Origin: Saccharothrix obliqua
GTDB taxonomy: Bacteria > Actinomycetota > Actinomycetes > Mycobacteriales > Pseudonocardiaceae
DNA: 64,000 nucleotides
Reading direction: 5' to 3'
Assembly (NCBI RefSeq): GCF_019375475.1
Contig: NZ_JAHXGQ010000005.1
Location: 434,001 to 498,000 of the forward strand
The notes under the pieces were generated by a model. The model did not search any database. It worked only from the letters and a program-made list of their open reading frames with translations, and was not told where the DNA came from. Both the position numbers and the translations under genes were made by a program. Shown here in pieces: positions 1-64,000 of this stretch. Numbering within the stretch: position 1 is the stretch's first letter; each line of letters begins with the position of its first letter.

Positions 1-122
1 CATTGGGGATGGTGCCGGTGGTCGGGGTCGTGGGTGACTACCTGGGGGAGCGGTCCGCGTTGCGGCGGGTGCGGGGGGAAGCGGAGAAGTGGTTCGAGCG
101 CGAGAGCGGTGGGGTTCGGTAG
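1..122 (+). CDS. C-terminal end of an unidentified protein (partial)
   Basis: An open frame runs in from the left edge and stops with TAG at 120-122. It gives about 39 residues ending in ...EAEKWFERESGGVR. The piece starts with a small hydrophobic, Gly/Val-rich stretch and then becomes charged and helical. The codon use is typical of the real genes here. The fragment is too short to name. An EcsC-like membrane-associated protein is one possibility from the Gly/Val-then-charged pattern, but this is only a guess. Confidence 0.5.
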   Translation, partial: LGMVPVVGVVGDYLGERSALRRVRGEAEKWFERESGGVR

Positions 123-422
123 CTGCTGAGGTCGCTTGGCCGGGGTGGGCGGCTCGGCCGTTGTCTGTGCGCGCCCCCTGTCATCGGGAACCCGTCTTGC
201 TTCCTGCTGTTCTGGGCGCGGAGAGCCCCGACCCCTTGTGCTCTTGATCTCTGCCGGCATGGTTGTCGTGGACCCGCCGTCTTCGGGGTCGCGAAGCCTT
301 GGAGGCCCCGGTGCGCGCCAGAGACCCCGCTCCACCCGCCAGGACCTGCGCGGGTGTGGAGCGCGTACCTCGTGGAGCCGTGCCGGTGAACACCCGGGGT
401 GTGAGCTGGAGCACGGTGCTGA

Positions 423-467
423 TTAGGCAAGCCTGAGCGTTGGACAATCGGACTCGCCGCGTACTCT
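423..467 (+). promoter_or_regulatory. Promoter of the ferredoxin gene with a possible iron box
   Basis: A TTGGAC hexamer (440-445) and a TACTCT hexamer (462-467) are 16 bases apart and could be the -35 and -10 of the ferredoxin-dapC operon. Just upstream, 423-438 reads TTAGGCAAGCCTGAGC. It holds a perfect AGGC-AA-GCCT dyad and resembles the left half of a DtxR/IdeR iron box. The rest of the 123-510 gap shows no gene. Confidence 0.4.
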
Positions 468-510
468 CCGGCTTGCGCGGTGTGGACCAGGACAAGAGCA
501 GGAGAGCGCA

Positions 511-837
511 GTGACCTATGTGATCGCCCAGCCGTGCGTGGACGTGCTCGACAAGGCGTGCATCGAAGAGTGCCCCGTCGACTGCATCTACGAAGGCGAC
601 CGGATGCTCTACATCCACCCGGATGAGTGCGTCGACTGTGGTGCTTGCGAGCCGGTGTGCCCCGTTGAGGCCATCTACTACGAGGACGACGTGCCGGACG
701 AGTGGAAGGAGTACACGAAGGCGAACGTGGACTTCTTCGACGAACTCGGTTCCCCGGGCGGCGCCTCCAAGGTGGGCAAGGTGAGCGCGGACCCGGCCTT
801 CGTGAAGGCTCTCCCGCCGCAGGCGTCGCACGAGTGA
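511..837 (+). CDS. fdxC: Seven-iron ferredoxin FdxC
   Basis: This is a 108-residue electron carrier with one [3Fe-4S] and one [4Fe-4S] cluster. Cysteines are at 9, 17, 21, 25, 40, 43, 46 and 50. The second set forms the CxxCxxCxxxCP pattern ([14 protein letters not shown]). The N-terminus [20 protein letters not shown] and the acidic segment [13 protein letters not shown] match the mycobacterial FdxC type, which is essential in M. tuberculosis. The GTG start at 511 follows an AGGAGAG ribosome site. Its stop overlaps the dapC start (GTGA), so the two genes should be co-translated, as in Rv1177-Rv1178. Its redox partners cannot be read from the sequence. Confidence 0.93.
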
Positions 838-1916
838 CGAAGCGGCTCCCGGACTTCCCCTGGGATTCCCTGGCAGGCCACGCCACCGAGGCGCGTTCGC
901 ACCCCGGCGGCGTGGTCGACCTGTCCGTCGGCACGCCCGTGGACCCGGTGCCGAGGATCATCCAGGACGCCCTGGCCTCGGTGGCCGCCGAACCCGGGTA
1001 CCCGACCACGCACGGCACCGCCGAGCTGAGGCGGGCCGTGGTCGGCGCGCTGGAGCGGCGGCACGGGGTCCGGGGGCTCGACCCCGTCGCGGTGCTGCCC
1101 ACCATCGGCTCCAAGGAGCTGGTGGCGTGGCTGCCGACGTTGCTGGGACTGGGGCCCGGTGACGTGGTCGCCATCCCGGCGCTCGCGTACCCGACGTACG
1201 AGGTGGGCGCGCGGCTGTGCGGCGCGACGGTGGTGCGGCTGGCCGACGGCGAGCCGCCACCCGAGGGCACCCGGCTGGTGTGGTTGAACTCGCCGTCCAA
1301 CCCCACGGGGCGCGTCCTGCCGGAGGACGCGCTGGCGGGTGCCGTCGCGGACGCGCGCGCGGTCGGCGCGGTGGTGGCCTCCGACGAGTGCTACCTGGCG
1401 CTGGCCTGGGAGGCGTCGCCGGTGTCCGTGCTCCGGGAGTCGGTGAACGGCGGGTCGCTGACGGGCCTGCTCGCGGTGCACTCGCTGTCCAAGTCGTCCA
1501 GCCTGGCCGGGTACCGGGCGGGCTTCGTGACCGGTGACCCGGACGTGGTCGCCGGGCTGCTGGAGGTCCGCAAGCACGCCGGGATGATCGTGCCCCGGCC
1601 GGTGCAGGCGGCCATCACCGCCGCGTTGGACGACGACGAGCACGTGGCCGCGCAGCGCGCGCGGTACGGGCGGCGGCGTGAGGTGCTGCTGCCGGCGTTG
1701 AAGGACGCGGGTTTCTCGGTCGACCACTCGGAGGCCGGGCTGTACCTGTGGGCCACCCGGGGTGAGAACGCCTGGGACACCGTTGCCTGGTTCGCCCGGC
1801 GCGGGATACTGGTCGCGCCCGGGACGTTCTACGGGCCCACCGGGGACCAGCACGTGCGGATCGCGTTGACGGCTGCTGATGAGCGGGTCGCGGCTGCGGT
1901 TGAGCGGCTGGCTTGA
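834..1916 (+). CDS. dapC: Succinyldiaminopimelate aminotransferase
   Basis: This is a 360-residue fold-type I PLP aminotransferase. It most likely converts N-succinyl-2-amino-6-ketopimelate to N-succinyl-LL-diaminopimelate in the lysine and cell-wall DAP pathway. Visible motifs are the [13 protein letters not shown] segment near the N-terminus, NSPSNPTGR around residue 150, DECY, and SLSKSS with the PLP lysine near residue 220. The start chosen is the GTG at 834 that overlaps the fdxC stop. Earlier in-frame starts would run back through the ferredoxin gene. The dapD and dapE genes about 1-2 kb away act on adjacent steps, which supports the assignment. Confidence 0.88.
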
Positions 1917-2341
1917 GTTTCTTCCGCGTGGTGCGGGTCTCGGCCGCTGATGCTGAGCTGCTGCGGGCTGCGGTTCTGGAGTTCCGCGGGGTTGATGTTC
2001 CCGTTGCCGGGTTTCTCGGTGATCCCGCCTCGTTGGCGTTCGTGGCTGTTGATGGTGATGCGGTGGTTGGTTGGGTTTGGGGGGTTCGGCAGCGGCATGT
2101 TGTCGGGTACACCCAGGTTCAGCTGTACGAGATAGGTGTGTTGCCCTCGGTTCGGCGGCGTGGGGTGGGGCGTGCGCTGCTGGAGGCGTTCGTGGAAGTG
2201 GTGCGTGCGGAGGGGCACGCGAAGATGTGGCTGTTCACCAGTGAGGACAACGTGGCCGCGATCTCGTTGTACGAGGCGGCTGGTGGGCGGCCGTCTTTGC
2301 ACGACGACGCCGGGTACTGGTGGAGTTTTTCGTCGGGGTGA
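1913..2341 (+). CDS. GNAT-family N-acetyltransferase
   Basis: This 142-residue protein has the GNAT acetyl-CoA binding motif A (IGVLPSVRRRGVGRALLEAF, about residues 74-93) and motif B (NVAAISLYEAAGG). The arrangement, with an ending of LHDDAGYWWSF, resembles the AAC(3)-I branch of aminoglycoside acetyltransferases, but the substrate cannot be deduced. A TTG start overlaps the dapC stop (TTGA), so it probably belongs to the fdxC-dapC transcript. The first repeat element of this window begins at its stop codon. Confidence 0.85.
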   Translation: MSFFRVVRVSAADAELLRAAVLEFRGVDVPVAGFLGDPASLAFVAVDGDAVVGWVWGVRQRHVVGYTQVQLYEIGVLPSVRRRGVGRALLEAFVEVVRAEGHAKMWLFTSEDNVAAISLYEAAGGRPSLHDDAGYWWSFSSG

Positions 2342-2525
2342 AAAGCGTCCTCGCCGGACTGGCAGACCGCCAAGGATGACGATCAAGAGCGGGCTGCGTG
2401 TCATCCCCGTATGGCCTGGTCAAGACAACCACACTCGTTCCCTGAGCGCAAACGAAAAGCGTGTTTGCGCTCAGGGAACGAGCGCGGTTCGCTGGCGCGC
2501 AGGCCATACGGGGATGACACGCAGC
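2341..2525 (+). repeat. Dispersed structured element, copy 1
   Basis: The outer arms 2393-2418 and 2500-2525 are perfect 26-bp inverted repeats starting GCTGCGTGTCATCCCC. Inside them are a 15-nt left linker (GTCAAGACAACCAC plus one base) and a 17-nt right linker (CGCGGTTCGCTGGCGCG). A 20-bp hairpin (2434-2453 with 2463-2482) closes on the loop GAAAAGCGT. A leader from AAAAGCG at 2341 to 2392 is a diverged version of the leader of the other two copies. The copy fills the gap between the convergent GNAT and dapD genes. The following bases 2526-2556 are T-rich. Confidence 0.95.
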
Positions 2526-2556
2526 TAGCTGGGTTATTGGTGTTGTGTTTTGTGTT

Positions 2557-3522
2557 TTAGTCGTTTGAGTGCAGTGCGGCGTTCAGTTCTACGCCGGTGC
2601 CCTTGCGGGGCTTTACCTTTACCTGGCCGGTGGTCGAGTCCCGGATGAACAGCAGGTTCGGTACGCCGGACAGGGTTGCGGCCTTCACCGCGGTGCCGTC
2701 TTCCGCTGTGACCTTGGTGCCGGCGGTGATGTAGAGGCCGGCTTCCACGACGGTGTCGTCGCCCAAGGAAATTCCCACGCCGCCGTTCGCCCCGATCAGG
2801 CAGCGTTCGCCGATTTCGATGACCTGCTTGCCGCCGCCGGACAGGGTGCCCATCACGGACGCGCCGCCGCCGATGTCGGAGCCGTCGCCCACCACCACGC
2901 CTGCCGAGATCCGGCCTTCCACCATGGAAGCGCCGAGGGTGCCCGCGTTGAAGTTCACGAAGCCCTCGTGCATGACGGTGGTGCCGGGGGAGAGGTGGGC
3001 GCCCAGGCGGACGCGGTCGGCGTCCGCGATGCGCACGCCGGAGGGCACCACGTAGTCGACCATGCGCGGGAACTTGTCGACGCCGTAGACGGTCACCGGA
3101 CCCCTGGCGCGGAGCTTGGTGCGGGTTTCCTCGAAGTCCTCCACGGCGCACGGGCCGTGGTTGGTCCACACGACGTTGTTCAGCAGGCCGAAGACGCCGT
3201 CGAGGTTCTGGCCGTGCGGGCGGACCAGGCGGGCGGACAGCAGGTGCAGGCGCAGGTAGACGTCGTAGGTGTCGGCGGGTGCTTCGGCGAGCGTGATGCC
3301 CACCCGGACACCGACCACCTCGACGTCCCGGTCCTCGTCCACGCCCAGTTGCCTGGCCGCGGCCTCGCCCAGTTCGGCCGCCACCTCCGCGGCGGACAGG
3401 CGGGTGGTGCCGAGGGGCGCCTCGCCCAGTCGCGGGGACGGGAACCAGGTGTCCAGTACGGCCCCGGAGGGGGTCACGGTGGCCAGGCCGACGCCGTGGG
3501 CAGTGGTGTTCGCGGTGCTCAC
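2557..3522 (-). CDS. dapD: Tetrahydrodipicolinate N-succinyltransferase
   Basis: DapD transfers succinyl from succinyl-CoA to tetrahydrodipicolinate in the succinylase branch of lysine/DAP synthesis. The 321-residue protein has the actinobacterial long form. An N-terminal alpha/beta region is followed by a left-handed beta helix of hexapeptide repeats (for example [20 protein letters not shown], residues about 215-300). The [19 protein letters not shown] segment lies in the catalytic region. The length is close to the 317 residues of the M. tuberculosis enzyme. The GTG start at 3522 is supported by a TACCGT box eight bases upstream on the minus strand (leaderless type). It is divergent from dapE with only 25 bases between the starts. 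Confidence 0.93.
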
Positions 3523-3530
3523 GGGTGTCA

Positions 3531-3540
3531 ACGGTAACGT
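3531..3540. promoter_or_regulatory. Shared bidirectional -10 box for dapD and dapE
   Basis: The ten bases ACGGTAACGT contain TAACGT on the plus strand (3535-3540, seven bases before the dapE GTG). They also contain TACCGT on the minus strand (3536-3531, eight bases before the dapD GTG). The two boxes overlap by two bases. Both spacings equal those of the other leaderless starts in the window. The whole gap between the two start codons is 25 bases, so there is no room for separate 5' leaders. Confidence 0.6.
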
Positions 3541-3547
3541 GCCGGGG

Positions 3548-4618
3548 GTGGCTGACACCTTGGACCTCGCTGCCGACCCCGTCTCCCTGACCGCCGCCCT
3601 CGTGGACGTGCCCAGCGTTTCCGGCGACGAAGCCCGGCTCGCGGACCTCGTGGAGGCGTCGCTGCGGGAGCAGACGTCGCTGGAGGTCGTGCGCTCGGGC
3701 AACGCGGTGCTGGCGCGCACGACGCTCGGGCTGCCCAAGCGGGTCGTGCTGGCGGGTCACCTGGACACGGTGCCGGTCAACGACAACCTCCCCTCGCGGC
3801 TCGACGGGGACGTGCTGCACGGGCTCGGCACGTGCGACATGAAGGGCGGCGACGCGGTGATGCTCAGCCTGGCCGCCGGTGTCGGCCGCCGGCCGCGGTA
3901 CGACCTGACCTTCGTGTTCTACGACTGCGAAGAGGTCGAGGCCACGCGCAACGGGCTCGGGCGCATCGAGCGGGAGCTGCGGGAGTGGCTGGACGGCGAC
4001 CTCGCGATCGTGTGCGAGCCGTCGAACGCCATCGTCGAGGCGGGCTGCCAGGGCACGATGCGGGTCGAGGTGCGGACCTCCGGGGTCCGCGCGCACACCG
4101 CGCGGGGGTGGATGGGCAGCAACGCCATCCACGCGCTCGGCGAGGCGTTGCGGCGGCTGGAGGCGTACGAGGCGCGGACCGTCGAGATCGACGGGTGCCT
4201 CTACCGGGAGGGCCTCCAGGCCGTGCACGTGTCGGGTGGCGTCGCGGGGAACGTGGTGCCGGACGCGGCGGTGCTGACCGTCAACCACCGGTTCGCGCCC
4301 GACCGGTCCGTGGCCGACGCCGAGGCGCACCTGCGGGAGGTGTTCGCCGGCTACGAGGTCGTGGTGACGGACTCGGTGGGCGGCGCGTTGCCCGGGTTGG
4401 GCACCGAGGCGGCGCAGGAGCTGGTGCGCGCGGCCGGTGGGACGCCCGTGGCCAAGCTCGGGTGGACCGACGTCGCCCGGTTCGCCGCGCTGGGCGTGCC
4501 GGCGGTGAACTTCGGCCCCGGCGACCCGACGTTGGCGCACACCCGGCAGGAGCACGTGCCGGTGAACCAGGTCCGACGGTGCCGGGAAGTGTTGGCGAGC
4601 TTCCTCGACCTCGGGTGA
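3548..4618 (+). CDS. dapE: Succinyl-diaminopimelate desuccinylase
   Basis: DapE is a zinc-dependent M20-family amidohydrolase that releases LL-diaminopimelate from its N-succinyl form. The 356-residue protein shows the metal motifs GHLDTVP (about residue 76) and [10 protein letters not shown] (about 97), then YDCEEVE with the catalytic and metal-binding acidic residues (about 124), and EPSN. The dimerisation lid follows ([18 protein letters not shown]). The end HTRQEHVP supplies the last zinc histidine. The start chosen is GTG 3548, preceded by TAACGT and seven bases; GTG 3539 is a possible alternative. The M. tuberculosis enzyme is about the same length. Confidence 0.92.
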
Positions 4619-4639
4619 TCGCCGGATAGACTCGCGCCA

Positions 4640-5410
4640 ATGAGTGAGCACAACGGCGTCGACGAGCACCCCAGGGAGAAGCAGCGCGGGCCGGTCGTCC
4701 TGCGTCGCGGGCGCCGCGATGAGCTGACCACCACCGACCAGCGGCTGCTGGACTCGCGCGGACCGACGGACTGGGTGCACACCGACCCGTGGCGGGTGCT
4801 GCGCATCCAGGCCGAGTTCGTGGAGGGCTTCGGCGCGCTGGCCGAGCTGCCGAGCGCGGTCACCGTGTTCGGCTCGGCGCGCACCGGGCGCGACCACCCC
4901 GAGTACCAGGTGGGCCGCGCGCTGGGCGGCGCGCTGGCCGAAGCCGGTTTCGCGGTGATCACCGGTGGCGGGCCCGGCGCGATGGAGGCCGTCAACCGGG
5001 GCTGCTCCGAGGCGGGCGGGTTCTCCGTCGGGCTGGGCATCGAGCTGCCGTTCGAGCAGGGCCTGAACCCGTGGGTCGACCTCGGCGTGAACTTCCGCTA
5101 CTTCTTCGTGCGCAAGACCATGTTCATCAAGTATTCGCAGGCGTTCATCTGCCTGCCGGGCGGGTTCGGCACCCTGGACGAGCTGTTCGAGGCGTTGACC
5201 CTGGTGCAGACGAAGAAGGTCACCAAGTTCCCGGTGGTCCTGTTCGGCCGCTCGTACTGGCAGGGCCTGTACGACTGGGTCCGCGACTCGGTGCTGGGCA
5301 GCGGCAAGGTGGGGGACAAGGACCTCGCCCTGCTGCACCTGACCGACGACGTGGACGACGCGGTGCGGGTCGTGCGCGAGGCGCACCAGGCATGGGCGGA
5401 CGCGCATTGA
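4640..5410 (+). CDS. LOG-family (TIGR00730) nucleotide hydrolase, long form
   Basis: This is a 256-residue Rossmann-like protein of the LOG / lysine decarboxylase-like family. Characterised members cleave cytokinin riboside monophosphates or related nucleotide monophosphates to the base. The signatures ITGGGPGAMEAVNRG (about residues 111-125) and LPGGFGTLDELFE (about 172-184) carry the catalytic Arg/Glu set typical of the family. About 60 N-terminal residues precede the domain and are rich in charges. The ATG start is preceded by TAGACT and seven bases (leaderless). A second LOG gene overlaps its end. The natural substrate is not known. Confidence 0.88.
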   Translation: MSEHNGVDEHPREKQRGPVVLRRGRRDELTTTDQRLLDSRGPTDWVHTDPWRVLRIQAEFVEGFGALAELPSAVTVFGSARTGRDHPEYQVGRALGGALAEAGFAVITGGGPGAMEAVNRGCSEAGGFSVGLGIELPFEQGLNPWVDLGVNFRYFFVRKTMFIKYSQAFICLPGGFGTLDELFEALTLVQTKKVTKFPVVLFGRSYWQGLYDWVRDSVLGSGKVGDKDLALLHLTDDVDDAVRVVREAHQAWADAH

Positions 5411-5946
5411 CCACGGTGACGGTGTACTGCGGCTCGCTGCGGACGGTCCCGGAGCCGTACCTGGAGCTGGCCGCCGAGGTGGGCGCCGAGATCGCGCGGC
5501 GCGGCTGGTCGCTGGCCTGGGGCGGCGGGCGCAGGTCGATGATGGGCGCGGTGTCGCAGGCCGCCCGTGCCGGTGGCGCGCGCACCATCGGCGTCATCCC
5601 GCGCTCCCTGGTCGACCGCGAGTGGGCCGACCACGACGCCGACGAACTGCTGGTGGTGGACACCATGCGGGACCGCAAGGCGTTGATGGAGGCGCACGGC
5701 GACGCGTTCCTGGCGATGCCGGGCGGTATCGGCACGTGCGAGGAGCTGTTCGAGGTGTGGACGGCGCGGGTGCTGGCGCTGCACGACAAACCCGTGGTGG
5801 TGCTGGACGTCGACGACCACTACCGGGGCCTCGTGGCGTGGCTGGGTGAACTGGTGGAACGCGGCTTCGTGTCGCGGACCGCGCTGGACTCCCTGGTCGT
5901 GACCGACGACGTGCGGACCGCCCTGGACGCCTGCCAGGCCCCGTGA
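5407..5946 (+). CDS. LOG-family (TIGR00730) nucleotide hydrolase, short form
   Basis: This is a second LOG-family protein of 179 residues with no N-terminal extension. It has GGGRRSMMGAVSQAA near residue 39 and the active-site motif MPGGIGTCEELFEVW near residue 103. This is the size class of M. tuberculosis Rv1205, which lies at the equivalent place in that genome. The TTG start at 5407 overlaps the stop of the long LOG gene (TTGA); GTG 5416 is an alternative. The two neighbours are clearly different in sequence, so this is not a recent duplication. Confidence 0.87.
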   Translation: MTTVTVYCGSLRTVPEPYLELAAEVGAEIARRGWSLAWGGGRRSMMGAVSQAARAGGARTIGVIPRSLVDREWADHDADELLVVDTMRDRKALMEAHGDAFLAMPGGIGTCEELFEVWTARVLALHDKPVVVLDVDDHYRGLVAWLGELVERGFVSRTALDSLVVTDDVRTALDACQAP

Positions 5947-6833
5947 TCGCGGGGCGTGGCACGATGCCGGGTATGCGGTTCGGCGATCGTGAGGTGCCCG
6001 GGGATCGTGCGCTGGTGATGGCGATCGTCAACCGGACGCGGGACTCCTTCTACGACCGGGGCGCGACCTTCGCCGACGACGCCGCGATGGCCGCCGTCGA
6101 CCGGGCGGTGGCCGACGGCGCGGACATCGTGGACATCGGCGGCGTGAAGGCGGGCTCCAAGGGCGAGGTGGTCGACGCCGCCGAGGAGGCACGTCGTGTC
6201 GTGCCGTTCGTCGCGGCCGTGCGTGAGCGCCACCCCGACCTGGTGATCAGCGTCGACACCTGGCGGCACGAGGTGGGGCGCGCGGTGTGCGCCGAGGGCG
6301 CGGACCTGATCAACGACACGTGGGCGGGCGCGGACCCGGAGCTGGCCGAGGTGGCCGCGGAGTTCGGCGTCGGCATCGTGTGCTCCCACACCGGCGGCCT
6401 GCCGCCGCGCACCGACCCGCACCGCGTCCGCTACGAGGACGTGGTGGCCTCCGTCGCGGCGGAACTGGTCGAGCGGGCCGAGCGGGTGGTGGCGCTGGGC
6501 GTGCCGCGGGCCGGCGTGCTGATCGACCCCACGCACGACTTCGGCAAGAACACCTGGCACGGCCTGGAGCTGCTGCGGCGGCTCGACGAGCTGGTCGGCA
6601 CCGGGTGGCCGGTGCTGATGGCGTTGTCCAACAAGGACTTCGTCGGCGAGACCCTGGGCGCGGACCTGGTCGACCGGGTGGACGGCACGCTGGCCGCCAC
6701 CTCCGTGGCCGCCTGGCTGGGCGCGAAGGTGTTCCGGGCGCACCAGGTCCGGCAGACCCGGCACGTGGTGGAGATGGTGGCGGGCATCGCGGGCACCCGA
6801 CCGCCCGCGAAGGTGTTGCGCGCCTTGGCCTAG
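5943..6833 (+). CDS. folP2: Dihydropteroate synthase homologue FolP2
   Basis: This protein has the TIM-barrel pterin-binding fold. Typical elements are MAIVNRTRDSF at the start of the barrel, DIGGVKAG, SVDTWR, NDTWAG, IDPTHDFGKNT and ALSNKDFVGETLG. These variants are those of the FolP2 branch. M. tuberculosis FolP2 (Rv1207) is reported to lack normal dihydropteroate synthase activity, so a folate role is not assured. The GTG at 5943 overlaps the preceding stop (GTGA). ATG codons at 5964 and 5973 are plausible alternatives and give a more usual N-terminus (MRFGDREVPGDRALVM). Its TAG stop shares the bases CTAG with the stop of convergent cydC. Confidence 0.88.
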   Translation: MIAGRGTMPGMRFGDREVPGDRALVMAIVNRTRDSFYDRGATFADDAAMAAVDRAVADGADIVDIGGVKAGSKGEVVDAAEEARRVVPFVAAVRERHPDLVISVDTWRHEVGRAVCAEGADLINDTWAGADPELAEVAAEFGVGIVCSHTGGLPPRTDPHRVRYEDVVASVAAELVERAERVVALGVPRAGVLIDPTHDFGKNTWHGLELLRRLDELVGTGWPVLMALSNKDFVGETLGADLVDRVDGTLAATSVAAWLGAKVFRAHQVRQTRHVVEMVAGIAGTRPPAKVLRALA

Positions 6834-8233
6834 GGGCACTCGGCGGTCCACCGGTCGCGGTAGTGGCCCGGGGTGCGGCTGAGTTCGTCGTGCGTGCCGC
6901 GCTGCGTCACGCGACCTTCCTCGACCACGATGATCTCGTCGAAGTCCCGCAACGGCGCGAGGCGGTGCGTCACCAGCACCACCTGGCCACGCGCGGCGGC
7001 GAGCACGGCTCTCAGGACGCGGTCGCCGTGGCGGGTCGCCAGGCCCTCCACGGGTTCGTCCAGCAGCAGCACCTCCGGGTCGGCGAGCAGCGCTCGGGCC
7101 AGCAGGAGGCGTTGGCGCTCGCCACCGGACAGCTCGGGACCCGCGTCCCACGGCACGTCCAGGTCGGCGACGCGGGCCACCTCGTCCAGCCTCGGCTGCC
7201 CGGCGTCGGGGTCGGCGAGCCGGACGTTGTCCCGCACCGGGCGCCGGAACACGTGCGCGTCGTCCAGCAGCCCCTTGGCGCGGCCCGGGTTGGCCGCGGC
7301 GATCGCGTGCAGCAGGGTGCTCTTGCCCGCGCCGCTGGGACCGACGACGCCGACCCGCCGCGCGGTCGGCAGCAGCAGCGGCGGTGGGGGCTCCGCCGGT
7401 GGTGCCGCCAGCGTTTCCCGGACGCGCGTGACCGAGCCGCGGTGTTCCGCCCACCGCCGCGCGGCGGTGGTGAGCGGCACGAAGACCTCCAGGGCGGCGA
7501 CCGCGCCCAGCACGACGTGTGCCGGTTCGCCGTTCACCAGCAGCAGGACACCCGTGCCGAACTGCACCGCGACGGCCAGGCCGGCGAGGGCCGTCGCGGC
7601 GTGGTCGCGCTCTCGTGCGGCGAGGTCGTCCACCAGGTCGCCCGCCCGGTCCAGCGCGTGGTCCAGCGCGCCGAACGCGGTCAGCTCCACCTCGCCCTCG
7701 CGCAACGCCACCACGTGCTCGGTCAGCTCGGCACGCAGCGGTGCGAGCGCTCGGAGGCGGCGGTTCGCCAAGCCGAACGCGAGTGCGGGGAGCACTACGC
7801 CCGCCAGCAGTGTTCCCGCGAGCAACGGGGCCGGGGCACCGGTCGCGATCAGCACCGTTGTGCCGACCACCGCCGCCACGCCGGCCGGCAGGGCGCAGCG
7901 GAGCACCGCGTCCTGCACGGCGTCCACGTCGGACACCAAGCGCGTCAACGCGTCCCCGCCCCGCAACGGTCTCCGCAGCAGCGCGTCGTACACCTTCCCG
8001 CGCAGCTCCGCCATCGCCCGCAGCACGGCGTCGTGCCCGGTGAGGCGTTCCGCGTAACGCAGGCCGCCCCGTGCCAGGGCGAGCGTCCGCACCGCCACGA
8101 CCGCCACGGTCAACGCCGACATCAGTGGCTGCTCCGCCGCCCGCATCACCAGCCACACGGCGGTGGCCGTCAACCCGACGCCCGCCAACTCCGCCGCCGC
8201 GCCCACCAGCACGGCGGCCGGCAGTCGCCTCAC
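6830..8233 (-). CDS. cydC: CydC-type ABC exporter subunit, compact
   Basis: This is one half of the CydDC heterodimeric exporter needed to assemble cytochrome bd; the family exports cysteine/glutathione or handles haem. The protein is only 467 residues, against about 570 for usual CydC. A membrane domain of five or six hydrophobic segments is followed by an ATPase domain with GPSGAGKST, ELSGGERQRLLLARAL and VLLLDEP. The ATPase lacks the usual first beta strands before the Walker A motif. The Q-loop position reads LLDDAHVF, so the expected glutamine appears replaced. The GTG start overlaps the cydD stop (GTGA). Confidence 0.85.
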   Translation of the reverse strand: MRRLPAAVLVGAAAELAGVGLTATAVWLVMRAAEQPLMSALTVAVVAVRTLALARGGLRYAERLTGHDAVLRAMAELRGKVYDALLRRPLRGGDALTRLVSDVDAVQDAVLRCALPAGVAAVVGTTVLIATGAPAPLLAGTLLAGVVLPALAFGLANRRLRALAPLRAELTEHVVALREGEVELTAFGALDHALDRAGDLVDDLAARERDHAATALAGLAVAVQFGTGVLLLVNGEPAHVVLGAVAALEVFVPLTTAARRWAEHRGSVTRVRETLAAPPAEPPPPLLLPTARRVGVVGPSGAGKSTLLHAIAAANPGRAKGLLDDAHVFRRPVRDNVRLADPDAGQPRLDEVARVADLDVPWDAGPELSGGERQRLLLARALLADPEVLLLDEPVEGLATRHGDRVLRAVLAAARGQVVLVTHRLAPLRDFDEIIVVEEGRVTQRGTHDELSRTPGHYRDRWTAECP

Positions 8234-9717
8234 CGGAACTCCACCACCCGGTCGACCTCGCCCAGCAGGGCCGGTCGGTGCGCCACGACCAGGGCCGGCC
8301 GGCCCCGCGTCGCCCTCAGCACGATCTCCTCCGTCCGGCCGTCCAACCGGGACGTCGGCTCGTCCAGCAGCAGCAAGCGGGCGTCGGTGCGGGCCAGCGC
8401 GCGGGCCACGGCGACGCGTTGGCGCTCGCCCGACGACAACGCGTGCCGGGCGTGCACGAGGTCGCCGAGCCCCACGGCGCGGGCCGCCCCCACCACGTCC
8501 GCGCCCGGCGTGCCGAGCGCGATGTTCTCGCCGACGGTGCCCGGGAACAACGTCGGCCGCTGCGGCACCCACGCGAGATGCCGCAGCCACTCCGCGCGGT
8601 CGACCTCACGCAGGTCCACGCCACCCACCAGGACCCGGCCCGCCGTCGGCGGCACGGCGCCCAGCAGCACGGCCAGGGCCGTGCTCTTGCCCGCGCCGCT
8701 CGGCCCGACCAGCGCGACCCGCTCACCCGGCGCCACGGTCAGGTGGAACCCGCTCAACGCGGGCTCCGCCCGGTCCGGGTAGCGGACCTCGACGGCCTCG
8801 AACACGATCGGCGACGTGCGCGGGTCCGGCGGGCGGCGGCGGGTCGTCGTGGTCGTGCGCGGGGTGGTCGCCAGGGCTTGTTCCAGCACGGCCAGCCCTT
8901 CCGCGCTCGCGTGGAACTGCGCGCCCGCGGCCCGCAGCGGCAGGTACGCCTCGGGTGCCAGCAGCAGCACGAGCAACGCCACGTGCAGCGTCACGCCGCC
9001 GTCCAGCAGGCGCAGCCCCACCGGCACCGCGACCAGCGCCACGGACAACGTCGCCACCAGCTCCAGGACCAACGCGGACAGGAACGCGACCCGCAGCGCA
9101 CGCATCGTCTCGGCGGCGTGGGCGTGCGACATCAACCGCACGGTCCGCGCCTGCGCGGCGGCCCGCCCGAACAGCTTGAGCGTGCCCAGACCACGCACCA
9201 CATCGAGGAAGTGACCACCCAGGGACGCCATCGCCGCCCACTGCGCACGTGTCCGCTCACGCGTGTGCACGCCGACCAAGGCCGCGAACACCGGCACGAG
9301 CGGCAGCGTCAAAGCGATGACCAACGCCGAACCCCAGTCCGCGAACGACAACCGCACGAGCACCGCCACCGGCACGGCCGCGGCCACCGCGAGCTGCGGC
9401 AGGTAACCCGCCAGGTACGGCTCGACCGCGTCCAGGCCCTTGACCGCGAGCGTGGCGACCTCGCCGGGCGTGCCGGTCGCGTCACGCAGCACCCGCTTCC
9501 GCAGCGCCGCCTTGACCTTCGCCGCTTCCCGTTGCGCCACAACCTGTCCGACCCACACCCACGCGGCACGCGCGACCACCACGCCGAGCAGCGGGACCAC
9601 CCCGCCGGCACCGCTCAGCACGGACGCGAGCAGTTCCGCCTGCACCGGCACGAGGACAGCCGTCACCGCCGCGAGCACCCCCAGCGCGACGGCGTAACGC
9701 CGGTCAACGTGCCGCAC
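8230..9717 (-). CDS. cydD: CydD-type ABC exporter subunit
   Basis: This is the other half of the CydDC exporter, 495 residues (usual length about 550-590). The N-terminal membrane domain keeps the family signature KGLDAVEPYLAGYLPQL (about residues 93-109). The ATPase domain has Walker A GPSGAGKST, an intact Q-loop (WVPQRPTLFPGTVGENIALG), the signature ALSSGERQRVAVARAL and Walker B LLLLDEPTSRLD. It is thus the ATPase half with the better conserved motifs. The ATG start lies 14 bases inside the end of cydB, which indicates one tightly coupled cydABDC operon. Confidence 0.9.
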   Translation of the reverse strand: MRHVDRRYAVALGVLAAVTAVLVPVQAELLASVLSGAGGVVPLLGVVVARAAWVWVGQVVAQREAAKVKAALRKRVLRDATGTPGEVATLAVKGLDAVEPYLAGYLPQLAVAAAVPVAVLVRLSFADWGSALVIALTLPLVPVFAALVGVHTRERTRAQWAAMASLGGHFLDVVRGLGTLKLFGRAAAQARTVRLMSHAHAAETMRALRVAFLSALVLELVATLSVALVAVPVGLRLLDGGVTLHVALLVLLLAPEAYLPLRAAGAQFHASAEGLAVLEQALATTPRTTTTTRRRPPDPRTSPIVFEAVEVRYPDRAEPALSGFHLTVAPGERVALVGPSGAGKSTALAVLLGAVPPTAGRVLVGGVDLREVDRAEWLRHLAWVPQRPTLFPGTVGENIALGTPGADVVGAARAVGLGDLVHARHALSSGERQRVAVARALARTDARLLLLDEPTSRLDGRTEEIVLRATRGRPALVVAHRPALLGEVDRVVEFR

Positions 9718-10555
9718 GGGACATCCACCACGTGGCCCACTGGAACAACAGCACCAGCGGCAGCACGGCCAGCGCCACCCAGCTCAACGCACGCAGGGTC
9801 GGGGCGTGCGCCATGACTCCGGCGGTCACCACGGACTGCGCGCCGAACACGGTGAGCACGGGCAGCACGCACGTGGTGGCCGTGCAGAGGAACGCGAGCC
9901 GGTGCGCGCCCGAGCGCAACGCGAACCACGTGCCCACGAGCAACGCCACCGCCACCGCCGCGCCGATCCACCCGTAACCGGGTTCGCGCACCACGCCGCC
10001 GAACGCCACCGCCGCGGCCACGAACGCCACCGCCGGCAGCACCAGCGCCCTGGCGATCCGCGTGGCCCGCTCACGCGCCGGGCCACGCAGCCGCCAGGTC
10101 AGGAAAACCGCGCCGTGCAACAGGAACAGCACCGGCACCCCGATACCCCACAACGCACGCGGACCACCGAGGACGGAGCCCAGCAGCAGGCCCCAGCCGA
10201 CCGCGACGGTCAGCGCTCCGCCGACCAGCGGCACGTCCCACCACGGGTGCGACCTCAGCTGCACGGCCGCCGTGAACGCGACCAATCCCACCAGGACGAC
10301 CACGAACGGGACGCGTTGCGCGGACAGCAACTCGCCCTCAAGCCCGGGGAACGCGCCGAACAGCACGCCCGCGGCGGCCACCAGCCACACCTCGTTGCCC
10401 AGGAAGAACGGCGTCATCGACCGCAGCACGCGGCCCCGTTCCGCCTCGTCCCGGCCGACGAACCGGAACAGCAGCCCGACGCCGTAGTCGAAGCCCGCCA
10501 ACGCGAAGTACCCCGCCGTCAGCAACGCCAGCAGGACGACCCACAGACCTTCCAC
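9704..10555 (-). CDS. cydB: Cytochrome bd oxidase subunit II
   Basis: CydB is the structural partner of CydA in the membrane-bound oxidase. The 283-residue protein begins with the expected GYFALAGFDYGVGLLFRFV motif and the NEVWLVAAAGVLFGAFP segment, and has about eight hydrophobic segments. It is shorter than most CydB proteins (330-380 residues), in line with the other compact subunits of this operon. The ATG follows a GGAAGGGAAATCGCT ribosome site. A 21-base gap separates it from cydA. Confidence 0.9.
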   Translation of the reverse strand: MEGLWVVLLALLTAGYFALAGFDYGVGLLFRFVGRDEAERGRVLRSMTPFFLGNEVWLVAAAGVLFGAFPGLEGELLSAQRVPFVVVLVGLVAFTAAVQLRSHPWWDVPLVGGALTVAVGWGLLLGSVLGGPRALWGIGVPVLFLLHGAVFLTWRLRGPARERATRIARALVLPAVAFVAAAVAFGGVVREPGYGWIGAAVAVALLVGTWFALRSGAHRLAFLCTATTCVLPVLTVFGAQSVVTAGVMAHAPTLRALSWVALAVLPLVLLFQWATWWMSRAAR

Positions 10556-10576
10556 AGCGATTTCCCTTCCGGAGGC

Positions 10577-11740
10577 TCACAGCGCGGGCACGAGCGGGGA
10601 CACGGGTTCGGCGTGCTCGACCGGTCCACGCCGCGCGAGGCGGGCGATGAGCACCCAGTCGGCGACCGCCAGCACGGCGAACACGGCGGTGAAGGCGATG
10701 AACGAGAACAACATCCCGTCCCGGCTCACGTCCGACATCGCGTCCTCGGTGCGCAGCAGCCCGTAGACGAGCCACGGCTGCCGGCCCAGCTCGCGGTACA
10801 GCCACCCGCCGATGGCGGCGATGAACGGCAGCGGGATGCCGATCACCATCAGGTACAGCGGGAACCTCATGCGCACCACCAGGTCCCGCAGCAGCAGCGG
10901 CACGGTGAGCCAGCTGACCAGCAGCAGGACCATCCCGATCTGGATCATGAAGCCGAGGCCGACCGCGCCACCGACACCCGCGTCCGCCGTCTTGGTCGGC
11001 TGCCACGCCATGAGCGCCGGGAACTGGGCGAAGCCCGCACCGACCAGCAACGGCGTCACCACGGCGGTCGTCACCACGCCCAGCCGCAGCGACCGCCGGA
11101 AGAAGTCGACCTCGGTGGTGCGCTTGATGAAGTGGTACGCGCTGACGCCGGTGACGAACACGCCGCCGACCGTCAGCGCGGCGAGCACCACGTGCCACAC
11201 CGCGGTGGTGAACAGCGGGTTGGTGAGCAGCGCCGGGAAGTCCACCAGGCGCAGCACGCCGTCGCGCTCCTCGTGGCCGACCGGGTGCTGGAGGAACGCG
11301 TTCGCCACCATGATCCACAGCGCCGAGGCGTACGCGGTGAGCGCGACCAGCCAGATCAACGCCAGGTGGACCCACCGGCCGAGCCGGTCCCAGCCGAAGA
11401 TCCACAGCCCCAGGAAGGTGGACTCCAGGAAGAACGCGACCAGCGTCTCCACCGCCAGCGGAGCGCCGAACACGTCGCCCGCGTAGTGGGAGAGCCCGGA
11501 CCAGTTCAGGCCGAACTGGAACTCCATCACGATGCCCGTGGCGATGCCGAGCGCGTAGTTCACCACGTAGAGCCGGCCCCAGAACCGCGTCATCCGCGCG
11601 TGCACGGGGTTCCCGGTCACCGCGCCACGCGTCTGCATGATCGCGACCAGCGTCACCAGCCCCAGCGTGAGCAGCACGAACAGGAAGTGGAACGACGTCG
11701 TCACGGCGAACTGGAGCCGGGCGAGTCCGAGTGCGTCCAT
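10577..11740 (-). CDS. cydA: Cytochrome bd oxidase subunit I, shortened
   Basis: CydA is the haem-carrying subunit of the bd-type terminal oxidase. This one has 387 residues, against about 485-520 in most bacteria. The expected haem region RLQFAVTTSFHFLF (His 18), the PLAVETLVAFFLEST acidic pair, the WHVV histidine, a FMIQIG methionine candidate and the GGWLYRELGRQPW motif are present. The periplasmic quinol loop is almost gone. After QFPALMAWQPTKTAD the chain goes straight into the next membrane helix, and the acidic residue that follows the lysine in canonical Q-loops is missing. A TACCGT box eight bases before the ATG suggests leaderless transcription. Confidence 0.9.
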   Translation of the reverse strand: MDALGLARLQFAVTTSFHFLFVLLTLGLVTLVAIMQTRGAVTGNPVHARMTRFWGRLYVVNYALGIATGIVMEFQFGLNWSGLSHYAGDVFGAPLAVETLVAFFLESTFLGLWIFGWDRLGRWVHLALIWLVALTAYASALWIMVANAFLQHPVGHEERDGVLRLVDFPALLTNPLFTTAVWHVVLAALTVGGVFVTGVSAYHFIKRTTEVDFFRRSLRLGVVTTAVVTPLLVGAGFAQFPALMAWQPTKTADAGVGGAVGLGFMIQIGMVLLLVSWLTVPLLLRDLVVRMRFPLYLMVIGIPLPFIAAIGGWLYRELGRQPWLVYGLLRTEDAMSDVSRDGMLFSFIAFTAVFAVLAVADWVLIARLARRGPVEHAEPVSPLVPAL

Positions 11741-11748
11741 GGGTAGTG

Positions 11749-11829
11749 ACGGTATAGGTAGGCAGGCAACATGTGATCGGGGTCGTCCCTGATGTGTCCC
11801 GGATCTCCGACCCGTAGAGTGGCTACCTA
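11749..11829. promoter_or_regulatory. Divergent cydA / padR control region
   Basis: The cydA -10 (TACCGT, minus strand, 11754-11749) and the padR -10 (TAGAGT, 11815-11820) both lie eight bases before their starts. Two nearly identical inverted sites flank the region. ATAGGTAGG at 11754-11762 abuts the cydA -10. GGCTACCTAT at 11821-11830 overlaps the padR start and is its inverted counterpart (ATAGGTAGCC) with one mismatch. They are plausible PadR binding sites, which would link the repressor to the bd oxidase genes. Confidence 0.45.
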
Positions 11830-12167
11830 TGAAGTCCGATGCGCTGCGCGGCCACCTCGACGCGCTGCTGCTCGCCGTGCTCGACGGCGGGCAGCTGCAC
11901 GGCTACGCGATCATCGAGGCGCTGCAACGGCGCAGCGGCGGCGCGCTCGACCTGCCGACCGGCACCGTCTACCCCGCGCTGCGCCGGCTGGAGACCGCCG
12001 GCCTGGTGTCCGGCGAGTGGAGCACCGTCGGCGGTCGCCGGCGGCGCACCTACCGGCTCACCAAGGCCGGGCAGCGCGCGTTGGCCGCCGAGCGGACCGC
12101 GTGGCACGAGTTCACCACCGCGATCGAGGGCGTCCTGGGAGGTGGGCCGTGGCCGGCGCGGGCGTGA
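11829..12167 (+). CDS. PadR-family transcriptional regulator
   Basis: This is a 112-residue winged-helix regulator. The PadR pattern is clear: LLLAVLDGGQLHGYAIIEAL at residues 12-31, then LPTGTVYPALRRLETAGLVSGEW, then the wing GGRRRRTYRLTKAG. PadR proteins are usually repressors released by small molecules. The downstream gene overlaps it and encodes a membrane protein with an HAAS-type domain, a common partner of PadR regulators. It is divergent from cydA and may control it through the paired ATAGGTAGG sites. Confidence 0.9.
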   Translation: MKSDALRGHLDALLLAVLDGGQLHGYAIIEALQRRSGGALDLPTGTVYPALRRLETAGLVSGEWSTVGGRRRRTYRLTKAGQRALAAERTAWHEFTTAIEGVLGGGPWPARA

Positions 12168-12832
12168 TCGACGACTACCTCACCGACCTCGGCGGTCGGC
12201 TGCGCGGCCCCGAGCACGTCAAGGAGGACCTGCTCGCCGAAGCACGCGACAGCCTGGACGACGCGGCGGCGGCCTACCGGGACGGCGGCCTGGCCGCGGC
12301 CGAGGCGCAGGCCCGCGCGGTCGCCGACTTCGGCCCGGTCGACCACACCGCCCGCGACTACCAGGGCCTGCTGGCGCTCGCGCACAGCGTCCGGACGCTG
12401 TGGACGCTCATCGTGGTCCTCCCGCTCGCCCGCGTGCTGTGGGAGCTGAACCTCGCGTTCTGGATCGGCTCGTGGCCCTCGTTCGACGGCGTCGCGCCGC
12501 CGCCCGCCTGGTACCTGTGGGTGGCCCGCGCGAACGACTCCGCGGGCTGGGTCGTCGCGGGCGCGGCGCTGTGCGCCCTGGTGGTCGGCCGCGTGCTCGC
12601 CCGGCGCGGCGTGGGCGCGGCCCCGCTCGCCCGGTTCGCGGGCGCGGTCGCGGTCGCCGGGATGGGCTTCGCGTTGTTCGGCAACCTGTCGATCCTGCTC
12701 GCCACGGCGCAGCTCGACGCGGCCCGGCTGGTGATGTCGCCGCCGGTCGCGGCGGCCTCGGTGGTGTCCGTCCTGATCATGCTCCGGCTCACCGTGCTGG
12801 CCCGGCGCTGCGTGGTGTTCGCGTCGGTCTAG
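12149..12832 (+). CDS. HAAS-domain membrane protein, PadR partner
   Basis: This is a 227-residue protein starting with GTG inside the end of padR. Residues 1-70 form a helical cytoplasmic domain (DDYLTDLGGRLRG...DLLAEARDSLDDAAAAYRDGG...ADFGP) of the DUF1700/HAAS type. About four membrane segments follow. Such proteins are encoded next to PadR regulators and are thought to be small-molecule or membrane-stress sensors that work with them. The assignment rests on the domain pattern and the overlap. No enzymatic motif is visible. Confidence 0.75.
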   Translation: MAGAGVIDDYLTDLGGRLRGPEHVKEDLLAEARDSLDDAAAAYRDGGLAAAEAQARAVADFGPVDHTARDYQGLLALAHSVRTLWTLIVVLPLARVLWELNLAFWIGSWPSFDGVAPPPAWYLWVARANDSAGWVVAGAALCALVVGRVLARRGVGAAPLARFAGAVAVAGMGFALFGNLSILLATAQLDAARLVMSPPVAAASVVSVLIMLRLTVLARRCVVFASV

Positions 12833-12878
12833 CGTTCCTTAGCGCTGCGCCGACACCGGATGTGCCACGATTCGTCGT

Positions 12879-13178
12879 GTGACCACCGCGCTCATCTACC
12901 TCGTCGTCATGGTCCTCGTGGCGGCCGTGGTGTTCCTGCTCGCGTCGTTGGTGTTCGGGCGGGGGGAGGAGCTGGCCCCGCTGCCGCCGGGTGCGTCGCC
13001 GACCAGGCTGCCCGCCGAGTCGGTGTCCCCGGACGACGTCCGGGACCTGCGGTTCCAGCAGGTCTTCCGCGGTTACAAGATGACCGAGGTGGACTGGGCG
13101 CTGGACCGGCTCGCGACCGAGGTGGCGCGGTTGCGGGAGCGGGTCGCCGAGTTGGAGGCGGAGCGTGACCCGGCTTGA
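12879..13178 (+). CDS. DivIVA-domain membrane-anchored protein
   Basis: This is a 99-residue protein with an N-terminal membrane segment (residues about 4-25). A DivIVA-like core follows (DLRFQQVFRGYKMTEVDWALDRLATEVARLRERVAELEAE). The motif F-RGY---EVD-ALD is the DivIVA signature, and the end is a short coiled coil. It corresponds to M. tuberculosis Rv1209, which lies next to tag. A role at curved membranes or the growth pole is likely but unproven. The start is GTG 12879. The next gene starts 14 bases before its stop. Confidence 0.8.
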   Translation: MTTALIYLVVMVLVAAVVFLLASLVFGRGEELAPLPPGASPTRLPAESVSPDDVRDLRFQQVFRGYKMTEVDWALDRLATEVARLRERVAELEAERDPA

Positions 13179-13575
13179 GCTGCGCGTCGACGTCGCCGCC
13201 CCGGCGGAGGTGACGTGGGCGGCCGGCACCGACTGGGCCCGCCAGGGCGAGTGGATGCTCGCCACGCGGGTCGCGGTGACCGGCGGCGACGGCCGGGGCG
13301 TCGGCACCGAGCTGACCGCCTTCACCGGCCTCGGCCCGATCGGCTTCACCGACACCATGACCGTCACCGAGTGGGACCCGCCGCACCGCTGCGTCGTGCG
13401 CCACACCGGCTGGTTCGTGCGCGGCACGGCCGAGTTCCGGGTGGTGCCGCACGGCCCGCGCAGCGAGTTCGCGTGGGCCGAGGACGTGCCCGCGCTGCTC
13501 GGCCTCGCGCTCCGGCCGGGTGTGCGCTGGTCCCTGCACAGGTTCGCCGAATTCGCCCGGGAGTACCACCGATGA
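13165..13575 (+). CDS. SRPBCC (START-like) domain protein
   Basis: This is a 136-residue helix-grip protein of the SRPBCC/polyketide cyclase superfamily, whose members bind hydrophobic ligands in a deep pocket. The typical pattern is VDVAAPAEVTWAAGTDWARQGEW at the start, GVGTELTAFTGLG, VTEWDPPHRCVVRHTG in the middle, and a C-terminal helix with RFAEFARE. The GTG start overlaps the DivIVA-like gene, and the stop overlaps the tag start (ATGA), so the three genes are translationally coupled. The ligand is unknown. Confidence 0.8.
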   Translation: MTRLELRVDVAAPAEVTWAAGTDWARQGEWMLATRVAVTGGDGRGVGTELTAFTGLGPIGFTDTMTVTEWDPPHRCVVRHTGWFVRGTAEFRVVPHGPRSEFAWAEDVPALLGLALRPGVRWSLHRFAEFAREYHR

Positions 13576-14129
13576 ACCGTTGCCCGTGGGGCGACAGCAC
13601 GCCGGACTACATCGACTACCACGACCACGAGTGGGGCGTTGAGCTGCACGGCGACGTGGAGATGTTCGAGCGGATGTGCCTGGAGTCGTTCCAGTCCGGC
13701 CTGTCCTGGATCACCATCCTGCGCAAGCGGGAGAACTTCCGGCGCGCGTTCGCGGGCTTCACGCCCGAGACCGTGGCCGCGTTCGGGTCCGCGGACTTCG
13801 ACCGGCTGATGGCCGACGCGGGCATCGTCCGCAACCGCGCCAAGATCAACGCGGCGATCGCCAACGCCCGCGTCGTAGCCGAGCTGGACGTCTCGCTGGA
13901 CGAACTGCTGTGGTCGTTCGCGCCGGAGACCCACGAGCGGCCGGCGACGGCGGCCGACGTGCCCGCCGTCACCGCCGAGTCCAAGGCGATGGCCAAGGAG
14001 CTGAAGCGACGCGGGTTCGTGTTCCTCGGACCCACCACCTGCTACGCGTTGATGCAGGCCACGGGCATGGTCGACGACCACATCGCGACCTGCTTCCGCG
14101 CCGCTCAGCCCGCCGTCAGCGGCCGGTGA
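13572..14129 (+). CDS. tag: DNA-3-methyladenine glycosylase I
   Basis: Tag removes 3-methyladenine from alkylated DNA to start base excision repair. The 185-residue protein has the family's zinc ligands: Cys 4 (NRCPWG), the histidine of DYHDHEWG, and the C-terminal His and Cys in DDHIATC. Core motifs are ESFQSGLSWITILRKRENFRRAFAGF, DAGIVRNRAKI and GFVFLGPTTCYALMQATGMV. The length equals the usual 185-195 residues. It ends 14 bases into the convergent enoyl-CoA hydratase gene. Confidence 0.95.
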   Translation: MNRCPWGDSTPDYIDYHDHEWGVELHGDVEMFERMCLESFQSGLSWITILRKRENFRRAFAGFTPETVAAFGSADFDRLMADAGIVRNRAKINAAIANARVVAELDVSLDELLWSFAPETHERPATAADVPAVTAESKAMAKELKRRGFVFLGPTTCYALMQATGMVDDHIATCFRAAQPAVSGR

Positions 14130-14895
14130 ACACCGCCGGCCGCTTCGCCACGAACGCGGCCACGGCCTCCCGGTGGTCGGCGGTCGCGCCCGCCTCGGCC
14201 TGCGTGCGCGCCTCGACCTCCAGCGCCGCCGCCAGCTCGCCGGAGAACGCCATCGCCTCCTTGATCTTGGCGTAGGCCGTGGTCGGGCCCGCCGCGAGCG
14301 CGCGGGCCAGCTCCAGCGCGGCGGGCAGCGCCTCGCCGTCCGGCACGACCCGGTTCACCATGCCGATCCGCAACGCCTCCTCGGCGCCCACCGGCTGCGC
14401 GAGCAGCATCATCTCCATCGCCCGGCCGTGGCCGATCAGCCTCGGCAGCGTCCACGACGCGCCCGTGTCGGCGGACAGGCCCACGTTCGCGAAGGCCATC
14501 AGGAACTTCGCCGACTCGGCCGCGATCCGCAGGTCGCACGCGTACGCCAGGGACGCGCCCGCGCCCGCCGCCGTGCCGTTGACCGCCGCGAGCACCGGCT
14601 TCGGCATCGCCACGACGGCCTTGACCAGCGGGTTGTAGTGGCGCTCGACGGTGGCCAGCGGCTGCGGGTCGCCGGACTCCAGCAGCCCGACGTGCTCCTT
14701 GAGGTCCTGCCCCGCGCAGAACGCGCGGCCCGCGCCGGTGATCACCACCGCCCGCACCGACTCGTCCGCCGACGCCTCCCGGACCGCCGCCAGCAGCCGC
14801 TCCTTCAACGCCGTGGTGAACGAGTTGAACGACTCGGGCCGGTTCAGGGTGAAGGTGCGAACACCGTCCGCGTCGTCGATGAGCAGTTCGGACAC
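14116..14895 (-). CDS. Enoyl-CoA hydratase/isomerase, PaaG-like
   Basis: This is a 259-residue crotonase-fold protein. The oxyanion-hole segments are AFCAGQDLKEH (about residues 57-67) and AVNGTAAGAGASLAYACDLRIA (about 103-124), followed by FANVGLSADTGASWTLPRLIG. The Asp in SADTGASW, in place of the hydratase Glu, is typical of PaaG, the isomerase of ring-epoxyphenylacetyl-CoA. The GTG start has a GGAGG ribosome site seven bases before it. The adjacent PaaX-type regulator 15 bases upstream supports a role in phenylacetate or another aryl/acyl-CoA route, but no other paa gene is present here. Confidence 0.85.
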   Translation of the reverse strand: MSELLIDDADGVRTFTLNRPESFNSFTTALKERLLAAVREASADESVRAVVITGAGRAFCAGQDLKEHVGLLESGDPQPLATVERHYNPLVKAVVAMPKPVLAAVNGTAAGAGASLAYACDLRIAAESAKFLMAFANVGLSADTGASWTLPRLIGHGRAMEMMLLAQPVGAEEALRIGMVNRVVPDGEALPAALELARALAAGPTTAYAKIKEAMAFSGELAAALEVEARTQAEAGATADHREAVAAFVAKRPAVFTGR

Positions 14896-14910
14896 GTGGA
14901 GACCTCCGGT

Positions 14911-15690
14911 CTAGTCGATACCCAGGCTGTCGTCGACGAACTCGCGCACCGCGGGCGCGAGCCGCGCGGTGTGCCGGTCGAAGAACTCCGCCGCCTCGTG
15001 GCCCGGCCAGTCGGCGGGCAGCAGCTCGCGGGGCAGCCCGGGGTCGCGGAACAGGAACTTCCGCCACGCGTGCAGGAACCGCTGGGACGCCGCGAACGCC
15101 GCCGGCGGCGTCGTTCCGTCCACAGCGGACATCACCGGTTCCCACTCGGCGACGAACCGCGCGTAGTCCGCGCCGAGGGCGCCCAGGTCCCACGCCCGTG
15201 CCGCCAACGCCACGTCCGGACCGTCGTGCGCGCCGTGGAACGCGGCGGACGCGACGCCCTCGGCGGCCAGCACGTCGGTCAGCTCCGGCGACGGCCGCGG
15301 CGCGATCCACGTCACGGGTCCCAACGCGCCGTAGCCGAGCAGTTGCAGGGAGGAGGCGAGCCGGTCGCGGGCCTCGCGGGCGGGCAGCTCCTCCAGCACC
15401 ACGACGTGCCACCGACCGTCCCAGGTGGACGGCCTCGTCCGGTAGATCCGGGCGGCGGCCTCGTCCAGCCGCCGTTCCGCGCGGGGTGTCATCGCGTAGC
15501 CGGGTCCGGACGCCAGCTTCACCGGCTCCAGCCAGCCCTGCCGCACGGTGCGCGACACGGCGGTGCGCACGGCGGGCGCCGCGAAGTCAAGGGGCTCCAG
15601 CAGCTTGACGAGGGCGGCGATGGTCGCGGCGCCACCCCGCTCGCGGAGGTGACCGCCGTAGACGTCGAAGAGCGCGGAACGTGCTCGCAC
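14911..15690 (-). CDS. paaX: PaaX-family transcriptional regulator
   Basis: This is a 259-residue regulator of the PaaX type, which in known cases represses phenylacetate catabolism and responds to phenylacetyl-CoA. The N-terminal winged helix reads RARSALFDVYGGHLRERGG...AAPAVRTAVSRTVRQGWLEP. The middle domain follows (DGRWHVVVLEELPAREARDRL), then the C-terminal domain with WEPVM and RFLHAWRKFLFRDPGLPRELLPADWPG. The start chosen is GTG 15690, giving the usual N-terminus; in-frame codons at 15714 and 15729 are possible. It is upstream of, and close to, the PaaG-like gene it probably controls. Confidence 0.88.
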   Translation of the reverse strand: MRARSALFDVYGGHLRERGGAATIAALVKLLEPLDFAAPAVRTAVSRTVRQGWLEPVKLASGPGYAMTPRAERRLDEAAARIYRTRPSTWDGRWHVVVLEELPAREARDRLASSLQLLGYGALGPVTWIAPRPSPELTDVLAAEGVASAAFHGAHDGPDVALAARAWDLGALGADYARFVAEWEPVMSAVDGTTPPAAFAASQRFLHAWRKFLFRDPGLPRELLPADWPGHEAAEFFDRHTARLAPAVREFVDDSLGID

Positions 15691-15953
15691 AGGATCGGAG
15701 TCTGTCAGGGAGACCCCGCGACACGCCACAGCCGCCGGAAACGGTCACAACCGGATGACGGTGAAAACGCGGCCGGAAATCCTTGCGCGCACAGCGATCC
15801 AGCCCCTGAACTGGGCGTTGCGGAAGATCGTCGGCATGTCCCGGCCCGGTTGGAAAGATCGGTTCGGTTTCGCCGGTGAGTCCGCATAGGGGAGAATGGG
15901 TCGAGTATCCGGCTCCGGTCGGACGGGGAGAATGTTGACGGAGGGAGCACGCG

Positions 15954-16121
15954 ATGGCGGCCATGAAGCCCCGGACCGGCGACGGTCCCCTTGAGGTCAC
16001 CAAGGAGGGGCGTGGCATCGTGATGCGCGTTCCACTCGAGGGCGGGGGGCGCCTAGTCGTCGAGATGTCGGCGGACGAGGCCAACGCCCTGGGCGACGCC
16101 CTCAAGGCAGCCGCTGGCTGA
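15954..16121 (+). CDS. DUF3117 small conserved protein
   Basis: This is a 55-residue protein, MAAMKPRTGDGPLEVTKEGR at its start, continuing IVMRVPLEGGGRLVVEMSAD and ending EANALGDALKAAAG. It is nearly identical in many actinobacteria and matches M. tuberculosis Rv1211, which sits between tag and the glg genes. The fold and function are unknown to me. The ATG is preceded by a GGAGGGAGC ribosome site. The 260-base gap upstream (15691-15953) must hold its promoter. A hairpin 26 bases downstream suggests it is transcribed alone. Confidence 0.92.
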   Translation: MAAMKPRTGDGPLEVTKEGRGIVMRVPLEGGGRLVVEMSADEANALGDALKAAAG

Positions 16122-16146
16122 CCCAGCCGGAGCGACCAACGTCGAA

Positions 16147-16174
16147 GCCCCGGTTTCCACTGTGGAACCGGGGC
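16147..16174 (+). terminator. Hairpin after the DUF3117 gene
   Basis: GCCCCGGTTTCCAC and GTGGAACCGGGGC pair over about 13 bp with one bulged T and a very small loop. The hairpin lies just after the small DUF3117 gene and before the pepA ribosome site. There is no U tract, as is common for actinobacterial terminators. Confidence 0.6.
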
Positions 16175-16215
16175 ATCGCTTCGTCCTGACCACCCGATTT
16201 CCCCGAGGAGTCCCC

Positions 16216-17634
16216 GTGCGCCTGACCGTGCCCGCCCCGCTCGTCGCCGTCGAGGCGGCGGGCTCACCCCGGCGCGGCGCCGGCCGGGTGGTGCTCGCGA
16301 CACCCGGCGAGCCGCCCGTGCTCGGACCGGGTGGCGAGGAGGTCGACGCCGCGGACCTGTCCGGTGCGGCGGGCGCGACCGCCAAGCGCGGGGACCGGTG
16401 GGTGCTCGGTGTCGGCGACGGTGGACCGGCCGACTGGCGGTCGGCGGGCGCGGCGCTGGTCCGGGCGCTGGACGCGGCGGCGGAGCAGGGCGGCGGCACG
16501 TCGTTCGACGTGCTGGTCACGCCCGGTGCGGACGTCCGCTCGTTCGTGCTGGGCCTCGCCCTGGGCGGCTACCGGTTCAAGGTCACCGGGCAGCCCGCGC
16601 CCCGGCGCGTGAAGTCGTTCCGGCTGGTCGGCGCGGACGTGTCCGCCGACGACGTGCGGCACGCCCTGGACCTCGCGGCGGCCACCGCGCTGGCCCGCGA
16701 CCTGGCGAACGCGCCGTCGAACGTGAAGGACCCGGCGTGGCTCGCGACCACCGCCGCGAAGGCCGCGGCGGCCGTGCCCGGCCTGGACGCGGTGGTGCGC
16801 GACGAGGCGTGGCTGGCCCGCGAGGGCTTCGGCGGCGTGCTGGCGGTCGGCGGTGGCTCGGCCCGCCCGCCCCGCCTGCTCCAGCTCACCTGGCAGGGCG
16901 CGCCGGGCGGTCCCCACGTGGTGCTGGTCGGCAAGGGCATCACGTTCGACACGGGCGGCCTGTCGGTGAAGCCCGCCGACGGGATGCACCTGATGCGCAC
17001 CGACATGGCGGGTGGCGCGGCGGTCATCGGCGCCCTGGTCGCCATCGCCCGCCGCGGCCTGCCGGTGCGGGTCACCGGCCTGGTGCCGTGCGCGGAGAAC
17101 CACGTGTCCGGGTCCGCGTACCGGCCGGGCGACGTGGTGCGCCACTACGGCGGCACCACCACCGAGGTGACCAACACCGACGCCGAGGGCCGCATGGTGC
17201 TGGCCGACGCCCTCGCCTACGCGGTCGCCGAGCTGGCGCCGGACGTGCTGGTCGACGTGGCCACGCTGACCGGTGCGATGAAGGTCAGCCTGGGCGTGCG
17301 GACCGGTGGCCTGTTCGCCGACGACGACGACCTGGCCACGCGGATCGCCGAGGCGGGCGAGCGCACCGGCGAGGCGTGGTGGCGGATGCCGCTGCTGGAG
17401 GACCTGGTGGACGACGTGCGCAGCGACATCGCCGACCTGCGCCAGTGCCCGCCCGGACCGGGCGGCATCACGGCGGCGTTGTTCCTGCGGGAGTTCACCG
17501 CGGGCCTGCCGTGGGCGCACCTGGACATCGCGGGCCCGGCCCGCGCGGACAAGAACTACGCCGAGGTGGTGGCGGGCGCGTCCGGCTACGCCGCGCGCAC
17601 GCTGGTCGAGTTCGTCGAGCACTACCGGGGCTGA
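16216..17634 (+). CDS. pepA: Leucyl aminopeptidase (M17 family)
   Basis: This is a 472-residue cytosolic aminopeptidase with two metal ions, removing N-terminal residues from peptides. The M17 motifs are GKGITFDTGGLSVKP (metal-binding Lys and Asp), MRTDMAGGAAV, and the signature NTDAEGRMVLADALAYA, followed by TLTGAM. The N-terminal third is a macro-like domain with low conservation. The GTG start has GAGGAG five bases upstream. The C-terminus overlaps the convergent LysR gene by 13 bases. In other bacteria PepA can also bind DNA; nothing here speaks to that. Confidence 0.92.
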   Translation: MRLTVPAPLVAVEAAGSPRRGAGRVVLATPGEPPVLGPGGEEVDAADLSGAAGATAKRGDRWVLGVGDGGPADWRSAGAALVRALDAAAEQGGGTSFDVLVTPGADVRSFVLGLALGGYRFKVTGQPAPRRVKSFRLVGADVSADDVRHALDLAAATALARDLANAPSNVKDPAWLATTAAKAAAAVPGLDAVVRDEAWLAREGFGGVLAVGGGSARPPRLLQLTWQGAPGGPHVVLVGKGITFDTGGLSVKPADGMHLMRTDMAGGAAVIGALVAIARRGLPVRVTGLVPCAENHVSGSAYRPGDVVRHYGGTTTEVTNTDAEGRMVLADALAYAVAELAPDVLVDVATLTGAMKVSLGVRTGGLFADDDDLATRIAEAGERTGEAWWRMPLLEDLVDDVRSDIADLRQCPPGPGGITAALFLREFTAGLPWAHLDIAGPARADKNYAEVVAGASGYAARTLVEFVEHYRG

Positions 17635-18497
17635 CGGGCGAGGGCGTGGTCGCGGAACGCCCGCACGGCGGGTGGCAGCGGCACGTCGGTCGGCCACACC
17701 AGCGCGATCTCGCGGGTCGCGCGGGGTGCGAGCGGCAGTTCCACCAGGTCGGACGACCCCTCGGCGTGGGGCAGCAGCGCCACGCCGAGGCCGGCCGCGA
17801 CCAGGCCGCGCACGGTCTCGCTGTCCTGGCCCTCGAACGCCGGCCGGGGCGTGAAACCGGCCGCCGCGCACAGGTCGTCGGTGATCTGCCGCAACCCGTA
17901 GCCGCGTTCCAGGCCGACGAAGTCCTCACCGGCCAGTTCGGCGACGCGGACCGCGGCGCGCACGGCCAGCCGGTGACCCGGCGGCAGCACGAGCACCAGC
18001 TCCTGCTCGCGGACCACGGCGTGCGCGAGGCCCGGCACGTCGGGCGGCGGCGCGACCAGCGCCAGGTCCACCACACCCCGCTCCAGGTGGTCGAGCACCA
18101 CCTGCCGCGAGCCCTGCACCAGCCGGAACCGGACGTCCGGGTGGTCGGTCCGGAACCCGCGCACCAGCTCCGGCACCAGGGTCCGCCCGAGCAGGTGCAG
18201 GAAGCCGAGCGCCACCGTGCCGCGTGCCGGGTCGACGTCCTCGACCGCCACCCGGTGACCCGCCTCCAGCACGGCCAGCGCCCGGTCCGCCGCGTCCGCG
18301 AGCAGCCGCCCCGCCCTGGTCAGCCGCACCCGCCTGCCGGCGCGCGTGACGACCGGCGCGCCCAGCGACTCGCCCATGGCGGCGAGCCAGCGGCTGACCG
18401 TCGGCTGCGGCACGCCCGCCGCCTCCGCCGCACGCGTGACGTGCTCGTCCCGGCCGAGGGCGCGCAGCACGAGCAGCTTCGGGGCCAATTCATCCAT
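17622..18497 (-). CDS. LysR-family transcriptional regulator
   Basis: This is a 291-residue regulator with an N-terminal helix-turn-helix (EAAGVPQPTVSRWLAAMGESLGAPVVTRAGRRVRLTRAG) and a periplasmic-binding-protein-like effector domain from about residue 90. The recognition helix reads PTVSRWL rather than the more common SAVSxxI. The ATG at 18497 is used; an ATG upstream would add 13 residues. It is divergent from an MFS exporter gene with a likely LysR site between them, the usual arrangement for a regulator and its target. Confidence 0.9.
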   Translation of the reverse strand: MDELAPKLLVLRALGRDEHVTRAAEAAGVPQPTVSRWLAAMGESLGAPVVTRAGRRVRLTRAGRLLADAADRALAVLEAGHRVAVEDVDPARGTVALGFLHLLGRTLVPELVRGFRTDHPDVRFRLVQGSRQVVLDHLERGVVDLALVAPPPDVPGLAHAVVREQELVLVLPPGHRLAVRAAVRVAELAGEDFVGLERGYGLRQITDDLCAAAGFTPRPAFEGQDSETVRGLVAAGLGVALLPHAEGSSDLVELPLAPRATREIALVWPTDVPLPPAVRAFRDHALARQPR

Positions 18498-18519
18498 CAC
18501 CGGATCAATTCTCGTCGAA

Positions 18520-18546
18520 ATGCGCATTGGACGCATCGGTTAGCGT
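18520..18546 (+). promoter_or_regulatory. Operator and promoter of the MFS transporter gene
   Basis: ATGCG-N7-CGCAT (18520-18536) is a dyad with the T-N11-A core expected of LysR sites. It ends four bases before TAGCGT (18541-18546), which sits seven bases before the MFS ATG. The site therefore covers the position of the -35 element, consistent with direct control by the divergent LysR protein. Confidence 0.5.
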
Positions 18547-18553
18547 CGAGAAC

Positions 18554-19804
18554 ATGCCCAGTCGCCTGCACCTGGCCACCGCGTCCACCGGCTTGGCGAC
18601 GTTCGCGCTGCTGTACGCGCCGCAGCCGGTGCTGCCGCAGCTCGCCGCCGAGTTCGGCCTGCGGCCGGGTGCGGCGTCCCTCGCGGTGAGCGCGGCGACC
18701 GGCGCGCTGGCGATCGCGGTCATCCCGTGCTCGGTGCTCGCCGAACGCATCGGCAGGCGACGGGTCATCGTCTGGTCGGTCCTGGCGGCGGCGGTGCTCG
18801 GGCTGCTGCTGCCGATCGCGCCGACCTACCCGGTGTTCCTCGCGCTGCGGGTGCTCCAGGGGCTCGCGACGGCGGGCGTCCCGGCGGTGGCCATGGCGTT
18901 CCTCGCCGACGAGGCGAAGTCCGTCGGCACGGCGATCGGCGCGCTGGTGGCGGGCAACAGCGCGGGCGGCATGATCGGCCGGCTGCTCGCGGGCTTCGCC
19001 GCGGACTGGTTCGGCTGGCGCGGCGCGTTGCTGGCGGTGGCCGTGTTCGGGCTCGGGTGCGCGGTGGTCACGGCCGTGTTCCTGCCCGCGGGCAGGCAGG
19101 CGCGTGAGCGCGAACGCGGACTGCGGTCGGCGTTGACCGACCGGGTCCTGCTGGTCCAGTACGCCGTGGCCGTGCTCGCCGTGGCGGCGTTCGTGTCGTT
19201 GTTCAACGTGATCTCGTTCCGGCTGGCGCTGCCGCCGGGCGTCGCGTCCCTGGTGTTCCTGTCCTACGCGGCGGGCGGGGTGTGCTCGGCGTTCGCGGGC
19301 AGGCTCGCCGACCGGCACGGCCGGGCGCCGGTGCTGCTCGGCGCGCTCGCCGTGACGGCGGTCGGCGCGCTGGTCACGCTGCCGGACCAGGTGGCCGTCG
19401 TCGCCACCGGGCTGGCCGTGTTCACCGGCGGCTTCTTCGCCGCGCACGCCGTGGCGAGCGGTTGGGTCGGCGCGCGTGCCCGCGTGAAGGGACCGGCGTC
19501 CGGCGTGTACCTGTGCGCGTTCTACGTGGGTTCCAGCGCGGGCGGCACCGCGGGCAGCGCCACCTACCAGGCGTGGGGCTGGTCGGGGCTGGTCGTGCTG
19601 GTGCTCGGCTGGCTCGCGGTGGCCGCGCTGGCGGTGGCGTTGGTTCAGCGCTCCAACGACACGGTCACGGCACCGGTGGACTCCAGGGCCGTCGCGCCCA
19701 GCACGGGCAGCGCGACCTCGCCGGAGGTCACCGACACCTCCACCGACCGGGCGTCGGCGGGCACCTCCACGACCACGGCCACCGGGAACGCCTCGCCGCC
19801 GTAA
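18554..19804 (+). CDS. MFS transporter
   Basis: This is a 416-residue protein with about twelve membrane segments. It has the MFS loop signature between helices 2 and 3 (AERIGRRRVIVWSV) and the matching motif in the second half (AGRLADRHGRAPVLLG). It belongs to the drug/sugar-efflux-like group often paired with LysR regulators. The membrane part ends at ALVQRS. The last 50 residues are Thr/Ser-rich and come from a stretch that overlaps the convergent lipoprotein gene by 160 bases. The tail looks like a read-through extension. The ATG is leaderless (TAGCGT plus seven bases). The substrate is unknown. Confidence 0.88.
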   Translation: MPSRLHLATASTGLATFALLYAPQPVLPQLAAEFGLRPGAASLAVSAATGALAIAVIPCSVLAERIGRRRVIVWSVLAAAVLGLLLPIAPTYPVFLALRVLQGLATAGVPAVAMAFLADEAKSVGTAIGALVAGNSAGGMIGRLLAGFAADWFGWRGALLAVAVFGLGCAVVTAVFLPAGRQARERERGLRSALTDRVLLVQYAVAVLAVAAFVSLFNVISFRLALPPGVASLVFLSYAAGGVCSAFAGRLADRHGRAPVLLGALAVTAVGALVTLPDQVAVVATGLAVFTGGFFAAHAVASGWVGARARVKGPASGVYLCAFYVGSSAGGTAGSATYQAWGWSGLVVLVLGWLAVAALAVALVQRSNDTVTAPVDSRAVAPSTGSATSPEVTDTSTDRASAGTSTTTATGNASPP

Positions 19805-21009
19805 CGCGCGCCGACCAGGGGCGCGCGGGACTTGTCCGGCAGGGTGACCGCGATCAGGTCCTTGGTGACCGTCGCGCCCGGCACCTGCGGCAGGCCCGCG
19901 CCCTGGACGCGCAGCTCCAGCAGCGCCTTGTCCGGCGCGGACGCGGTGACCAGGGTGTACCGGTCGTCGGCGCTCACCGGGCGCTGACGGCCGAGCCGGG
20001 CGCGCTGCACCTCCAGCGAGCCCGCCTGGTCGCCGAGCTTCACCGGCAGCTTCGCCGTCGGCGGCTCGGCGGGCGTGGGCTCGCGGTGCAGCACGGCCCA
20101 GTCGCCGGCGGTGCGCCGGCCGGAGGGCACCTCCACCCGCTGCTCCAGGGACTTCGGTCCCACGGTGTCGAGCACCAGCTCCTCCGGGCCGCCCGCGTCC
20201 GGCACCGTGTAGACCACGAACACGTGCCCCGACTCGGGCAGCCGGTCCACCGGCAGCCGGTGGCGGCGGCCGGGCACCTGGAGGGACAGCTCGGGCCGCT
20301 GGGGGTCCCAGCCGAGCCACGGCCCCTGCTGGAACGCCGAGTCGGTGTCGGTCAGCCGCTCCACGGCCAGGCGCAGCACGCGCAACCGCACCCCGTGCTC
20401 GGCCCGCAGCTCGCCCTTCGGGGTCGACCAGGACTCCGGCGTCGCGTAGCCGGTGACCCGGGTGAGGAGCTGGTCGTCGCGGAGCAGGCCGGTGGCCTCG
20501 GGCACGGTGCGGCCGTCGTCGGGCAGCACCGCCAGGAAGTCCGGGCCCGCCTCGCCGACGCCCTGGTCGGCCTCGGCCACGCGGCCGTCGGTGCGGACCA
20601 GCTCGCCCAGCGGCGTGCTGCGGTTGCCCGGCGCGGGCACCTGCGGCGGCTGCACCTCCAGCCGCACGCCGGCGTCGCCCCGCTCGACCTCCTTGAGCGG
20701 CACCGGCACCCAGTCGGTCGCCGCGGCCGTGCCCGGCACCTGGACCGGGCCGCACCACAGCCGGTGGTCCACCTCGGTCTTCGCGTCGGCGCGGGCGAAC
20801 CAGCAGTTGACCGCCTCGCTGCCCGCCCGCGCCACGTAGCCGAAGCTCAGCGTGTAGCTGAGCTGGGCCTCCGCCGCCATCTGGAGGCCCTGCGGGTCCA
20901 CCACCGGCCGACCGCCCATGGTGAGCCCCGGCGCGGTGAGCTGTTCCGGCGCGGCGGTGCCGCACCCGGCCGCGAGCAGGACGGCGAGGGCGAGCCCCAC
21001 CCGACGCAT
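19645..21009 (-). CDS. Putative secreted lipoprotein
   Basis: This is a 454-residue protein with a signal peptide and lipobox (LALAVLLAAGC, Cys 16). It should be lipid-anchored outside the membrane. The remainder is beta-rich, with few lysines and no motif I recognise. The end (VPADARSVEVSVTSGEVALP) suggests immunoglobulin-like strands. A gap of 76 bases separates it from glgM on the same strand. The 3' end overlaps the convergent MFS gene by 160 bases. The function is unknown. Confidence 0.82.
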   Translation of the reverse strand: MRRVGLALAVLLAAGCGTAAPEQLTAPGLTMGGRPVVDPQGLQMAAEAQLSYTLSFGYVARAGSEAVNCWFARADAKTEVDHRLWCGPVQVPGTAAATDWVPVPLKEVERGDAGVRLEVQPPQVPAPGNRSTPLGELVRTDGRVAEADQGVGEAGPDFLAVLPDDGRTVPEATGLLRDDQLLTRVTGYATPESWSTPKGELRAEHGVRLRVLRLAVERLTDTDSAFQQGPWLGWDPQRPELSLQVPGRRHRLPVDRLPESGHVFVVYTVPDAGGPEELVLDTVGPKSLEQRVEVPSGRRTAGDWAVLHREPTPAEPPTAKLPVKLGDQAGSLEVQRARLGRQRPVSADDRYTLVTASAPDKALLELRVQGAGLPQVPGATVTKDLIAVTLPDKSRAPLVGARYGGEAFPVAVVVEVPADARSVEVSVTSGEVALPVLGATALESTGAVTVSLER

Positions 21010-21085
21010 GTGACCCCCAGTAGTTGATCCCCTACTGGTTAAAGGCGGTCACCCCTCTATCGGGTTGTCACGTGTGACGCGCGTC

Positions 21086-22246
21086 TCACCGGGCCGAGAG
21101 GACGCTCCGGTAGACGTCCACCGTCTGCTCGGCCACCGTCGCCCACGAGAACTCCCGCACCGCGCGCTCGCGGCCGGCCTCGCCGAACGCCCGCGCCTTC
21201 GCCGGGTCGCCCAGCACCTCGTTCACCGCGTCCGCCAGCCCGGTCCGGAACGCCGCCACGTCCGCCTCGTCGTAGTGCACCAGCAGGCCCGTCCGGCCGT
21301 GCGCCACGACCTCCGGGATGCCACCCACGTCCGACGCGACGACGGCCGTGCCGCACGCCATCGCCTCCAGGTTCACGATGCCCAGCGGCTCGTACACCGA
21401 CGGGCACACGAACACCGCCGAGTGGCTGAGGATCTGCTTGACCTCGTCCGGCTCCAGCATCCGCTGGATCCACACCACGCCCGGCCGCGCCGCCGCCAGC
21501 TCCGCCACCGCGACCCGCGTCTCCTCCGCGATCTCCGGCGTGTCCGGCGCGCCCGCGCACAACACCACCTGCGCGTCGTGCGAGATCCGGTGTGCCGCCG
21601 CGACGAGGTGACCCACGCCCTTCTGCCGGGTGATCCGCCCGACGAACGTCACGATCGGCTTCGCCGGGTCGATCCCGTGCCGCGTCAACGCATCCGTGTC
21701 CGGCACCGGGTGGTAGGCCGCGGTGTCGATGCCGTTGCGCACCACGTGCACGCGTGCCGGGTCCAGCGCCGGGTAGCAGTCCAGGACGTCGGCCCGCATT
21801 CCCTCGCTCACCGCGATCACCGCGTCCGCCGCCTCGTACGCGGACTTCTCCACCCACGACGAGATCCGGTACCCGCCGCCGAGCTGCTCGGCCTTCCACG
21901 GCCGGCGCGGCTCCAGCGAGTGCGCCGTCACCACGTGCGGCACGCCGTGCAGCAGCTTCGCCAGGTGCCCGGCCATGTTGGCGTACCAGGTGTGCGAGTG
22001 GGCCAGGTCCACCCCGCCCAGCGCCGCCGCGATCTCCAGGTCCGCCGACAGCACGCCCAGCGCCGGGTTCACCGCCTCCAGGCCCGGTGCCGGGAGGTAC
22101 GCCAGGGCGTCCGGTCGCGGCCCGCCGAAGGCGTGCACCGCCACGTCCACCAGCTCGCGCAGCCTCGGCACCAGGGCGCCGACGTGCACCCCGGCTCCGC
22201 CGTAGACCTCCGGCGGGTACTCCCGTGTCAGCAGTCCAATTCGCAC
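21086..22246 (-). CDS. glgM: GT4 glycosyltransferase GlgM-type (glycogen synthase / maltose-1-phosphate synthase)
   Basis: This is a 386-residue GT-B glycosyltransferase. In mycobacteria the orthologue Rv1212c uses ADP-glucose and glucose-1-phosphate to make alpha-maltose-1-phosphate for GlgE-dependent alpha-glucan synthesis. The signs are RIGLLTREYPPEVYGGAGVH at the N-terminus, VTFVGRITRQKGVGHL near residue 205, and the C-terminal donor-binding EPLGIVNLEAMACGTAVVAS. The GTG at 22246 is chosen because TACGGT lies seven bases before it and because it gives the family N-terminus. It is divergent from glgC, which makes its substrate. Confidence 0.92.
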   Translation of the reverse strand: MRIGLLTREYPPEVYGGAGVHVGALVPRLRELVDVAVHAFGGPRPDALAYLPAPGLEAVNPALGVLSADLEIAAALGGVDLAHSHTWYANMAGHLAKLLHGVPHVVTAHSLEPRRPWKAEQLGGGYRISSWVEKSAYEAADAVIAVSEGMRADVLDCYPALDPARVHVVRNGIDTAAYHPVPDTDALTRHGIDPAKPIVTFVGRITRQKGVGHLVAAAHRISHDAQVVLCAGAPDTPEIAEETRVAVAELAAARPGVVWIQRMLEPDEVKQILSHSAVFVCPSVYEPLGIVNLEAMACGTAVVASDVGGIPEVVAHGRTGLLVHYDEADVAAFRTGLADAVNEVLGDPAKARAFGEAGRERAVREFSWATVAEQTVDVYRSVLSAR

Positions 22247-22350
22247 GCCGCCCACCGTAACCCCGCGCACCGGGACGTCCGGGTGAACAAGCGGAGTTTG
22301 CGTTACTTCGCCGTTGGTGGGCCGGTGCCGGCCCGGTTAGGGTCGTTGTC
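22247..22350. promoter_or_regulatory. Divergent glgM/glgC promoter region
   Basis: A TACGGT box on the minus strand (22259-22254) is seven bases before the glgM GTG. A TAGGGT box on the plus strand (22338-22343) is seven bases before the glgC GTG. Both genes therefore look leaderless, with about 80 bases between the boxes available for regulators. No clear operator dyad was seen. Confidence 0.55.
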
Positions 22351-23565
22351 GTGAAAGGGCAACCGCATGTACTAGGAATTGTCCTCGCCGGTGGCGAAGG
22401 CAAACGGTTGTGGCCGTTGACCGCCGACCGGGCAAAGCCGGCGGTGCCCTTCGGCGGTAACTACCGGCTCGTCGACTTCGTGCTCTCCAACCTCGTCAAC
22501 GCAGGTTTCGTCAAGCTCTGCGTCCTCACGCAGTACAAATCCCATTCACTCGACCGCCACATCTCGACCACCTGGCGGCTGTCCAACGTCCTCGGTCAGT
22601 ACGTCACGCCGGTGCCCGCGCAGCAGCGCCTCGGCCCGCGTTGGTACACCGGCTCGTCCGATGCGATCTTCCAGAGCCTCAACCTGGTCTACGACGAGAA
22701 ACCCGACCACGTCGTGATCTTCGGCGCGGACCACGTCTACCGGATGGACCCGGGCCAGATGGTGGACCAGCACGTCGAGACCGGCGCGGGCGTGACCGTG
22801 GCGGGCATCCGCGTGCCGCGTGCCGAGGCGAAGGCGTTCGGGTGCATCGACTCGGACGAGTTCGGCCAGATCACCCGGTTCCTGGAGAAACCCGCCGACC
22901 CGCCGCACGTGCCCGGCGACCCGGAGGTCACGTTCGCCTCCATGGGCAACTACGTGTTCACCACGGAGGCGTTGCTGGAGGCGTTGCGCGCGGACGCGGC
23001 GAACCCCGACTCGGCGCACGACATGGGCGGCGACATCATCCCCATGCTGGTCGACCAGGGGCAGGCGCACGTCTACGACTTCGCCGACAACGTGGTGCCG
23101 GGTGAGAGCGACCGCGACCGCGGTTACTGGCGCGACGTCGGCACCATCGACGCCTACTACGAGGCGCACATGGACCTGGTGTCGGTGCGCCCGGTGTTCA
23201 ACCTCTACAACCAGGCGTGGCCGATCCGCACGGCGACCCCGCCGCTGCCGCCGGCGAAGTTCATCGCGGGCGGCAGCGCCGAGGACTCCATGGTGGGGCC
23301 GGGCTCGATCATCTCCGGCACCGTCCACGGTTCGGTCGTCTCGTCCGACGTGGTGGTGGAGACCGGTTCCGTGGTGCAGGGCTCGGTGCTGCTGCCCGGT
23401 GTCCGCATCGGCCGGGGCGCGGTGGTCCGCCGCGCCATCCTGGACAAGAACGTGGTCGTCCCGGACGGCGCGTTGATCGGCGTGGACCCGGCCACCGACC
23501 GGCAGCGCTACACCGTCTCGGCGGGCGGCGTGACCGTGCTCGGCAAGGGTGTCACCGCGCAGTGA
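22351..23565 (+). CDS. glgC: Glucose-1-phosphate adenylyltransferase
   Basis: GlgC makes ADP-glucose from ATP and glucose-1-phosphate, the committed step for glycogen and alpha-glucan. The 404-residue protein has the nucleotidyltransferase signature [25 protein letters not shown], the [10 protein letters not shown] metal motif, and FLEKP. A C-terminal left-handed beta helix follows (residues about 295-400). The length matches the usual 400-410. It ends 14 bases inside the convergent cupin gene. Confidence 0.95.
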
Positions 23566-23932
23566 CCGGGTGGCCGGTCGTCGCGTCGACGTGGTCGGGG
23601 ACCTCTTCCGAGGGGACCCCGACGCTCGACGTGCCGGTCGGCTCCACCACCACGATCCGCGCGCCGTCCCGCGACGACGGCTTGTGCTCGACGCCGCGCG
23701 GCACCACGAACACGTCACCGCGTCCCAAGTGGACCACCCGGTCCCGCAACGCGATGTCCAGTTCGCCGTCCAGCACGAGGAAGAACTCGTCGGTCTCGGG
23801 GTGCGCGTGCCACAGGTGCTCGCCCTTCACCTTCGCGATGCGGACGTCGTAGTCGTTCACCGCGGCCACGATGCGCGGGCTCCACAAGGCGTCGAAGCTG
23901 GCGAAGGCCGCGTCCAGGTTCACCGGTTCCAT
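23552..23932 (-). CDS. Cupin-domain protein
   Basis: This is a 126-residue single-domain cupin. Motif 1 ([26 protein letters not shown], residues about 37-62) and motif 2 ([16 protein letters not shown], about 73-88) supply three histidines and one glutamate for a metal. Such small cupins are often isomerases, dioxygenases or ligand sensors; nothing identifies the substrate. It is divergent from the GATase1/AraC regulator with a 52-base gap, so that regulator may control it. Confidence 0.87.
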
Positions 23933-23984
23933 GACGTGATCATGGGGGCTCCCGGCGGGTGTCGGTGAGTGCTAGGAATCGCAC

Positions 23985-24947
23985 ATGCCGCCTGATTCCT
24001 CGCACCGGGTCGCGATGGTCGTCGACAACGGCTCGAACCCGTTCGAAATGGGGGTCGCGACCGAGTTGTTCGGCTTGAGCCGGCCCGAGCTGGGCGACCG
24101 GCCGTGGTACTCGTTCACGCTCTGCGCGTCCGGCCCGGTGACGATGAGCCACGGTTTCTTCACGTTGTCCGGCGTGCCCGACCTGTCGGCGCTGGACGAC
24201 GCGGACACGGTGATCGCGCCCAACCGGCCCGACCCGCTGACCCCGCCGCCCGAACCGGTGCTGGCGGCGTTGCGCCGGGCCCGCGCCAGGGGCGCCCGCC
24301 TGGTCGGCTTCTGCACCGGCGCGTTCACCCTCGCGCACGCGGGCGTGCTGGACGGCCGCCGCGCCACGACCCACTGGCGGTGGGCCGACGAGTTCCGCGC
24401 GTTGTTCCCGCGCACCGCGTTGGTGCCGGACGTGCTGTACGTGGCCGACGAGGACGTGCACACCGCCGCCGGCAGCGCCGCCGCGCTCGACCTCGGCCTC
24501 CACCTGATCCGCCTCGACCACGGCGCGGAGGTGGCGAACGCGGTGTCCCGCCGGCTGGTGTTCGCGGCGCACCGCGACGGCGGGCAGCGCCAGTTCGTGG
24601 CCCGCCCCGTGCCACCCGTGCGGGACCGCTCGCTGGGCGACGTGCTGGCCTGGGCGCGGGAACGCCTGGCCGAACCCCTCACCGTGCCCGCGCTCGCCGC
24701 CGCGGCGGCGCTCAGCCCGGCCACCCTGCACCGGCGGTTCCGCCGCGAACTCGGCACCACGCCGCTGGCCTGGCTCACCGCCGAGCGCGTCGACCTGGCG
24801 CGGGTCCTGATCGAGCGCGGCGAGACCCGGCTGGACGTCGTGGCGCGCCGCTCCGGCCTCGGCTCGCCGTCGAACCTGCGTGCCCAACTGCGTCGCCGTA
24901 CGGGCCTGAGCCCCACCGACTACCGCAAGCGCTTCGGCGTCGCCTAG
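23985..24947 (+). CDS. GlxA/FtrA-type AraC regulator with DJ-1/PfpI domain
   Basis: This is a 320-residue transcription activator. Residues 1-190 form a DJ-1/PfpI-like domain with the nucleophile-elbow segment [24 protein letters not shown], containing a cysteine but probably acting as a sensor. Residues about 210-315 hold two AraC helix-turn-helix motifs ([28 protein letters not shown] and [32 protein letters not shown]). The ATG has an AGGA ribosome site seven bases before it. The divergent cupin gene is the obvious candidate target. Confidence 0.88.
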
Positions 24948-24977
24948 GCGGACGGCGTCGTCCCAGGTCGGCGGAAT

Positions 24978-25016
24978 TCTCAGCAGCCTCTCAGGCGGTT
25001 CTCACGATGGTTATAA
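24978..25016 (+). promoter_or_regulatory. sigE promoter with three TCTCA direct repeats
   Basis: TCTCA occurs at 24978, 24989 and 25000, exactly 11 bases apart. A TTATAA hexamer follows at 25011-25016. The middle repeat falls where a -35 would be. Direct repeats with an 11-base period are typical of OmpR-family response regulators. In M. tuberculosis the regulator MprA binds CTCA-containing direct repeats upstream of sigE. A similar control is inferred here; no such regulator gene is in the window. Confidence 0.5.
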
Positions 25017-25129
25017 GCGAGCCCGGCACGCTATGTGTCAGCGCAGGACGCCACGGGAACACGAGAGCCGCAGCGACCGTTGATCCGTGCAGCAGGGCAG
25101 CCGGCCCACTGGAGGTGCTTCACCGCCCG

Positions 25130-25702
25130 ATGCCAACGCAGCCGTTTACCGCGACCGCACCCATCGACGACACGGAGTGGATCGTGCCGACGTGGGACCA
25201 GGTCGTCCGCGATCACGCCGACCGGGTGTACCGGCTGGCCTACCGCCTGACCGGCAACCAGCACGACGCCGAGGACCTCACCCAGGAGACGTTCATCCGG
25301 GTGTTCCGGTCCCTCGCGTCGTACCAGCCGGGCACGTTCGAAGGCTGGCTGCACCGCATCACCACGAACCTGTTCCTGGACATGGTTCGCCGGCGGTCCA
25401 AGTTCCGCATGGAGGGCCTGCCCGACGACGCCGACCGCGTCGCCGGTGACGACCCGTCACCCGAACAGGTTTACACCGACACCCACCTGGACCCCGACCT
25501 CCAGGCGGCGCTGGACGAGCTGCCGCCCGACTTCCGCGCCGCAGTAGTGTTGTGTGACGTCGAAGGGTTGTCGTACGAGGAGATCGGCGCGACCCTCGGC
25601 GTGAAACTGGGTACCGTGAGGAGCCGGATCCACCGGGGCAGGCAGGCCCTGCGTGCCTCACTGGAACGCCGTCGGGGTCTTGTTCAGGAGGACTCTGCAT
25701 GA
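25130..25702 (+). CDS. sigE: ECF sigma factor SigE
   Basis: SigE directs RNA polymerase to envelope-stress genes. The 190-residue protein has region 2 ([34 protein letters not shown]...[23 protein letters not shown]) and region 4 ([45 protein letters not shown]). The order sigE-rseA-htrA-tatB matches Rv1221-Rv1224. The ATG at 25130 is chosen. An in-frame GTG at 25115 lies close to the GGAGG and could be used too; M. tuberculosis SigE is also known to have alternative starts. The rseA start overlaps its stop (ATGA). Confidence 0.95.
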
Positions 25703-26331
25703 CCGATCTGCGAGGTTGGCAACTGCCCGAGCAGCACCTGCTGCCCGACGCGGTCGTCGCCTTCGTCGACGGCGAGCTGTCGTCGTCGGCCCACAGCCGG
25801 GCGTCCGCGCACCTGGCGCGCTGCCCGTTCTGCGCGGCCGAGGCGTACTCGCAGCAGCAGGCCAGGTCGGCGGTGCGCGCGGCGGAGACGCCCAGTGCCC
25901 CGGCGGGCCTGCTGGCGAGGCTCGGCGCCATCCCGCAGGAGGTCGACCTGCCCAGCGCACCGGACGGCCTGGCCGTGACCGACGACGGCAGGCTGGTCGC
26001 CGTGCAACGCCCGGACCGGGTCGCCTTCGGCACCGGTCCGGTCCTGGGCCAGAGCCGCCCCTTCGGCACCGGCAGCCGCTTCGGCAGCCGCGCCCGGCAG
26101 GGCGCCGGCGTCGTGGTGTCCGGCCTCATGCTGGGCGCCCTGGCCCTGGTCGTGCCGGGCGGCGAGGACCAGGCCCGGCAACCGGACCAGGGAGCGGCCC
26201 CACCCCCACCCCAGGTGGCCGGACCCAGGGTCGCGGGCAACACCGAACCGGCCAACCTGCTCCACCCCTCGGCGGACTCCACCCCCGCCCAGCCCAGGCC
26301 GGCAGCGACCAACGCCCTCTTCGCCCGCTAG
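25699..26331 (+). CDS. rseA: Anti-sigma factor RseA (zinc-binding)
   Basis: This is a 210-residue regulator that holds SigE inactive. The ZAS motif is present as HLARCPFC (HxxxCxxC, about residues 39-46) with an upstream helix ([20 protein letters not shown]). A single hydrophobic segment ([18 protein letters not shown], about residues 135-152) could anchor it in the membrane, followed by a Pro/Ala-rich outer tail. Its position directly behind sigE with an ATGA overlap agrees with the family. Confidence 0.9.
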
Positions 26332-26361
26332 CGGCCCCCGGGCAGCCGACAGGACAGCCTC

Positions 26362-26425
26362 CGGCACCGCCCCCCGGCACCGCCCCCCCCGGCACCGCCC
26401 TCCCGGCACCGCCCTCCGCACCGCA
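26362..26425. repeat. Short tandem repeat upstream of htrA
   Basis: Units of 13-15 bases beginning CGGCACCGCC occur four times from 26362, with a fifth partial copy. They differ mainly in the length of the C run (up to eight C). The repeat lies in the 273-base gap between rseA and htrA. The rest of the gap contains no gene and should hold the htrA promoter. Confidence 0.85.
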
Positions 26426-26604
26426 CCCGCTCTCGTCAGCGCGCCTACCGCGGTCGCGGTCGCGTCCTGCGCCGGGACTCTGACGATGGCTTTACCGCTG
26501 AACGGGCACCATACGACCGCCAGGCGAGCCAAACTGATGTGCGCGGAATGCGTCATCGACGGTCCGGCCGGCGATGATCGGGCTACACCTACGTGCGGGG
26601 AGCG

Positions 26605-28155
<1,551 letters not shown>

Positions 28156-28200
28156 CGGCTACCCTGAACCCGGGCGGCAGTCGGCGGAGGTGACAGGCGA

Positions 28201-28620
28201 GTGTTCGAAAACATCGGCTGGGTTGAACTGCTTTTGATCATCGTCGCGGGCTTGTTCATCCTCGGCCCGGAACGCCTACCCTCGGCCGCCGCGTGGGTGG
28301 GCAAGACCATGCGCCAGGTCCGCGATTACGCGACCGGCGCCCGCGACCAGCTCAAGCAGGAGATGGGCCCGGAATTCGAGCAGCTCCGGAAACCCCTCGA
28401 GGACCTGCGAGAACTCCGCAACTTCGACCCCAAGCGGGCCATCACCAAGCACCTGTGGGACGACGCGCCGACAACGACCAACGGCCAGAGCAAGCCCAAC
28501 GGCTCCTCCGGACCGCACACGACGGCCCCGCAGCCCGGCCCGACCGGCGCCCGCGAACGGGAACGCGAACGCCCCTTGCAGCAAGGCGAACGCCCCCCGT
28601 ACGACCCGGACGCCACCTGA
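28201..28620 (+). CDS. tatB: Sec-independent translocase subunit TatB
   Basis: TatB is the receptor part of the twin-arginine export machine. The 139-residue protein shows the classical start [20 protein letters not shown] followed by GPERLP, with the conserved Glu in the membrane helix. An amphipathic helix ([23 protein letters not shown]) follows, then a disordered charged tail. The GTG start is 45 bases after htrA, so it is likely co-transcribed. The second copy of the dispersed element lies downstream, before convergent mrp. Confidence 0.93.
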
Positions 28621-28725
28621 CAAAAGCCGGAACCAAAAACACCACACAAACCGGCAAAAACACCCAAGCGCACCGGCAATCACCCCGCGCGCGCTTCGCA
28701 CTACCGAACCAGCACAAACCCGCCC

Positions 28726-28915
28726 GCTGCGTGTCATCCCCGTATGGCCTGCGCGCCAGCGAACCGCGCTCGTTCCCAGGGCGCAAACACGCTCTTCGTT
28801 TGCGCCCTGGGAACGAGGGTGGTTGTCTTGACCAGGCCATACGGGGATGACACGCAGCCCTTGATGTCATCCTTGGCGGCCTGCCAAGCGGCGAGCGTCG
28901 CTTTTAATCCCGAGG
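28726..28915 (-). repeat. Dispersed structured element, copy 2 (reverse)
   Basis: This copy is 190 bp and the mirror orientation of copies 1 and 3. The outer arms are 28726-28751 and 28833-28858, identical to those of the other copies. The linkers are identical as well. The inner stem 28769-28788 with 28798-28817 has its own sequence and the loop differs by one base. The leader (28859-28915) matches that of copy 3 at 54 of 57 positions. It lies between convergent tatB and mrp. The adjacent stretch 28621-28725 contains no recognisable gene. Confidence 0.95.
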
Positions 28916-28963
28916 TATCCCCAGCGAGGGACGGCCTCCGCAACGGGCCGGGTCAGCGAGGGC

Positions 28964-30091
28964 TCAGCGCCCAGCCGGCGACACGTTCAACAGCCGCCCC
29001 GCCAACCCCCGGGACCGCACCGACATCTTCGCGGCCACCGAGGTCAGCACCTGCGCGGCAGGCGACTCCGGCTCGGCGAGGACGATCGGCGTCCCGGCGT
29101 CACCCTGCTCCCGCAGGCGCGGGTCCAGCGGCACCTGCCCCAGCAGCGGCACCTCGGCTCCCACGGCCTGCGTCAGCGACGAGGCCACCGCCTCACCGCC
29201 CCCGGACCCGAACACGTCCATCCGCGTCCCGTCCGGCAGCTCCAGCCACGACATGTTCTCGATCACACCGGCGATCCGCTGCCGCGTCTGCATGGCGATG
29301 GACCCGGCGCGCTCGGCGACCTCCGCCGCGGCCTGCTGCGGCGTCGTCACCACCAGGATCTCGGCGTTCGGCACGAGCTGCGCCACCGAGATCGCGACGT
29401 CGCCGGTGCCCGGCGGCAGGTCGAGCAGCAGCACGTCCAGGTCGCCCCAGAACACGTCGGCGAGGAACTGCTGCAACGCCCGGTGCAGCATCGGTCCGCG
29501 CCACACGACCGGGGTGTTGCCGGAGGTGAACATCCCGATCGAGATCAGCTTCACGCCGTGCGACTGCGGCGGCATGATCATCTTCTCGACCTGGGTGGGT
29601 CGGGCCTCGGTGCCCAGCATCCGCGGGATCGAGTGGCCGTAGATGTCGGCGTCGACCACGCCCACCGACAACCCGCGCGCCGCCATCGCGACCGCCAGGT
29701 TGACCGTGACGCTCGACTTGCCGACCCCGCCCTTCCCGGACGCGACGCAGTACACCCGCGTCAGCGAGCCCGGTTGGGCGAACGGGATGACCGGTTCCTC
29801 GACGCCGCCCCGCAGGGACTTCCGCAGCTCCGTGCGCTGGGCGTCGCTCATCACGTCCAGCGCCACGCGGACCGAGGTCACGCCGTCCAGCGCCTGCACG
29901 GCGGAGGTCACGTCCGCGGTGATCTTGTCGCGCATCGGGCAGCCCGCGACGGTCAGGTACACCCCGACGTCCACGACCCCGTCTTCGACCGACACGGACT
30001 TCACCATGCCGAGGTCCGTGATGGGTCGCCGGATCTCCGGGTCCTGCACGGCGGCTAGCGCCTTGTTCACGTCGTCAACGCTCGGGGTCAC
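28964..30091 (-). CDS. mrp: Mrp/ApbC-family iron-sulfur cluster carrier ATPase
   Basis: This is a 375-residue P-loop ATPase thought to carry or insert Fe-S clusters. The N-terminal MIP18 (DUF59) domain covers residues about 1-80. A deviant Walker A SGKGGVGKSSVTVNLA follows, then VDADIYGHSIPRMLG and DVLLLDLPPGTGD. The region after IENMSWLEL has no CxxC pair, as in the M. tuberculosis protein (Rv1229c), unlike many other Mrp proteins. The GTG has AAGG seven bases upstream. It is convergent with tatB and divergent from the MarR gene. Confidence 0.92.
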   Translation of the reverse strand: MTPSVDDVNKALAAVQDPEIRRPITDLGMVKSVSVEDGVVDVGVYLTVAGCPMRDKITADVTSAVQALDGVTSVRVALDVMSDAQRTELRKSLRGGVEEPVIPFAQPGSLTRVYCVASGKGGVGKSSVTVNLAVAMAARGLSVGVVDADIYGHSIPRMLGTEARPTQVEKMIMPPQSHGVKLISIGMFTSGNTPVVWRGPMLHRALQQFLADVFWGDLDVLLLDLPPGTGDVAISVAQLVPNAEILVVTTPQQAAAEVAERAGSIAMQTRQRIAGVIENMSWLELPDGTRMDVFGSGGGEAVASSLTQAVGAEVPLLGQVPLDPRLREQGDAGTPIVLAEPESPAAQVLTSVAAKMSVRSRGLAGRLLNVSPAGR

Positions 30092-30276
30092 GGGATCGCC
30101 TTCTTCGGGGGTGGGCCACCCATGCTACTTCCGGGGGGCTCGGGGTCAGGGTCGGGAGCACGAGGACGGAGAAGAGGAGCTGGGCCGGAGGGCGGGCGAG
30201 AGCTGCCAAGAGATCCCCGCACGCAACGTCGGACCTGCGCGCAGCCGGTTGCGTGCTTTCCGTAACATTGCTACCC

Positions 30277-30750
30277 GTGCCGGAAACCGGAAGTGCCCGG
30301 TTGCCCACCCGAGCGGAACTCGGGGTGTGGCGATCCTTCCTCCGGGCCCATGCGCGGCTCACCCGGATCATGGAAGCCGAACTGATCGCCGAGCAGCGAC
30401 TCTCGCTCGCGGCCTACGACGTCCTCGTGCAGCTCTCCGAGGCACCGCAGTACCGACTGCGGATGACGGAACTGGCGGACGCCGTCCTGCTGTCCCGCTC
30501 CGGCGTGACCCGGCTCGTCGACCGGCTGGAACGCGCCGGTCTCGTGCTGCGGGAACGCGCGGACGGCGACGGCCGGGGCGTGGTCGCCGTGCTGACCTCG
30601 TCGGGGCTGGAACGCCTGCGCACCGCGTCGGGCACACACCTCGCCGGGGTGGTGCGGCACTTCGCGGAGGTGTTCACGAACTCCGAGCTGGAGGCGTTCG
30701 GGCGGGCTTGCGAGCTGTTGGCTTCCTCTTCCCCCGAGGAGGTGCTGTAG
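30277..30750 (+). CDS. MarR-family transcriptional regulator
   Basis: This is a 157-residue winged-helix regulator with an N-terminal dimerisation helix and the core RLRMTELADAVLLSRSGVTRLVDRLERAGLVLRERADGDGRGVVAVLT (residues about 61-108). The GTG at 30277 follows TAACAT by eight bases (leaderless). A GTG at 30253 would add eight residues but lies before that box. The target genes are not evident; mrp is divergent with a 185-base gap. After its stop the sequence repeats a CCGCCGACC nonamer three to four times up to 30784. Confidence 0.9.
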   Translation: MPETGSARLPTRAELGVWRSFLRAHARLTRIMEAELIAEQRLSLAAYDVLVQLSEAPQYRLRMTELADAVLLSRSGVTRLVDRLERAGLVLRERADGDGRGVVAVLTSSGLERLRTASGTHLAGVVRHFAEVFTNSELEAFGRACELLASSSPEEVL

Positions 30751-30784
30751 CCGCCGACCCCGCCGACCCCGCCGACCCGCCGAC

Positions 30785-31294
30785 TCACGACGACACGTCG
30801 TCCCAACGCGCGTCGTCCTTCGCCGCCTTGCGCCGCTGCTCGCGGAACACCCGGTCCAACTCGCCGCGCAGGAAGTCCCGCGTGGCGACCTCGCCGAGCG
30901 CGATCCGCAGCGCGGCCAGCTCCCGCGCCAGGTACTCGGTGTCCGCCTTGGTCTGCGCGGCACGCGCCCGGTCCTCCTCCAGCGACACCCGGTCCCGGTC
31001 GTCCTGCCGGTTCTGGGCGAGCAGGATCAGCGGCGCGGCGTACGCGGCCTGCGTGGAGAACGCCAGGTTGAGCAGGATGAACGGGTACGGGTCCCACTGG
31101 AGCGACACCGCCGCCAGGTTCAGCGTGATCCACACGACCACGATGAGCGTCTGCCAGAACAGGAACTTCCCGGTGCCGAGGAACCGGGCCAGCCGCTCGG
31201 AGAAGCGCCCGAACGCCTCCGGGTCGAGCGAGAACCGGAACCGGCCGGGTGGGCGCGGCTGGTCGAGCCGGCGGCGCGGCAGCAGCTCAGGCAT
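30785..31294 (-). CDS. DUF1003 membrane protein
   Basis: This is a 169-residue protein with two membrane helices (FLFWQTLIVVVWITLNL and PFILLNLAFSTQAAYAAPLILLAQNRQ, about residues 44-92). A charged coiled-coil tail follows (DRVSLEEDRARAAQTKADTEYLARELAALR). This is the DUF1003 pattern, common in actinobacteria next to MgtE-like cytoplasmic proteins. Its start overlaps the end of that upstream gene by eight bases, so the two are one operon, as in M. tuberculosis. The function is unknown; a link to divalent cations is inferred only from the neighbour. Confidence 0.88.
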   Translation of the reverse strand: MPELLPRRRLDQPRPPGRFRFSLDPEAFGRFSERLARFLGTGKFLFWQTLIVVVWITLNLAAVSLQWDPYPFILLNLAFSTQAAYAAPLILLAQNRQDDRDRVSLEEDRARAAQTKADTEYLARELAALRIALGEVATRDFLRGELDRVFREQRRKAAKDDARWDDVSS

Positions 31295-32537
31295 GGGTCA
31301 GCCCCGTTTCCCGCCAGTTGTCCGGCAGCAGGTGGTCCAGCACGTCGTCCACGGTCACCGCGCCCAGCAGGTGGTCCGCCTCGTCCACCACGGGGCCGCA
31401 GACGAGGTTGTACGCGGCGAAGTACCTGGTCACGTCGCTGAGCGACGCGTCGGGCGACAGGGTCGCCAGGTCCGTGTCCAGCACGCCCGCCACCAGGTCG
31501 GACGGTGGTTCCCGCAGCAGTCGTTGGATGTGCACGCAGCCCAGGTACCTCCCGGTGGGGGTGGCGGTCGGCGCGCGGCACACGAACACCATGCTCGCCA
31601 GTGCGGGTGTCAGGTCCGGGTTGCGCACGTGCGCCAGTGCCTCCGCGACGGTGGCGTCCGGGGCGAGCACCACCGGCTCGGGCGTCATCAGGCCGCCCGC
31701 CGTGTCGAAGCTGTACTCCAGCAGCCGCCGCACCGGCGCCGACTCGGCGGGCTCCATCAGCTCCAGCAGCCGGTCCTTGTCGTCCTCGGGCAGCTCGGCG
31801 AGGAGGTCGGCGGCGTCGTCCGGGTCCATCGCCTCCAGCACGTCCGCGGCGCGCTCCTCGTCCAGGTGCGCCAGGAGGTCCTTCTGGTCGTCCTCCGCCA
31901 TCTCCTCGATCACGTCCGCCAGGCGCTCGTCGTCCAGGGCCTCGGCCACCTCGTACCGCCGCTTGACCGGGAGGCTGTGCAGGGCCAGCGCCACGTCCGC
32001 CGCCCGCATCGTCTCGAACACCGCGATCAGGTGCTGCGCGCCCTGCGGCTGGTTCGCCAGTTCGGTGACCGACAGGCCGGTCAGGTCCTCCCAGCGCACC
32101 ACCTTCACCGGGCCGCGCCTGCCCAGCCGCCCGGTGCGCTCGCGGACCGCGACGCGGGACATCCGCCAGTCCCGGGTGCGGGTCGGCTCCATGGCCGCGT
32201 CCACCAGGACGGCGCTCGCGCCTTCCGCGGTGCGCACCCGCGCGTCGAGCAGTTCGCCCACCACCAGGACCTCGTTGGTGCGCTGGTGGAAGTGGCGCAG
32301 GTTCACCGAGCCCGTGGCGAGGGTCACCGCGTTCGGTTCGATCGAGGTCACGCGGAGCATGGGCACGAAGATGCGGCGGCGGGTGGCCAGTTCCAGCACC
32401 AGGCCCAGCACGCGTGGCGGTTGTCGGTCCACGCGCAGGCCGACCACCAGGTCGCGGACCTTGCCGATGGATTCCCCGTCCGGCCCGAAGACGGGGAGTC
32501 CGGCGAGTTGAGCGGCGAAAACGCGGTTCACAACCAC
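31287..32537 (-). CDS. MgtE N-domain / CBS-pair cytoplasmic protein
   Basis: This is a 416-residue soluble protein built like the cytoplasmic part of the MgtE magnesium channel. A PRC-barrel-like start (LAGLPVFGPDGESIGKVRDLVVGL) comes first, then the MgtE N-domain superhelix (LPVKRRYEVAEALDDERLADVIEEMAEDDQ..., about residues 185-270), then two CBS domains (about 275-410). The membrane channel part is missing, so it is a regulator or sensor rather than a transporter. It corresponds to M. tuberculosis Rv1232c. The GTG at 32537 is preceded by TAGCCT and seven bases; a TTG at 32555 lies upstream of that box. Confidence 0.85.
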   Translation of the reverse strand: MVVNRVFAAQLAGLPVFGPDGESIGKVRDLVVGLRVDRQPPRVLGLVLELATRRRIFVPMLRVTSIEPNAVTLATGSVNLRHFHQRTNEVLVVGELLDARVRTAEGASAVLVDAAMEPTRTRDWRMSRVAVRERTGRLGRRGPVKVVRWEDLTGLSVTELANQPQGAQHLIAVFETMRAADVALALHSLPVKRRYEVAEALDDERLADVIEEMAEDDQKDLLAHLDEERAADVLEAMDPDDAADLLAELPEDDKDRLLELMEPAESAPVRRLLEYSFDTAGGLMTPEPVVLAPDATVAEALAHVRNPDLTPALASMVFVCRAPTATPTGRYLGCVHIQRLLREPPSDLVAGVLDTDLATLSPDASLSDVTRYFAAYNLVCGPVVDEADHLLGAVTVDDVLDHLLPDNWRETGLTHA

Positions 32538-32585
32538 GCTGAAGAGGCTAACCAAGGTCGGCTCGTGTTGCTCTGGGGAAACGAC

Positions 32586-32646
32586 GTCGGAGAAGGCGGG
32601 GTCGGGAGGAGGCGGGGTCGGAGAAGGCGGGGTCGGGAGGAGGCGA
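32586..32646. repeat. Short G-rich tandem repeat upstream of phzF
   Basis: Two alternating 15-16-base units, GTCGGAGAAGGCGGG and GTCGGGAGGAGGCGGG, are each present twice in a row. They form a 31-base period in the gap between the MgtE-like gene and the phzF-like gene. One strand is purine-rich throughout. No protein is encoded. Confidence 0.85.
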
Positions 32647-32698
32647 TGAGAGGCGAGGAGAAGCGGTGGGAGGCTTTGCTTCGAGCTACTGTCAACGC

Positions 32699-33532
32699 GT
32701 GCTCGACTACGACCTGCTGGACGTGTTCACCGACCAGCTGTTCACCGGGAACCCCCTGGCGGTGGTGCACGGCGCGGGCGACCTGCCCGACACCCGCCTC
32801 CAAGCGGTGGCGAACGAGTTCGGGCTGTCCGAGACGGCGTTCCCCCTGCCGCCGACCCACCCCGACGCCCACTACCGCCTGCGCATCTTCAGCCCGACCG
32901 GCGAACTCCCGTTCGCGGGCCTGCCGAGCATCGGCACGGCGTGGCTGCTCGCGTCCCGCGGCGTGATCCCCAGTGGCGTGGTCGTGCAGCAGACGGCGCG
33001 TGGCCTGCACGAGGTGACCACCACCCCGAACGGCGCGGAGCTGGCGGGCGACACCCCATCCGTCGGCGACTACCTCGACGCCGGACCGCCGGCGAACGCG
33101 CTGGGCCTGTTCCTGTCCGATGTGGATGGTCACGCCGGCGTCGCGGGCGCGGGGGTGGACTTCACGTTCCTCCCGGTGAAGGAGGACGCGGTGGCACGCG
33201 CCCACCCGCGGCAGGACCTGGCCGGGCACGTGCCGGGGCGGGGGTTGGTGCCGGTGCACTTCGCCGGCGGTGTCGCGCACGTGCGGATGTTCCGGGTGAG
33301 CGGGGGAGAGGACCCGGCCACCGGGTCGGCCGCGCTCGCGCTCGGAGTGTTCCTGGTGGACCGGGGGTTGCTCCCGCCGGAGGGCGAGCACCGGTTCTCG
33401 GTGCGGCAGGGTGTCGAGGTGGGTCGTCCGTCCACTCTGGAGTGCTCGGTGACGGCGGTCGGCGGGGTGGCGACGCACGTGCGGGTCTCGGGTGGGGTGG
33501 TTCCGGTCGCCGAGGGGAAGATGCGGGTCTGA
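32699..33532 (+). CDS. PhzF-family isomerase
   Basis: This is a 277-residue protein of the PhzF / diaminopimelate-epimerase fold. Typical signs are DVFTDQLFTGNPLAVV at the start with NEFGLSETAF (the catalytic Glu), RIFSPTGELPFAGLPSIGTAWLL, and the C-terminal domain motif MFRVSGGEDPATGSAALALG. Some members isomerise trans-2,3-dihydro-3-hydroxyanthranilate in phenazine synthesis, but most, including this orphan, have unknown substrates. The GTG is preceded by TACTGT and six bases. No phenazine genes are nearby. Confidence 0.88.
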   Translation: MLDYDLLDVFTDQLFTGNPLAVVHGAGDLPDTRLQAVANEFGLSETAFPLPPTHPDAHYRLRIFSPTGELPFAGLPSIGTAWLLASRGVIPSGVVVQQTARGLHEVTTTPNGAELAGDTPSVGDYLDAGPPANALGLFLSDVDGHAGVAGAGVDFTFLPVKEDAVARAHPRQDLAGHVPGRGLVPVHFAGGVAHVRMFRVSGGEDPATGSAALALGVFLVDRGLLPPEGEHRFSVRQGVEVGRPSTLECSVTAVGGVATHVRVSGGVVPVAEGKMRV

Positions 33533-33563
33533 TCAGATGCCGGAGATGCGGGTCTGATCAGAT
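33520..33563. repeat. Duplicated stop-codon palindrome between convergent genes
   Basis: The 19 bases GATGCGGGTCTGATCAGAT occur at 33520-33538 and again at 33545-33563. Each copy contains the palindrome TGATCA. The first provides the TGA stop of the phzF-like gene. The second provides, on the minus strand, the stop of the kinase gene. The two genes thus end 25 bases apart in identical sequence. Confidence 0.85.
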
Positions 33564-34415
33564 CCGGACCTGTGGCCGAAGCTCCGCCGACACCCATGCG
33601 CAGAACTCGGCGAGTTCTTCCTCCCCGCTGGAAAGGCCCCACAACCACGTGTCCACCGCCCGGTAGAACGTCCACGCGACCGCGCGCCCCGCGTCCAACT
33701 CGCCCACGTCGCACAACACCGAGATCCGGTCCCGCAGCCCGCGAACCCCGTCGATCTCACGGGCCCGGTTCCACAACAGCGGGATCAACGAGAACTCGCG
33801 GTCGCCGGACACCGGTTTCGGGTCGATCATCAACCACGGCTCCCGCTCCCCGCGCAGCACGTTCGCGTAGTGCAGGTCCTCGTTGACGAGCGTGGTGCCG
33901 GCGGTGGCCGCGAGCGCCTGCCCGACCTCCGTCGCGAGCCGCGTCAAGCGTTCCGGGACGGGGCCGCCCTCCGCCACCAGGTCGTCCACCTCGACGCGCC
34001 GGAACTCCGGCCCCGCGGGCGTCCGCAGCCGCCGCAACAACCCGCCGGCGACGGACAACGCCTCCTCCAGCGGCACGTCCAGCAGCGACCACCCGTGGTC
34101 CAACCGCTCCAGCAGCAGCGCGCCGTGCTCGTCGTCGTGGTCGAGCAGTCGCACCACGCCGCGGCCGTCCCACGCCCGCAGCGCCGCCGGCTCCTGCCGC
34201 GTCTCCTCGTCCAGCCAGGTCAGCTTGAGCACCGCCGGGTGGCCGTCGGCCTGCCGCACCGGGAGCACCACGGCCACGTAGCCGTGCATGAGCGCGCCGT
34301 CCGGGGTGAGGTTCCAGCGTGCGCAGAAGCGGGTGGCCAATGCGGGGAGCGTTGCTCGCCAGGCCAGTGCTGCTTCGCCGAGGTTCTCGGCGAATCCTGG
34401 GGGTACTTCGATCAT
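33558..34415 (-). CDS. APH(6)-like small-molecule kinase
   Basis: This is a 285-residue kinase-fold protein of the aminoglycoside phosphotransferase type, closest in pattern to the streptomycin 6-kinase group. It has VAVVLPVRQADGHPAVLKLTWLDEETRQEPAALRAWDGRGVVRLLDHD in the N-lobe, the catalytic loop NEDLHYANVLRG (about residues 171-182), and the metal motif MIDPKPVSGDREFSL. The ATG has GGAG five bases upstream. Whether it confers resistance or acts on a metabolite cannot be told from sequence. The next upstream gene on the same strand encodes a small unknown protein. Confidence 0.85.
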   Translation of the reverse strand: MIEVPPGFAENLGEAALAWRATLPALATRFCARWNLTPDGALMHGYVAVVLPVRQADGHPAVLKLTWLDEETRQEPAALRAWDGRGVVRLLDHDDEHGALLLERLDHGWSLLDVPLEEALSVAGGLLRRLRTPAGPEFRRVEVDDLVAEGGPVPERLTRLATEVGQALAATAGTTLVNEDLHYANVLRGEREPWLMIDPKPVSGDREFSLIPLLWNRAREIDGVRGLRDRISVLCDVGELDAGRAVAWTFYRAVDTWLWGLSSGEEELAEFCAWVSAELRPQVRI

Positions 34416-34462
34416 TTCTGCTCCGGGTTCAGCTTCGGGTCTGGGGCCGGGAAGCATCGGGG

Positions 34463-34801
34463 TCACGGAACTGGTTCCAACCGGTACACCGACTCCCACC
34501 GGGCCTCCCCGTTGAGCCGCGCCCCCCGAAGAGCCGCAGAAGTGTCCTCGTCGGGAACCACGAGCCGCGCGACGGCGGGAGCGGTCAACAGGTGCGAGTG
34601 GGTCGACGGCGACCGGACGGTGAGCGTGCACGCCACGCCGTCGGACAAGCCCGGCACCTCCTGCTCCCCGCCGCCGACCGCCACGAGCAGCGCGTCGTCC
34701 CGCCACAGCGCCCACACCAGCCGCGCCGGCCCACCACCCGCCGAAACCCACACGGCGGCGGCCTTCCGGAGCGCGTTGTCGAGCAGTCGTGTGATCTCCA
34801 C
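34463..34801 (-). CDS. Hypothetical protein, 112 residues
   Basis: The frame has typical codon use. It encodes a small alpha/beta protein with an N-terminal helix (VEITRLLDNALRKAAAVWVS) and alternating short strands (RLVWALWRDDALLVAVGGG, GVACTLTVRSPSTH). The start is uncertain; GTG 34801 is taken because it begins the conserved-looking helix. It lies 47 bases upstream of the kinase gene on the same strand. I do not recognise the family. Confidence 0.6.
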   Translation of the reverse strand: MEITRLLDNALRKAAAVWVSAGGGPARLVWALWRDDALLVAVGGGEQEVPGLSDGVACTLTVRSPSTHSHLLTAPAVARLVVPDEDTSAALRGARLNGEARWESVYRLEPVP

Positions 34802-34888
34802 CGGTTCAGCCTGCCACGCCCCTGTGAGCCGGGACTCACGGAATAGCGGCCGACCACCCGGCGTGCCACGCTGCCCGGAGCGGATTGT

Positions 34889-34909
34889 TACCGGTCGGTA
34901 CAAGGAGGT
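34889..34909 (+). promoter_or_regulatory. TetR-type operator and ribosome site of the lyase gene
   Basis: TACCG-GT-CGGTA (34889-34900) is a perfect dyad of the kind bound by TetR-family regulators of acyl-CoA genes. It ends two bases before AAGGAGGT (34902-34909), the strongest ribosome site in the window, which is placed five bases before the GTG at 34915. A bound repressor would block transcription or early elongation of the lyase / dehydrogenase operon. Confidence 0.5.
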
Positions 34910-34914
34910 ACCCA

Positions 34915-35874
34915 GTGGTCGACCAGCAGCGTCCCCGTCGCTCGTGCCTGGCCGTGCCCGGTTCCAGTCAGAAGATGATCGACAAGGCCCGCACGCTGCC
35001 CGCGGACCAGGTCTTCCTCGACCTGGAGGACGCCTGCGCCCCACTGGCCAAGCCCGGCGCGCGCAAGACCATCGTCGCCTCGCTCAACGAGGGCGGCTGG
35101 GGTGACCGGACCCGCGTGGTGCGCGTCAACGACTGGACCACCGAGTGGACCTACCGCGACGTCACCGAGGTCGTGGAGGGCGCGGGCGCGAACCTGGACT
35201 GCGTCATGCTGCCCAAGGTCCAGACCGCGGAGCAGGTGCACGCGCTGGACCTGCTGCTCACCCAGATCGAGAAGACCATGGGTTACGAGGTCGGCCGGAT
35301 CGGCATCGAGGCCCAGATCGAGAACGCCCTCGGCCTGACCAACGTCAACGCGATCGCCACCGCGTCCCCGCGCGTGGAGACCATCATCTTCGGGCCGGCC
35401 GACTTCATGGCGTCGATCAACATGAAGTCGCTGGTGGTCGGCGAGCAGCCGCCCGGCTACGACGTCGGCGACGCCTACCACTACATCCTGATGCAGATCC
35501 TGATGGCCGCCCGCGCCCACGGCAAGCAGGCCATCGACGGGCCGTACCTCCAGATCCGCGACGTGGAGGGGTTCCGGCGCGTGGCGGGCCGGTCGGCCGC
35601 GCTGGGCTTCGACGGCAAGTGGGTGCTGCACCCCGGCCAGATCGAGGCGGCGAACGAGGTGTACAGCCCGAAGCAGGAGGACTACGACCACGCCGAGAAC
35701 ATCCTCGACGCGTACGACTACTACACGTCCGAGGCGGGCGGGAAGCGCGGCGCGGTGATGCTCGGTGACGAGATGATCGACGAGGCGTCGCGGAAGATGG
35801 CGCTGGTGATCTCGTCCAAGGGGCGCGCGGCGGGGATGTCGCGGACAGACGTGTGGTCGCCTGCTTCTGAGTGA
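34915..35874 (+). CDS. HpcH/HpaI (CitE-like) CoA-ester lyase, malyl-CoA lyase type
   Basis: This is a 319-residue TIM-barrel enzyme that cleaves or forms a 3-hydroxy- or malyl-type CoA thioester. The motifs are RSCLAVPGSSQKMIDKA, DQVFLDLEDACAP (metal and CoA site), VNDW, MLPKVQT, IEAQIENALGL (metal-binding Glu), FGPADFMASI and GKWVLHPGQI. The length and the last motifs fit L-malyl/beta-methylmalyl-CoA lyases and the long CitE-like enzymes better than citrate lyase beta chains. The acyl-CoA dehydrogenase downstream suggests branched-chain acyl-CoA or leucine/itaconate-type catabolism. The exact substrate is open. Confidence 0.87.
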   Translation: MVDQQRPRRSCLAVPGSSQKMIDKARTLPADQVFLDLEDACAPLAKPGARKTIVASLNEGGWGDRTRVVRVNDWTTEWTYRDVTEVVEGAGANLDCVMLPKVQTAEQVHALDLLLTQIEKTMGYEVGRIGIEAQIENALGLTNVNAIATASPRVETIIFGPADFMASINMKSLVVGEQPPGYDVGDAYHYILMQILMAARAHGKQAIDGPYLQIRDVEGFRRVAGRSAALGFDGKWVLHPGQIEAANEVYSPKQEDYDHAENILDAYDYYTSEAGGKRGAVMLGDEMIDEASRKMALVISSKGRAAGMSRTDVWSPASE

Positions 35875-35960
35875 GGTTGACCCAAGCCCTCCCGAGAACT
35901 GGTGACCCTACGCACAACAGGGTGGCGATCAAGCTGCCCGACCTGTGCATGGTGTTCCCC

Positions 35961-36125
35961 ATGGCCAGACACGCCGCCCCCAAACGCGGGCTCTTCCGCC
36001 GACGACCCGCCGACGACCTGCTTGAGCGCAGCATCCGCACCTGCCCCGACTGCACGGCCGATGTCCACGTGTTCGCCGAGGTGTGCAGGCACTGCGGCGG
36101 GGAGTTGGAGTTGGCGGCCGGCTGA
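35961..36125 (+). CDS. Small zinc-ribbon protein
   Basis: This is a 54-residue basic protein with two Cys pairs, RTCPDC and CRHCGGELEL, forming a zinc ribbon, after a basic N-terminus (MARHAAPKRGLFRRRPADDL). The start is uncertain. ATG 35961 is chosen, ATG 35949 adds four residues, and a GTG at 35871 overlaps the stop of the lyase gene (GTGA). It sits between the lyase and the acyl-CoA dehydrogenase and is probably on the same transcript. The function is unknown. Confidence 0.7.
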   Translation: MARHAAPKRGLFRRRPADDLLERSIRTCPDCTADVHVFAEVCRHCGGELELAAG

Positions 36126-36150
36126 TCGGGCGGGGGAGAGAGGAGCCGAG

Positions 36151-37344
36151 ATGGCCCGCCTGGCCCAGACCGCCGGACTGACCGACGTGCAGGAGGAGAT
36201 CCTCGCCACCGTCCGCACCTTCGTGGACCGCGAGATCATCCCCCACGCCCAAACCCTGGAGCACGGTGACGCGTACCCGGCGGACATCGTCGAGGGGATG
36301 AAGGAGATGGGCCTGTTCGGGCTCACGATCCCCGAGGAGTTCGGCGGGCTCGGCGAGTCGCTGCTGACCTACGCCCTGGTGGTCGAGCAGATCGCCCGCG
36401 GCTGGATGTCGGTCTCCGGCGTGATCAACACTCACTTCATCGTGGCCCACATGCTCAAGCAGCACGGCACGGCGGAGCAGAAGGAGAAGTACCTGCCCCG
36501 CATGGCGACCGGCGAGGTGCGCGGGTCGTTCTCGATGTCCGAGCCGGAGTTGGGCTCGGACGTGGCGGCGATCCGGACCCGCGCGGCGCGCTCCGGCGAT
36601 CTTTACGTGGTGGACGGCCAGAAGATGTGGCTGACCAACGGCGGCACGTCCAACCTGACCGCGGTGCTGGTCCGCACCGACGAGGGCGCGGAGAAGCCGC
36701 ACAAGAACCTCACGGCGTTCCTCGTGGAGAAGCCCGAGGGCTACGGCGAGGTGCTGCCCGGGCTGACCATCCCCGGGAAGATCGACAAGATGGGCTACAA
36801 GGGCGTCGACACCACCGAGATGGTGTTCGACGGGTTCCGGATCGCGGCCGACCAGGTGCTGGGCGGCGTCCCGGGCGAGGGTTTCCGGCACATGATGGAC
36901 GGCGTCGAGGTCGGCCGGGTGAACGTCGCGGCCCGCGCCTGCGGCATCGCGTTGCGGTCGTTCGAGCTGGCCATCGAGTACGCCCAGCAGCGCCGCGCGT
37001 TCGGCAAGCCGATCGTCGAGCACCAGGCCATCGGGTTCAAGCTCGCCGAGATGGCGACGAAGGTCGAGGCCGCCCACCTGATGATGGTCAACGCCGCGCG
37101 GTTGAAGGACTCCGGGGCGCGGAACGACGTCGAGGCCGGGATGGCGAAGCTCATGGCGTCGGAGTTCTGCGCGGAGGTCACGCAGGAGGCGTTCCGCATC
37201 CACGGCGGGTACGGGTACTCCAAGGAGTACGAGATCGAGCGGCTGATGCGGGAGGCGCCGTTCCTCTTGATCGGCGAGGGGACCAGCGAGATCCAGAAGA
37301 CGATCATCAGTCGGGGGTTGTTGCGGGAGTACCGGGCGCGGTGA
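36151..37344 (+). CDS. Acyl-CoA dehydrogenase
   Basis: This is a 397-residue flavoenzyme that oxidises an acyl-CoA at C2-C3. The signatures are SMSEPELGSDVAAIRTRA (FAD/substrate binding, about residues 129-146), WLTNGG, and the C-terminal QAFRIHGGYGYSKEYEIERLMR type sequence with EAPFLLIGEGTSEIQ. The catalytic Glu is most likely the one in GEGTSEIQ (near residue 375), as in short/branched-chain enzymes. The ATG has AGAGAGGAG upstream. Copy 3 of the dispersed element begins nine bases after its stop codon. Confidence 0.92.
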   Translation: MARLAQTAGLTDVQEEILATVRTFVDREIIPHAQTLEHGDAYPADIVEGMKEMGLFGLTIPEEFGGLGESLLTYALVVEQIARGWMSVSGVINTHFIVAHMLKQHGTAEQKEKYLPRMATGEVRGSFSMSEPELGSDVAAIRTRAARSGDLYVVDGQKMWLTNGGTSNLTAVLVRTDEGAEKPHKNLTAFLVEKPEGYGEVLPGLTIPGKIDKMGYKGVDTTEMVFDGFRIAADQVLGGVPGEGFRHMMDGVEVGRVNVAARACGIALRSFELAIEYAQQRRAFGKPIVEHQAIGFKLAEMATKVEAAHLMMVNAARLKDSGARNDVEAGMAKLMASEFCAEVTQEAFRIHGGYGYSKEYEIERLMREAPFLLIGEGTSEIQKTIISRGLLREYRAR

Positions 37345-37352
37345 GTGCGTCC

Positions 37353-37542
37353 CCTCGGGATTAAAAGCGACGCTCGCCGCTTGGCAGGCCGCCAAGGATG
37401 ACGTTGAGGGCTGCGTGTCATCCCCGTATGGCCTGGTCAAGACAACCACCCTTGGTCAGGGAGGGCAAGCGAAAAGCGTGCTTGCCCTCCCTGACCAAGC
37501 GCGGTTCGCTGGCGCGCAGGCCATACGGGGATGACACGCAGC
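37353..37542 (+). repeat. Dispersed structured element, copy 3
   Basis: This copy is 190 bp, the same length as copy 2. The leader is 37353-37409, with small inverted repeats AAGCG/CGCTT and TTGGC/GCCAA. The outer arms are 37410-37435 and 37517-37542, identical to the other copies. The inner stem is 37451-37470 with 37480-37499 around the loop GAAAAGCGT. This stem differs from that of copy 1 at seven and of copy 2 at eight of 20 pairs, and all pairs are kept. It follows the acyl-CoA dehydrogenase stop. Confidence 0.95.
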
Positions 37543-37727
37543 GGGGCCTGGTGTGTGCGCTGCGCGTAGCAGGTGGGCGTCTGTGTGCGCTGCGCGTGTT
37601 CTGGTATGTGAAAAGTGGTCGTGTTGGGTGCTTCAGGTCACGGAAGAGTTGAGTTCCGGGTTACCCGTTTCGCGCTGTTCGCCCTGCCTTGGCAGGATGG
37701 GGGTGATCAGCAGAAGAGGTGGTCTCC
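37543..37727. repeat. Gap with a 16-base direct repeat
   Basis: TGTGTGCGCTGCGCGT occurs at 37552-37567 and 37582-37597, a period of 30 bases. The rest of this gap is comparatively AT-rich for the window and should hold the promoter of the next gene. No gene is visible. Confidence 0.7.
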
Positions 37728-38255
37728 GTGACGAGTTCCTTCTCCGGCCAGAACCGGCCCGGTATGCCGCCGCGCCTGCCAACGCCGCCCAGTGGGTGGC
37801 CGATCGGCTCCTACGCCACCTACGAGGAGGCGCAGCGCGCGGTCGACTTCCTCGCCGACGGTGACTTCCCCGTCCAGGAGGTGACCATCGTGGGTGTGGA
37901 CCTCATGCTGGTCGAGCGGGTCACCGGGCGGCTCACGTGGGGGCGGGTGTTGGGCACCGGGGCTGCTTCGGGTGCCTGGTTCGGTCTGTTCGTGGGTGTT
38001 CTGCTGTCCTTGTTCAACACGACGCCGGGCGCGAGCTTCGGGCCGATCCTGGTCGGGTTGGTCGTGGGTGTCGGGTTCGGGTTGATCTTCGCGGCCGTCG
38101 GGTACGGGTCCGCTCGTGGCAAGCGGGACTTCCAGTCGGCCAGCCAACTGGTCGCCGGTCGCTACGACGTGCTGTGCCAACCGCGTTCCGCCGAGCGGGG
38201 GCGTGACCTGCTGGCCAAGTTGGCGATGCGGCCCTCCGACGTTCCGAAGGACTAG
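37728..38255 (+). CDS. Membrane protein with general-stress (17M-like) domain
   Basis: This is a 175-residue protein. The N-terminal part (GWPIGSYATYEEAQRAVDFLADGDFPVQEVTIVGVDLMLVERVTGRLTWGR) is the general stress protein 17M fold. Two membrane helices follow (TGAASGAWFGLFVGVLLSLF and FGPILVGLVVGVGFGLIFAAVGYG, about residues 85-130), then a short tail. The length and position match M. tuberculosis Rv1234, just before the trehalose importer. The GTG at 37728 has GAGGTGG upstream; GTG 37719 is the alternative. The function is unknown. Confidence 0.82.
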   Translation: MTSSFSGQNRPGMPPRLPTPPSGWPIGSYATYEEAQRAVDFLADGDFPVQEVTIVGVDLMLVERVTGRLTWGRVLGTGAASGAWFGLFVGVLLSLFNTTPGASFGPILVGLVVGVGFGLIFAAVGYGSARGKRDFQSASQLVAGRYDVLCQPRSAERGRDLLAKLAMRPSDVPKD

Positions 38256-38420
38256 GGGTTTCGATTCCGTGATCACCGGGTAAGGCCCTTCCGGGCTCCG
38301 GTGGTTGCGGCACCTGATCACCGGGCCTACGTTCGTTCCACCGGTTTCGGCCGGTGTGGCACGACGGGGTGCCGGGCGCTGCGGTCTGGCTCCTCCGATG
38401 TCGGGAAGGAGGCAGGGCCG
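38256..38420 (+). promoter_or_regulatory. Upstream region of the trehalose importer operon
   Basis: TGATCACCGGG occurs at 38270-38280 and again at 38315-38325, 45 bases apart in the same direction. A small GCCC/GGGC hairpin lies between them. Each copy holds the palindrome TGATCA. These could be operator sites. AAGGAGG at 38406-38412 is the lpqY ribosome site. Confidence 0.4.
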
Positions 38421-39662
38421 ATGAGGCGTCATCGGTTGGTCGCCGCCGGGAGTGTCGCGCTGGTCGCGGCTTCCGTGCTGGCGGGGTGCGGGTCGGGCGA
38501 GGACGGGACCGTCGTCAACGTCTACAAGTACCCGCAGGAGAACTTCCAGAAGATCGTCGACGGCTGCAACGAGCGGGCCGACGGCTACCGGATCGTCTAC
38601 CACAAGCTGCCTCGCGAGGCCGACGCGCAACGCGAGCAGATGGTGCGCCGGCTCGCGGCGGGCGACACCGGGATGGACGTGCTGGGCCTGGACGTCACGT
38701 GGACCGCCGAACTCGCCGAAGCCGGGTGGATCAAGGAGTTCACCGGTCAGGACAAGGCACGGGTGGAGAGCGGGACGCTGTCGACGCCGCTGGAGACCGC
38801 CCGCTACCAGGGTCGGCTGTACGGGGCGCCGGACAACACCAACGTCCAGTTGCTCTGGTACCGGAGCGACCTCGTCGACACCCCGCCGAAGACGTGGGAC
38901 GAGATGATCTCGCAGGGCGCCCGGCTGAAGGCCGAGGGCAAGCCCGGCCTGGTGGAGGCGCAGGGCAAGCAGTACGAAGGGCTCGTCGTCCTCTTCAACA
39001 CCCTCGTCAACTCCGCGGGCGGGGAGGTCCTGAACGACGACGGCACCGAGGCCGTCGTGGACGACAAGGCCGTGCAGGCGCTGGAAGTGCTGAAGCGGTT
39101 CGCCACGTCCGAGGTGGTCGACCCGTCGTTCGCGAACTTCGCCGAGGACGAGGCGCGGCTGGCGATGGAGAACGGCCACGCGGCCTTCATGCTGAACTGG
39201 CCGTTCGTCTACGCGGCGGCGCAGAAGAAGCCCGACTTCGCGAAGAACTTCAAGTGGGCGCCGTACCCCTCGGTGGACGGCGGCCCCGCCAAGGTCACCG
39301 TGGGCGGTGTCAACTACGCGGTCAGCTCCTACACCCGGCACTCCGCCGAGTCGTTCGACGCCGTGGCGTGCCTGCGCAGCGCGGAGAACCAGAAGTTCGC
39401 GGCCATCAACGACGGTGTCCCGCCGACCATCGAGTCGGTCTACGAGGACCCGGAGATGGCGGAGCCCTACCCGATGAAGGAAGCCATCCTGGAGACGCTG
39501 AAGAACGCGAGCGTCCGGCCGCGCACCCCGGCGTACCAGAACGTGTCGACGGTGATCTCCACGATCCTCTCCCCGCCCGGCTCGATCGAGCCGCGGGCCA
39601 CGGCGGACCGGCTGCGCGAGGAGTTGCAGGCCGCGCTCGACTCGAAGGGGGTGCTGCCGTGA
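38421..39662 (+). CDS. lpqY: Trehalose-type ABC importer, substrate-binding lipoprotein
   Basis: This is a 413-residue solute-binding protein. It has a signal peptide with lipobox ([10 protein letters not shown], Cys 22-23 region) and should be lipid-anchored outside the membrane. The body has the family-1 binding-protein pattern ([64 protein letters not shown]). Position and sequence pattern correspond to LpqY, which recovers trehalose released from mycolate transfer in mycobacteria. Whether this organism makes mycolates cannot be read here, so the sugar may differ. Confidence 0.88.
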
Positions 39663-40597
39663 GCCACGCGCTGCCGGAGGCAGAACCGGGCGCCCGGCCC
39701 GCGAAAGCGGCGTTGAGCGAGGGCAAGAAGGCGGAGCGGCGGCTCGGGCTGCTGCTGTGCGCACCCGCGGTCCTCGTGATGGCGGCGGTCGCGGGGTGGC
39801 CGATCATCTACTCGCTCTGGCTGTCGTTGCAGCGGTACGACCTGAAGTTCCCCGACAAGCAGGAGTTCGTCGGCCTGGACAACTACGTGACCGTGCTGTC
39901 CAGCCCGTACTGGTGGAACGCCATGTGGATCACGATCGTGATCACCGTGGTGTCCGTGGCGATCGAGCTGGTGCTGGGCATGGCGCTGGCGCTGATCATG
40001 CACCGCACGCTGGTCGGGCGCGGCATCGTGCGGACGTCCACCCTGATCCCGTACGGCATCGTGACGGTCGTGGCGGCGTTCTCGTGGCGTTACGCGTGGA
40101 CGCCCAACACCGGCTACCTGGCCGAGACCATCGCGGGCGGCGAACCGGTGCTGACCCAGAAGGTGCCGGCGGTGCTGGCCGTCATCCTGGCCGAGATCTG
40201 GAAGACGACGCCGTTCATGGCGTTGCTGCTGATGGCCGGCCTGGCGCTGGTGCCGGACGACCTGCTGAAGGCGGCGGCGGTGGACGGGGCGAGCGCGTGG
40301 CAGCGGTTCACCAGGGTGATGGTGCCGGTGATGAAGCCCGCGATCCTGGTGGCGCTGCTGTTCCGCACGCTCGACGCGTTCCGCATCTTCGACAACCTGT
40401 TCGTGCTCACCGGTGGTTCACAGGGCACGTCGTCGGTCTCGATGATCACCTACAACAACCTGATCAAGGGCCTGAACCTGGGCATCGGCTCCACCATGTC
40501 GGTGCTGATCTTCATCGCGGTGGCGATCATCGCGTTCATCTTCATCAAGCTGTTCGGCACGGCCGCGCCGGGCACCGATCGCGGGGGGAGGCGCTGA
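39659..40597 (+). CDS. sugA: Trehalose-type ABC importer permease SugA
   Basis: This is a 312-residue permease of the MalF type with about six membrane helices. The cytoplasmic EAA loop is [49 protein letters not shown], with the core EAA-like AAAVDGA-x6-F. The N-terminus is cytoplasmic and charged. The GTG start overlaps the lpqY stop (GTGA), and its own stop overlaps the sugB start. It forms the membrane channel together with SugB. Confidence 0.92.
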
Positions 40598-41442
40598 TGG
40601 CGGGCATCGGTGGTGCCGAGACCCCGGCCCGCAAGGCGCGGTGGGCGGTCCTCAACACCCTCGTGGTGGCGTACGCGTTGTTCCCCGTCCTGTGGATCGT
40701 CTCGTTGTCGTTCAAGACGAAGGAGACGTTGGCGGACGGGAACTTCATCCCCCGTGCGTGGACGCTGGACAACTACGCGGCGATCTTCTCCACCACGGAG
40801 TTCGTGCGCGCGCTGGTGAACTCCATCGGCATCGCGGTCATCGCCACGGTGATCGCGGTGGTGTTCGGCACGATGGCCGCCTACGCCATCGCCCGCCTGG
40901 ACTTCCCCGGCAAGCGCGTCCTGGTGGGCGTCTCGCTGCTGGTGTCGATGTTCCCGCAGATCTCGCTGATCTCGCCGCTGTTCGAGATCGAGCGGACGCT
41001 CGGGCTGTTCGACACCTGGCCCGGCCTGATCCTGCCGTACATCACGTTCGCGCTGCCGCTGGCCATCTACACGCTCTCGGCGTTCTTCCGGGAGATCCCG
41101 TGGGAGCTGGAGAAGGCGGCGAAGATGGACGGCGCGACGCCCGGCCAGGCGTTCCGCCGGGTCATCGCGCCGCTGGCCGCGCCGGGCGTGTTCACCACGG
41201 CGATCCTGGTGTTCATCTTCTGCTGGAACGACTTCCTGTTCGCGATCTCGCTGACCTCGACCGAGCGATCGCGGACCGTCCCGGTGGCGCTGTCGTTCTT
41301 CACCGGCAGCTCGCAGTTCGAGGACCCGACCGGGTCGATCGCCGCCGCCGCGGTGGTGATCACCATCCCGATCGTCGTGTTCGTGTTGTTCTTCCAGCGT
41401 CGGATCGTCGCCGGGTTGACCTCCGGCGCCGTCAAGGGGTGA
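40597..41442 (+). CDS. sugB: Trehalose-type ABC importer permease SugB
   Basis: This is a 281-residue permease of the MalG type with six predicted helices. The EAA loop reads [28 protein letters not shown]. It starts with ATG at 40597 overlapping the sugA stop (TGATG) and ends four bases before sugC. It pairs with SugA to form the translocation path. Confidence 0.92.
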
Positions 41443-41446
41443 AGCG

Positions 41447-42631
41447 ATGGCCGAGATCGTGCTCGACAAGGTGAGCAAGCAGTACCCCGACGGGGCGGTG
41501 GCCGTGCGGGACGTGGACATCGAGATCGCCGACGGCGAGTTCATCATCCTGGTCGGCCCGTCCGGCTGCGGGAAGTCCACGACGCTGAACATGATCGCCG
41601 GGCTGGAGGACATCACGTCCGGCGAGCTGCGCATCGGCGGCGAGCGGGTGAACGAGCGCGCGCCGAAGGACCGCGACATCGCCATGGTGTTCCAGTCCTA
41701 CGCGCTCTACCCGCACATGACGGTGAAGGAGAACATGGCCTTCCCGTTGCGACTGGCCAAGGTGGACAACGCCACCGTGGAGAAGAAGGTGCGGGACGCG
41801 GCCGAGATCCTCGACCTCACCCAGCACCTGGACCGCAAGCCGGCCAACCTGTCCGGCGGCCAGCGGCAGCGCGTCGCGATGGGCCGCGCGATCGTGCGCA
41901 GCCCCAAGGCGTTCCTGATGGACGAACCGCTGTCCAACCTGGACGCCAAGCTGCGGGTGCAGATGCGCACCTCCGTGTCGCGGCTCCAGAAGCAGCTCGG
42001 GACGACCACGGTGTACGTGACGCACGACCAGACCGAGGCGATGACCCTCGGCGACCGGGTCGTGGTCATGCGGGGCGGCGCGGTGCAGCAGATCGGCGCG
42101 CCGCAGCACCTGTACGAACACCCGGCGAACCTGTTCGTCGCGGGGTTCATCGGCTCGCCGTCGATGAACTTCGTGCCCGCCGGCCTGGAGGACGCGGTGC
42201 TGCGGTCGCCGCTGGGCGACATCCCGCTCACCGACCGGGTGCGCGGGCTGCTGGCGGGCGGTGACGTGCCGCGCGAGGTGATCGTGGGGCTGCGGCCGGA
42301 GCACTTCGAGGACGCCCGGCTGGTCGACGACGCGGTGCGGGCCCACGGCGTCACGTTCACCAGCCACGTGGACGTGCTGGAGTCCATGGGTTCCGACAAG
42401 TACGCCTACTTCAGCCTGTCGGGCGAGCAGGCCACGTCGGCGGAGCTGGCGGAGCTGGCCGCCGACGCCGGTTCGGCGGACGTGCCGGGCGAGGGCGTGT
42501 CCCTCGTGACGCGGTTGTCCGCCGTGTCGACGGCTACGGAGGGTGAGCAGGCGGAGATCTGGTTCGACGCCGACAAGGTGCAGCTGTTCGACCCGAAGAA
42601 CGGGCGCAACCTCACTTATTCCGGGAATTGA
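41447..42631 (+). CDS. sugC: Sugar ABC importer ATPase SugC
   Basis: This is a 394-residue ATPase of the MsmX/UgpC type that powers the importer. It has Walker A GPSGCGKST (about residues 37-45), the Q-loop MVFQSYALYPHMTV, the signature NLSGGQRQRVAMGRAI, Walker B FLMDEPLSNLD and the switch histidine VTHDQ. The C-terminal regulatory TOBE domain covers residues about 240-390. The operon lpqY-sugA-sugB-sugC is continuous, and a hairpin follows the last gene. Confidence 0.94.
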   Translation: MAEIVLDKVSKQYPDGAVAVRDVDIEIADGEFIILVGPSGCGKSTTLNMIAGLEDITSGELRIGGERVNERAPKDRDIAMVFQSYALYPHMTVKENMAFPLRLAKVDNATVEKKVRDAAEILDLTQHLDRKPANLSGGQRQRVAMGRAIVRSPKAFLMDEPLSNLDAKLRVQMRTSVSRLQKQLGTTTVYVTHDQTEAMTLGDRVVVMRGGAVQQIGAPQHLYEHPANLFVAGFIGSPSMNFVPAGLEDAVLRSPLGDIPLTDRVRGLLAGGDVPREVIVGLRPEHFEDARLVDDAVRAHGVTFTSHVDVLESMGSDKYAYFSLSGEQATSAELAELAADAGSADVPGEGVSLVTRLSAVSTATEGEQAEIWFDADKVQLFDPKNGRNLTYSGN

Positions 42632-42638
42632 GCGGTCC

Positions 42639-42669
42639 GGGGGCCGTTCGGTGCGGGTGGGCGGCCCCC
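42639..42669 (+). terminator. Hairpin after sugC
   Basis: GGGGGCCG (42639-42646) and CGGCCCCC (42662-42669) form an 8-bp GC-rich stem with a 15-base loop, eight bases after the sugC stop. This is a plausible terminator of the importer operon. The remaining gap up to 42876 (about 200 bases) shows no gene. Confidence 0.6.
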
Positions 42670-42876
42670 ATTCACCGCACGTCACGATGCGTTACTGACC
42701 AGCCGAGACCATCGGCAGGAACGAACTTCGTAGGCCATTCAGCGCAGCCAACCCGCAGCTCGCCGCTTTCGCGCGGCTTTCGCTCCGGTCGGTCCCCACC
42801 CTGGTCGAAGGCGGGGATGACCCCGATCAACGGCGTCGGGGCAGGGGAGACCGCCGAGCACAGAAGAGAGCGCGCG

Positions 42877-43764
42877 ATGGGGATTCTTGACGGAAAAGCA
42901 GTCGTGATCACCGGTGCGGGGCGCGGGCTGGGTGAGGCGTACGCGATGCACGCGGCGCAGGCCGGGGCCGCGGTGGTGGTCAACGACGTGGACGCGGACC
43001 TGGCGGAACAGGTCGCGGAGCACATCCGGGGGTACGGCGGTCGGGCCGTCGCCAGCACGCACACGGTGACCGACCCGGCGCAGGCGGAGAAGATCGTCGG
43101 CCTGTGCGTGGCGGAGTTCGGTCGGCTGGACGGCCTGGTGAACAACGCCGGGCTGAACTACGAGACGCCGTCCTGGGACGACGACCCGGAATCGGTCCGC
43201 CGCACGGTCGAGGTGAACCTCCTGGGCGTCATCTACACCGGGATCGCGGCGATGCGCGTGATGCGCGCGCAGGGCCGCGGTTCGATCGTGAACATCTCCT
43301 CCGGCGCGTTCTTCGGCCAGCGCAAGCTGGCCACGTACGCGGCGACCAAGGGCGCGGTGGCGTCCCTGAGCACGTCGTGGGCACTGGACCTGGAGACCGA
43401 GGGCATCCGCGTGAACGCGGTGTGCCCGGTCGCCCACACGCGCATGGTCTGGAAGTCCGAGCGGTCCCTGCGGGCGATCCCCGCCGACCGCACACCGGGC
43501 AAGGTCGCCCCGCTCGTGCTGTTCCTGCTCAGCGACGACGCGGACGGCATCACCGGGCAGATCGTCCGGTGCAACGGCAGGCAGCTGCACCTCGTGGGCC
43601 AGCCCTACTTCAAGCAGCCCGTCCTGGAGAGCGACAGCTGGGACACGACGTCGGTGAAGCGGGCGTTCGACGGTGTGCTCCAGGCGCACCTCGAACCGTT
43701 CGGCCTGGAGAAGCGGATGCCGCCCCGGCTGCGCGAGCTGGTGGAGCCCGGCCGCACGGCCTGA
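42877..43764 (+). CDS. Short-chain dehydrogenase/reductase
   Basis: This is a 295-residue Rossmann-fold oxidoreductase. The cofactor motif is VITGAGRGLGEAYAMHAA (residues about 9-26), followed by NNAGLNY and the catalytic set NISSGAFFGQRKLATYAATKGAVASL. In this segment the usual YxxxK is Y-AATK. Asp in VVNDVDADL favours NAD. A C-terminal extension of about 50 residues (LVGQPYFKQPVLESDSWDTTSVKRAFDGVLQ) is longer than the basic SDR fold and resembles that of fatty-acyl SDRs next to MaoC-type partners. The substrate is unknown. Confidence 0.9.
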   Translation: MGILDGKAVVITGAGRGLGEAYAMHAAQAGAAVVVNDVDADLAEQVAEHIRGYGGRAVASTHTVTDPAQAEKIVGLCVAEFGRLDGLVNNAGLNYETPSWDDDPESVRRTVEVNLLGVIYTGIAAMRVMRAQGRGSIVNISSGAFFGQRKLATYAATKGAVASLSTSWALDLETEGIRVNAVCPVAHTRMVWKSERSLRAIPADRTPGKVAPLVLFLLSDDADGITGQIVRCNGRQLHLVGQPYFKQPVLESDSWDTTSVKRAFDGVLQAHLEPFGLEKRMPPRLRELVEPGRTA

Positions 43765-43806
43765 GGGCGCGCGGCGGCACTTCCCGGACGCGTACCACTC
43801 GTCCGG

Positions 43807-44808
43807 GTGAGTGCCGACCGACCGGTCGGTGTCACCATCGACAGGGTGGGCGCACGCAGACCGAGGGTCACCGACTGGCGGCTGGTGGTGCAGTCGCGGT
43901 TGGACCGCGTGCGTGCCGACCTGGCCGTGCTCGGTCCGACGGACCCGGTCGGCGCGCACTGGTGCGCGGTCGCCGAACAGCAGGCGGCCGTCGTGGAGGA
44001 CATGATCACCCGCGAGGAGTCCCGGCTGCGGACCGTCGCGTCGTGGTGGTCGGGCTGGCACATCGAACGGGCCTGGCGGTCGTTGCACGAGGCGGAGATC
44101 GCGGTCGTCGCGGCGGGACCCGGCTACCTCGGGCGGCTGCCCGGGCTGCGTGCGCGGGTCGCCGAGAACCTGGACGACGACGACCCGCGGCGGATCGCGT
44201 TGGAGGAGCTGCGGCCCGGCGAGCTGCCGCCGACCGCGGAGCGGGAGCTGGTGGTCGACGCGTTGCGGGCGTCGTTCGACCGGTCGGACTTCGCGCACGC
44301 CGGGTCGCGGGCGCTGCGCAACAAGCTGATCGCCGCGTCCGCGGTGCTGTTCCTGGTGAACACGCTGATCGGCGTCATCGCGTTCACGCACCCCGGCGCG
44401 ATCCCGATGTGCGTGGGCTCGGAGCGGCTGCCCACGGTGTGCCCGACCGGCAAGGCGGCGAGCGGCTGGGACGTCTGGCTGGTCCAGGTGCTGGGCGCGT
44501 TCGGCGCGGTCCTGTCGGCGGTCGTGCTGCTGCTGCGCAGGCGGCCCAGCCTCTCGCCGTACGTCATGATCGGCTACCAGGCGACGATCAAGATCCTGCT
44601 CGGCGCGGCGCTCGCCGTCATCGGCGTCCTGGCGCTGGGCGCGGGCGTGACGACCGGCCTGATCGGGGTCGCGTCCCAGGCCGCGTTGCTGCTGTGGGCC
44701 GTCATCCTCGGGTACTCGCAGCAGGTCGCCACGCGGTTGCTGGACAGCTACGCGGACCGCGTGATGGACCGCGCCCGGCCGCTGCCCAAGCTGGAGGGCC
44801 AGCGCTAG
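43807..44808 (+). CDS. Uncharacterised four-helix membrane protein
   Basis: This is a 333-residue protein of unknown function. The N-terminal 175 residues are soluble and helical and contain the striking segment SWWSGWHIERAWRSLHEAEIAVV (about residues 79-101). I associate this pattern with a family of actinobacterial membrane proteins but cannot name it. Four membrane helices follow (about 176-310), with two cysteines in the first external loop (MCVGSERLPTVCPTG). The C-terminus is a short amphipathic tail. The end overlaps the convergent ParB-like gene by four bases. Confidence 0.75.
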   Translation: MSADRPVGVTIDRVGARRPRVTDWRLVVQSRLDRVRADLAVLGPTDPVGAHWCAVAEQQAAVVEDMITREESRLRTVASWWSGWHIERAWRSLHEAEIAVVAAGPGYLGRLPGLRARVAENLDDDDPRRIALEELRPGELPPTAERELVVDALRASFDRSDFAHAGSRALRNKLIAASAVLFLVNTLIGVIAFTHPGAIPMCVGSERLPTVCPTGKAASGWDVWLVQVLGAFGAVLSAVVLLLRRRPSLSPYVMIGYQATIKILLGAALAVIGVLALGAGVTTGLIGVASQAALLLWAVILGYSQQVATRLLDSYADRVMDRARPLPKLEGQR

Positions 44809-45644
44809 CGGCGGTCGCGGATGGCGTCGATGACGTCCGGGTCCCAGCGGTGCGTGCGGATCAGCCGGTAGCGCTCCGCCGCGACCCACATGTACGCCTC
44901 GGTCTCGGTGCGGTCCCCGACCAGGCCCGCCTGCCGCAGCATCTCCACCACCGGCACGTACTCCTCGGCGTACCAGCGGTGCGCGACGGTCGCCCGGTCC
45001 AGGAACGCGCCCTCGTCCTGCATCAGCCGGAACCCCCACGCCTCCACGTGCTCGCCCAGCTCGGCGTAGTCCCACGGGTCCGACAGCAGCACGGCCGCCC
45101 GCTCCCGCCCGGACAGCGGCACGCGCTCCAGGAACAACCGGCGGTAGTCCTTCACGATCAGGTCGCCCCGGTGGCGGATGCCGTGTGCCGGGACCCGCGT
45201 CACCACCTCCGTGACGTAGGCGTCGATCACCGCCAGGCCGAGCGCGTGCGCCACCGACACCCGGTGGTGGCCGTCCTGGACGAAGTGCAGGTCGCCCACC
45301 CGGTACACCTCGATCGGCGGCACGGCCTCGCCGCGCCGGGCGGCCAGCGCCAGCCGCTGCCAGCGCTCCCGCACCCGTGCCGACGTGGGCCGGAACCGGC
45401 GGTCGAAATCGCGGGTGCGGTCCACGCTGCCGACGATCGAGTCCAGCCGGATGGTCTGGAGGCCGAGCCGGCGCTCGGTGACCAGCCCCAACGCCTCGAC
45501 CACCTCGTGGAACGGCAGCATGATGTTCACGTCGTCCGGTTCCCGCCGCAGCCACGCGGCCAGCCGGGACAGCACCTGCCCGCGGCGGGCGCGCAGGAAG
45601 TCGTTCTCCGCGTCGGCGGCGGGGAACCCGGTGTCGCGGCGCAT
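44805..45644 (-). CDS. ParB/sulfiredoxin-fold domain protein
   Basis: This is a 279-residue protein with a ParB-like nucleotide-binding core: a PPIEVYRVGDLHFVQDGHHRVSVAHALGLAVIDAYVTEV segment (residues about 112-150) with the G-HHR motif. No helix-turn-helix of a true chromosome ParB follows. The second half is helical (VKDYRRLFLERVPL, PWDYAELGEHVEAWGFRLMQDEG). The ATG overlaps the stop of the upstream phosphoesterase gene (TGATG), so the two should be made together. Stand-alone proteins of this fold include CTP/ATP-using enzymes, but this one's role is unknown. Confidence 0.75.
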   Translation of the reverse strand: MRRDTGFPAADAENDFLRARRGQVLSRLAAWLRREPDDVNIMLPFHEVVEALGLVTERRLGLQTIRLDSIVGSVDRTRDFDRRFRPTSARVRERWQRLALAARRGEAVPPIEVYRVGDLHFVQDGHHRVSVAHALGLAVIDAYVTEVVTRVPAHGIRHRGDLIVKDYRRLFLERVPLSGRERAAVLLSDPWDYAELGEHVEAWGFRLMQDEGAFLDRATVAHRWYAEEYVPVVEMLRQAGLVGDRTETEAYMWVAAERYRLIRTHRWDPDVIDAIRDRR

Positions 45645-46309
45645 CAGCCCTCCTCCTGTCCGGTCACGTCCAGCACCTTGCTGCCCACCACGTTCACCAC
45701 GCGCGTGCCGGCCAACCACCGGTCCGGCCGGGGAACGCCGTGCGGGTGGATGTGCCCGTGCAGGAGCAGCGACGGGCGCAGCAGGCGCACGGCGTCGTGC
45801 AGGCAGGCGAACCCGCGGTGCGGCGGGTCCGGTTCGTCACCGCAGTCCAGCGGCGGGGAGTGGGTGAGCAGCACGTCCACCGCGCGCCCGTCGCGGGCCC
45901 GCCGCCACGCCGCCAGCCGCGCCACGCGCCGCACCCGCCGCGCCTGCTGCCGCTCGGTCCACTGGTTCGGCCCGGCGTTGTACCGGATGGAACCGCCCAG
46001 GCCCGCGATCCGCAGGCCCGCCACGTCCACCACCCGTCCGTCGGCGTTCACCCCACCCGCCGGGCCCGGCCACCGGGACGGCATACCCGCCTTCGTCCAC
46101 AGGCCACGCACGTTCGCGTAGCCGCTGAGGTCCACGTCGTGGTTGCCGGGCACGAACACGCAGGGCCGGTCCAACGCCGACGACAGGAACTCCAGGTAGT
46201 CGAACGGCAGGTCGCCCGCCGCCACCACCAGGTCCACGTCGTGCCGCCGCACCTGCTCGGTCCACAGCGGCTCGACCACCTCGTCCGCCACCGCGAGCAC
46301 CTTCGGCAT
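45644..46309 (-). CDS. Calcineurin-like metallophosphoesterase
   Basis: This is a 221-residue phosphoesterase. Metal motifs are visible as VAAGDLPFDYLEFL (GD), FVPGNHDVDLSG (GNHD), LLTHSPPLDCGDEPDPPHRGF (H) and LLLHGHIHPHG (GHxH). The first motif near residue 6 reads AVADEV instead of the usual DxHG, so one metal ligand appears altered. The substrate could be a nucleotide or RNA end. It is coupled to the downstream ParB-like gene by a TGATG overlap, which suggests a two-protein pathway. Confidence 0.87.
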   Translation of the reverse strand: MPKVLAVADEVVEPLWTEQVRRHDVDLVVAAGDLPFDYLEFLSSALDRPCVFVPGNHDVDLSGYANVRGLWTKAGMPSRWPGPAGGVNADGRVVDVAGLRIAGLGGSIRYNAGPNQWTERQQARRVRRVARLAAWRRARDGRAVDVLLTHSPPLDCGDEPDPPHRGFACLHDAVRLLRPSLLLHGHIHPHGVPRPDRWLAGTRVVNVVGSKVLDVTGQEEG

Positions 46310-46415
46310 CCACCGAGCCTAGGACCGCCGGGCACGGGGGACACCTCGTCGGTGAACGGGTGAACCGCCGGTCCGCCCCGCTGCCGCCGGGTGGGAATGG
46401 GGTTAGCGTCGGCAT

Positions 46416-47498
46416 GTGCTGGCCGAGCTGTTCCTCGACGCGGCCCGCGCCTGCCGGGACAGCCCGCTCAACCGCACCCTGCTGGTGGCGGCGGCGGACG
46501 ACCTGGTGCGCGGCGGTGTCACCGCGCGGGTGATGGCGGGCGCGGAGTGCGACCGCAGGGGCGCCGTGCCGGGCCTGCGGTTCGCGGGCGCGGTGCACCG
46601 GCTGGTGCTGGAGGGCCGCGCGCCCGGTCTCGCCGAGCACTACCCCACGGTGGGCGGCGAACCGCGGCTGGCCACGCTCTGGCAGGACGCGCTGCCCGTG
46701 CTGCACGCCCACGCCGACGAGCTGCGCGCGTTGATCGGCAGGTCCGTCGTGCAGACCAACGAGCCGGGCCGCAGCGCGCCCCTGTTCGGCGGGCTCCAGG
46801 TCGCCGCCCACCTCGCGGCGGAGGCGGCGGGCAGGCGCACGCCGTTCCCGGTGCGGCTGCTGGAGGTCGGCGCGTCCGGCGGCCTCAACCTGCGCCCGCA
46901 CCGGATCGCCTACCGGGTGGGCGACGAGGTGTACGGCGACGTGGGCAGCCCGTTCACGATGGACGTCCGGTGGACCGGCCGGCCGGGTGTCGACCTGTCC
47001 CACAACGTGCGCCTGGCGCGTCGCGCGGGGTGCGACCGCCACCCGGTGGACGTGTCCACCGAGGAAGGCCGGCTGCACCTGTCGTCGTTCGTGTGGCCGG
47101 ACCAGAAGCTGCGCTGGGAACGCCTCCAGGCGGCGCTGGAGCTGGCCCGGCTCGACCCGGTCCCGGTGAGCCGGGCGAACGGGCCGGAGTGGCTGGCGGA
47201 CCAGCTCGTCCGGCCCGAGCGCGACGTGCTCACCGTCGTGTGGCACTCGGTGATCTGGCAGTACGTGTCGCCCGCCGACCGCGCCATGGGCCGCGCGGTC
47301 CTGGCCGACGCGGCGGCACGCGCGACCGCCACCGCCCCGCTGGCGCTGCTGGTGTTCGAGTCCCGGCGGACCCCCGACCCGGACCGCTACGACTTCCAGC
47401 TCCTGCTGAAGCTGTGGCCGGGCGGCGAGTCGCTGCGCCTGGGCGCGGGCGGCGGCCACGGCATCCCGTTCACCTGGGACACCCAGCCCTGGAGCTGA
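46416..47498 (+). CDS. DUF2332 protein (first paralogue)
   Basis: This is a 360-residue protein of the DUF2332 family, which resembles class I methyltransferases. It has FPVRLLEVGASGGLNLRPHRIAYRVG in the place of the SAM-binding motif I (about residues 147-172) and VVWHSVIWQYVSPADR as motif IV. An N-terminal helical region contains HYPTVGGEP and VVQTNEPGRSA, shared with the paralogue at 50115. The GTG is preceded by TAGCGT and six bases. Its 3' end overlaps the convergent cyclase-like gene by 112 bases. The function is unknown. Confidence 0.85.
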   Translation: MLAELFLDAARACRDSPLNRTLLVAAADDLVRGGVTARVMAGAECDRRGAVPGLRFAGAVHRLVLEGRAPGLAEHYPTVGGEPRLATLWQDALPVLHAHADELRALIGRSVVQTNEPGRSAPLFGGLQVAAHLAAEAAGRRTPFPVRLLEVGASGGLNLRPHRIAYRVGDEVYGDVGSPFTMDVRWTGRPGVDLSHNVRLARRAGCDRHPVDVSTEEGRLHLSSFVWPDQKLRWERLQAALELARLDPVPVSRANGPEWLADQLVRPERDVLTVVWHSVIWQYVSPADRAMGRAVLADAAARATATAPLALLVFESRRTPDPDRYDFQLLLKLWPGGESLRLGAGGGHGIPFTWDTQPWS

Positions 47499-48046
47499 AG
47501 CCAGGCCCGCTCGTCGACCTCCTTGCACACCACCCGCACCGGCCGGTAGTCGGCCGCGCGCAGCCCCCGGTAGCCGTGCCGCACGACGGCCCGGTGCACG
47601 ACGTCGGACACCAGCACCGCCAGCACCGCGCCCGGCGCGTCGCGCAGCGCCTCGCGCAGGACGTCGCTGTCCACCAGGCGGCACGCCGTGTTGAGGTCCG
47701 CGCCGACCCAGCCGTACGCGTCGCGCACGAGGTCGCCCGCGTGCACCGCCATCCGCAGCCGCACCGGCTCGGCCGCGTCGGCGAGACCCGCCGCCAGCGC
47801 GGGCACCAGCGGGTCGAGCAGGTCCACTTTGGACACCGAGGGCGGCGCCAGGGCGATCAGGCCGTCACCCCGGTCCTCCACGACGAGCCGCCGCCACGGC
47901 ACGCCCGCCACGCGGAACGCGCCGCGCACGGCGGTGTGCAGCACTTCCCGCGCCCGCACCTGGGCGCGGTTGTCCCGCCGGCCGTAGCCGGCGATGTCGA
48001 ACACGACGACCGAGCGGTGCATCGGTCGGCTGAGCCTGTTGTCCAT
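47387..48046 (-). CDS. Cyclase-homology domain protein
   Basis: This is a 219-residue protein consisting of a class III nucleotide-cyclase-like domain. It has VVVFDIAGYGRRDN at the N-terminus (first metal Asp), VEDRGDGLIALAP (second), and a late segment RMAVHAGDLVRDAYGWVGADLNTACRLVDS resembling the dimer-interface Asn/Arg motif. Some substrate-binding residues of true cyclases are not apparent, so activity is uncertain. The ATG at 48046 has GGAGG upstream; the C-terminal 35 residues are encoded opposite DUF2332. Proteins of this type are common and unexplained in actinobacteria. Confidence 0.75.
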   Translation of the reverse strand: MDNRLSRPMHRSVVVFDIAGYGRRDNRAQVRAREVLHTAVRGAFRVAGVPWRRLVVEDRGDGLIALAPPSVSKVDLLDPLVPALAAGLADAAEPVRLRMAVHAGDLVRDAYGWVGADLNTACRLVDSDVLREALRDAPGAVLAVLVSDVVHRAVVRHGYRGLRAADYRPVRVVCKEVDERAWLQLQGWVSQVNGMPWPPPAPRRSDSPPGHSFSRSWKS

Positions 48047-48093
48047 CGTCCCCACCTCCGCCTGGGAAGTGGGGCGTGGCGCGGTGATCTCCC

Positions 48094-48189
48094 CTAGTTG
48101 CCGGTGGCGATCAGCAGGGTCACCGTGGTGATCCAGCCGAGGAGGAAGGCGAGAACCCAGAACCGCAGGTTGGTGAGCATCCTGGTCAT
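48094..48189 (-). CDS. 31-residue single-helix membrane peptide
   Basis: This very small frame starts with ATG 37 bases after corA on the same strand. It encodes MTRMLTNLRFWVLAFLLGWI followed by TTVTLLIATGN. This is a positively charged N-terminus and one membrane helix of about 20 residues. The composition, the sharp charge asymmetry and the position behind corA argue for a real small protein, possibly a channel-associated peptide. The ribosome site is weak. No homologue is known to me. Confidence 0.5.
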   Translation of the reverse strand: MTRMLTNLRFWVLAFLLGWITTVTLLIATGN

Positions 48190-48226
48190 GGTGGGAACGT
48201 CCCGTCGGGTCGGGGTGGACTGGGGG

Positions 48227-49354
48227 CTAGAGCCAGCGGTTCCGACGGAATATTCGGTACAGGGTCAGGCAGGCGACCAGGATGACGGTGATCACCAGGG
48301 GGTAGCCGTACTTCCAGTGCAGCTCCGGCATGAAGTCGAAGTTCATGCCGTACACGCCGACCACCATGGTCGGCACGGAGATGATGGCCGCCCAGGACGT
48401 GATCTTGCGCATGTCCGAGTTCTGCTGGAGCGTGATCTTCGCCAGCGTCGCGTCCACCAGCGTCGTCAGCAGCTCGTCGAAGTTCGTCACGCGCTCGGAC
48501 ACCTCGGTGAGGTGGTCGTCGACGTCGCGGAAGTAGGAGCGCACCTGCTCGGGGATGAGCGGGGTGTACCCCTCGGCGAGCCGGCGCAGCGGCACGGCCA
48601 GCGGCATCACCGCGCGGCGCAGTTCCAGCACCTCGCGCTTCATCAGGTAGATCTGGTCGGCGCTGACCCGGCTGCGCGGCGCGAACACCAGGGTCTCCAC
48701 CTGGTCGATGTCGTCCTCGATGCGGGCGGTCACCTCCAGGTAGTTGTCCACCACGTGGTCGGCGATCGAGTAGAGGACGGCGGCCGGCCCGACGTGCAGC
48801 TTGTCCGCGTCGGACTCCAGCTCGCGGCGCACCGCGGCGAGGCCGGAGTGGTTGCCGTGCCGGACCGTGACGACGAAGTCGCGGCCGAGGAAGACCATGA
48901 TCTCGCCGCTCTCCACGATCTCGTTGGCCGTGTCGGGCGACGCGTTCTGCACGTACCGCACGGTCTTGAGCACCATGAACAGCGTGTTGTCGTACCGCTC
49001 CAGCTTGGGGCGCTGATGGGCGTGCACGGCGTCCTCGACGGCCAGCTCGTGCAGGCCGAACGTCTCGGCGACGCCCTGGATCTGCTCCTCGTCCGGCTCG
49101 TGCAACCCGATCCAGACGAAGCCCTCGCCACGCTTGCGGACCTCTTCGACGGCGTCGGTGTGCGACCAGCGGCCGGGCAGGCGTCGACCGTCCACGTACA
49201 CGCCGCAGTCGACGACGTACGCGGACAGGGGCACCGGGATCGGGGCCGAGGCGCGACCGGGCGTGCGGCCTCTCAGGCCGCCGAGCGAGGGCAGGCTGGG
49301 CACGGGTCCTCCAGGCAGGGGAGCGTCGACTGGCACGACAAACGACGACGGCAC
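48227..49354 (-). CDS. corA: CorA-type magnesium/divalent cation channel
   Basis: This is a 375-residue CorA-family channel. A large soluble funnel domain (residues about 50-300) is followed by two membrane helices at the C-terminus. The invariant selectivity motif YGMNF lies at the end of the first helix (VPTMVVGVYGMNFDFMPE) and the end is basic (FRRNRWL). It corresponds to M. tuberculosis Rv1239c, also found just past lpqY-sugABC. The GTG at 49354 gives a 40-residue Pro-rich lead; later starts are possible. The 244-base gap to the MaoC gene shows no other gene. Confidence 0.93.
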   Translation of the reverse strand: MPSSFVVPVDAPLPGGPVPSLPSLGGLRGRTPGRASAPIPVPLSAYVVDCGVYVDGRRLPGRWSHTDAVEEVRKRGEGFVWIGLHEPDEEQIQGVAETFGLHELAVEDAVHAHQRPKLERYDNTLFMVLKTVRYVQNASPDTANEIVESGEIMVFLGRDFVVTVRHGNHSGLAAVRRELESDADKLHVGPAAVLYSIADHVVDNYLEVTARIEDDIDQVETLVFAPRSRVSADQIYLMKREVLELRRAVMPLAVPLRRLAEGYTPLIPEQVRSYFRDVDDHLTEVSERVTNFDELLTTLVDATLAKITLQQNSDMRKITSWAAIISVPTMVVGVYGMNFDFMPELHWKYGYPLVITVILVACLTLYRIFRRNRWL

Positions 49355-49598
49355 GTCCCCGACCGGACAGCGCTGGGCCTAGCTGCGCGAAGCCGACCCG
49401 CCGAGGAGGACGCGCGAGGTACTCGCAGGATGGGGGTCGTTACTCATCGGTAGTCCTCACCTCCTCGGGTCGGTCGTCCGCGGCGGTGGAGTCGCTCACA
49501 GACCAGTTGCCGAGGGTACTCCTCCCGAGTTCACACTGTCGTCCCGGTCGTGGGGGTGTTCGATCACAGCTCCCACCACGAGCCAACGGAGGCGTGCG

Positions 49599-50105
49599 GT
49601 GCAGTTCGGGCGTTACTACGAGGAGTTCGAGGTCGGCGCGATCTACAAGCACTGGCCCGGCAAGACGGTGACCGAGTACGACGACCACCTGTTCTGCCTG
49701 CTGACCATGAACCACCACCCGCTGCACATGGACGCGCACTACGCGGCGGAGACCACGGAGTTCGGCAAGAACGTCGTGGTGGGCAACTACGTCTACTCGC
49801 TCCTGCTGGGCATGTCCGTGCCGGACGTCTCGGGCAAGGCCATCGCCAATCTCGAAGTGGAGTCGTTGCGGCACATCAAGCCGACCTTCCACGGGGACAC
49901 CATCTACGGTGAGACCGAGGTGCTGGACAAGACGCCGTCCAGGTCGAAGGACGACCGGGGTGTCGTGCACGTGGAGACGCGCGGCTACAAGCAGGACGGC
50001 ACGGTGGTCTGCGTCTTCCGCCGGAAGGTGATGGTCCCCAAGCGCTCGTACGGCGACCGCAGGGGCGGCGAGCAGCCCGGTCGCCCGGAGCCGTTGATCG
50101 GGTGA
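49599..50105 (+). CDS. MaoC-family (hot-dog) acyl-CoA hydratase
   Basis: This is a 168-residue single hot-dog protein. The hydratase-2 type motif appears as LLTMNHHPLHMDAHYAAETTEFGKNVVVGNYVYSLLLGM (residues about 29-67), with the Asp/His pair in HPLHMDAHYA. The size and start (FGRYYEEFEVGAIYKHWPGKTVTEYDD) fit the mesaconyl/itaconyl-CoA hydratase-like group. In M. tuberculosis such a gene neighbours citE and an acyl-CoA dehydrogenase. Here those two genes are 12 kb away, so a shared pathway is only suggested. GTG start with GGAGG upstream. Confidence 0.88.
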   Translation: MQFGRYYEEFEVGAIYKHWPGKTVTEYDDHLFCLLTMNHHPLHMDAHYAAETTEFGKNVVVGNYVYSLLLGMSVPDVSGKAIANLEVESLRHIKPTFHGDTIYGETEVLDKTPSRSKDDRGVVHVETRGYKQDGTVVCVFRRKVMVPKRSYGDRRGGEQPGRPEPLIG

Positions 50106-50114
50106 AGGAGTGAC

Positions 50115-51194
50115 GTGACGTCGCTGGAACTGGTGAGGGAGCGGCTGGACGGGTTCGCCCGGCGGGGCGCGTGCGGCGTGTCCCCGCTCTACGAGCACCT
50201 GGCCTCGCGCGCCGCCGCCGACCCGGAGGTCGCGGGCCTGCTGACCGCGGCCCCGGAACCGTTCGCGCAGCCGACGCTGCTGCTGGCCGCGGCGCACCGG
50301 CTGGTGCAGGCCGAGCCGTTCCACCCGCTGTCGAACTACTACCCGTCGCTGGGCGGCACGTTCGGGCCGGACGACGACACGTGGCCGTTGTTCCGGTCGT
50401 TCGTGCTGGAGCGGGCCGACCGGGTGCGCGAGCTGGTCGCGACCCGCACCACGCAGACCAACGAGGTGCGCCGGGCCGCGTTGCTGTACCCGGCGCTGGC
50501 CATGGTGAAGGGGCCGGTCGGGCTGCTGGAGGTCGGCTGCTCGGCGGGCCTGCTGCTGGGGCTCGACCAGTACGGCTACCGGTACCAGACCGAGCAGGCC
50601 GGGCAGCTCGCCGCGGGTCCCGCGAAGGCCGCGCTCGGGCTGCACTGCGCGTTGGAGCTGGCGCCGGGCGCGCAGCTGCCGAAGATCCCCAAGTCGGTGA
50701 AGGTCGCGGCGAAGGTGGGGCTGGACCGCGCGCCCGCCGACCTCGCCGACGAGGACACCTACGCGTGGCTGGAGGCGTGCGTCTGGGCCGACCAGCCGGA
50801 GCGGTTGCGGTTGTTCGGCGTGGCGGCGACCGTGCAGCGCAAGTCGCCGCCGGAGTTCGTGACCGGCGACGCCGTGGCGGACCTGGCGAAGGCGGTCGCG
50901 CGGGTGCCCGCGGAGCTGCCGCTCGTGGTGATCACCAGCAACACGCTGCACTACGCGCCGGGTGACGAGTTCGTGCGCGCGCTGCGGGAGCTGGACCGGC
51001 CCGCCTGGTGGATCAGCCACGAGGCGTACGCGGCGGCGCTGACCCACGTGCTGCCGGGCCGGACCGACCTGGAGGCGCCGCACGAGGCGTTCGGCGTGCT
51101 CGGGCTGGTCCGGTTCGAGGGCGGCGAGGTGGTGTCCGCGAAGGCGCTCGCGATGACCCACCAGCACGGGCAGCGGATGGTGTGGCTGCCCTGA
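50115..51194 (+). CDS. DUF2332 protein (second paralogue)
   Basis: This is a 359-residue DUF2332 protein. It shares with the paralogue at 46416 the pattern PLSNYYPSLGGTFGPDD, TTQTNEVRRAALLYPAL, LLEVGCSAGLLLGLDQYGYRY (methyltransferase-like motif I), LEACVWADQPERLRLF and PLVVITSNTLHYAPGDEFVRAL. The GTG has AAGGAG upstream and is ten bases after the MaoC gene, so they are probably co-transcribed. The fold suggests SAM or nucleotide binding; no activity is established to my knowledge. Confidence 0.85.
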   Translation: MTSLELVRERLDGFARRGACGVSPLYEHLASRAAADPEVAGLLTAAPEPFAQPTLLLAAAHRLVQAEPFHPLSNYYPSLGGTFGPDDDTWPLFRSFVLERADRVRELVATRTTQTNEVRRAALLYPALAMVKGPVGLLEVGCSAGLLLGLDQYGYRYQTEQAGQLAAGPAKAALGLHCALELAPGAQLPKIPKSVKVAAKVGLDRAPADLADEDTYAWLEACVWADQPERLRLFGVAATVQRKSPPEFVTGDAVADLAKAVARVPAELPLVVITSNTLHYAPGDEFVRALRELDRPAWWISHEAYAAALTHVLPGRTDLEAPHEAFGVLGLVRFEGGEVVSAKALAMTHQHGQRMVWLP

Positions 51195-51241
51195 CGGGTT
51201 TGGCCGGCTCCCCGCGGGGCAACCCCGTTCGGGCGAACCGC

Positions 51242-51655
51242 TCACGCCCGGGGCAGCCGGCCCCACTCGCGAAGGGCCTCGTACAGGCCGTCCGCGAGGT
51301 CAAGTGTGGCCAAGATCGCAGTCGTCGCCCACCGGACCTCCGAAGCGTCGTCGCCCGGACGGAGGACACCCGATCGCACCTGGCAGGCGTAGTCGTGGAT
51401 GTCGTAGAGGCCGTCAGCCGCCGGACGGGTGACCTGGCCGACGAGTTCACCCACCGTCACGACAAGTCCGGTTTCCTCGCGGATCTCCCGGACCACGGCG
51501 GCATGATCACCCTCACCGGGCTCGACTCGTCCACCCGGTATCGACCACCGTCCCTCACCTGGGGGATTGGCCCGCCGAACGAGTAGTAGCCGGCCCGCGG
51601 CGTCGTGCACGACTCCGCCGACACAGCGGATCAAGCGGGCGCGTTCGGCCGCCAT
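51242..51655 (-). CDS. Nudix hydrolase
   Basis: This is a 137-residue hydrolase of nucleoside-diphosphate-linked compounds. The complete Nudix box GGRVEPGEGDHAAVVREIREETGLVV lies at about residues 41-66, matching G-x5-E-x7-REUxEExGU. The start chosen is ATG 51655, with GGAG five bases upstream. A role in pool cleaning (oxidised nucleotides) is typical for this size, but the substrate is open. It is convergent with the DUF2332 gene. Confidence 0.92.
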   Translation of the reverse strand: MAAERARLIRCVGGVVHDAAGRLLLVRRANPPGEGRWSIPGGRVEPGEGDHAAVVREIREETGLVVTVGELVGQVTRPAADGLYDIHDYACQVRSGVLRPGDDASEVRWATTAILATLDLADGLYEALREWGRLPRA

Positions 51656-51798
51656 GCTCACTCCCCGTAGTCACACCGGAACGGCGGTGCACCCGGCTAC
51701 CCCAGGTGCGGTACAAAGCTCCCACGGTGCCGCGCGGTGCGGTACAACGGTTTTCACTGGCGCCAAACGGGTGCGGGTAGCGAACGGGGTTGATCACC

Positions 51799-51957
51799 GT
51801 GAATCTGAAAAAGATTCTCACTTTCGCCGGGGTCGGCTTGCTCCTGTTCTTCCTCATCGCGGAGCCGCAGCAGGCGGCTCAGCTTGTGCAGAACATCCTG
51901 GGCACGCTGCGGGACGCTGCTGAGGCGCTCATCACCTTCGTGAAACAATTGTTCTGA
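51799..51957 (+). CDS. Small membrane-associated protein, 52 residues
   Basis: A GTG at 51799 starts a frame encoding VNLKKILTFAGVGLLLFFLI and then AEPQQAAQLVQNILGTLRD, ending AAEALITFVKQLF. It has a basic start, one hydrophobic helix and an amphipathic helix. I recognise this as a small protein that recurs in actinobacteria just before a PH-domain membrane protein, as here (44 bases). The function is unknown. Confidence 0.8.
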   Translation: MNLKKILTFAGVGLLLFFLIAEPQQAAQLVQNILGTLRDAAEALITFVKQLF

Positions 51958-52001
51958 GTCCGCCCGGCTCCTCCCCGACGGCGAAGGGTCAGGTCTGAGC
52001 C

Positions 52002-52562
52002 ATGTTCGCACCACGGGACCCCGACGAGTACCTGCTGCCCACGGAACGCCGGGTCATCCGCGTCCGCAGGCACTGGACCAGCCTGCTCTGGGACCTCCTG
52101 GAGGCGCTCGCGCTGCTCGCCGGCGCGATGATGATCTCCTACCTGCTCCCGGACAACGCGGGCATCATCCAGAACATCCTCTGGTACGTGTCGTTGTTCG
52201 TGCTGCTCAGGCTGGCGTACTTCGTCATGGAGTGGTGGGTGGAGCGCATCGTCGTCACCGACAAGAGGTTCATGATCTCCTCGGGGGTCTTCGAGACCAA
52301 GGTGGCCATGATGCCGATCAGCAAGGTCACCGACCTGACCTACGAGCGCACCGTGCTCGGGCGCATGTTCGGCTACGGCACCCTGATCGTGGAGTCGGCG
52401 GGTCAGATCCAGGCGCTGAACCGGATCGAGTTCCTGCCCAACCCCGAGGAGGTCTACGACGCCATCTCGGAGTTGACCTTCGGTGACAAGAAGGCGCAGG
52501 CCGAGCGGTTCTCGATGATCAAGGCGCAGCGGGCGGCGCGCGGGAAGAAGATGGTGCCGTAG
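52002..52562 (+). CDS. Bacterial PH-domain (bPH2/DUF304) membrane protein
   Basis: This is a 186-residue protein. Two membrane helices (LLWDLLEALALLAGAMMISYLL and NILWYVSLFVLLRLAYFVMEWW, residues about 29-78) precede a bacterial pleckstrin-homology domain (RIVVTDKRFMISSGVFETKVAMMPISKVTDLTYERTVLGRMFGYGTLIVESAG). The N-terminus DPDEYLLPTERRVIRVRRHW is typical of the family. The small 52-residue protein upstream probably shares its transcript. The function is unknown. Confidence 0.87.
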   Translation: MFAPRDPDEYLLPTERRVIRVRRHWTSLLWDLLEALALLAGAMMISYLLPDNAGIIQNILWYVSLFVLLRLAYFVMEWWVERIVVTDKRFMISSGVFETKVAMMPISKVTDLTYERTVLGRMFGYGTLIVESAGQIQALNRIEFLPNPEEVYDAISELTFGDKKAQAERFSMIKAQRAARGKKMVP

Positions 52563-52576
52563 GTCAGACTGGGCGG

Positions 52577-53434
52577 GTGCGCATCGACCTGCACACCCAC
52601 TCGACCGAGTCGGACGGCACCGACACGCCCGCCGAACTGGTGGCCGCCGCGGCGGCCTCCGGGCTGTCCGCCGTCGCCCTGACCGACCACGACACCGCCG
52701 CCGGCTGGGCGGAGGCCGCGGAGGCGCTGCCCCCGGGTCTCCGGCTGGTGCGCGGCGCGGAGCTGTCGTGCGCGTCCGACGACGGTCGAGGCCGGGTCAT
52801 CACCGTTCACCTGCTGGCCTACCTCTACGACCCCACCTCGCCCGCGCTGGTCGAGGAGCAGCTGCGGCTGCGCTCCGAGCGGCGGCACCGGCTGCGCCGC
52901 ATGGCGCACCGCATGGTCGAGGACGGGTTCCCGATCGACCCGGACGAGCTGATGGCGTCCATGCCGCCGGACGCGCCCGCCGGGCGACCCCACCTCGCGA
53001 TGGCGTTGATCCGGGCCGGCGTGGTCACCAGCGTGGACGAGGCGTTCGCCCGGTACCTGACCGGCGGGCGGTACTACGTGCCGCGCACCGACACGCCGGT
53101 CGAGCGCGCCATCGCGATGATCGCCGACGCGGGCGGGGTGACCGTCCTGGCGCACCCCTTCGCCTCCGTGCGCGGGCCGATCGTGTCCGACCACGTCGTG
53201 GCGGACCTGGCGGAGCTGGGGCTGGGCGGTGTCGAGGTGGACCACCCCGACCACGACGCCGCCACCCGCGACCGGCTGCGCGGGCTGGCGGGGGAGCTGG
53301 GGCTCCTCGTCACGGGTTCGTCCGACTACCACGGCACCAACAAAACCGTGCGACTGGGTGCGGAGACCACATCACCTGACGTGTTGGACGCGATCGCCGA
53401 CCGGGCGACCGGCAGCAAGGTCCTCGGCGGTTAG
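52577..53434 (+). CDS. PHP-domain phosphoesterase
   Basis: This is a 285-residue PHP-family metallophosphoesterase. The metal motifs are RIDLHTHSTESDGT at the N-terminus, LTDHDT, GAELSC, a histidine in VTVLAHPFA and the end motif TGSSDYHG. Members of this group hydrolyse 3',5'-nucleotide bisphosphates (pAp) or degrade RNA 5' ends. Which of these applies is not visible. GTG start, 14 bases after the PH-domain gene. Confidence 0.9.
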   Translation: MRIDLHTHSTESDGTDTPAELVAAAAASGLSAVALTDHDTAAGWAEAAEALPPGLRLVRGAELSCASDDGRGRVITVHLLAYLYDPTSPALVEEQLRLRSERRHRLRRMAHRMVEDGFPIDPDELMASMPPDAPAGRPHLAMALIRAGVVTSVDEAFARYLTGGRYYVPRTDTPVERAIAMIADAGGVTVLAHPFASVRGPIVSDHVVADLAELGLGGVEVDHPDHDAATRDRLRGLAGELGLLVTGSSDYHGTNKTVRLGAETTSPDVLDAIADRATGSKVLGG

Positions 53435-53482
53435 GGGTCGGCTCGGCGACGGTGCGGTGATCCGAACCAGTAGGTTGGGTGC

Positions 53483-54322
53483 GTGCACGAGCAGTTGGGG
53501 TTCGACTTCGGCGCGATGCCGAAGAAGCTGGTGCGGGTGACGCCGGCGAAGCTCGCCACGTGGGCGGACTGCCCGCGGCGGTACCGCATGGCCTACCTCG
53601 ACCGCCCCGCACCGCCGCGTGGTGGCGCGTGGGCGCACAACACGCTCGGCGCGGTCGTCCACAACGCCCTCAAGGCGTTGTTCGACCTGCCCGCCGACCG
53701 GCGCACCCCCGAGCAGGCGGTGAACCTGCTGCACCGGCAGTGGAAGAACGACGGGTTCCGCGACGCGGAGCAGGCCGCCGAGTACCGGGGCCGGGCCGAG
53801 GGCTGGGTCCGGGACTACGTCGCCGAGCTGGACACGACCGCCGAACCCGTCGGCATCGAGCGCTGGGTGTCCACACCCACCGCCAAGATCGTCGCGGAGG
53901 GCCGCGTCGACCGCATCGACCTGCGTGACGGCGAGCTGGTCATCGTCGACTACAAGACCGGCAGGCACGCGTTGACCGTGGACGACGCACGCGGGTCGCA
54001 GGCCCTCGCCCTGTACGCCCTGGCGGCCCGCCGCACGCTCCGCAAACCGTGTCACCGGGTGGAGCTGCACCACCTGCCCACGGGCACGGTCTCCGTGTGG
54101 GAGCACACCGAGGAAAGCCTCGCCCGGCACGTGTCGCGTGCCGAGGAGGCGGCCGACGAGCTGGGGCTCGCGGGCGACACCCTCGCGGCGGGCGGCGACC
54201 CCGAGATCCTGTTCCCGCCCCGGACGGGGAAGCAGTGCACGTGGTGCGACTTCCGCCGCAGCTGCCCCGAGGGGCAGCAGGCCGCACCGACACTCGATCC
54301 GTGGGCTCTGCTCGCGCCGTAG
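53483..54322 (+). CDS. RecB-like PD-(D/E)XK exonuclease with Fe-S cysteines
   Basis: This is a 279-residue nuclease of the RecB/Cas4 type. The nuclease core is WADCPRRYRMAYLDRP (first Cys), VAEGRVDRIDLRDGELVIVDYKTGR (catalytic Asp and D-x-K, about residues 136-160) and the QALALYALA motif. The C-terminal CTWCDFRRSCPEG cluster with the N-terminal Cys could bind a [4Fe-4S] cluster. No cas genes are nearby, so a repair role is more likely. The GTG is preceded by TAGGTT and six bases (leaderless). M. tuberculosis has a RecB-like gene close to its rhlE block. Confidence 0.9.
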   Translation: MHEQLGFDFGAMPKKLVRVTPAKLATWADCPRRYRMAYLDRPAPPRGGAWAHNTLGAVVHNALKALFDLPADRRTPEQAVNLLHRQWKNDGFRDAEQAAEYRGRAEGWVRDYVAELDTTAEPVGIERWVSTPTAKIVAEGRVDRIDLRDGELVIVDYKTGRHALTVDDARGSQALALYALAARRTLRKPCHRVELHHLPTGTVSVWEHTEESLARHVSRAEEAADELGLAGDTLAAGGDPEILFPPRTGKQCTWCDFRRSCPEGQQAAPTLDPWALLAP

Positions 54323-54330
54323 GGAGAGTT

Positions 54331-54627
54331 GTGACGAACGTGGGTACCGAGCCGCGGCTCGTGCGCGTCTGGCGTGGCGTGAGCGGTGCGGTGGCGGTGG
54401 GCCTCGTGTTACTCGCACTGGCCCTGATCGGCGTCCAGGTGTACGCGGCGGGGCACGACCTGCCCGGACCGGGCGTGGACGTCGTCGCCGGGCACGTGGT
54501 GGCCGCCGTGCTCGCCGTCGTGGCGCAGGTCTTCGCCGACCGCCGCACCCGCTGGGTCGCCGGCGTGCTCGGCCTCGCCGTGCTGGTGCTCGGCGCGGGC
54601 GTGCTGTGGTTCTTCTGGTGGGCGTGA
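54331..54627 (+). CDS. Small multi-helix membrane protein
   Basis: This is a 98-residue protein with three hydrophobic helices (GAVAVGLVLLALALIGVQVYAAG, VVAGHVVAAVLAVVAQVFA, WVAGVLGLAVLVLGAGVLWFFWWA). A GTG start nine bases after the RecB-like gene follows a GGGAGAG ribosome site. The sequence is typical of actinobacterial hypothetical membrane proteins. No function can be given. Confidence 0.75.
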   Translation: MTNVGTEPRLVRVWRGVSGAVAVGLVLLALALIGVQVYAAGHDLPGPGVDVVAGHVVAAVLAVVAQVFADRRTRWVAGVLGLAVLVLGAGVLWFFWWA

Positions 54628-54630
54628 CGG

Positions 54631-55503
54631 TCAGCCCGCCAGCCACGCCCGCCACGTCGGCAGCAGCGTGGCCAGCAGCGCCTCCGGCGCCTCCGTGTTC
54701 GGTGAGTGCCGCACGCCCTTGAGGACCGCGAAGTCGGCGTCCAGCCGTTCCGCCATGTCCCGCTGGCTCGCGGCCGACCACGCGTCGTCCAGCTCGCCGC
54801 ACGCCACCAGGCACGGCACGCGTGCCGCGCGCAGCGCGCGCGCCAGCTTCGCCACCAGGTCCGGCTCGGTGCGCAGCGAGTCGCCCATGCCGAGCAGGCC
54901 CGCGGGCGTGCTGCGCAGGAACCGCTCGCGGTAGAAGTTCTTCAGCTCCGCCGGCACCAGCGCCCAGCGCGGGTCGGCCGTCGCCCGCACCTCGTTGAGC
55001 CGCTGCGACGCCTCGATGCCCTGCTCGCGCAGCACCACCTCGCCGTGGTCCAACGCCGTGCGGCGGTCACCGGGCGGCAGCTCAGACGGTCCCGACGACA
55101 ACAGCGTCAGCCCGCTCACCGGCGCGCCCGCCAGCACCGCGGCCCGCGCCACCAGGCCGCCGTAGGAGTGGCCGAGCAGCAGCACCCGCCGGTCCACCGC
55201 CAGCTTGCCCACCAGCTCCGCCACGGCCGCGCCCAGCGGACCGGGCCGGTAGTCGGCCTCGGCCACCGGACCCGCCGACTCGTACTGGCCGGGCAGGTCG
55301 ATCGCCAGCACCTCCAGGCCCGCGTCCGCGATCGGGTCGAGCAGCGGCGCGAAGTCCTCCTTGGACCCCGTGTAGCCGGGCACCAGCAGCGCTGTCGCGC
55401 CCAGGTCGCCACCGGCGGCGGGCGAGCGGAGGGCGGCGATCGGGCCGTACCGGCCGGGCAGGTCGACGCGTTCCGCGCGGTGCGGGCTGAGCTGCGAGTG
55501 CAC
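54631..55503 (-). CDS. Alpha/beta hydrolase
   Basis: This is a 290-residue alpha/beta-hydrolase. It has LLVPGYTGSKEDFAPLL (oxyanion region), the nucleophile elbow LLLGHSYGGLVARAAV (Ser near residue 113), the acid in ACGELDDAW and a histidine in KGVRHSPNTEAPE. The substrate is unknown. GTG start with CAGACT seven bases before it, a possible leaderless promoter. Its stop is three bases after that of the convergent small membrane gene. Confidence 0.88.
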   Translation of the reverse strand: MHSQLSPHRAERVDLPGRYGPIAALRSPAAGGDLGATALLVPGYTGSKEDFAPLLDPIADAGLEVLAIDLPGQYESAGPVAEADYRPGPLGAAVAELVGKLAVDRRVLLLGHSYGGLVARAAVLAGAPVSGLTLLSSGPSELPPGDRRTALDHGEVVLREQGIEASQRLNEVRATADPRWALVPAELKNFYRERFLRSTPAGLLGMGDSLRTEPDLVAKLARALRAARVPCLVACGELDDAWSAASQRDMAERLDADFAVLKGVRHSPNTEAPEALLATLLPTWRAWLAG

Positions 55504-55549
55504 GTCTCGCAGTCTGCCGGCCGACGCGCCGATGCGCGCCCACCGCGAC

Positions 55550-56980
55550 TCAGCGCAGGGCGACCAGCGTGCCGCCGCGCTGCTCGAACACGATCGGGCC
55601 CTCCGTGGCGGGCAGCACCGGCCCGGTGTAGCCGTCCCGGTTCACCGGGATGCGTGCCGCCACCTGGCCGGTCACCTGGTCGACCACCGCCAGCCCGTCC
55701 CGCACCGGCACCAGCGCCCGGCCGGCGAGCGTCGTCGCCGGGCCCTGCGCGGGCAGCGACCACACCGGGTTCAGGTCGACCAGGGACAACGCGATCGTGC
55801 GCGAACCGGTGAACCAGTAGACGTTCGCCGTGCTGGTCGTCGACGCCACCACGCGGCCCGGCGGGTCGCCCGCCAGCTCCTCGGCGGTCACCTCCACCGG
55901 GTAGTCACGGATCAGGCCGCCGGTGTCGGCGTCGAAGACCTGGAGCTTGCCCGGCACGGCCACCGCGACCCGGTTGTTGGTCAGCGCGACCACCCGGGCG
56001 CCCTTCTCACCGACCACCACGCTGCTCATCACCTGCGGCTCGTCGAACTTCTCCGGGTTCGGCTTGAGGATGGTGAGCCGGTCGGACGGGTCCAGCGCGT
56101 AGCAGCGCTCCACGACCGCGACCTTGCCGCTGGTGACCGCGAACGACCCGTACTCGCAGCCGGGGCGGGGCTGCTTGCCGGCGTTCACGATCGCCCGGAG
56201 GTTGCCGTACTCCAGCGAGCGGACCAGGTCGTCCCGCCGGTACACCTCGAAGTACGTGTTGCCCGTGGCCAGCACGTGCGAGCCCTCGTTCAGCAGGCGG
56301 GTGTCGTTCGCGGCGTCACCGTTGCGCTGCGGGCCGCGCTTGCCCGACGCCAGGTCCAGCGTGGTCAGCTCGGAGCAGTTGGTGTCCTTGCGGTAGAGCG
56401 CGAACGCCCGGCCCCACGCCGTGCTCACCGTGCACAGCGGCCAGTTCCGGCGGTACGACCAGCGGACGTCGCCGGTCAGCGGGTCCCGGCCGACGACCTC
56501 GCCGCCGTCGCCGGTCACCACCACGGAGTCCACGCTCACCGGCACCGGGGTGGCGGCGCTGGGCGCGCGCCACACCTCGCCCAGGGACGGCGGCAGCACC
56601 GTCACCGGGGGCAGCAGGGCGACCTCGCTCGGTCCGGTGCGGGAGTCCGTGTTGCGCACGTCGCTGAACGCCCACACCAGCAGGCCGCCCACGAGGACCG
56701 CCACCAGCAGCAGGGCCAGCGCGACGTAGTCGCCCCTGGTGCGCCACGTCCGGACCGGGCCGACCGGCCCGTCGTCGGGCTCCTCGGCCGGCTCCTCGTC
56801 CGGCGCGGTGTCGGAGCGCTGCTCCGCCAGGACGTCCTCGGTGGTGTCGGCGGACGCCTGGTCGGCCGGACGCCCCTCGGCGTCCAGCACGACCTGGCCG
56901 TTCGACTCCGGCTGTTCCGGCTCGCCCACTGCCCGGCTCCCGATGGGTTCGGTGATCTGTCCGGCCACATGCTGCCGCAC
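55550..56980 (-). CDS. PQQ-like beta-propeller membrane protein
   Basis: This is a 476-residue protein. An acidic disordered N-terminus of about 80 residues is followed by one membrane helix (DYVALALLLVAVLVGGLLVWAF) and an outer beta propeller of PQQ-like repeats (DSVVVTGDGGEVVGRDPLTGDVRWSYRR, GKLQVFDADTGGLIRDYPVEV, DGLAVVDQVTGQVAARIPV). The order next to rhlE matches M. tuberculosis Rv3212. A structural or substrate-binding role outside the membrane is likely. The GTG at 56980 is taken; GTG 56968 is possible. Confidence 0.85.
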   Translation of the reverse strand: MRQHVAGQITEPIGSRAVGEPEQPESNGQVVLDAEGRPADQASADTTEDVLAEQRSDTAPDEEPAEEPDDGPVGPVRTWRTRGDYVALALLLVAVLVGGLLVWAFSDVRNTDSRTGPSEVALLPPVTVLPPSLGEVWRAPSAATPVPVSVDSVVVTGDGGEVVGRDPLTGDVRWSYRRNWPLCTVSTAWGRAFALYRKDTNCSELTTLDLASGKRGPQRNGDAANDTRLLNEGSHVLATGNTYFEVYRRDDLVRSLEYGNLRAIVNAGKQPRPGCEYGSFAVTSGKVAVVERCYALDPSDRLTILKPNPEKFDEPQVMSSVVVGEKGARVVALTNNRVAVAVPGKLQVFDADTGGLIRDYPVEVTAEELAGDPPGRVVASTTSTANVYWFTGSRTIALSLVDLNPVWSLPAQGPATTLAGRALVPVRDGLAVVDQVTGQVAARIPVNRDGYTGPVLPATEGPIVFEQRGGTLVALR

Positions 56981-57004
56981 GTGGCCGGTGATCCGTGTAA
57001 GGCG

Positions 57005-59806
57005 TCAGTCTGCCGAGGACCCGGCCTCGGCGGAACCACCACGCGCCCGCCGCTTGGGCGCCGGCGCGTCGGCGTCGGCCACCTTGCGCGTCCGCTTCGG
57101 CTTGGCGTCCGGTTCGGCGTCGGCGACCTTGCGGGTGCGCTTCGGCTTCTCCTCGGCCACCTCGGTCGGGTCGGCCGCCTTGCGCGTGCGGGTGCGCTTG
57201 GGCGCGGCCTCGGTTTCGGCTGCCTCGGTGTCGGCTGCCTTGGCCCGGGTCCGCTTGGGCTTGGCCTCCGCGTCGACCGGCTCCGCCGCGGCCTTGGCGC
57301 GGGTGCGCTTCGGCTTCTCCTCCGCGGCGGGGGCCTCGGCGCTCGCCGCGGCCGTGCGGCGACGCGTGGTCTTGGCGGGTGCTTCGGCGGTCGCTTCGGT
57401 CGCCTCGGTCGCGGCGGCCCGGGTGCGGCGGGTCCTCTTCGCGGGCGCCTCGACGTCCGCGGCCTCGACACCGGCGGCCTCGACGGTCGCTTCGGTCTCG
57501 GTGCTCGCCGCTTCGGCAGTCCGCTTGGCACGCGTCCGGCGGACGGGCTTGGCGGGCGCTTCCGGCTCGACCTCGGGGGTCACCTGCTCCGGGGCGGGCT
57601 CGGCGCTCGCGGCACGGGTGCGCCGACGAGTCGTCTTGGCCGGCACCTCCGCCGGCTGTTCCGCCTCAACGGCCTGCTCCGCAGCCGCCCGGGTGCGGCG
57701 GCGGACGGGCTTGGCCGGTGCTTCGGTGGACTCCACGTCCGCTACCGGCTGTTCCGCTTCGGTGGCCTGCTCCGCGACCGCACGGGTGCGGCGGCGGGCA
57801 GGCTTGGCCGGTGCTTCGGTGGACACCGCGTCCGCCACTGGCTGGTCGGCCTCGGCGACCTGCTCGGCACCCGCCCGGGTGCGGCGGCGGGTGGGCTTGG
57901 CCGGTGCTTCGGTGGACACCGCGTCCGCCACGGGCTGGTCGGCCTCGGCGACCTGCTCGGCACCCGCCCGGGTGCGGCGGCGGGTGGGCTTGGCCGGAGC
58001 TTCGGTGGACACCGCGTCCGCCACGGGCTGCTCCACCTCAACGGCCTGCTCGGCACCCGCTCGCGTCCGCCGGCGGGCCGGCTTGGCCGGAGCCTCGACC
58101 GGCGGCGCCTCGGCGGGCGCGACGTCCGCCACCGGCGCGGTCTCGGTCGGCGTCGCCTCGACCGGCGTCGCGCCGGCGTCCGCACCGCCCCCGCGGCGGC
58201 GGCGTCGGCGGCGCTTCGAGGGCTGCTCGCCGGACTCGGCCGGCTGGTCGGCGGCGGGCTCGGCACCGGTCGCCGTGCCGTTCGCGGCGGCCTCGCCGTC
58301 CAACGCGACGCCACCCCGGCTGCGCTTGCGGCGGCGGCGCGAGGTCCTGGTCGGCTCGGTGGTGGTCCCGTCGGCCACCGCGTCCCGCTTGCCCCGGCGA
58401 CGGCGGGTCTTGCGGTCGCCCTTCAGGTCCTCCTCCGGCTCGGCGGCCAGGCCGGCGCGGGTGCGCAGGCCCAGCGGCAGGCGGCCGGTGGAGCCCGCCG
58501 GGATGTCCAGCTCCGCGAACAGGTGGTCGGACGTCGAGTACGTCTCCACCGGTTCCGGCTTGTCGAGGCCGAGGGCGTCGCTGATCATCTTCCAGCGCGG
58601 CATCTCGTCCCAGTCGACGAGCGTGACCGCGACACCGGTGCGGCCCGCGCGCCCCGTGCGCCCGATGCGGTGCACGTAGGTCTTCTCGTCCTCGGGGCAC
58701 TGGTAGTTCACGACGTGCGTGACGCCGCCGACGTCGATGCCGCGCGCGGCCACGTCGGTCGCCACCAGCACGTCGATCTTGCCGCTGCGGAACGCGCGCA
58801 ACGCCTGCTCCCGCGCGCCCTGCCCGAGGTCGCCGTGCACGGCCGCCGCGGCGAACCCGCGCTCCACGAGTTCGTCGGCGACCTTCTGCGCGGTCCGCTT
58901 GGTGCGGGTGAAGATCATGGACAGCCCGCGCTCACGTGCCTGGAGCACGCGGGCCAGCAGCTCCGTCTTGTCCAGCGCGTGCGCGCGGTAGACGAACTGC
59001 TCGGTGCGCTCGTGCACCGCGCCCGCGTCGTTCTCCTCGGCACGGACGTGCGTCGGCTGGTTGAGGAACGTGCGCGCCAGCGTGATGATCGGGCCCGGCA
59101 TGGTCGCCGAGAACAACATCGTCTGCCGCTCGTCGGGCACCATGCGCAGGATGCGCTCGATGTCGGGCAGGAAGCCCAGGTCGAGCATCTCGTCGGCCTC
59201 GTCCAGCACCAGCCCGCGCACCTTGCCCAGCACCAGGTGGCGCTGCTCGGCGAGGTCCAGCAGCCGGCCGGGGGTGCCGACGACCAGGTCCACGCCCTTG
59301 CGCAGGGCGGCGATCTGCGGCTCGTACGGCCGCCCGCCGTAGATGGCGAGCACCCGCACGCCGAGGTGCTTGGCGGCGTCGGTCAGGTCGTGGGTCACCT
59401 GGAGGCACAGCTCACGGGTCGGCACCACGACGAGCGCCTGCGGCGTGCCGTCACCCGGCACGGTGATGCGCTGGAGCAGCGGCACGCCGAAGCCCAGCGT
59501 CTTGCCGGTGCCGGTGCGCGCCTGCCCGATCACGTCGTCGCCGGCCAGCGCCAGCGGCAGGGTCAGCTCCTGGATGGCGAAGGCGCGCTCGATGCCGGCC
59601 TCGCGCAGCGCGCGGACGATCTCGTCACGCACGCCCAGCTCGGCGAACGTCGGCGAGTCGGACCGGACCGGGGCGTTCGCCACCAGCGGGTGCGAGGTGT
59701 CCACGTCGGGCACGCCCAGCTCGCTGTGCTCCAGCGCCACCGGGTCCAGGTGGGTTTCTTCGTTCGTCGCGGTCAGGGTGATCGCCTCTCTCGTACCAGC
59801 GCGCAC
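57005..59806 (-). CDS. rhlE: DEAD-box RNA helicase with long repeat tail (RhlE/DeaD type)
   Basis: This is an RNA helicase of about 933 residues. The core (residues about 55-460) has the Q motif (Gln 79), Walker A ARTGTGKT (about 96-103), PTREL, DEADEMLDLGF (202-212), SAT (233), RGIDV and HRIGRTGRAGRTG (379-391). The remaining half is a low-complexity tail rich in Ala, Glu, Pro, Lys and Arg, with repeated KPTRRRTRA blocks separated by acidic spacers. The tail should bind RNA or promote condensation. The start is uncertain: GTG 59806 is used, and a CTG at 59776 has an AGAGAGG site eight bases upstream. Confidence 0.9.
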   Translation of the reverse strand: MRAGTREAITLTATNEETHLDPVALEHSELGVPDVDTSHPLVANAPVRSDSPTFAELGVRDEIVRALREAGIERAFAIQELTLPLALAGDDVIGQARTGTGKTLGFGVPLLQRITVPGDGTPQALVVVPTRELCLQVTHDLTDAAKHLGVRVLAIYGGRPYEPQIAALRKGVDLVVGTPGRLLDLAEQRHLVLGKVRGLVLDEADEMLDLGFLPDIERILRMVPDERQTMLFSATMPGPIITLARTFLNQPTHVRAEENDAGAVHERTEQFVYRAHALDKTELLARVLQARERGLSMIFTRTKRTAQKVADELVERGFAAAAVHGDLGQGAREQALRAFRSGKIDVLVATDVAARGIDVGGVTHVVNYQCPEDEKTYVHRIGRTGRAGRTGVAVTLVDWDEMPRWKMISDALGLDKPEPVETYSTSDHLFAELDIPAGSTGRLPLGLRTRAGLAAEPEEDLKGDRKTRRRRGKRDAVADGTTTEPTRTSRRRRKRSRGGVALDGEAAANGTATGAEPAADQPAESGEQPSKRRRRRRRGGGADAGATPVEATPTETAPVADVAPAEAPPVEAPAKPARRRTRAGAEQAVEVEQPVADAVSTEAPAKPTRRRTRAGAEQVAEADQPVADAVSTEAPAKPTRRRTRAGAEQVAEADQPVADAVSTEAPAKPARRRTRAVAEQATEAEQPVADVESTEAPAKPVRRRTRAAAEQAVEAEQPAEVPAKTTRRRTRAASAEPAPEQVTPEVEPEAPAKPVRRTRAKRTAEAASTETEATVEAAGVEAADVEAPAKRTRRTRAAATEATEATAEAPAKTTRRRTAAASAEAPAAEEKPKRTRAKAAAEPVDAEAKPKRTRAKAADTEAAETEAAPKRTRTRKAADPTEVAEEKPKRTRKVADAEPDAKPKRTRKVADADAPAPKRRARGGSAEAGSSAD
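57700..58080 (-). repeat. 93-bp in-frame tandem repeat in rhlE
   Basis: The same 93-base unit recurs at about 57801, 57894 and 57987, with more diverged units on both sides. It encodes 31 residues, a KPTRRRTRA block followed by GAEQVAEADQPVADAVSTEAP. The two central units are almost identical in DNA, which indicates recent duplication. All units keep the reading frame. Confidence 0.88.
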
Positions 59807-60091
59807 GGCCTGTACGGGCCGCTCGACCGCGCCTGCCGCCTCTCGGCCGTGGGGGCGGCCGGGCAGTGGCGCGGGAGGGCCTGCGAGGTAATGCGCGCAC
59901 CCTCTCCTGGCGGCACGGTGCCGCCGTAGTCGGCTCACGGCACCGCTGCGGGCCCCGAGTGGGCCGCGCCGCGCCGGGCGTCGGGTAGCCACTCTACCTC
60001 CCGACTAGGCCGTTCGTGGTGGAACGGCCGCGCGTGCTGCGGACTCGCGTGCCCGGGGTGTCGCGCACGCCACCCGACTAGGCTCGCCGCC

Positions 60092-60769
60092 ATGGGTGAC
60101 GGGGAGGCAGGAAGGTCGGCGGTGGCCGGCCAGGTGGCGGAGGGCGTGGTCGACCTGCTCGGTGCGCTCGCGTACGGCGAGCTGTCGGCGTTCGACCGGT
60201 TGGCGGAGGACGCGCGCACCGCGCCGACGCTGGCCGGCCGGGCGGCGTTGTCCGCGATGGCCGCCGCCGAGATCGGCCACTACGCGTTGATCGAGGGTTA
60301 CCTGGCCGAGCGCGGCCACCGGCTGGAGGAGGCGATGAGCCCGTTCGTGGCGGGCTTCGACGCGTTCCACGCCTCGACCGCGCCGAAGTCGTGGCACGAG
60401 TCGCTGGTGAAGGCGTACGTCGGCGACGGCCTGGCGGCGGACTTCTACCGCGAGGTCGCCCGGTGGCTGGACGAGCCGACCGGGCGGCTGGTGCTCGACG
60501 TGCTCGCCGACACGGGCCACTCGGCGTTCGCCGAGCGCGAAGTCCGCGCGGCGTGCGCGGCCGACCCGAAGATCAAGGACCGGCTCACGCTGTGGGGTCG
60601 CCGGCTGCTCGGCGAGGCGTTGACGCAGGCCCAGTACGTGGTGGCGGAGCGGGACCCGCTCGCGGAGCTGATCGTCCGCGGTTCCGGCGACCTCGCCGGC
60701 ATCGCCGCGTTGTTCCGCCGGCTCCAGCAGAGCCACACGCGTCGCATGACGGCGCTCGGGCTCGGCTAG
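60092..60769 (+). CDS. Ferritin-like fold protein (MiaE-like)
   Basis: This is a 225-residue all-helical protein of the ferritin-like superfamily, matching M. tuberculosis Rv3210c in position. Helical segments carry possible iron ligands: [61 protein letters not shown] and [12 protein letters not shown]. MiaE, a tRNA hydroxylase, has this fold, but that activity is not established for this group. The ATG is leaderless (TAGGCT plus seven bases). Confidence 0.8.
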
Positions 60770-60830
60770 GGTTGATTTCGACAACTCTCTGATCGCCGCG
60801 CCGGCGGTCAACCCGTGTACGGAGGTCAGC

Positions 60831-61061
60831 GTGGAGGTCAGGGTCGGCGTCGCGGACAGCCCGCGTGAGCTTGTGGTGTCCAGCTCCCTGTCGCCCGACG
60901 AGGTCGAGTCGCAGGTCGCGGACGCGCTGAGGGCGGGCAGCGGTCACCTGACGCTGGTCGACCAGAAGGGCGCGCGTTACGTCGTGCCCGCGAACCGCAT
61001 CGCGTACGTGGAGATCGGTCCGAGCGACTCCCGCAAGGTCGGGTTCGTGACCGGGGACTGA
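60831..61061 (+). CDS. DUF3107 conserved protein
   Basis: This is a 76-residue protein of the actinobacterial DUF3107 family (M. tuberculosis Rv3208A, also called TB9.4). The typical start is VEVRVGVADSPRELVVSSSLS and the end is VVPANRIAYVEIGPSDSRKVGF. GTG start with GGAGG six bases before it. It is a small alpha/beta protein of unknown function. A strong hairpin follows the stop. Confidence 0.92.
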   Translation: MEVRVGVADSPRELVVSSSLSPDEVESQVADALRAGSGHLTLVDQKGARYVVPANRIAYVEIGPSDSRKVGFVTGD

Positions 61062-61070
61062 AGTCCGATC

Positions 61071-61111
61071 GGCGGGAGGGGCGTTCCCGGTTCGGGAGCG
61101 CCCCTCCCGCC
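61071..61111. terminator. Strong bidirectional terminator hairpin
   Basis: GGCGGGAGGGGCG pairs perfectly with CGCCCCTCCCGCC over 13 bp, and the inner TCCCG/CGGGA extends the stem to almost 20 bp with the loop GTT. It lies between the stops of the convergent DUF3107 and DUF4873 genes and can terminate both. Confidence 0.85.
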
Positions 61112-61112
61112 G

Positions 61113-61424
61113 TCAGTACCGCTCGGTCGGTTCCGGCGCGGGCGGTATCGCGTAGGGCGGGGTGCCGGTGCCCGTCACCCGGTAACGCCGCCACGGGTCG
61201 AGGTCGGCGAGTGCGCCGGTCGCCGAGCCGCCCGGCGTGCGCAGCAGCGCGGTCCGCGCGCCGCCCGCCACCAGCTCGCCCACCTCGTCGTTCGCCCCGA
61301 TCCGGCCGTACCAGTGGTAGCGGCCGTCGATGGGCTGGAAGTGCCCGCGCAGGTCGACCTCCACCGGCACCTCGCGCCGGTCGAACACCAGCACGGCCGG
61401 GCCCGTGTAGCCGTCTTCGGTCAT
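61113..61424 (-). CDS. DUF4873 protein
   Basis: This is a 103-residue beta-rich protein. DGYTGPAVLVFDRREVPVEV is followed by DLRGHFQPIDGRYHWYGRIGA, the DUF4873 signature. That domain is often fused to the C-terminus of flavin monooxygenases and here stands alone. The ATG overlaps the stop of the upstream tetR gene (TGATG), so they form one operon. Because the divergent gene encodes an AurF-like oxygenase, an accessory or sensing role in that oxidation is a reasonable guess. Confidence 0.83.
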   Translation of the reverse strand: MTEDGYTGPAVLVFDRREVPVEVDLRGHFQPIDGRYHWYGRIGANDEVGELVAGGARTALLRTPGGSATGALADLDPWRRYRVTGTGTPPYAIPPAPEPTERY

Positions 61425-62134
61425 CACGCCTCCTCGGCGTCCACGAGCCGCAACGCGGGGGAACCGGCGGCCAGCGGCGCGTCCGGGTCGAGCGTCACGC
61501 CCCCGGAGCGGAGCAGGCCGTCGACCGCGTGCCAGATGATCGTGGTCAGGTAGTCGCTCAGGCTCGCCCGCGTCATGGACTGGCGGTCCAGCCACCAGTC
61601 GCCCGCGTTCTGCACCATGCCGACCAGCGCGTGCGCCCACGGCTCCGCGCCGCCGGAGTCCATCCCGTACGCCCGCAGGTGGTCGCCGAGCAACCGCGCC
61701 AGCGCGGCGGCGATGAGCTGCTTGTCCTCGTGCACCACGTCCTGCTCGACGGGGCGGTCGGTGAACGACTTGCGCACCACGAACCGGTACAGGTTCGGGT
61801 TCTGCTCGATGACGCCCAGGTAGGCGTCCACGATGCCGCGGATGCGGGCGCGGATCGGGCCGCCCCCGGTGATCGCGGGCACGACCTGGTCCATCAGCAG
61901 CTCGGTGCCACGCCGCCCGACCGCCAGGTACAGGTCGGACTTGTCCGCGAAGTGCCGGTACAGCACGGGTTTGCTCACGCCCGCCGCTGCGGCGATCTCG
62001 TCCATGCCGACGTCCGGGCCGTGCTCGGCGATGGCGCGGATGGTCGCCTCCACGAACTCCGCGCGACGCGCCTCCCGGTGCCCCTTCCAGCGCTCCCGGC
62101 GCGCGTCCGGACCGCCCTTGACAGTTCGAGCCAT
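61424..62134 (-). CDS. TetR-family transcriptional regulator
   Basis: This is a 236-residue repressor. The DNA-binding domain is RRAEFVEATIRAIAEHGPDVGMDEIAAAAGVSKPVLYRHFADKSDLYLAVG (about residues 25-75), with the usual GVSKPVLYRHF recognition helix. A helical ligand-binding domain follows. The ATG at 62134 is chosen because TAGCGT lies seven bases before it. It matches M. tuberculosis Rv3208 in position. The divergent AurF-like gene and the dyads between them make that gene its probable target. Confidence 0.92.
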   Translation of the reverse strand: MARTVKGGPDARRERWKGHREARRAEFVEATIRAIAEHGPDVGMDEIAAAAGVSKPVLYRHFADKSDLYLAVGRRGTELLMDQVVPAITGGGPIRARIRGIVDAYLGVIEQNPNLYRFVVRKSFTDRPVEQDVVHEDKQLIAAALARLLGDHLRAYGMDSGGAEPWAHALVGMVQNAGDWWLDRQSMTRASLSDYLTTIIWHAVDGLLRSGGVTLDPDAPLAAGSPALRLVDAEEA

Positions 62135-62141
62135 GTGACGC

Positions 62142-62182
62142 ACGCTACCAGAAGTAACTGTTACCTCAAGTCGCAGTAACTG
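62142..62182. promoter_or_regulatory. Operator between tetR and the AurF-like gene
   Basis: GTAAC-T-GTTAC (62154-62164) is an 11-bp dyad. A further GTAAC at 62176-62180 makes GTTAC-N11-GTAAC, and AGTAACTG is repeated exactly 22 bases apart (62153 and 62175). The tetR -10 box (TAGCGT, minus strand, 62147-62142) is six bases from the first site. This is a good candidate for autoregulation and control of the oxygenase. Confidence 0.65.
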
Positions 62183-62192
62183 GGGAGGACCG

Positions 62193-63092
62193 ATGACGAG
62201 GACCTCGCAGGCCGCCGATCGCGAGAAGACCGCGGCCCGGCTGCTCAACTCCTCGGCCGACAAGTTCTACGACCCCGAGGTGGACATCGACTGGTCCGCA
62301 CCGCTGGTCGACGGGCTGCGTTACACGTCCGAGCACCGGTGCTCCCTCTACGGCACCGCGTTGTGGGACCGGATGAGCCCGGAGCAGCGGGTCGACCTCT
62401 CGCGGCACGAGGTGGCGAGCGTCGCGAGCGTCGGCCTGTGGTTCGAGATCCTGCTGATGCGGATGCTGCTCAAGGAGGTCTACCGGGCGGACCCGACGAC
62501 CAAGCACGCGCAGTACGCGCTCACCGAGGTCGCCGACGAGTGCCGGCACTCCACCATGTTCGCCCGCATGGTCGAGCGCATCGGCTGCCCGCCCTACGGC
62601 CCGCGCCGCCACGTCCACCGGCTCGGTCGGCTGCTCCCGGTGATCGGCTACGGCCCCGCCCTCTACGGCTCGATCCTGGTCGCGGAGGAGGTGCTGGACC
62701 GGTTGCAGCGCGAGACCATGGCCGACGAGACCGTGCAGCCGCTGGTCCGCATGGTCAACCGCATCCACGTGCTGGAGGAGGCGCGGCACGTCCGGTTCGC
62801 CCGCGAGGAGGTCGTGCGCGGCGTGCGGAGCCTCTCCCGCAAGGAACTGCCCTACCAGCGGTGGCTGCTCGCCACCACCTCCATGTTCGTCACCCGGTCC
62901 CTCATCCACCCGGACGTGTACGCGGCGGTCGGGCTGGACCGGGACGAAGCCCACCGGACCGCCCTGGGCAACCCGCACTGGCGGGAGACCATCCGCTGGG
63001 CCGGTGAGCGGATCATGGGTTTCCTGGACGACAACGGTCTGGTCGGTCAGCCGGGGATGCACGCGTGGCGCCGGTCTTTCCTCCTCGGATGA
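62193..63092 (+). CDS. AurF-like di-iron oxygenase
   Basis: This is a 299-residue protein of the AurF family, whose founding member oxidises the amino group of p-aminobenzoate to nitro with a di-iron centre. Iron ligands are visible as EVADECRHSTMFARM (ExxxECRH), LVAEEVLDRLQRE, and EEARHVRFAREEVV (EExxH). The N-terminus is DREKTAARLLNSSADKFYDPE. No biosynthetic cluster surrounds it. Related single genes are common in actinobacteria and their substrates are not known. The ATG has GGGGAGGA upstream. Its stop overlaps the next start (ATGA). Confidence 0.88.
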   Translation: MTRTSQAADREKTAARLLNSSADKFYDPEVDIDWSAPLVDGLRYTSEHRCSLYGTALWDRMSPEQRVDLSRHEVASVASVGLWFEILLMRMLLKEVYRADPTTKHAQYALTEVADECRHSTMFARMVERIGCPPYGPRRHVHRLGRLLPVIGYGPALYGSILVAEEVLDRLQRETMADETVQPLVRMVNRIHVLEEARHVRFAREEVVRGVRSLSRKELPYQRWLLATTSMFVTRSLIHPDVYAAVGLDRDEAHRTALGNPHWRETIRWAGERIMGFLDDNGLVGQPGMHAWRRSFLLG

Positions 63093-63934
63093 GCGCGCCG
63101 TTCACGACGTCCGACGGCGTCGCGCTGCACGTGGTCGACACCGGCCCCCGTGACGCCGAGGTGACGACCGTGCTGGTGCACGGCTGGACGTTGGACCACA
63201 CGTCGTGGGACCGGGTGGCGTCGGCGTTGCCCGGTCGCGTCCTCCGCTACGACCACCGCGGCCACGGCCGGTCGGCGTCGAGGGCGGCGTTCACGATCGA
63301 GCGGTGCGCGGACGACCTGGCCGAACTGCTCGCGGCACGCGTGCCGACCGGTCGCGTCGTGCTCGTCGGGCACTCGATGGGCGGCATGGCGCTCATGGCG
63401 TTGGCCGAGCGACATCCGGCGTTGCTCGGCCGCGTGGCCGGCGTCGTGCTCGTCGCCACGTCGTGCGGCGGGCTCGCGGGGTCCGCGGTCGGGCTGCCGG
63501 GCGTGCTCGGCCGGGCGTTCGTGGCGGGGGAGCGCGCCGCGCGCCGGCGGATCGCGGGCCTGCGCCGCCCCCGGCTGCTCACGCGCACCGAGGTCCTTCG
63601 GCCCGGCCTGCGGTGGCTGCTGTTCGGCAAGCGGCCGTCGTGGGCGGACGTGGCGTCGACGGCGGCCATGGTCGGCCGGTGCGACCCGGTCGCGCTGGCG
63701 GCGTTCCGGGAGTCCATCGACGCCCACGACCGGGTGAAATCGTTGACGGGGTTCGCGGGCGTCCCGACCGCGGTGCTCGCCGGGGGCGCGGACCGGCTCA
63801 CCCCGCTCGACCACGCGCTGGCCATCGCCGACGGCGTGCCGCACGCCGAACTGGTGATCTACCCAGGATCGGGTCACATGATCCCGCTGGAACGGGCGGC
63901 GGAGGTCGCCGCGCGCATCACCGCCCCGCGGTGA
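63089..63934 (+). CDS. Alpha/beta hydrolase
   Basis: This is a 281-residue alpha/beta-hydrolase with VLVHGWTLDHTSWDRV, RYDHRGHGRS, the nucleophile elbow VLVGHSMGGMALMAL (Ser near residue 100), the acid in AGGADRLTP and the histidine in GSGHMIPLE. It is translationally coupled to the AurF-like gene, so it may act on the same compound, or hydrolyse a lipid or ester. The ATG at 63089 fits the overlap; an in-frame start at 63065 is less likely. Confidence 0.9.
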   Translation: MSAPFTTSDGVALHVVDTGPRDAEVTTVLVHGWTLDHTSWDRVASALPGRVLRYDHRGHGRSASRAAFTIERCADDLAELLAARVPTGRVVLVGHSMGGMALMALAERHPALLGRVAGVVLVATSCGGLAGSAVGLPGVLGRAFVAGERAARRRIAGLRRPRLLTRTEVLRPGLRWLLFGKRPSWADVASTAAMVGRCDPVALAAFRESIDAHDRVKSLTGFAGVPTAVLAGGADRLTPLDHALAIADGVPHAELVIYPGSGHMIPLERAAEVAARITAPR

Positions 63935-63942
63935 ACCGGCGG

Positions 63943-64000
63943 TCAGTGCTGGAGCGGGAAACCGCCGCCGATGCCGCGCCAGGCCAGGGTCGAGATCAGG
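63943..64000 (-). CDS. C-terminal end of a minus-strand gene (partial)
   Basis: The minus strand from the right edge reads ...LISTLAWRGIGGGFPLQH and stops with TGA at 63945-63943. The ending is like that of some TetR-family regulators, but 18 residues are too few to assign. It is convergent with the hydrolase gene. Confidence 0.5.
   Translation of the reverse strand, partial: LISTLAWRGIGGGFPLQH

Follow-up and report, generated by a model that had tools for sequence, protein, structure and literature searches.

REPs of enterobacteria and pseudomonads are short hairpins; REP/BIME sequences are associated with a Y1 (RAYT) transposase and bound by DNA gyrase, Pol I or IHF, and a DNA-level role as gyrase or nucleoid-protein sites has been proposed for them. 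HEARO, the omega-RNA of IscB, is a structured element that lies beside an HNH-domain ORF and also exists in solo copies without the ORF. As one paper describes them, REPs are dispersed, palindromic intergenic repeats that are frequent between convergent genes and are specific targets of insertion sequences (PMC1525189); on this description, the element analyzed here is like them in its dispersed palindromic intergenic copies, its preference for convergent ends and its use as an insertion-sequence target. It is different from REP/BIME in having a core that spans about 133 nt and combines two long arms with a four-way junction, in showing no correlation with Y1 transposase, in the repetition of its arm motif in a trailer, and in the coexistence of two motif types (A and B) within the family. 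On balance, if only just, it is probably a dispersed REP/BIME-like family at gene ends, with an unusual architecture.

The window is a stretch of 64,000 nucleotides of the Saccharothrix obliqua genome, and the three copies that a sequence-only reading had noticed in it are all present where they had been placed (Table 1). An inverted-pair scan of the window gave 415 pairs, of which those formed by the repeats are the longest, at 193 and 145 nt; the next measures 58 nt (among the best 25 of the 415 listed). The 26-nt outer arms show no difference among the three copies, and the inner stems (by eye, CTCGTTCCCTGAGCGCAAAC in copy 1, CTCGTTCCCAGGGCGCAAAC in copy 2 and CTTGGTCAGGGAGGGCAAGC in copy 3) differ at 2 (copies 1 and 2), 7 (copies 1 and 3) and 8 (copies 2 and 3) of 20 positions, each difference being paired by the opposite arm, just as had been claimed. 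Copy 1 together with its trailer folds with a z of -14 against dinucleotide shuffles, and the pattern is not a product of chance.

Table 1. Copies of the element and neighboring genes in the window.
Feature	Position	Strand	Remarks
GNAT acetyltransferase gene	1913..2341	+	stop codon adjoins end of copy 1 trailer; convergent with dapD
Copy 1 trailer	2341..2392	-	GTCATCC motif 2374-2380; GGTCTGCC 2361-2368
Copy 1 trailer, 3' part		-	hairpin GTCC-GGCGA-GGAC 2347-2359; UUUU 2341-2344
Copy 1 core, four-way junction	2393..2525	-	model match L001 (1553-1685 -), 141.8 bits
Copy 1 core parts	outer arms 2393-2418 / 2500-2525; inner stem 2434-2453 / 2463-2482; loop 2454-2462	-	
dapD-like gene (tetrahydrodipicolinate N-succinyltransferase)	2557..3738	-	stop codon ~30 nt before start of copy 1
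TatA/B-like gene	28201..28620	+	upstream of copy 2, co-directional
Copy 2 core	28726..28858	+	L025, 141.8 bits
Copy 2 core parts	outer arms 28726-28751 / 28833-28858; inner stem 28769-28788 / 28798-28817; loop 28789-28797	+	
Copy 2 trailer	28859..28905	+	GTCATCC 28866-28872; GGCCTGCC; hairpin AGCGGCGAGCGUCGCU 28887-28902; UUUU 28902-28905
Mrp/NUBPL-type P-loop NTPase gene	28964..30091	-	convergent with copy 2
Acyl-CoA dehydrogenase gene	36151..37344	+	stop adjoins trailer end of copy 3; copy 3 antisense to gene
Copy 3 trailer	37363..37409	-	GTCATCC 37396-37402; GGCCTGCC; hairpin 37366-37381; UUUU 37363-37366
Copy 3 core	37410..37542	-	L026, 144.7 bits
Copy 3 core parts	outer arms 37410-37435 / 37517-37542; inner stem 37451-37470 / 37480-37499; loop 37471-37479	-	
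YflT-domain gene	37719..38255	+	start beyond opposite side of copy 3

The three copies are a small sample, because a search of the genome and its relatives lists 46 places in S. obliqua; matches were found in 22 of 25 Saccharothrix genomes, and the three without cores are G008, G009 and G014. Exact trailers number 48 in the same S. obliqua genome. Wobble pairs are conserved on one strand, the plus strand in the case of copy 2 and the minus strand in copies 1 and 3; in the latter two, this meaningful strand is opposite to the one read before, and what forms a leader on the strand read before is a trailer on the other. On the meaningful strand, the element is a four-way junction composed of a 26-bp outer stem, two mini-hairpins and a long inner stem with the loop ACGCUUUUCG. 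The linkers form the two mini-hairpins across species, with paired changes of their own (helices 2 and 4). The trailer lies 3' of the core, where the outer-arm motif is found again in many copies; a small hairpin comes next and, in most cases, a U-run. A terminal hairpin is recognized in 105 of 108 trailers, and at least four T in a row within 10 nt occur in 74 of these 105 and are absent from 31. Neither trailer was reported by a terminator consensus scan of copies 2 and 3, which needs five T in eight.

The covariation of the element is overwhelming. In an alignment of 34 chosen cores (three odd cores of G018 and near-duplicates being left out), 99.2% of the cells are paired and 33 of 54 pairs are altered on both sides, with 0 of 500 shuffles doing as well on each of the five measures. 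S. obliqua alone (32 distinct rows of 43 copies) gave 99.8% paired cells and two-sided changes in 17 of 54 pairs, and its inner stems contain zero mismatches in 800 cells. The pair census (95 distinct rows from 108 parsed copies) comprises 4950 Watson-Crick, 118 G·U, 6 A·C, 44 other and 12 gap cells or, as distinct genome-column-type cases, 36 G·U, 5 A·C and 17 other. The imperfect pairs are G·U rather than A·C, and therefore one folded strand matters. At 13 sites common to S. obliqua and its sister species (G007), 130 two-sided pair changes were counted, with 19 one-sided G·U steps and 12 broken pairs. The earlier suggestion that the folded form matters is supported by these data. Its companion, that the variable stem is an address tag, fails because one of the 18 stem types carried by the 43 parsed S. 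obliqua copies is shared by 11 sites; moreover, at the sites common to both species the stem differs, with the same neighbors and orientation.

Convergent flanks were found for 22 of 40 S. obliqua copies (those with both flanks called, of 43 parsed; nominal p 6e-7) and for 16 of 30 in G007 (nominal p 3e-5), against a background of 12 convergent pairs among the 62 adjacent gene pairs in the window. Downstream of dapD, the element exists in G000 and G007, and 20 of the 23 other genomes have a different inverted repeat that beats its three shuffles (simple ones, three per genome); in the remaining three (G003, G001 and G018) the score was no better than that of the shuffles. After dapD, the element replaces other hairpins. 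In this position, after a stop codon and at a gene where most relatives carry other inverted repeats, and in the small hairpin and usual U-run of its trailer, the element is like an ordinary 3' hairpin or intrinsic terminator. However, it is far larger, is dispersed in nearly fifty copies, is homogenized within the genome, and often has a U-run of only four.

In G007, 13 of 30 loci have a neighbor on both sides in common with one of the 43 S. obliqua copies (the two closest called genes being considered on each side). All 13 are in the same orientation, counterparts of all three window copies being included, and the A/B motif type is the same in 12. The identity between copies at the same site is nevertheless lower than the mean within the own genome for the same type in 12 of the 13, only one site being nearer to its counterpart than to its genome-mates. 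The copies thus mostly resemble their genome-mates more closely, a sign of concerted evolution. The sequence-only reading had named two outcomes that would count against it, namely arms copied without covariation and randomly decaying copies. The first of these is seen in part, as copying between repeats is clearly present, yet with covariation and not without it; and no randomly decayed full copy was found among the eight lowest-scoring places of G007, of which seven are broken up or truncated by other DNA, the eighth being a divergent but intact form. The insertions in the G007 cores are of two kinds and lie at repeated positions, and the element is an insertion-sequence target.

As gene-end elements of the REP/BIME-like kind, the copies can be read as follows. 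The strand reading outer arm, inner stem, outer arm, trailer and U-run folds in single-stranded form, probably as RNA at a transcript 3' end, and gives a four-way junction of great stability with a small hairpin behind it. Where genes converge, it would take the role of the ordinary 3' hairpin, ending or pausing transcription before the facing gene and protecting the 3' end of the mRNA. For the inner stem, any sequence that makes a perfect stem would do, which leaves the sequence free; it is not an address. Many copies are old and remain in place, copying between repeats homogenizes them within each genome and spreads paired changes, and new paired variants would probably arise by one arm templating the other. 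Several points count against the gene-end RNA reading: the inner stems of S. obliqua are perfect beyond the apparent need of an RNA hairpin, a DNA role (cruciform or gyrase site) would also fit convergent ends, the terminator scan did not pick up the trailers of copies 2 and 3, 31 of the 105 trailers have no run of four T, and tandem contexts show no sense bias, the RNA strand being in the same direction in 8 and antisense in 7 cases in S. obliqua (6 and 5 in G007). Copy 3 is antisense to both neighbors, and its G007 counterpart is oriented likewise.

Among the alternatives, a non-autonomous, MITE-like mobile element moved in trans by a DUF222-HNH protein is unlikely, if the most probable of them; its structured ends would be recognized as folded single strands, and copies would persist between convergent genes, where they do little harm. 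In G150, from a different genus of the family, five of five core pairs (fetched for their spacing of 1.6-1.9 kb; DUF222 and HNH were confirmed by Pfam in the two tested) consist of trailer-bearing copies that face outward on either side of a DUF222 gene, and two further G150 loci are flanked on both sides (L179) or, where the contig ends, on one (L163). The recurrence of the arm motif in the trailer resembles repeated recombinase sites, and inward pairs, often of two motif types, are seen in S. algeriensis and S. tamanrassetensis. In 80 loci among the matches listed, which are skewed to one trailer type and largely to two species, the orientation was ambiguous for 47 merges among 143 merged elements, and only the 35 "+-" pairs among 70 clusters are taken as support. 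However, no DUF222 match was found in S. obliqua, so that such a protein was rejected as a partner still present there, nor in the copy-rich G001, G003, G007, G018, G021 and G023, whereas the core-less G008, G009 and G014 carry 9, 9 and 6 matches; in other genomes of the genus of G150, a core was found by the model at only 2 of 26 fetched DUF222 loci, and the 13 sites shared by S. obliqua and G007, where orientation is also the same, speak against a recent move of the copies concerned. The G150 arrangement is like HEARO/IscB in that the element adjoins an HNH-domain ORF and solo copies exist without one, but the partner is DUF222-HNH, the cores flank the ORF as inverted copies, and no Rfam family matches at threshold. 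It is also like the actinobacterial REP13E12/DUF222-HNH repeats in having a DUF222-HNH gene between copies; S. obliqua differs from these in having no DUF222 match.

It is improbable that the palindromes serve at the DNA level, forming cruciforms or binding gyrase or nucleoid proteins between convergent genes, where positive supercoils collect. The preference for such ends, the insertion-sequence targeting at repeated positions, the nearly perfect Watson-Crick stems and the repeated arm/trailer motif would all suit this role, but a duplex treats G·T and A·C alike, in conflict with the excess of the former in both cells and distinct cases. Of similarly low probability is a by-product, in which arm-to-arm templated correction in replication and gene conversion keep the palindromes perfect and the fold has no function. 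This would explain why 75 of the 130 paired changes at the 13 shared sites are of transversion type, which cannot pass via G·U, and agrees with the lack of mismatched intermediates in the S. obliqua inner stems and with the homogenization within genomes. Such a process, however, should not favor G·U over A·C, nor should it keep the loop, the mini-hairpins, the terminal hairpin, the motif type and the location conserved between diverged species. Least credible is a programmable recombination or processing unit, in which a DUF222-HNH type enzyme (or a replacement factor in copy-rich genomes) would recognize the junction in its folded form, be it RNA or single-stranded DNA, while the trailer's repeat of the 7-nt arm motif would be a guide pairing with the 3' arm, one motif change being copied to all three sites, with later domestication as gene-end hairpins evolving together per genome.

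Other candidates were rejected. Mobility by a Y1 transposase, as in REP, does not fit Y1_Tnp matches in 5 of 25 genomes, with one in S. obliqua and none in the six copy-rich genomes named above. Spread by reverse transcriptase, or the RNA of a group II intron or retroelement, does not fit RVT_1 matches in 10 of 25 genomes (one each in G000, G021 and G023, four in G018), with none in the copy-rich G001, G003 and G007. Plasmid or phage origin was dismissed as copy 1 had no matches, and a gene family tied to the copies inside the genus as the largest flanking-protein family spans 4 loci. Known Rfam families were also rejected: nothing in the window reached the gathering threshold, and the 14 sub-threshold matches around copy 3 were mostly miRNA hairpins (the best, MIR820, with 49.7 bits of 196 needed). 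A title-level literature search gave no paper on a family of this layout.

If the REP/BIME-like reading is true, a large repeat, folded as a four-way junction, serves at many gene ends of an actinobacterial genus and behaves there as REP does in E. coli. The nearly fifty copies, whose stems change in pairs and many of whose sites recur in a sister species, constitute a natural experiment on compensatory change, in which stepwise change via G·U, arm-to-arm templating and copying between repeats can be compared. The G150 loci may also give a lead on what DUF222-HNH genes recognize, the titles found on DUF222 containing nothing on the function of the domain. In G009 and G008, the flanks of DUF222 genes (14 of 20 loci listed) share no palindromes, which again distinguishes the element from REP13E12/DUF222-HNH repeats. 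The DUF222 genes of G009 often adjoin a gene facing them, which is a point of likeness with those repeats.

The folded repeats belong to a family that we read, on a balance tipping barely in its favor, as a REP/BIME-like gene-end family of unusual architecture, whose copies evolve in concert and by paired changes. The three copies in the Saccharothrix obliqua window lie where the sequence-only reading had placed them and are the longest among the 415 inverted pairs found there; their inner stems, compared by eye, differ at 2, 7 and 8 paired positions. Copy 1 and its trailer (the stretch after the outer 3' arm) together have a folding energy of -133.5 kcal/mol (z = -14). A BLASTN search with this copy yielded 80 strand-matches, and a covariance model of the core (the ~133-nt arm-to-arm part) gave 96 in the same genome (8.04-Mb assembly), with at least 46 places among the matches listed. 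A 15-base trailer pattern has 48 exact occurrences in this genome, 45 of them adjoining a listed core, and with one mismatch allowed it gives 66 matches versus 14 for the reversed control. Core-model matches exist in 22 of 25 Saccharothrix genomes and, under stricter filters, in 24 of 150 genomes and 9 of 46 genera of a family-wide sample. No match to copy 1 was found in plasmids and phages, and no Rfam family reached threshold. One exact trailer-pattern match outside the family, in a Deltaproteobacteria MAG (L285), may reflect chance or contamination.

Positions of the folded repeats and loci of a second palindromic family
Feature	Position or loci	Source	Structured strand
Repeat copy 1	2341-2525	window	minus
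Repeat copy 2	28726-28915	window	plus
Repeat copy 3	37353-37542	window	minus
Second palindromic family at dapD 3' end	L204-L208, L210, L211, L213-L216	other Saccharothrix genomes	

From 5' to 3', the element comprises an outer 5' arm, a mini-hairpin (CGC-GCA-GCG type), an inner stem with the loop ACGCUUUUCG, a second mini-hairpin (GUC-UUU-GAC type), the outer 3' arm and the trailer. Because both mini-hairpins (helices 2 and 4) show paired changes across species, the core is taken to be a four-way junction; in the minimum-energy folds of own-genome copies, internal loops often replace the mini-hairpins. The trailer repeats a motif of the 5' arm, a 7-mer being common to both in 54 of 95 copies (shuffled control: mean 25, maximum 36) after 13 of 108 without a recognized GGYCTGCC-type anchor were dropped; inspection by eye shows CATCC ahead of TTGGC in many of the dropped trailers as well. 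Two types of motif, A (CATCC) and B (all others, chiefly TCTCC), occur together in S. obliqua, its sister species, S. algeriensis DSM 44581, S. tamanrassetensis CECT 8640 and one further genome (G003). Of the 108 trailers, 105 have a terminal hairpin, and 74 of these 105 have at least four consecutive T within 10 nt. We regard the fold, its strand, the sites and the homogenization of the family as demonstrated, and infer transcription and termination, as well as the origin of the paired changes. In two loci of one genome (L047 and L058), the inner stem is longer and internally looped.

The proposal that the folded form matters is borne out by paired changes far beyond those of shuffles and by a large excess of G·U over A·C in imperfect cells. 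For an alignment of 34 chosen cores, drawn from eight genomes, pairing holds in 99.2% of cells and 33 of 54 pairs show both-side changes; none of 500 shuffles, which do not model relatedness, reached any of five measures. In the S. obliqua genome alone, where 43 copies give 32 distinct rows, pairing holds in 99.8% of cells, both sides have changed in 17 pairs, and the inner stem has no mismatch in 800 cells. An own-genome alignment including two wrong-strand rows gave 20 pairs changed on both sides, and its further pair types were unexceptional (145/500). Imperfect cells in 95 distinct rows (108 copies) comprise 118 G·U, many of them in a single column where most copies have G·U, 6 A·C, 44 others, mostly at the outer-stem foot, and 12 gaps; counted as distinct genome-column-type cases, G·U outnumbers A·C 36 to 5. 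Since a double-stranded process should yield both equally, the counts favor folding of a single strand in this sense, either as RNA or as single-stranded DNA.

The suggestion that the variable stem is an address tag is not supported: 18 inner-stem types occur among 43 parsed own copies, the commonest at 11 sites. With the nearest two genes called per side, 13 of 30 loci in the sister species have a neighbor gene on each side in common with one of these 43. Orientation matches at all 13, and they include the counterparts of all three window copies. Compared pair by pair, these sites show 569 pairs without change, 130 with changes in both partners (75 of transversion type), 19 separated by a G·U step and 12 broken ones. 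The A/B type agrees at 12 of 13, and at 12 of 13 same-site identity falls short of the mean among own-genome copies of the same type; ten shared sites from several species, compared earlier, agree with this. The repeat places are inherited and the repeat sequences are homogenized within each genome.

Convergent genes flank 22 of the 40 own copies for which both flanks were called (of 43 parsed; 22 of 44 in a second count) and 16 of 30 in the sister species, against 12 of 62 background neighboring pairs in the window. Among own copies between tandem genes, 8 have the RNA strand in the sense direction and 7 (copy 3 included) in antisense, with 6 and 5 in the sister species; this makes it less likely that every copy acts for the gene upstream of it. 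Of 70 clusters in S. algeriensis and S. tamanrassetensis, 35 are inward pairs, and 21 of these pairs lie between convergent genes; the count includes 47 merges of ambiguous orientation and, among its 80 loci, a few from other species. By eye, the spacer between facing trailers at an S. tamanrassetensis locus (L074) appears inverted relative to other pairs in that genome, as if recombination had flipped it. None of the 39 places in the sister species lies within 3.51-6.79 Mb of its 9.36-Mb chromosome.

The element stands at the dapD 3' end in S. obliqua and its sister species. In 20 of the other 23 genomes, an inverted repeat there beats its three shuffles. Some of these repeats are shorter hairpins; about eleven genomes have instead, at the same junction, a second family of long palindromes with ACGTT-type motifs (e.g. 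GAGAGTCCTACGTTC). This replacement suggests that the element takes the place of an ordinary 3' hairpin. At the dapD 3' end of another genome (L209), a divergent hairpin that the core model did not report keeps the CACGCTTTTC loop on different stems and is possibly a remote family member.

The element is also an insertion-sequence target. Other DNA interrupts or cuts seven of the eight weakest sister-species places, and the eighth is a divergent intact form, the arm motif again repeated in its trailer. One inverted-repeat end follows an identical core position in L397-L400, and the open frames tested, from three of these, have rve and HTH_38 domains; a second end sequence joins the outer arm at one position in L397, L398, L403 and L404, and the frames tested, from the last two, are IS4-type (Nterm_IS4, DDE_Tnp_1). 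L397 and L398 are not independent, because they are 99.9% identical over 2248 nt; L401 is also cut by other DNA. REPs are known insertion-sequence targets and frequent between convergent genes (PMC1525189). The Saccharothrix element resembles them in both respects.

In a genome of another genus (G150), cores with outward trailers flank a ~410-aa DUF222 gene, and HNH was confirmed in both DUF222 proteins tested. Six distinct genes there are flanked on both sides, five of them selected for their paired cores, and at least one more on a single side; the genome has 21 DUF222 matches. DUF222-HNH may be the original mobilizer of the element, or a capture. Outside G150 the association is weak: the other genomes of that genus have cores at 2 of 26 DUF222 loci, 12 Saccharothrix DUF222 loci gave no convincing core (best 21 bits), the Saccharothrix genomes richest in cores are without DUF222, and three core-free ones have 9, 9 and 6 matches. 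In one genome (G009; L222-L230), several of nine DUF222 genes adjoin a gene facing them, and at some of these loci the repeated unit hardly exceeds the ORF.
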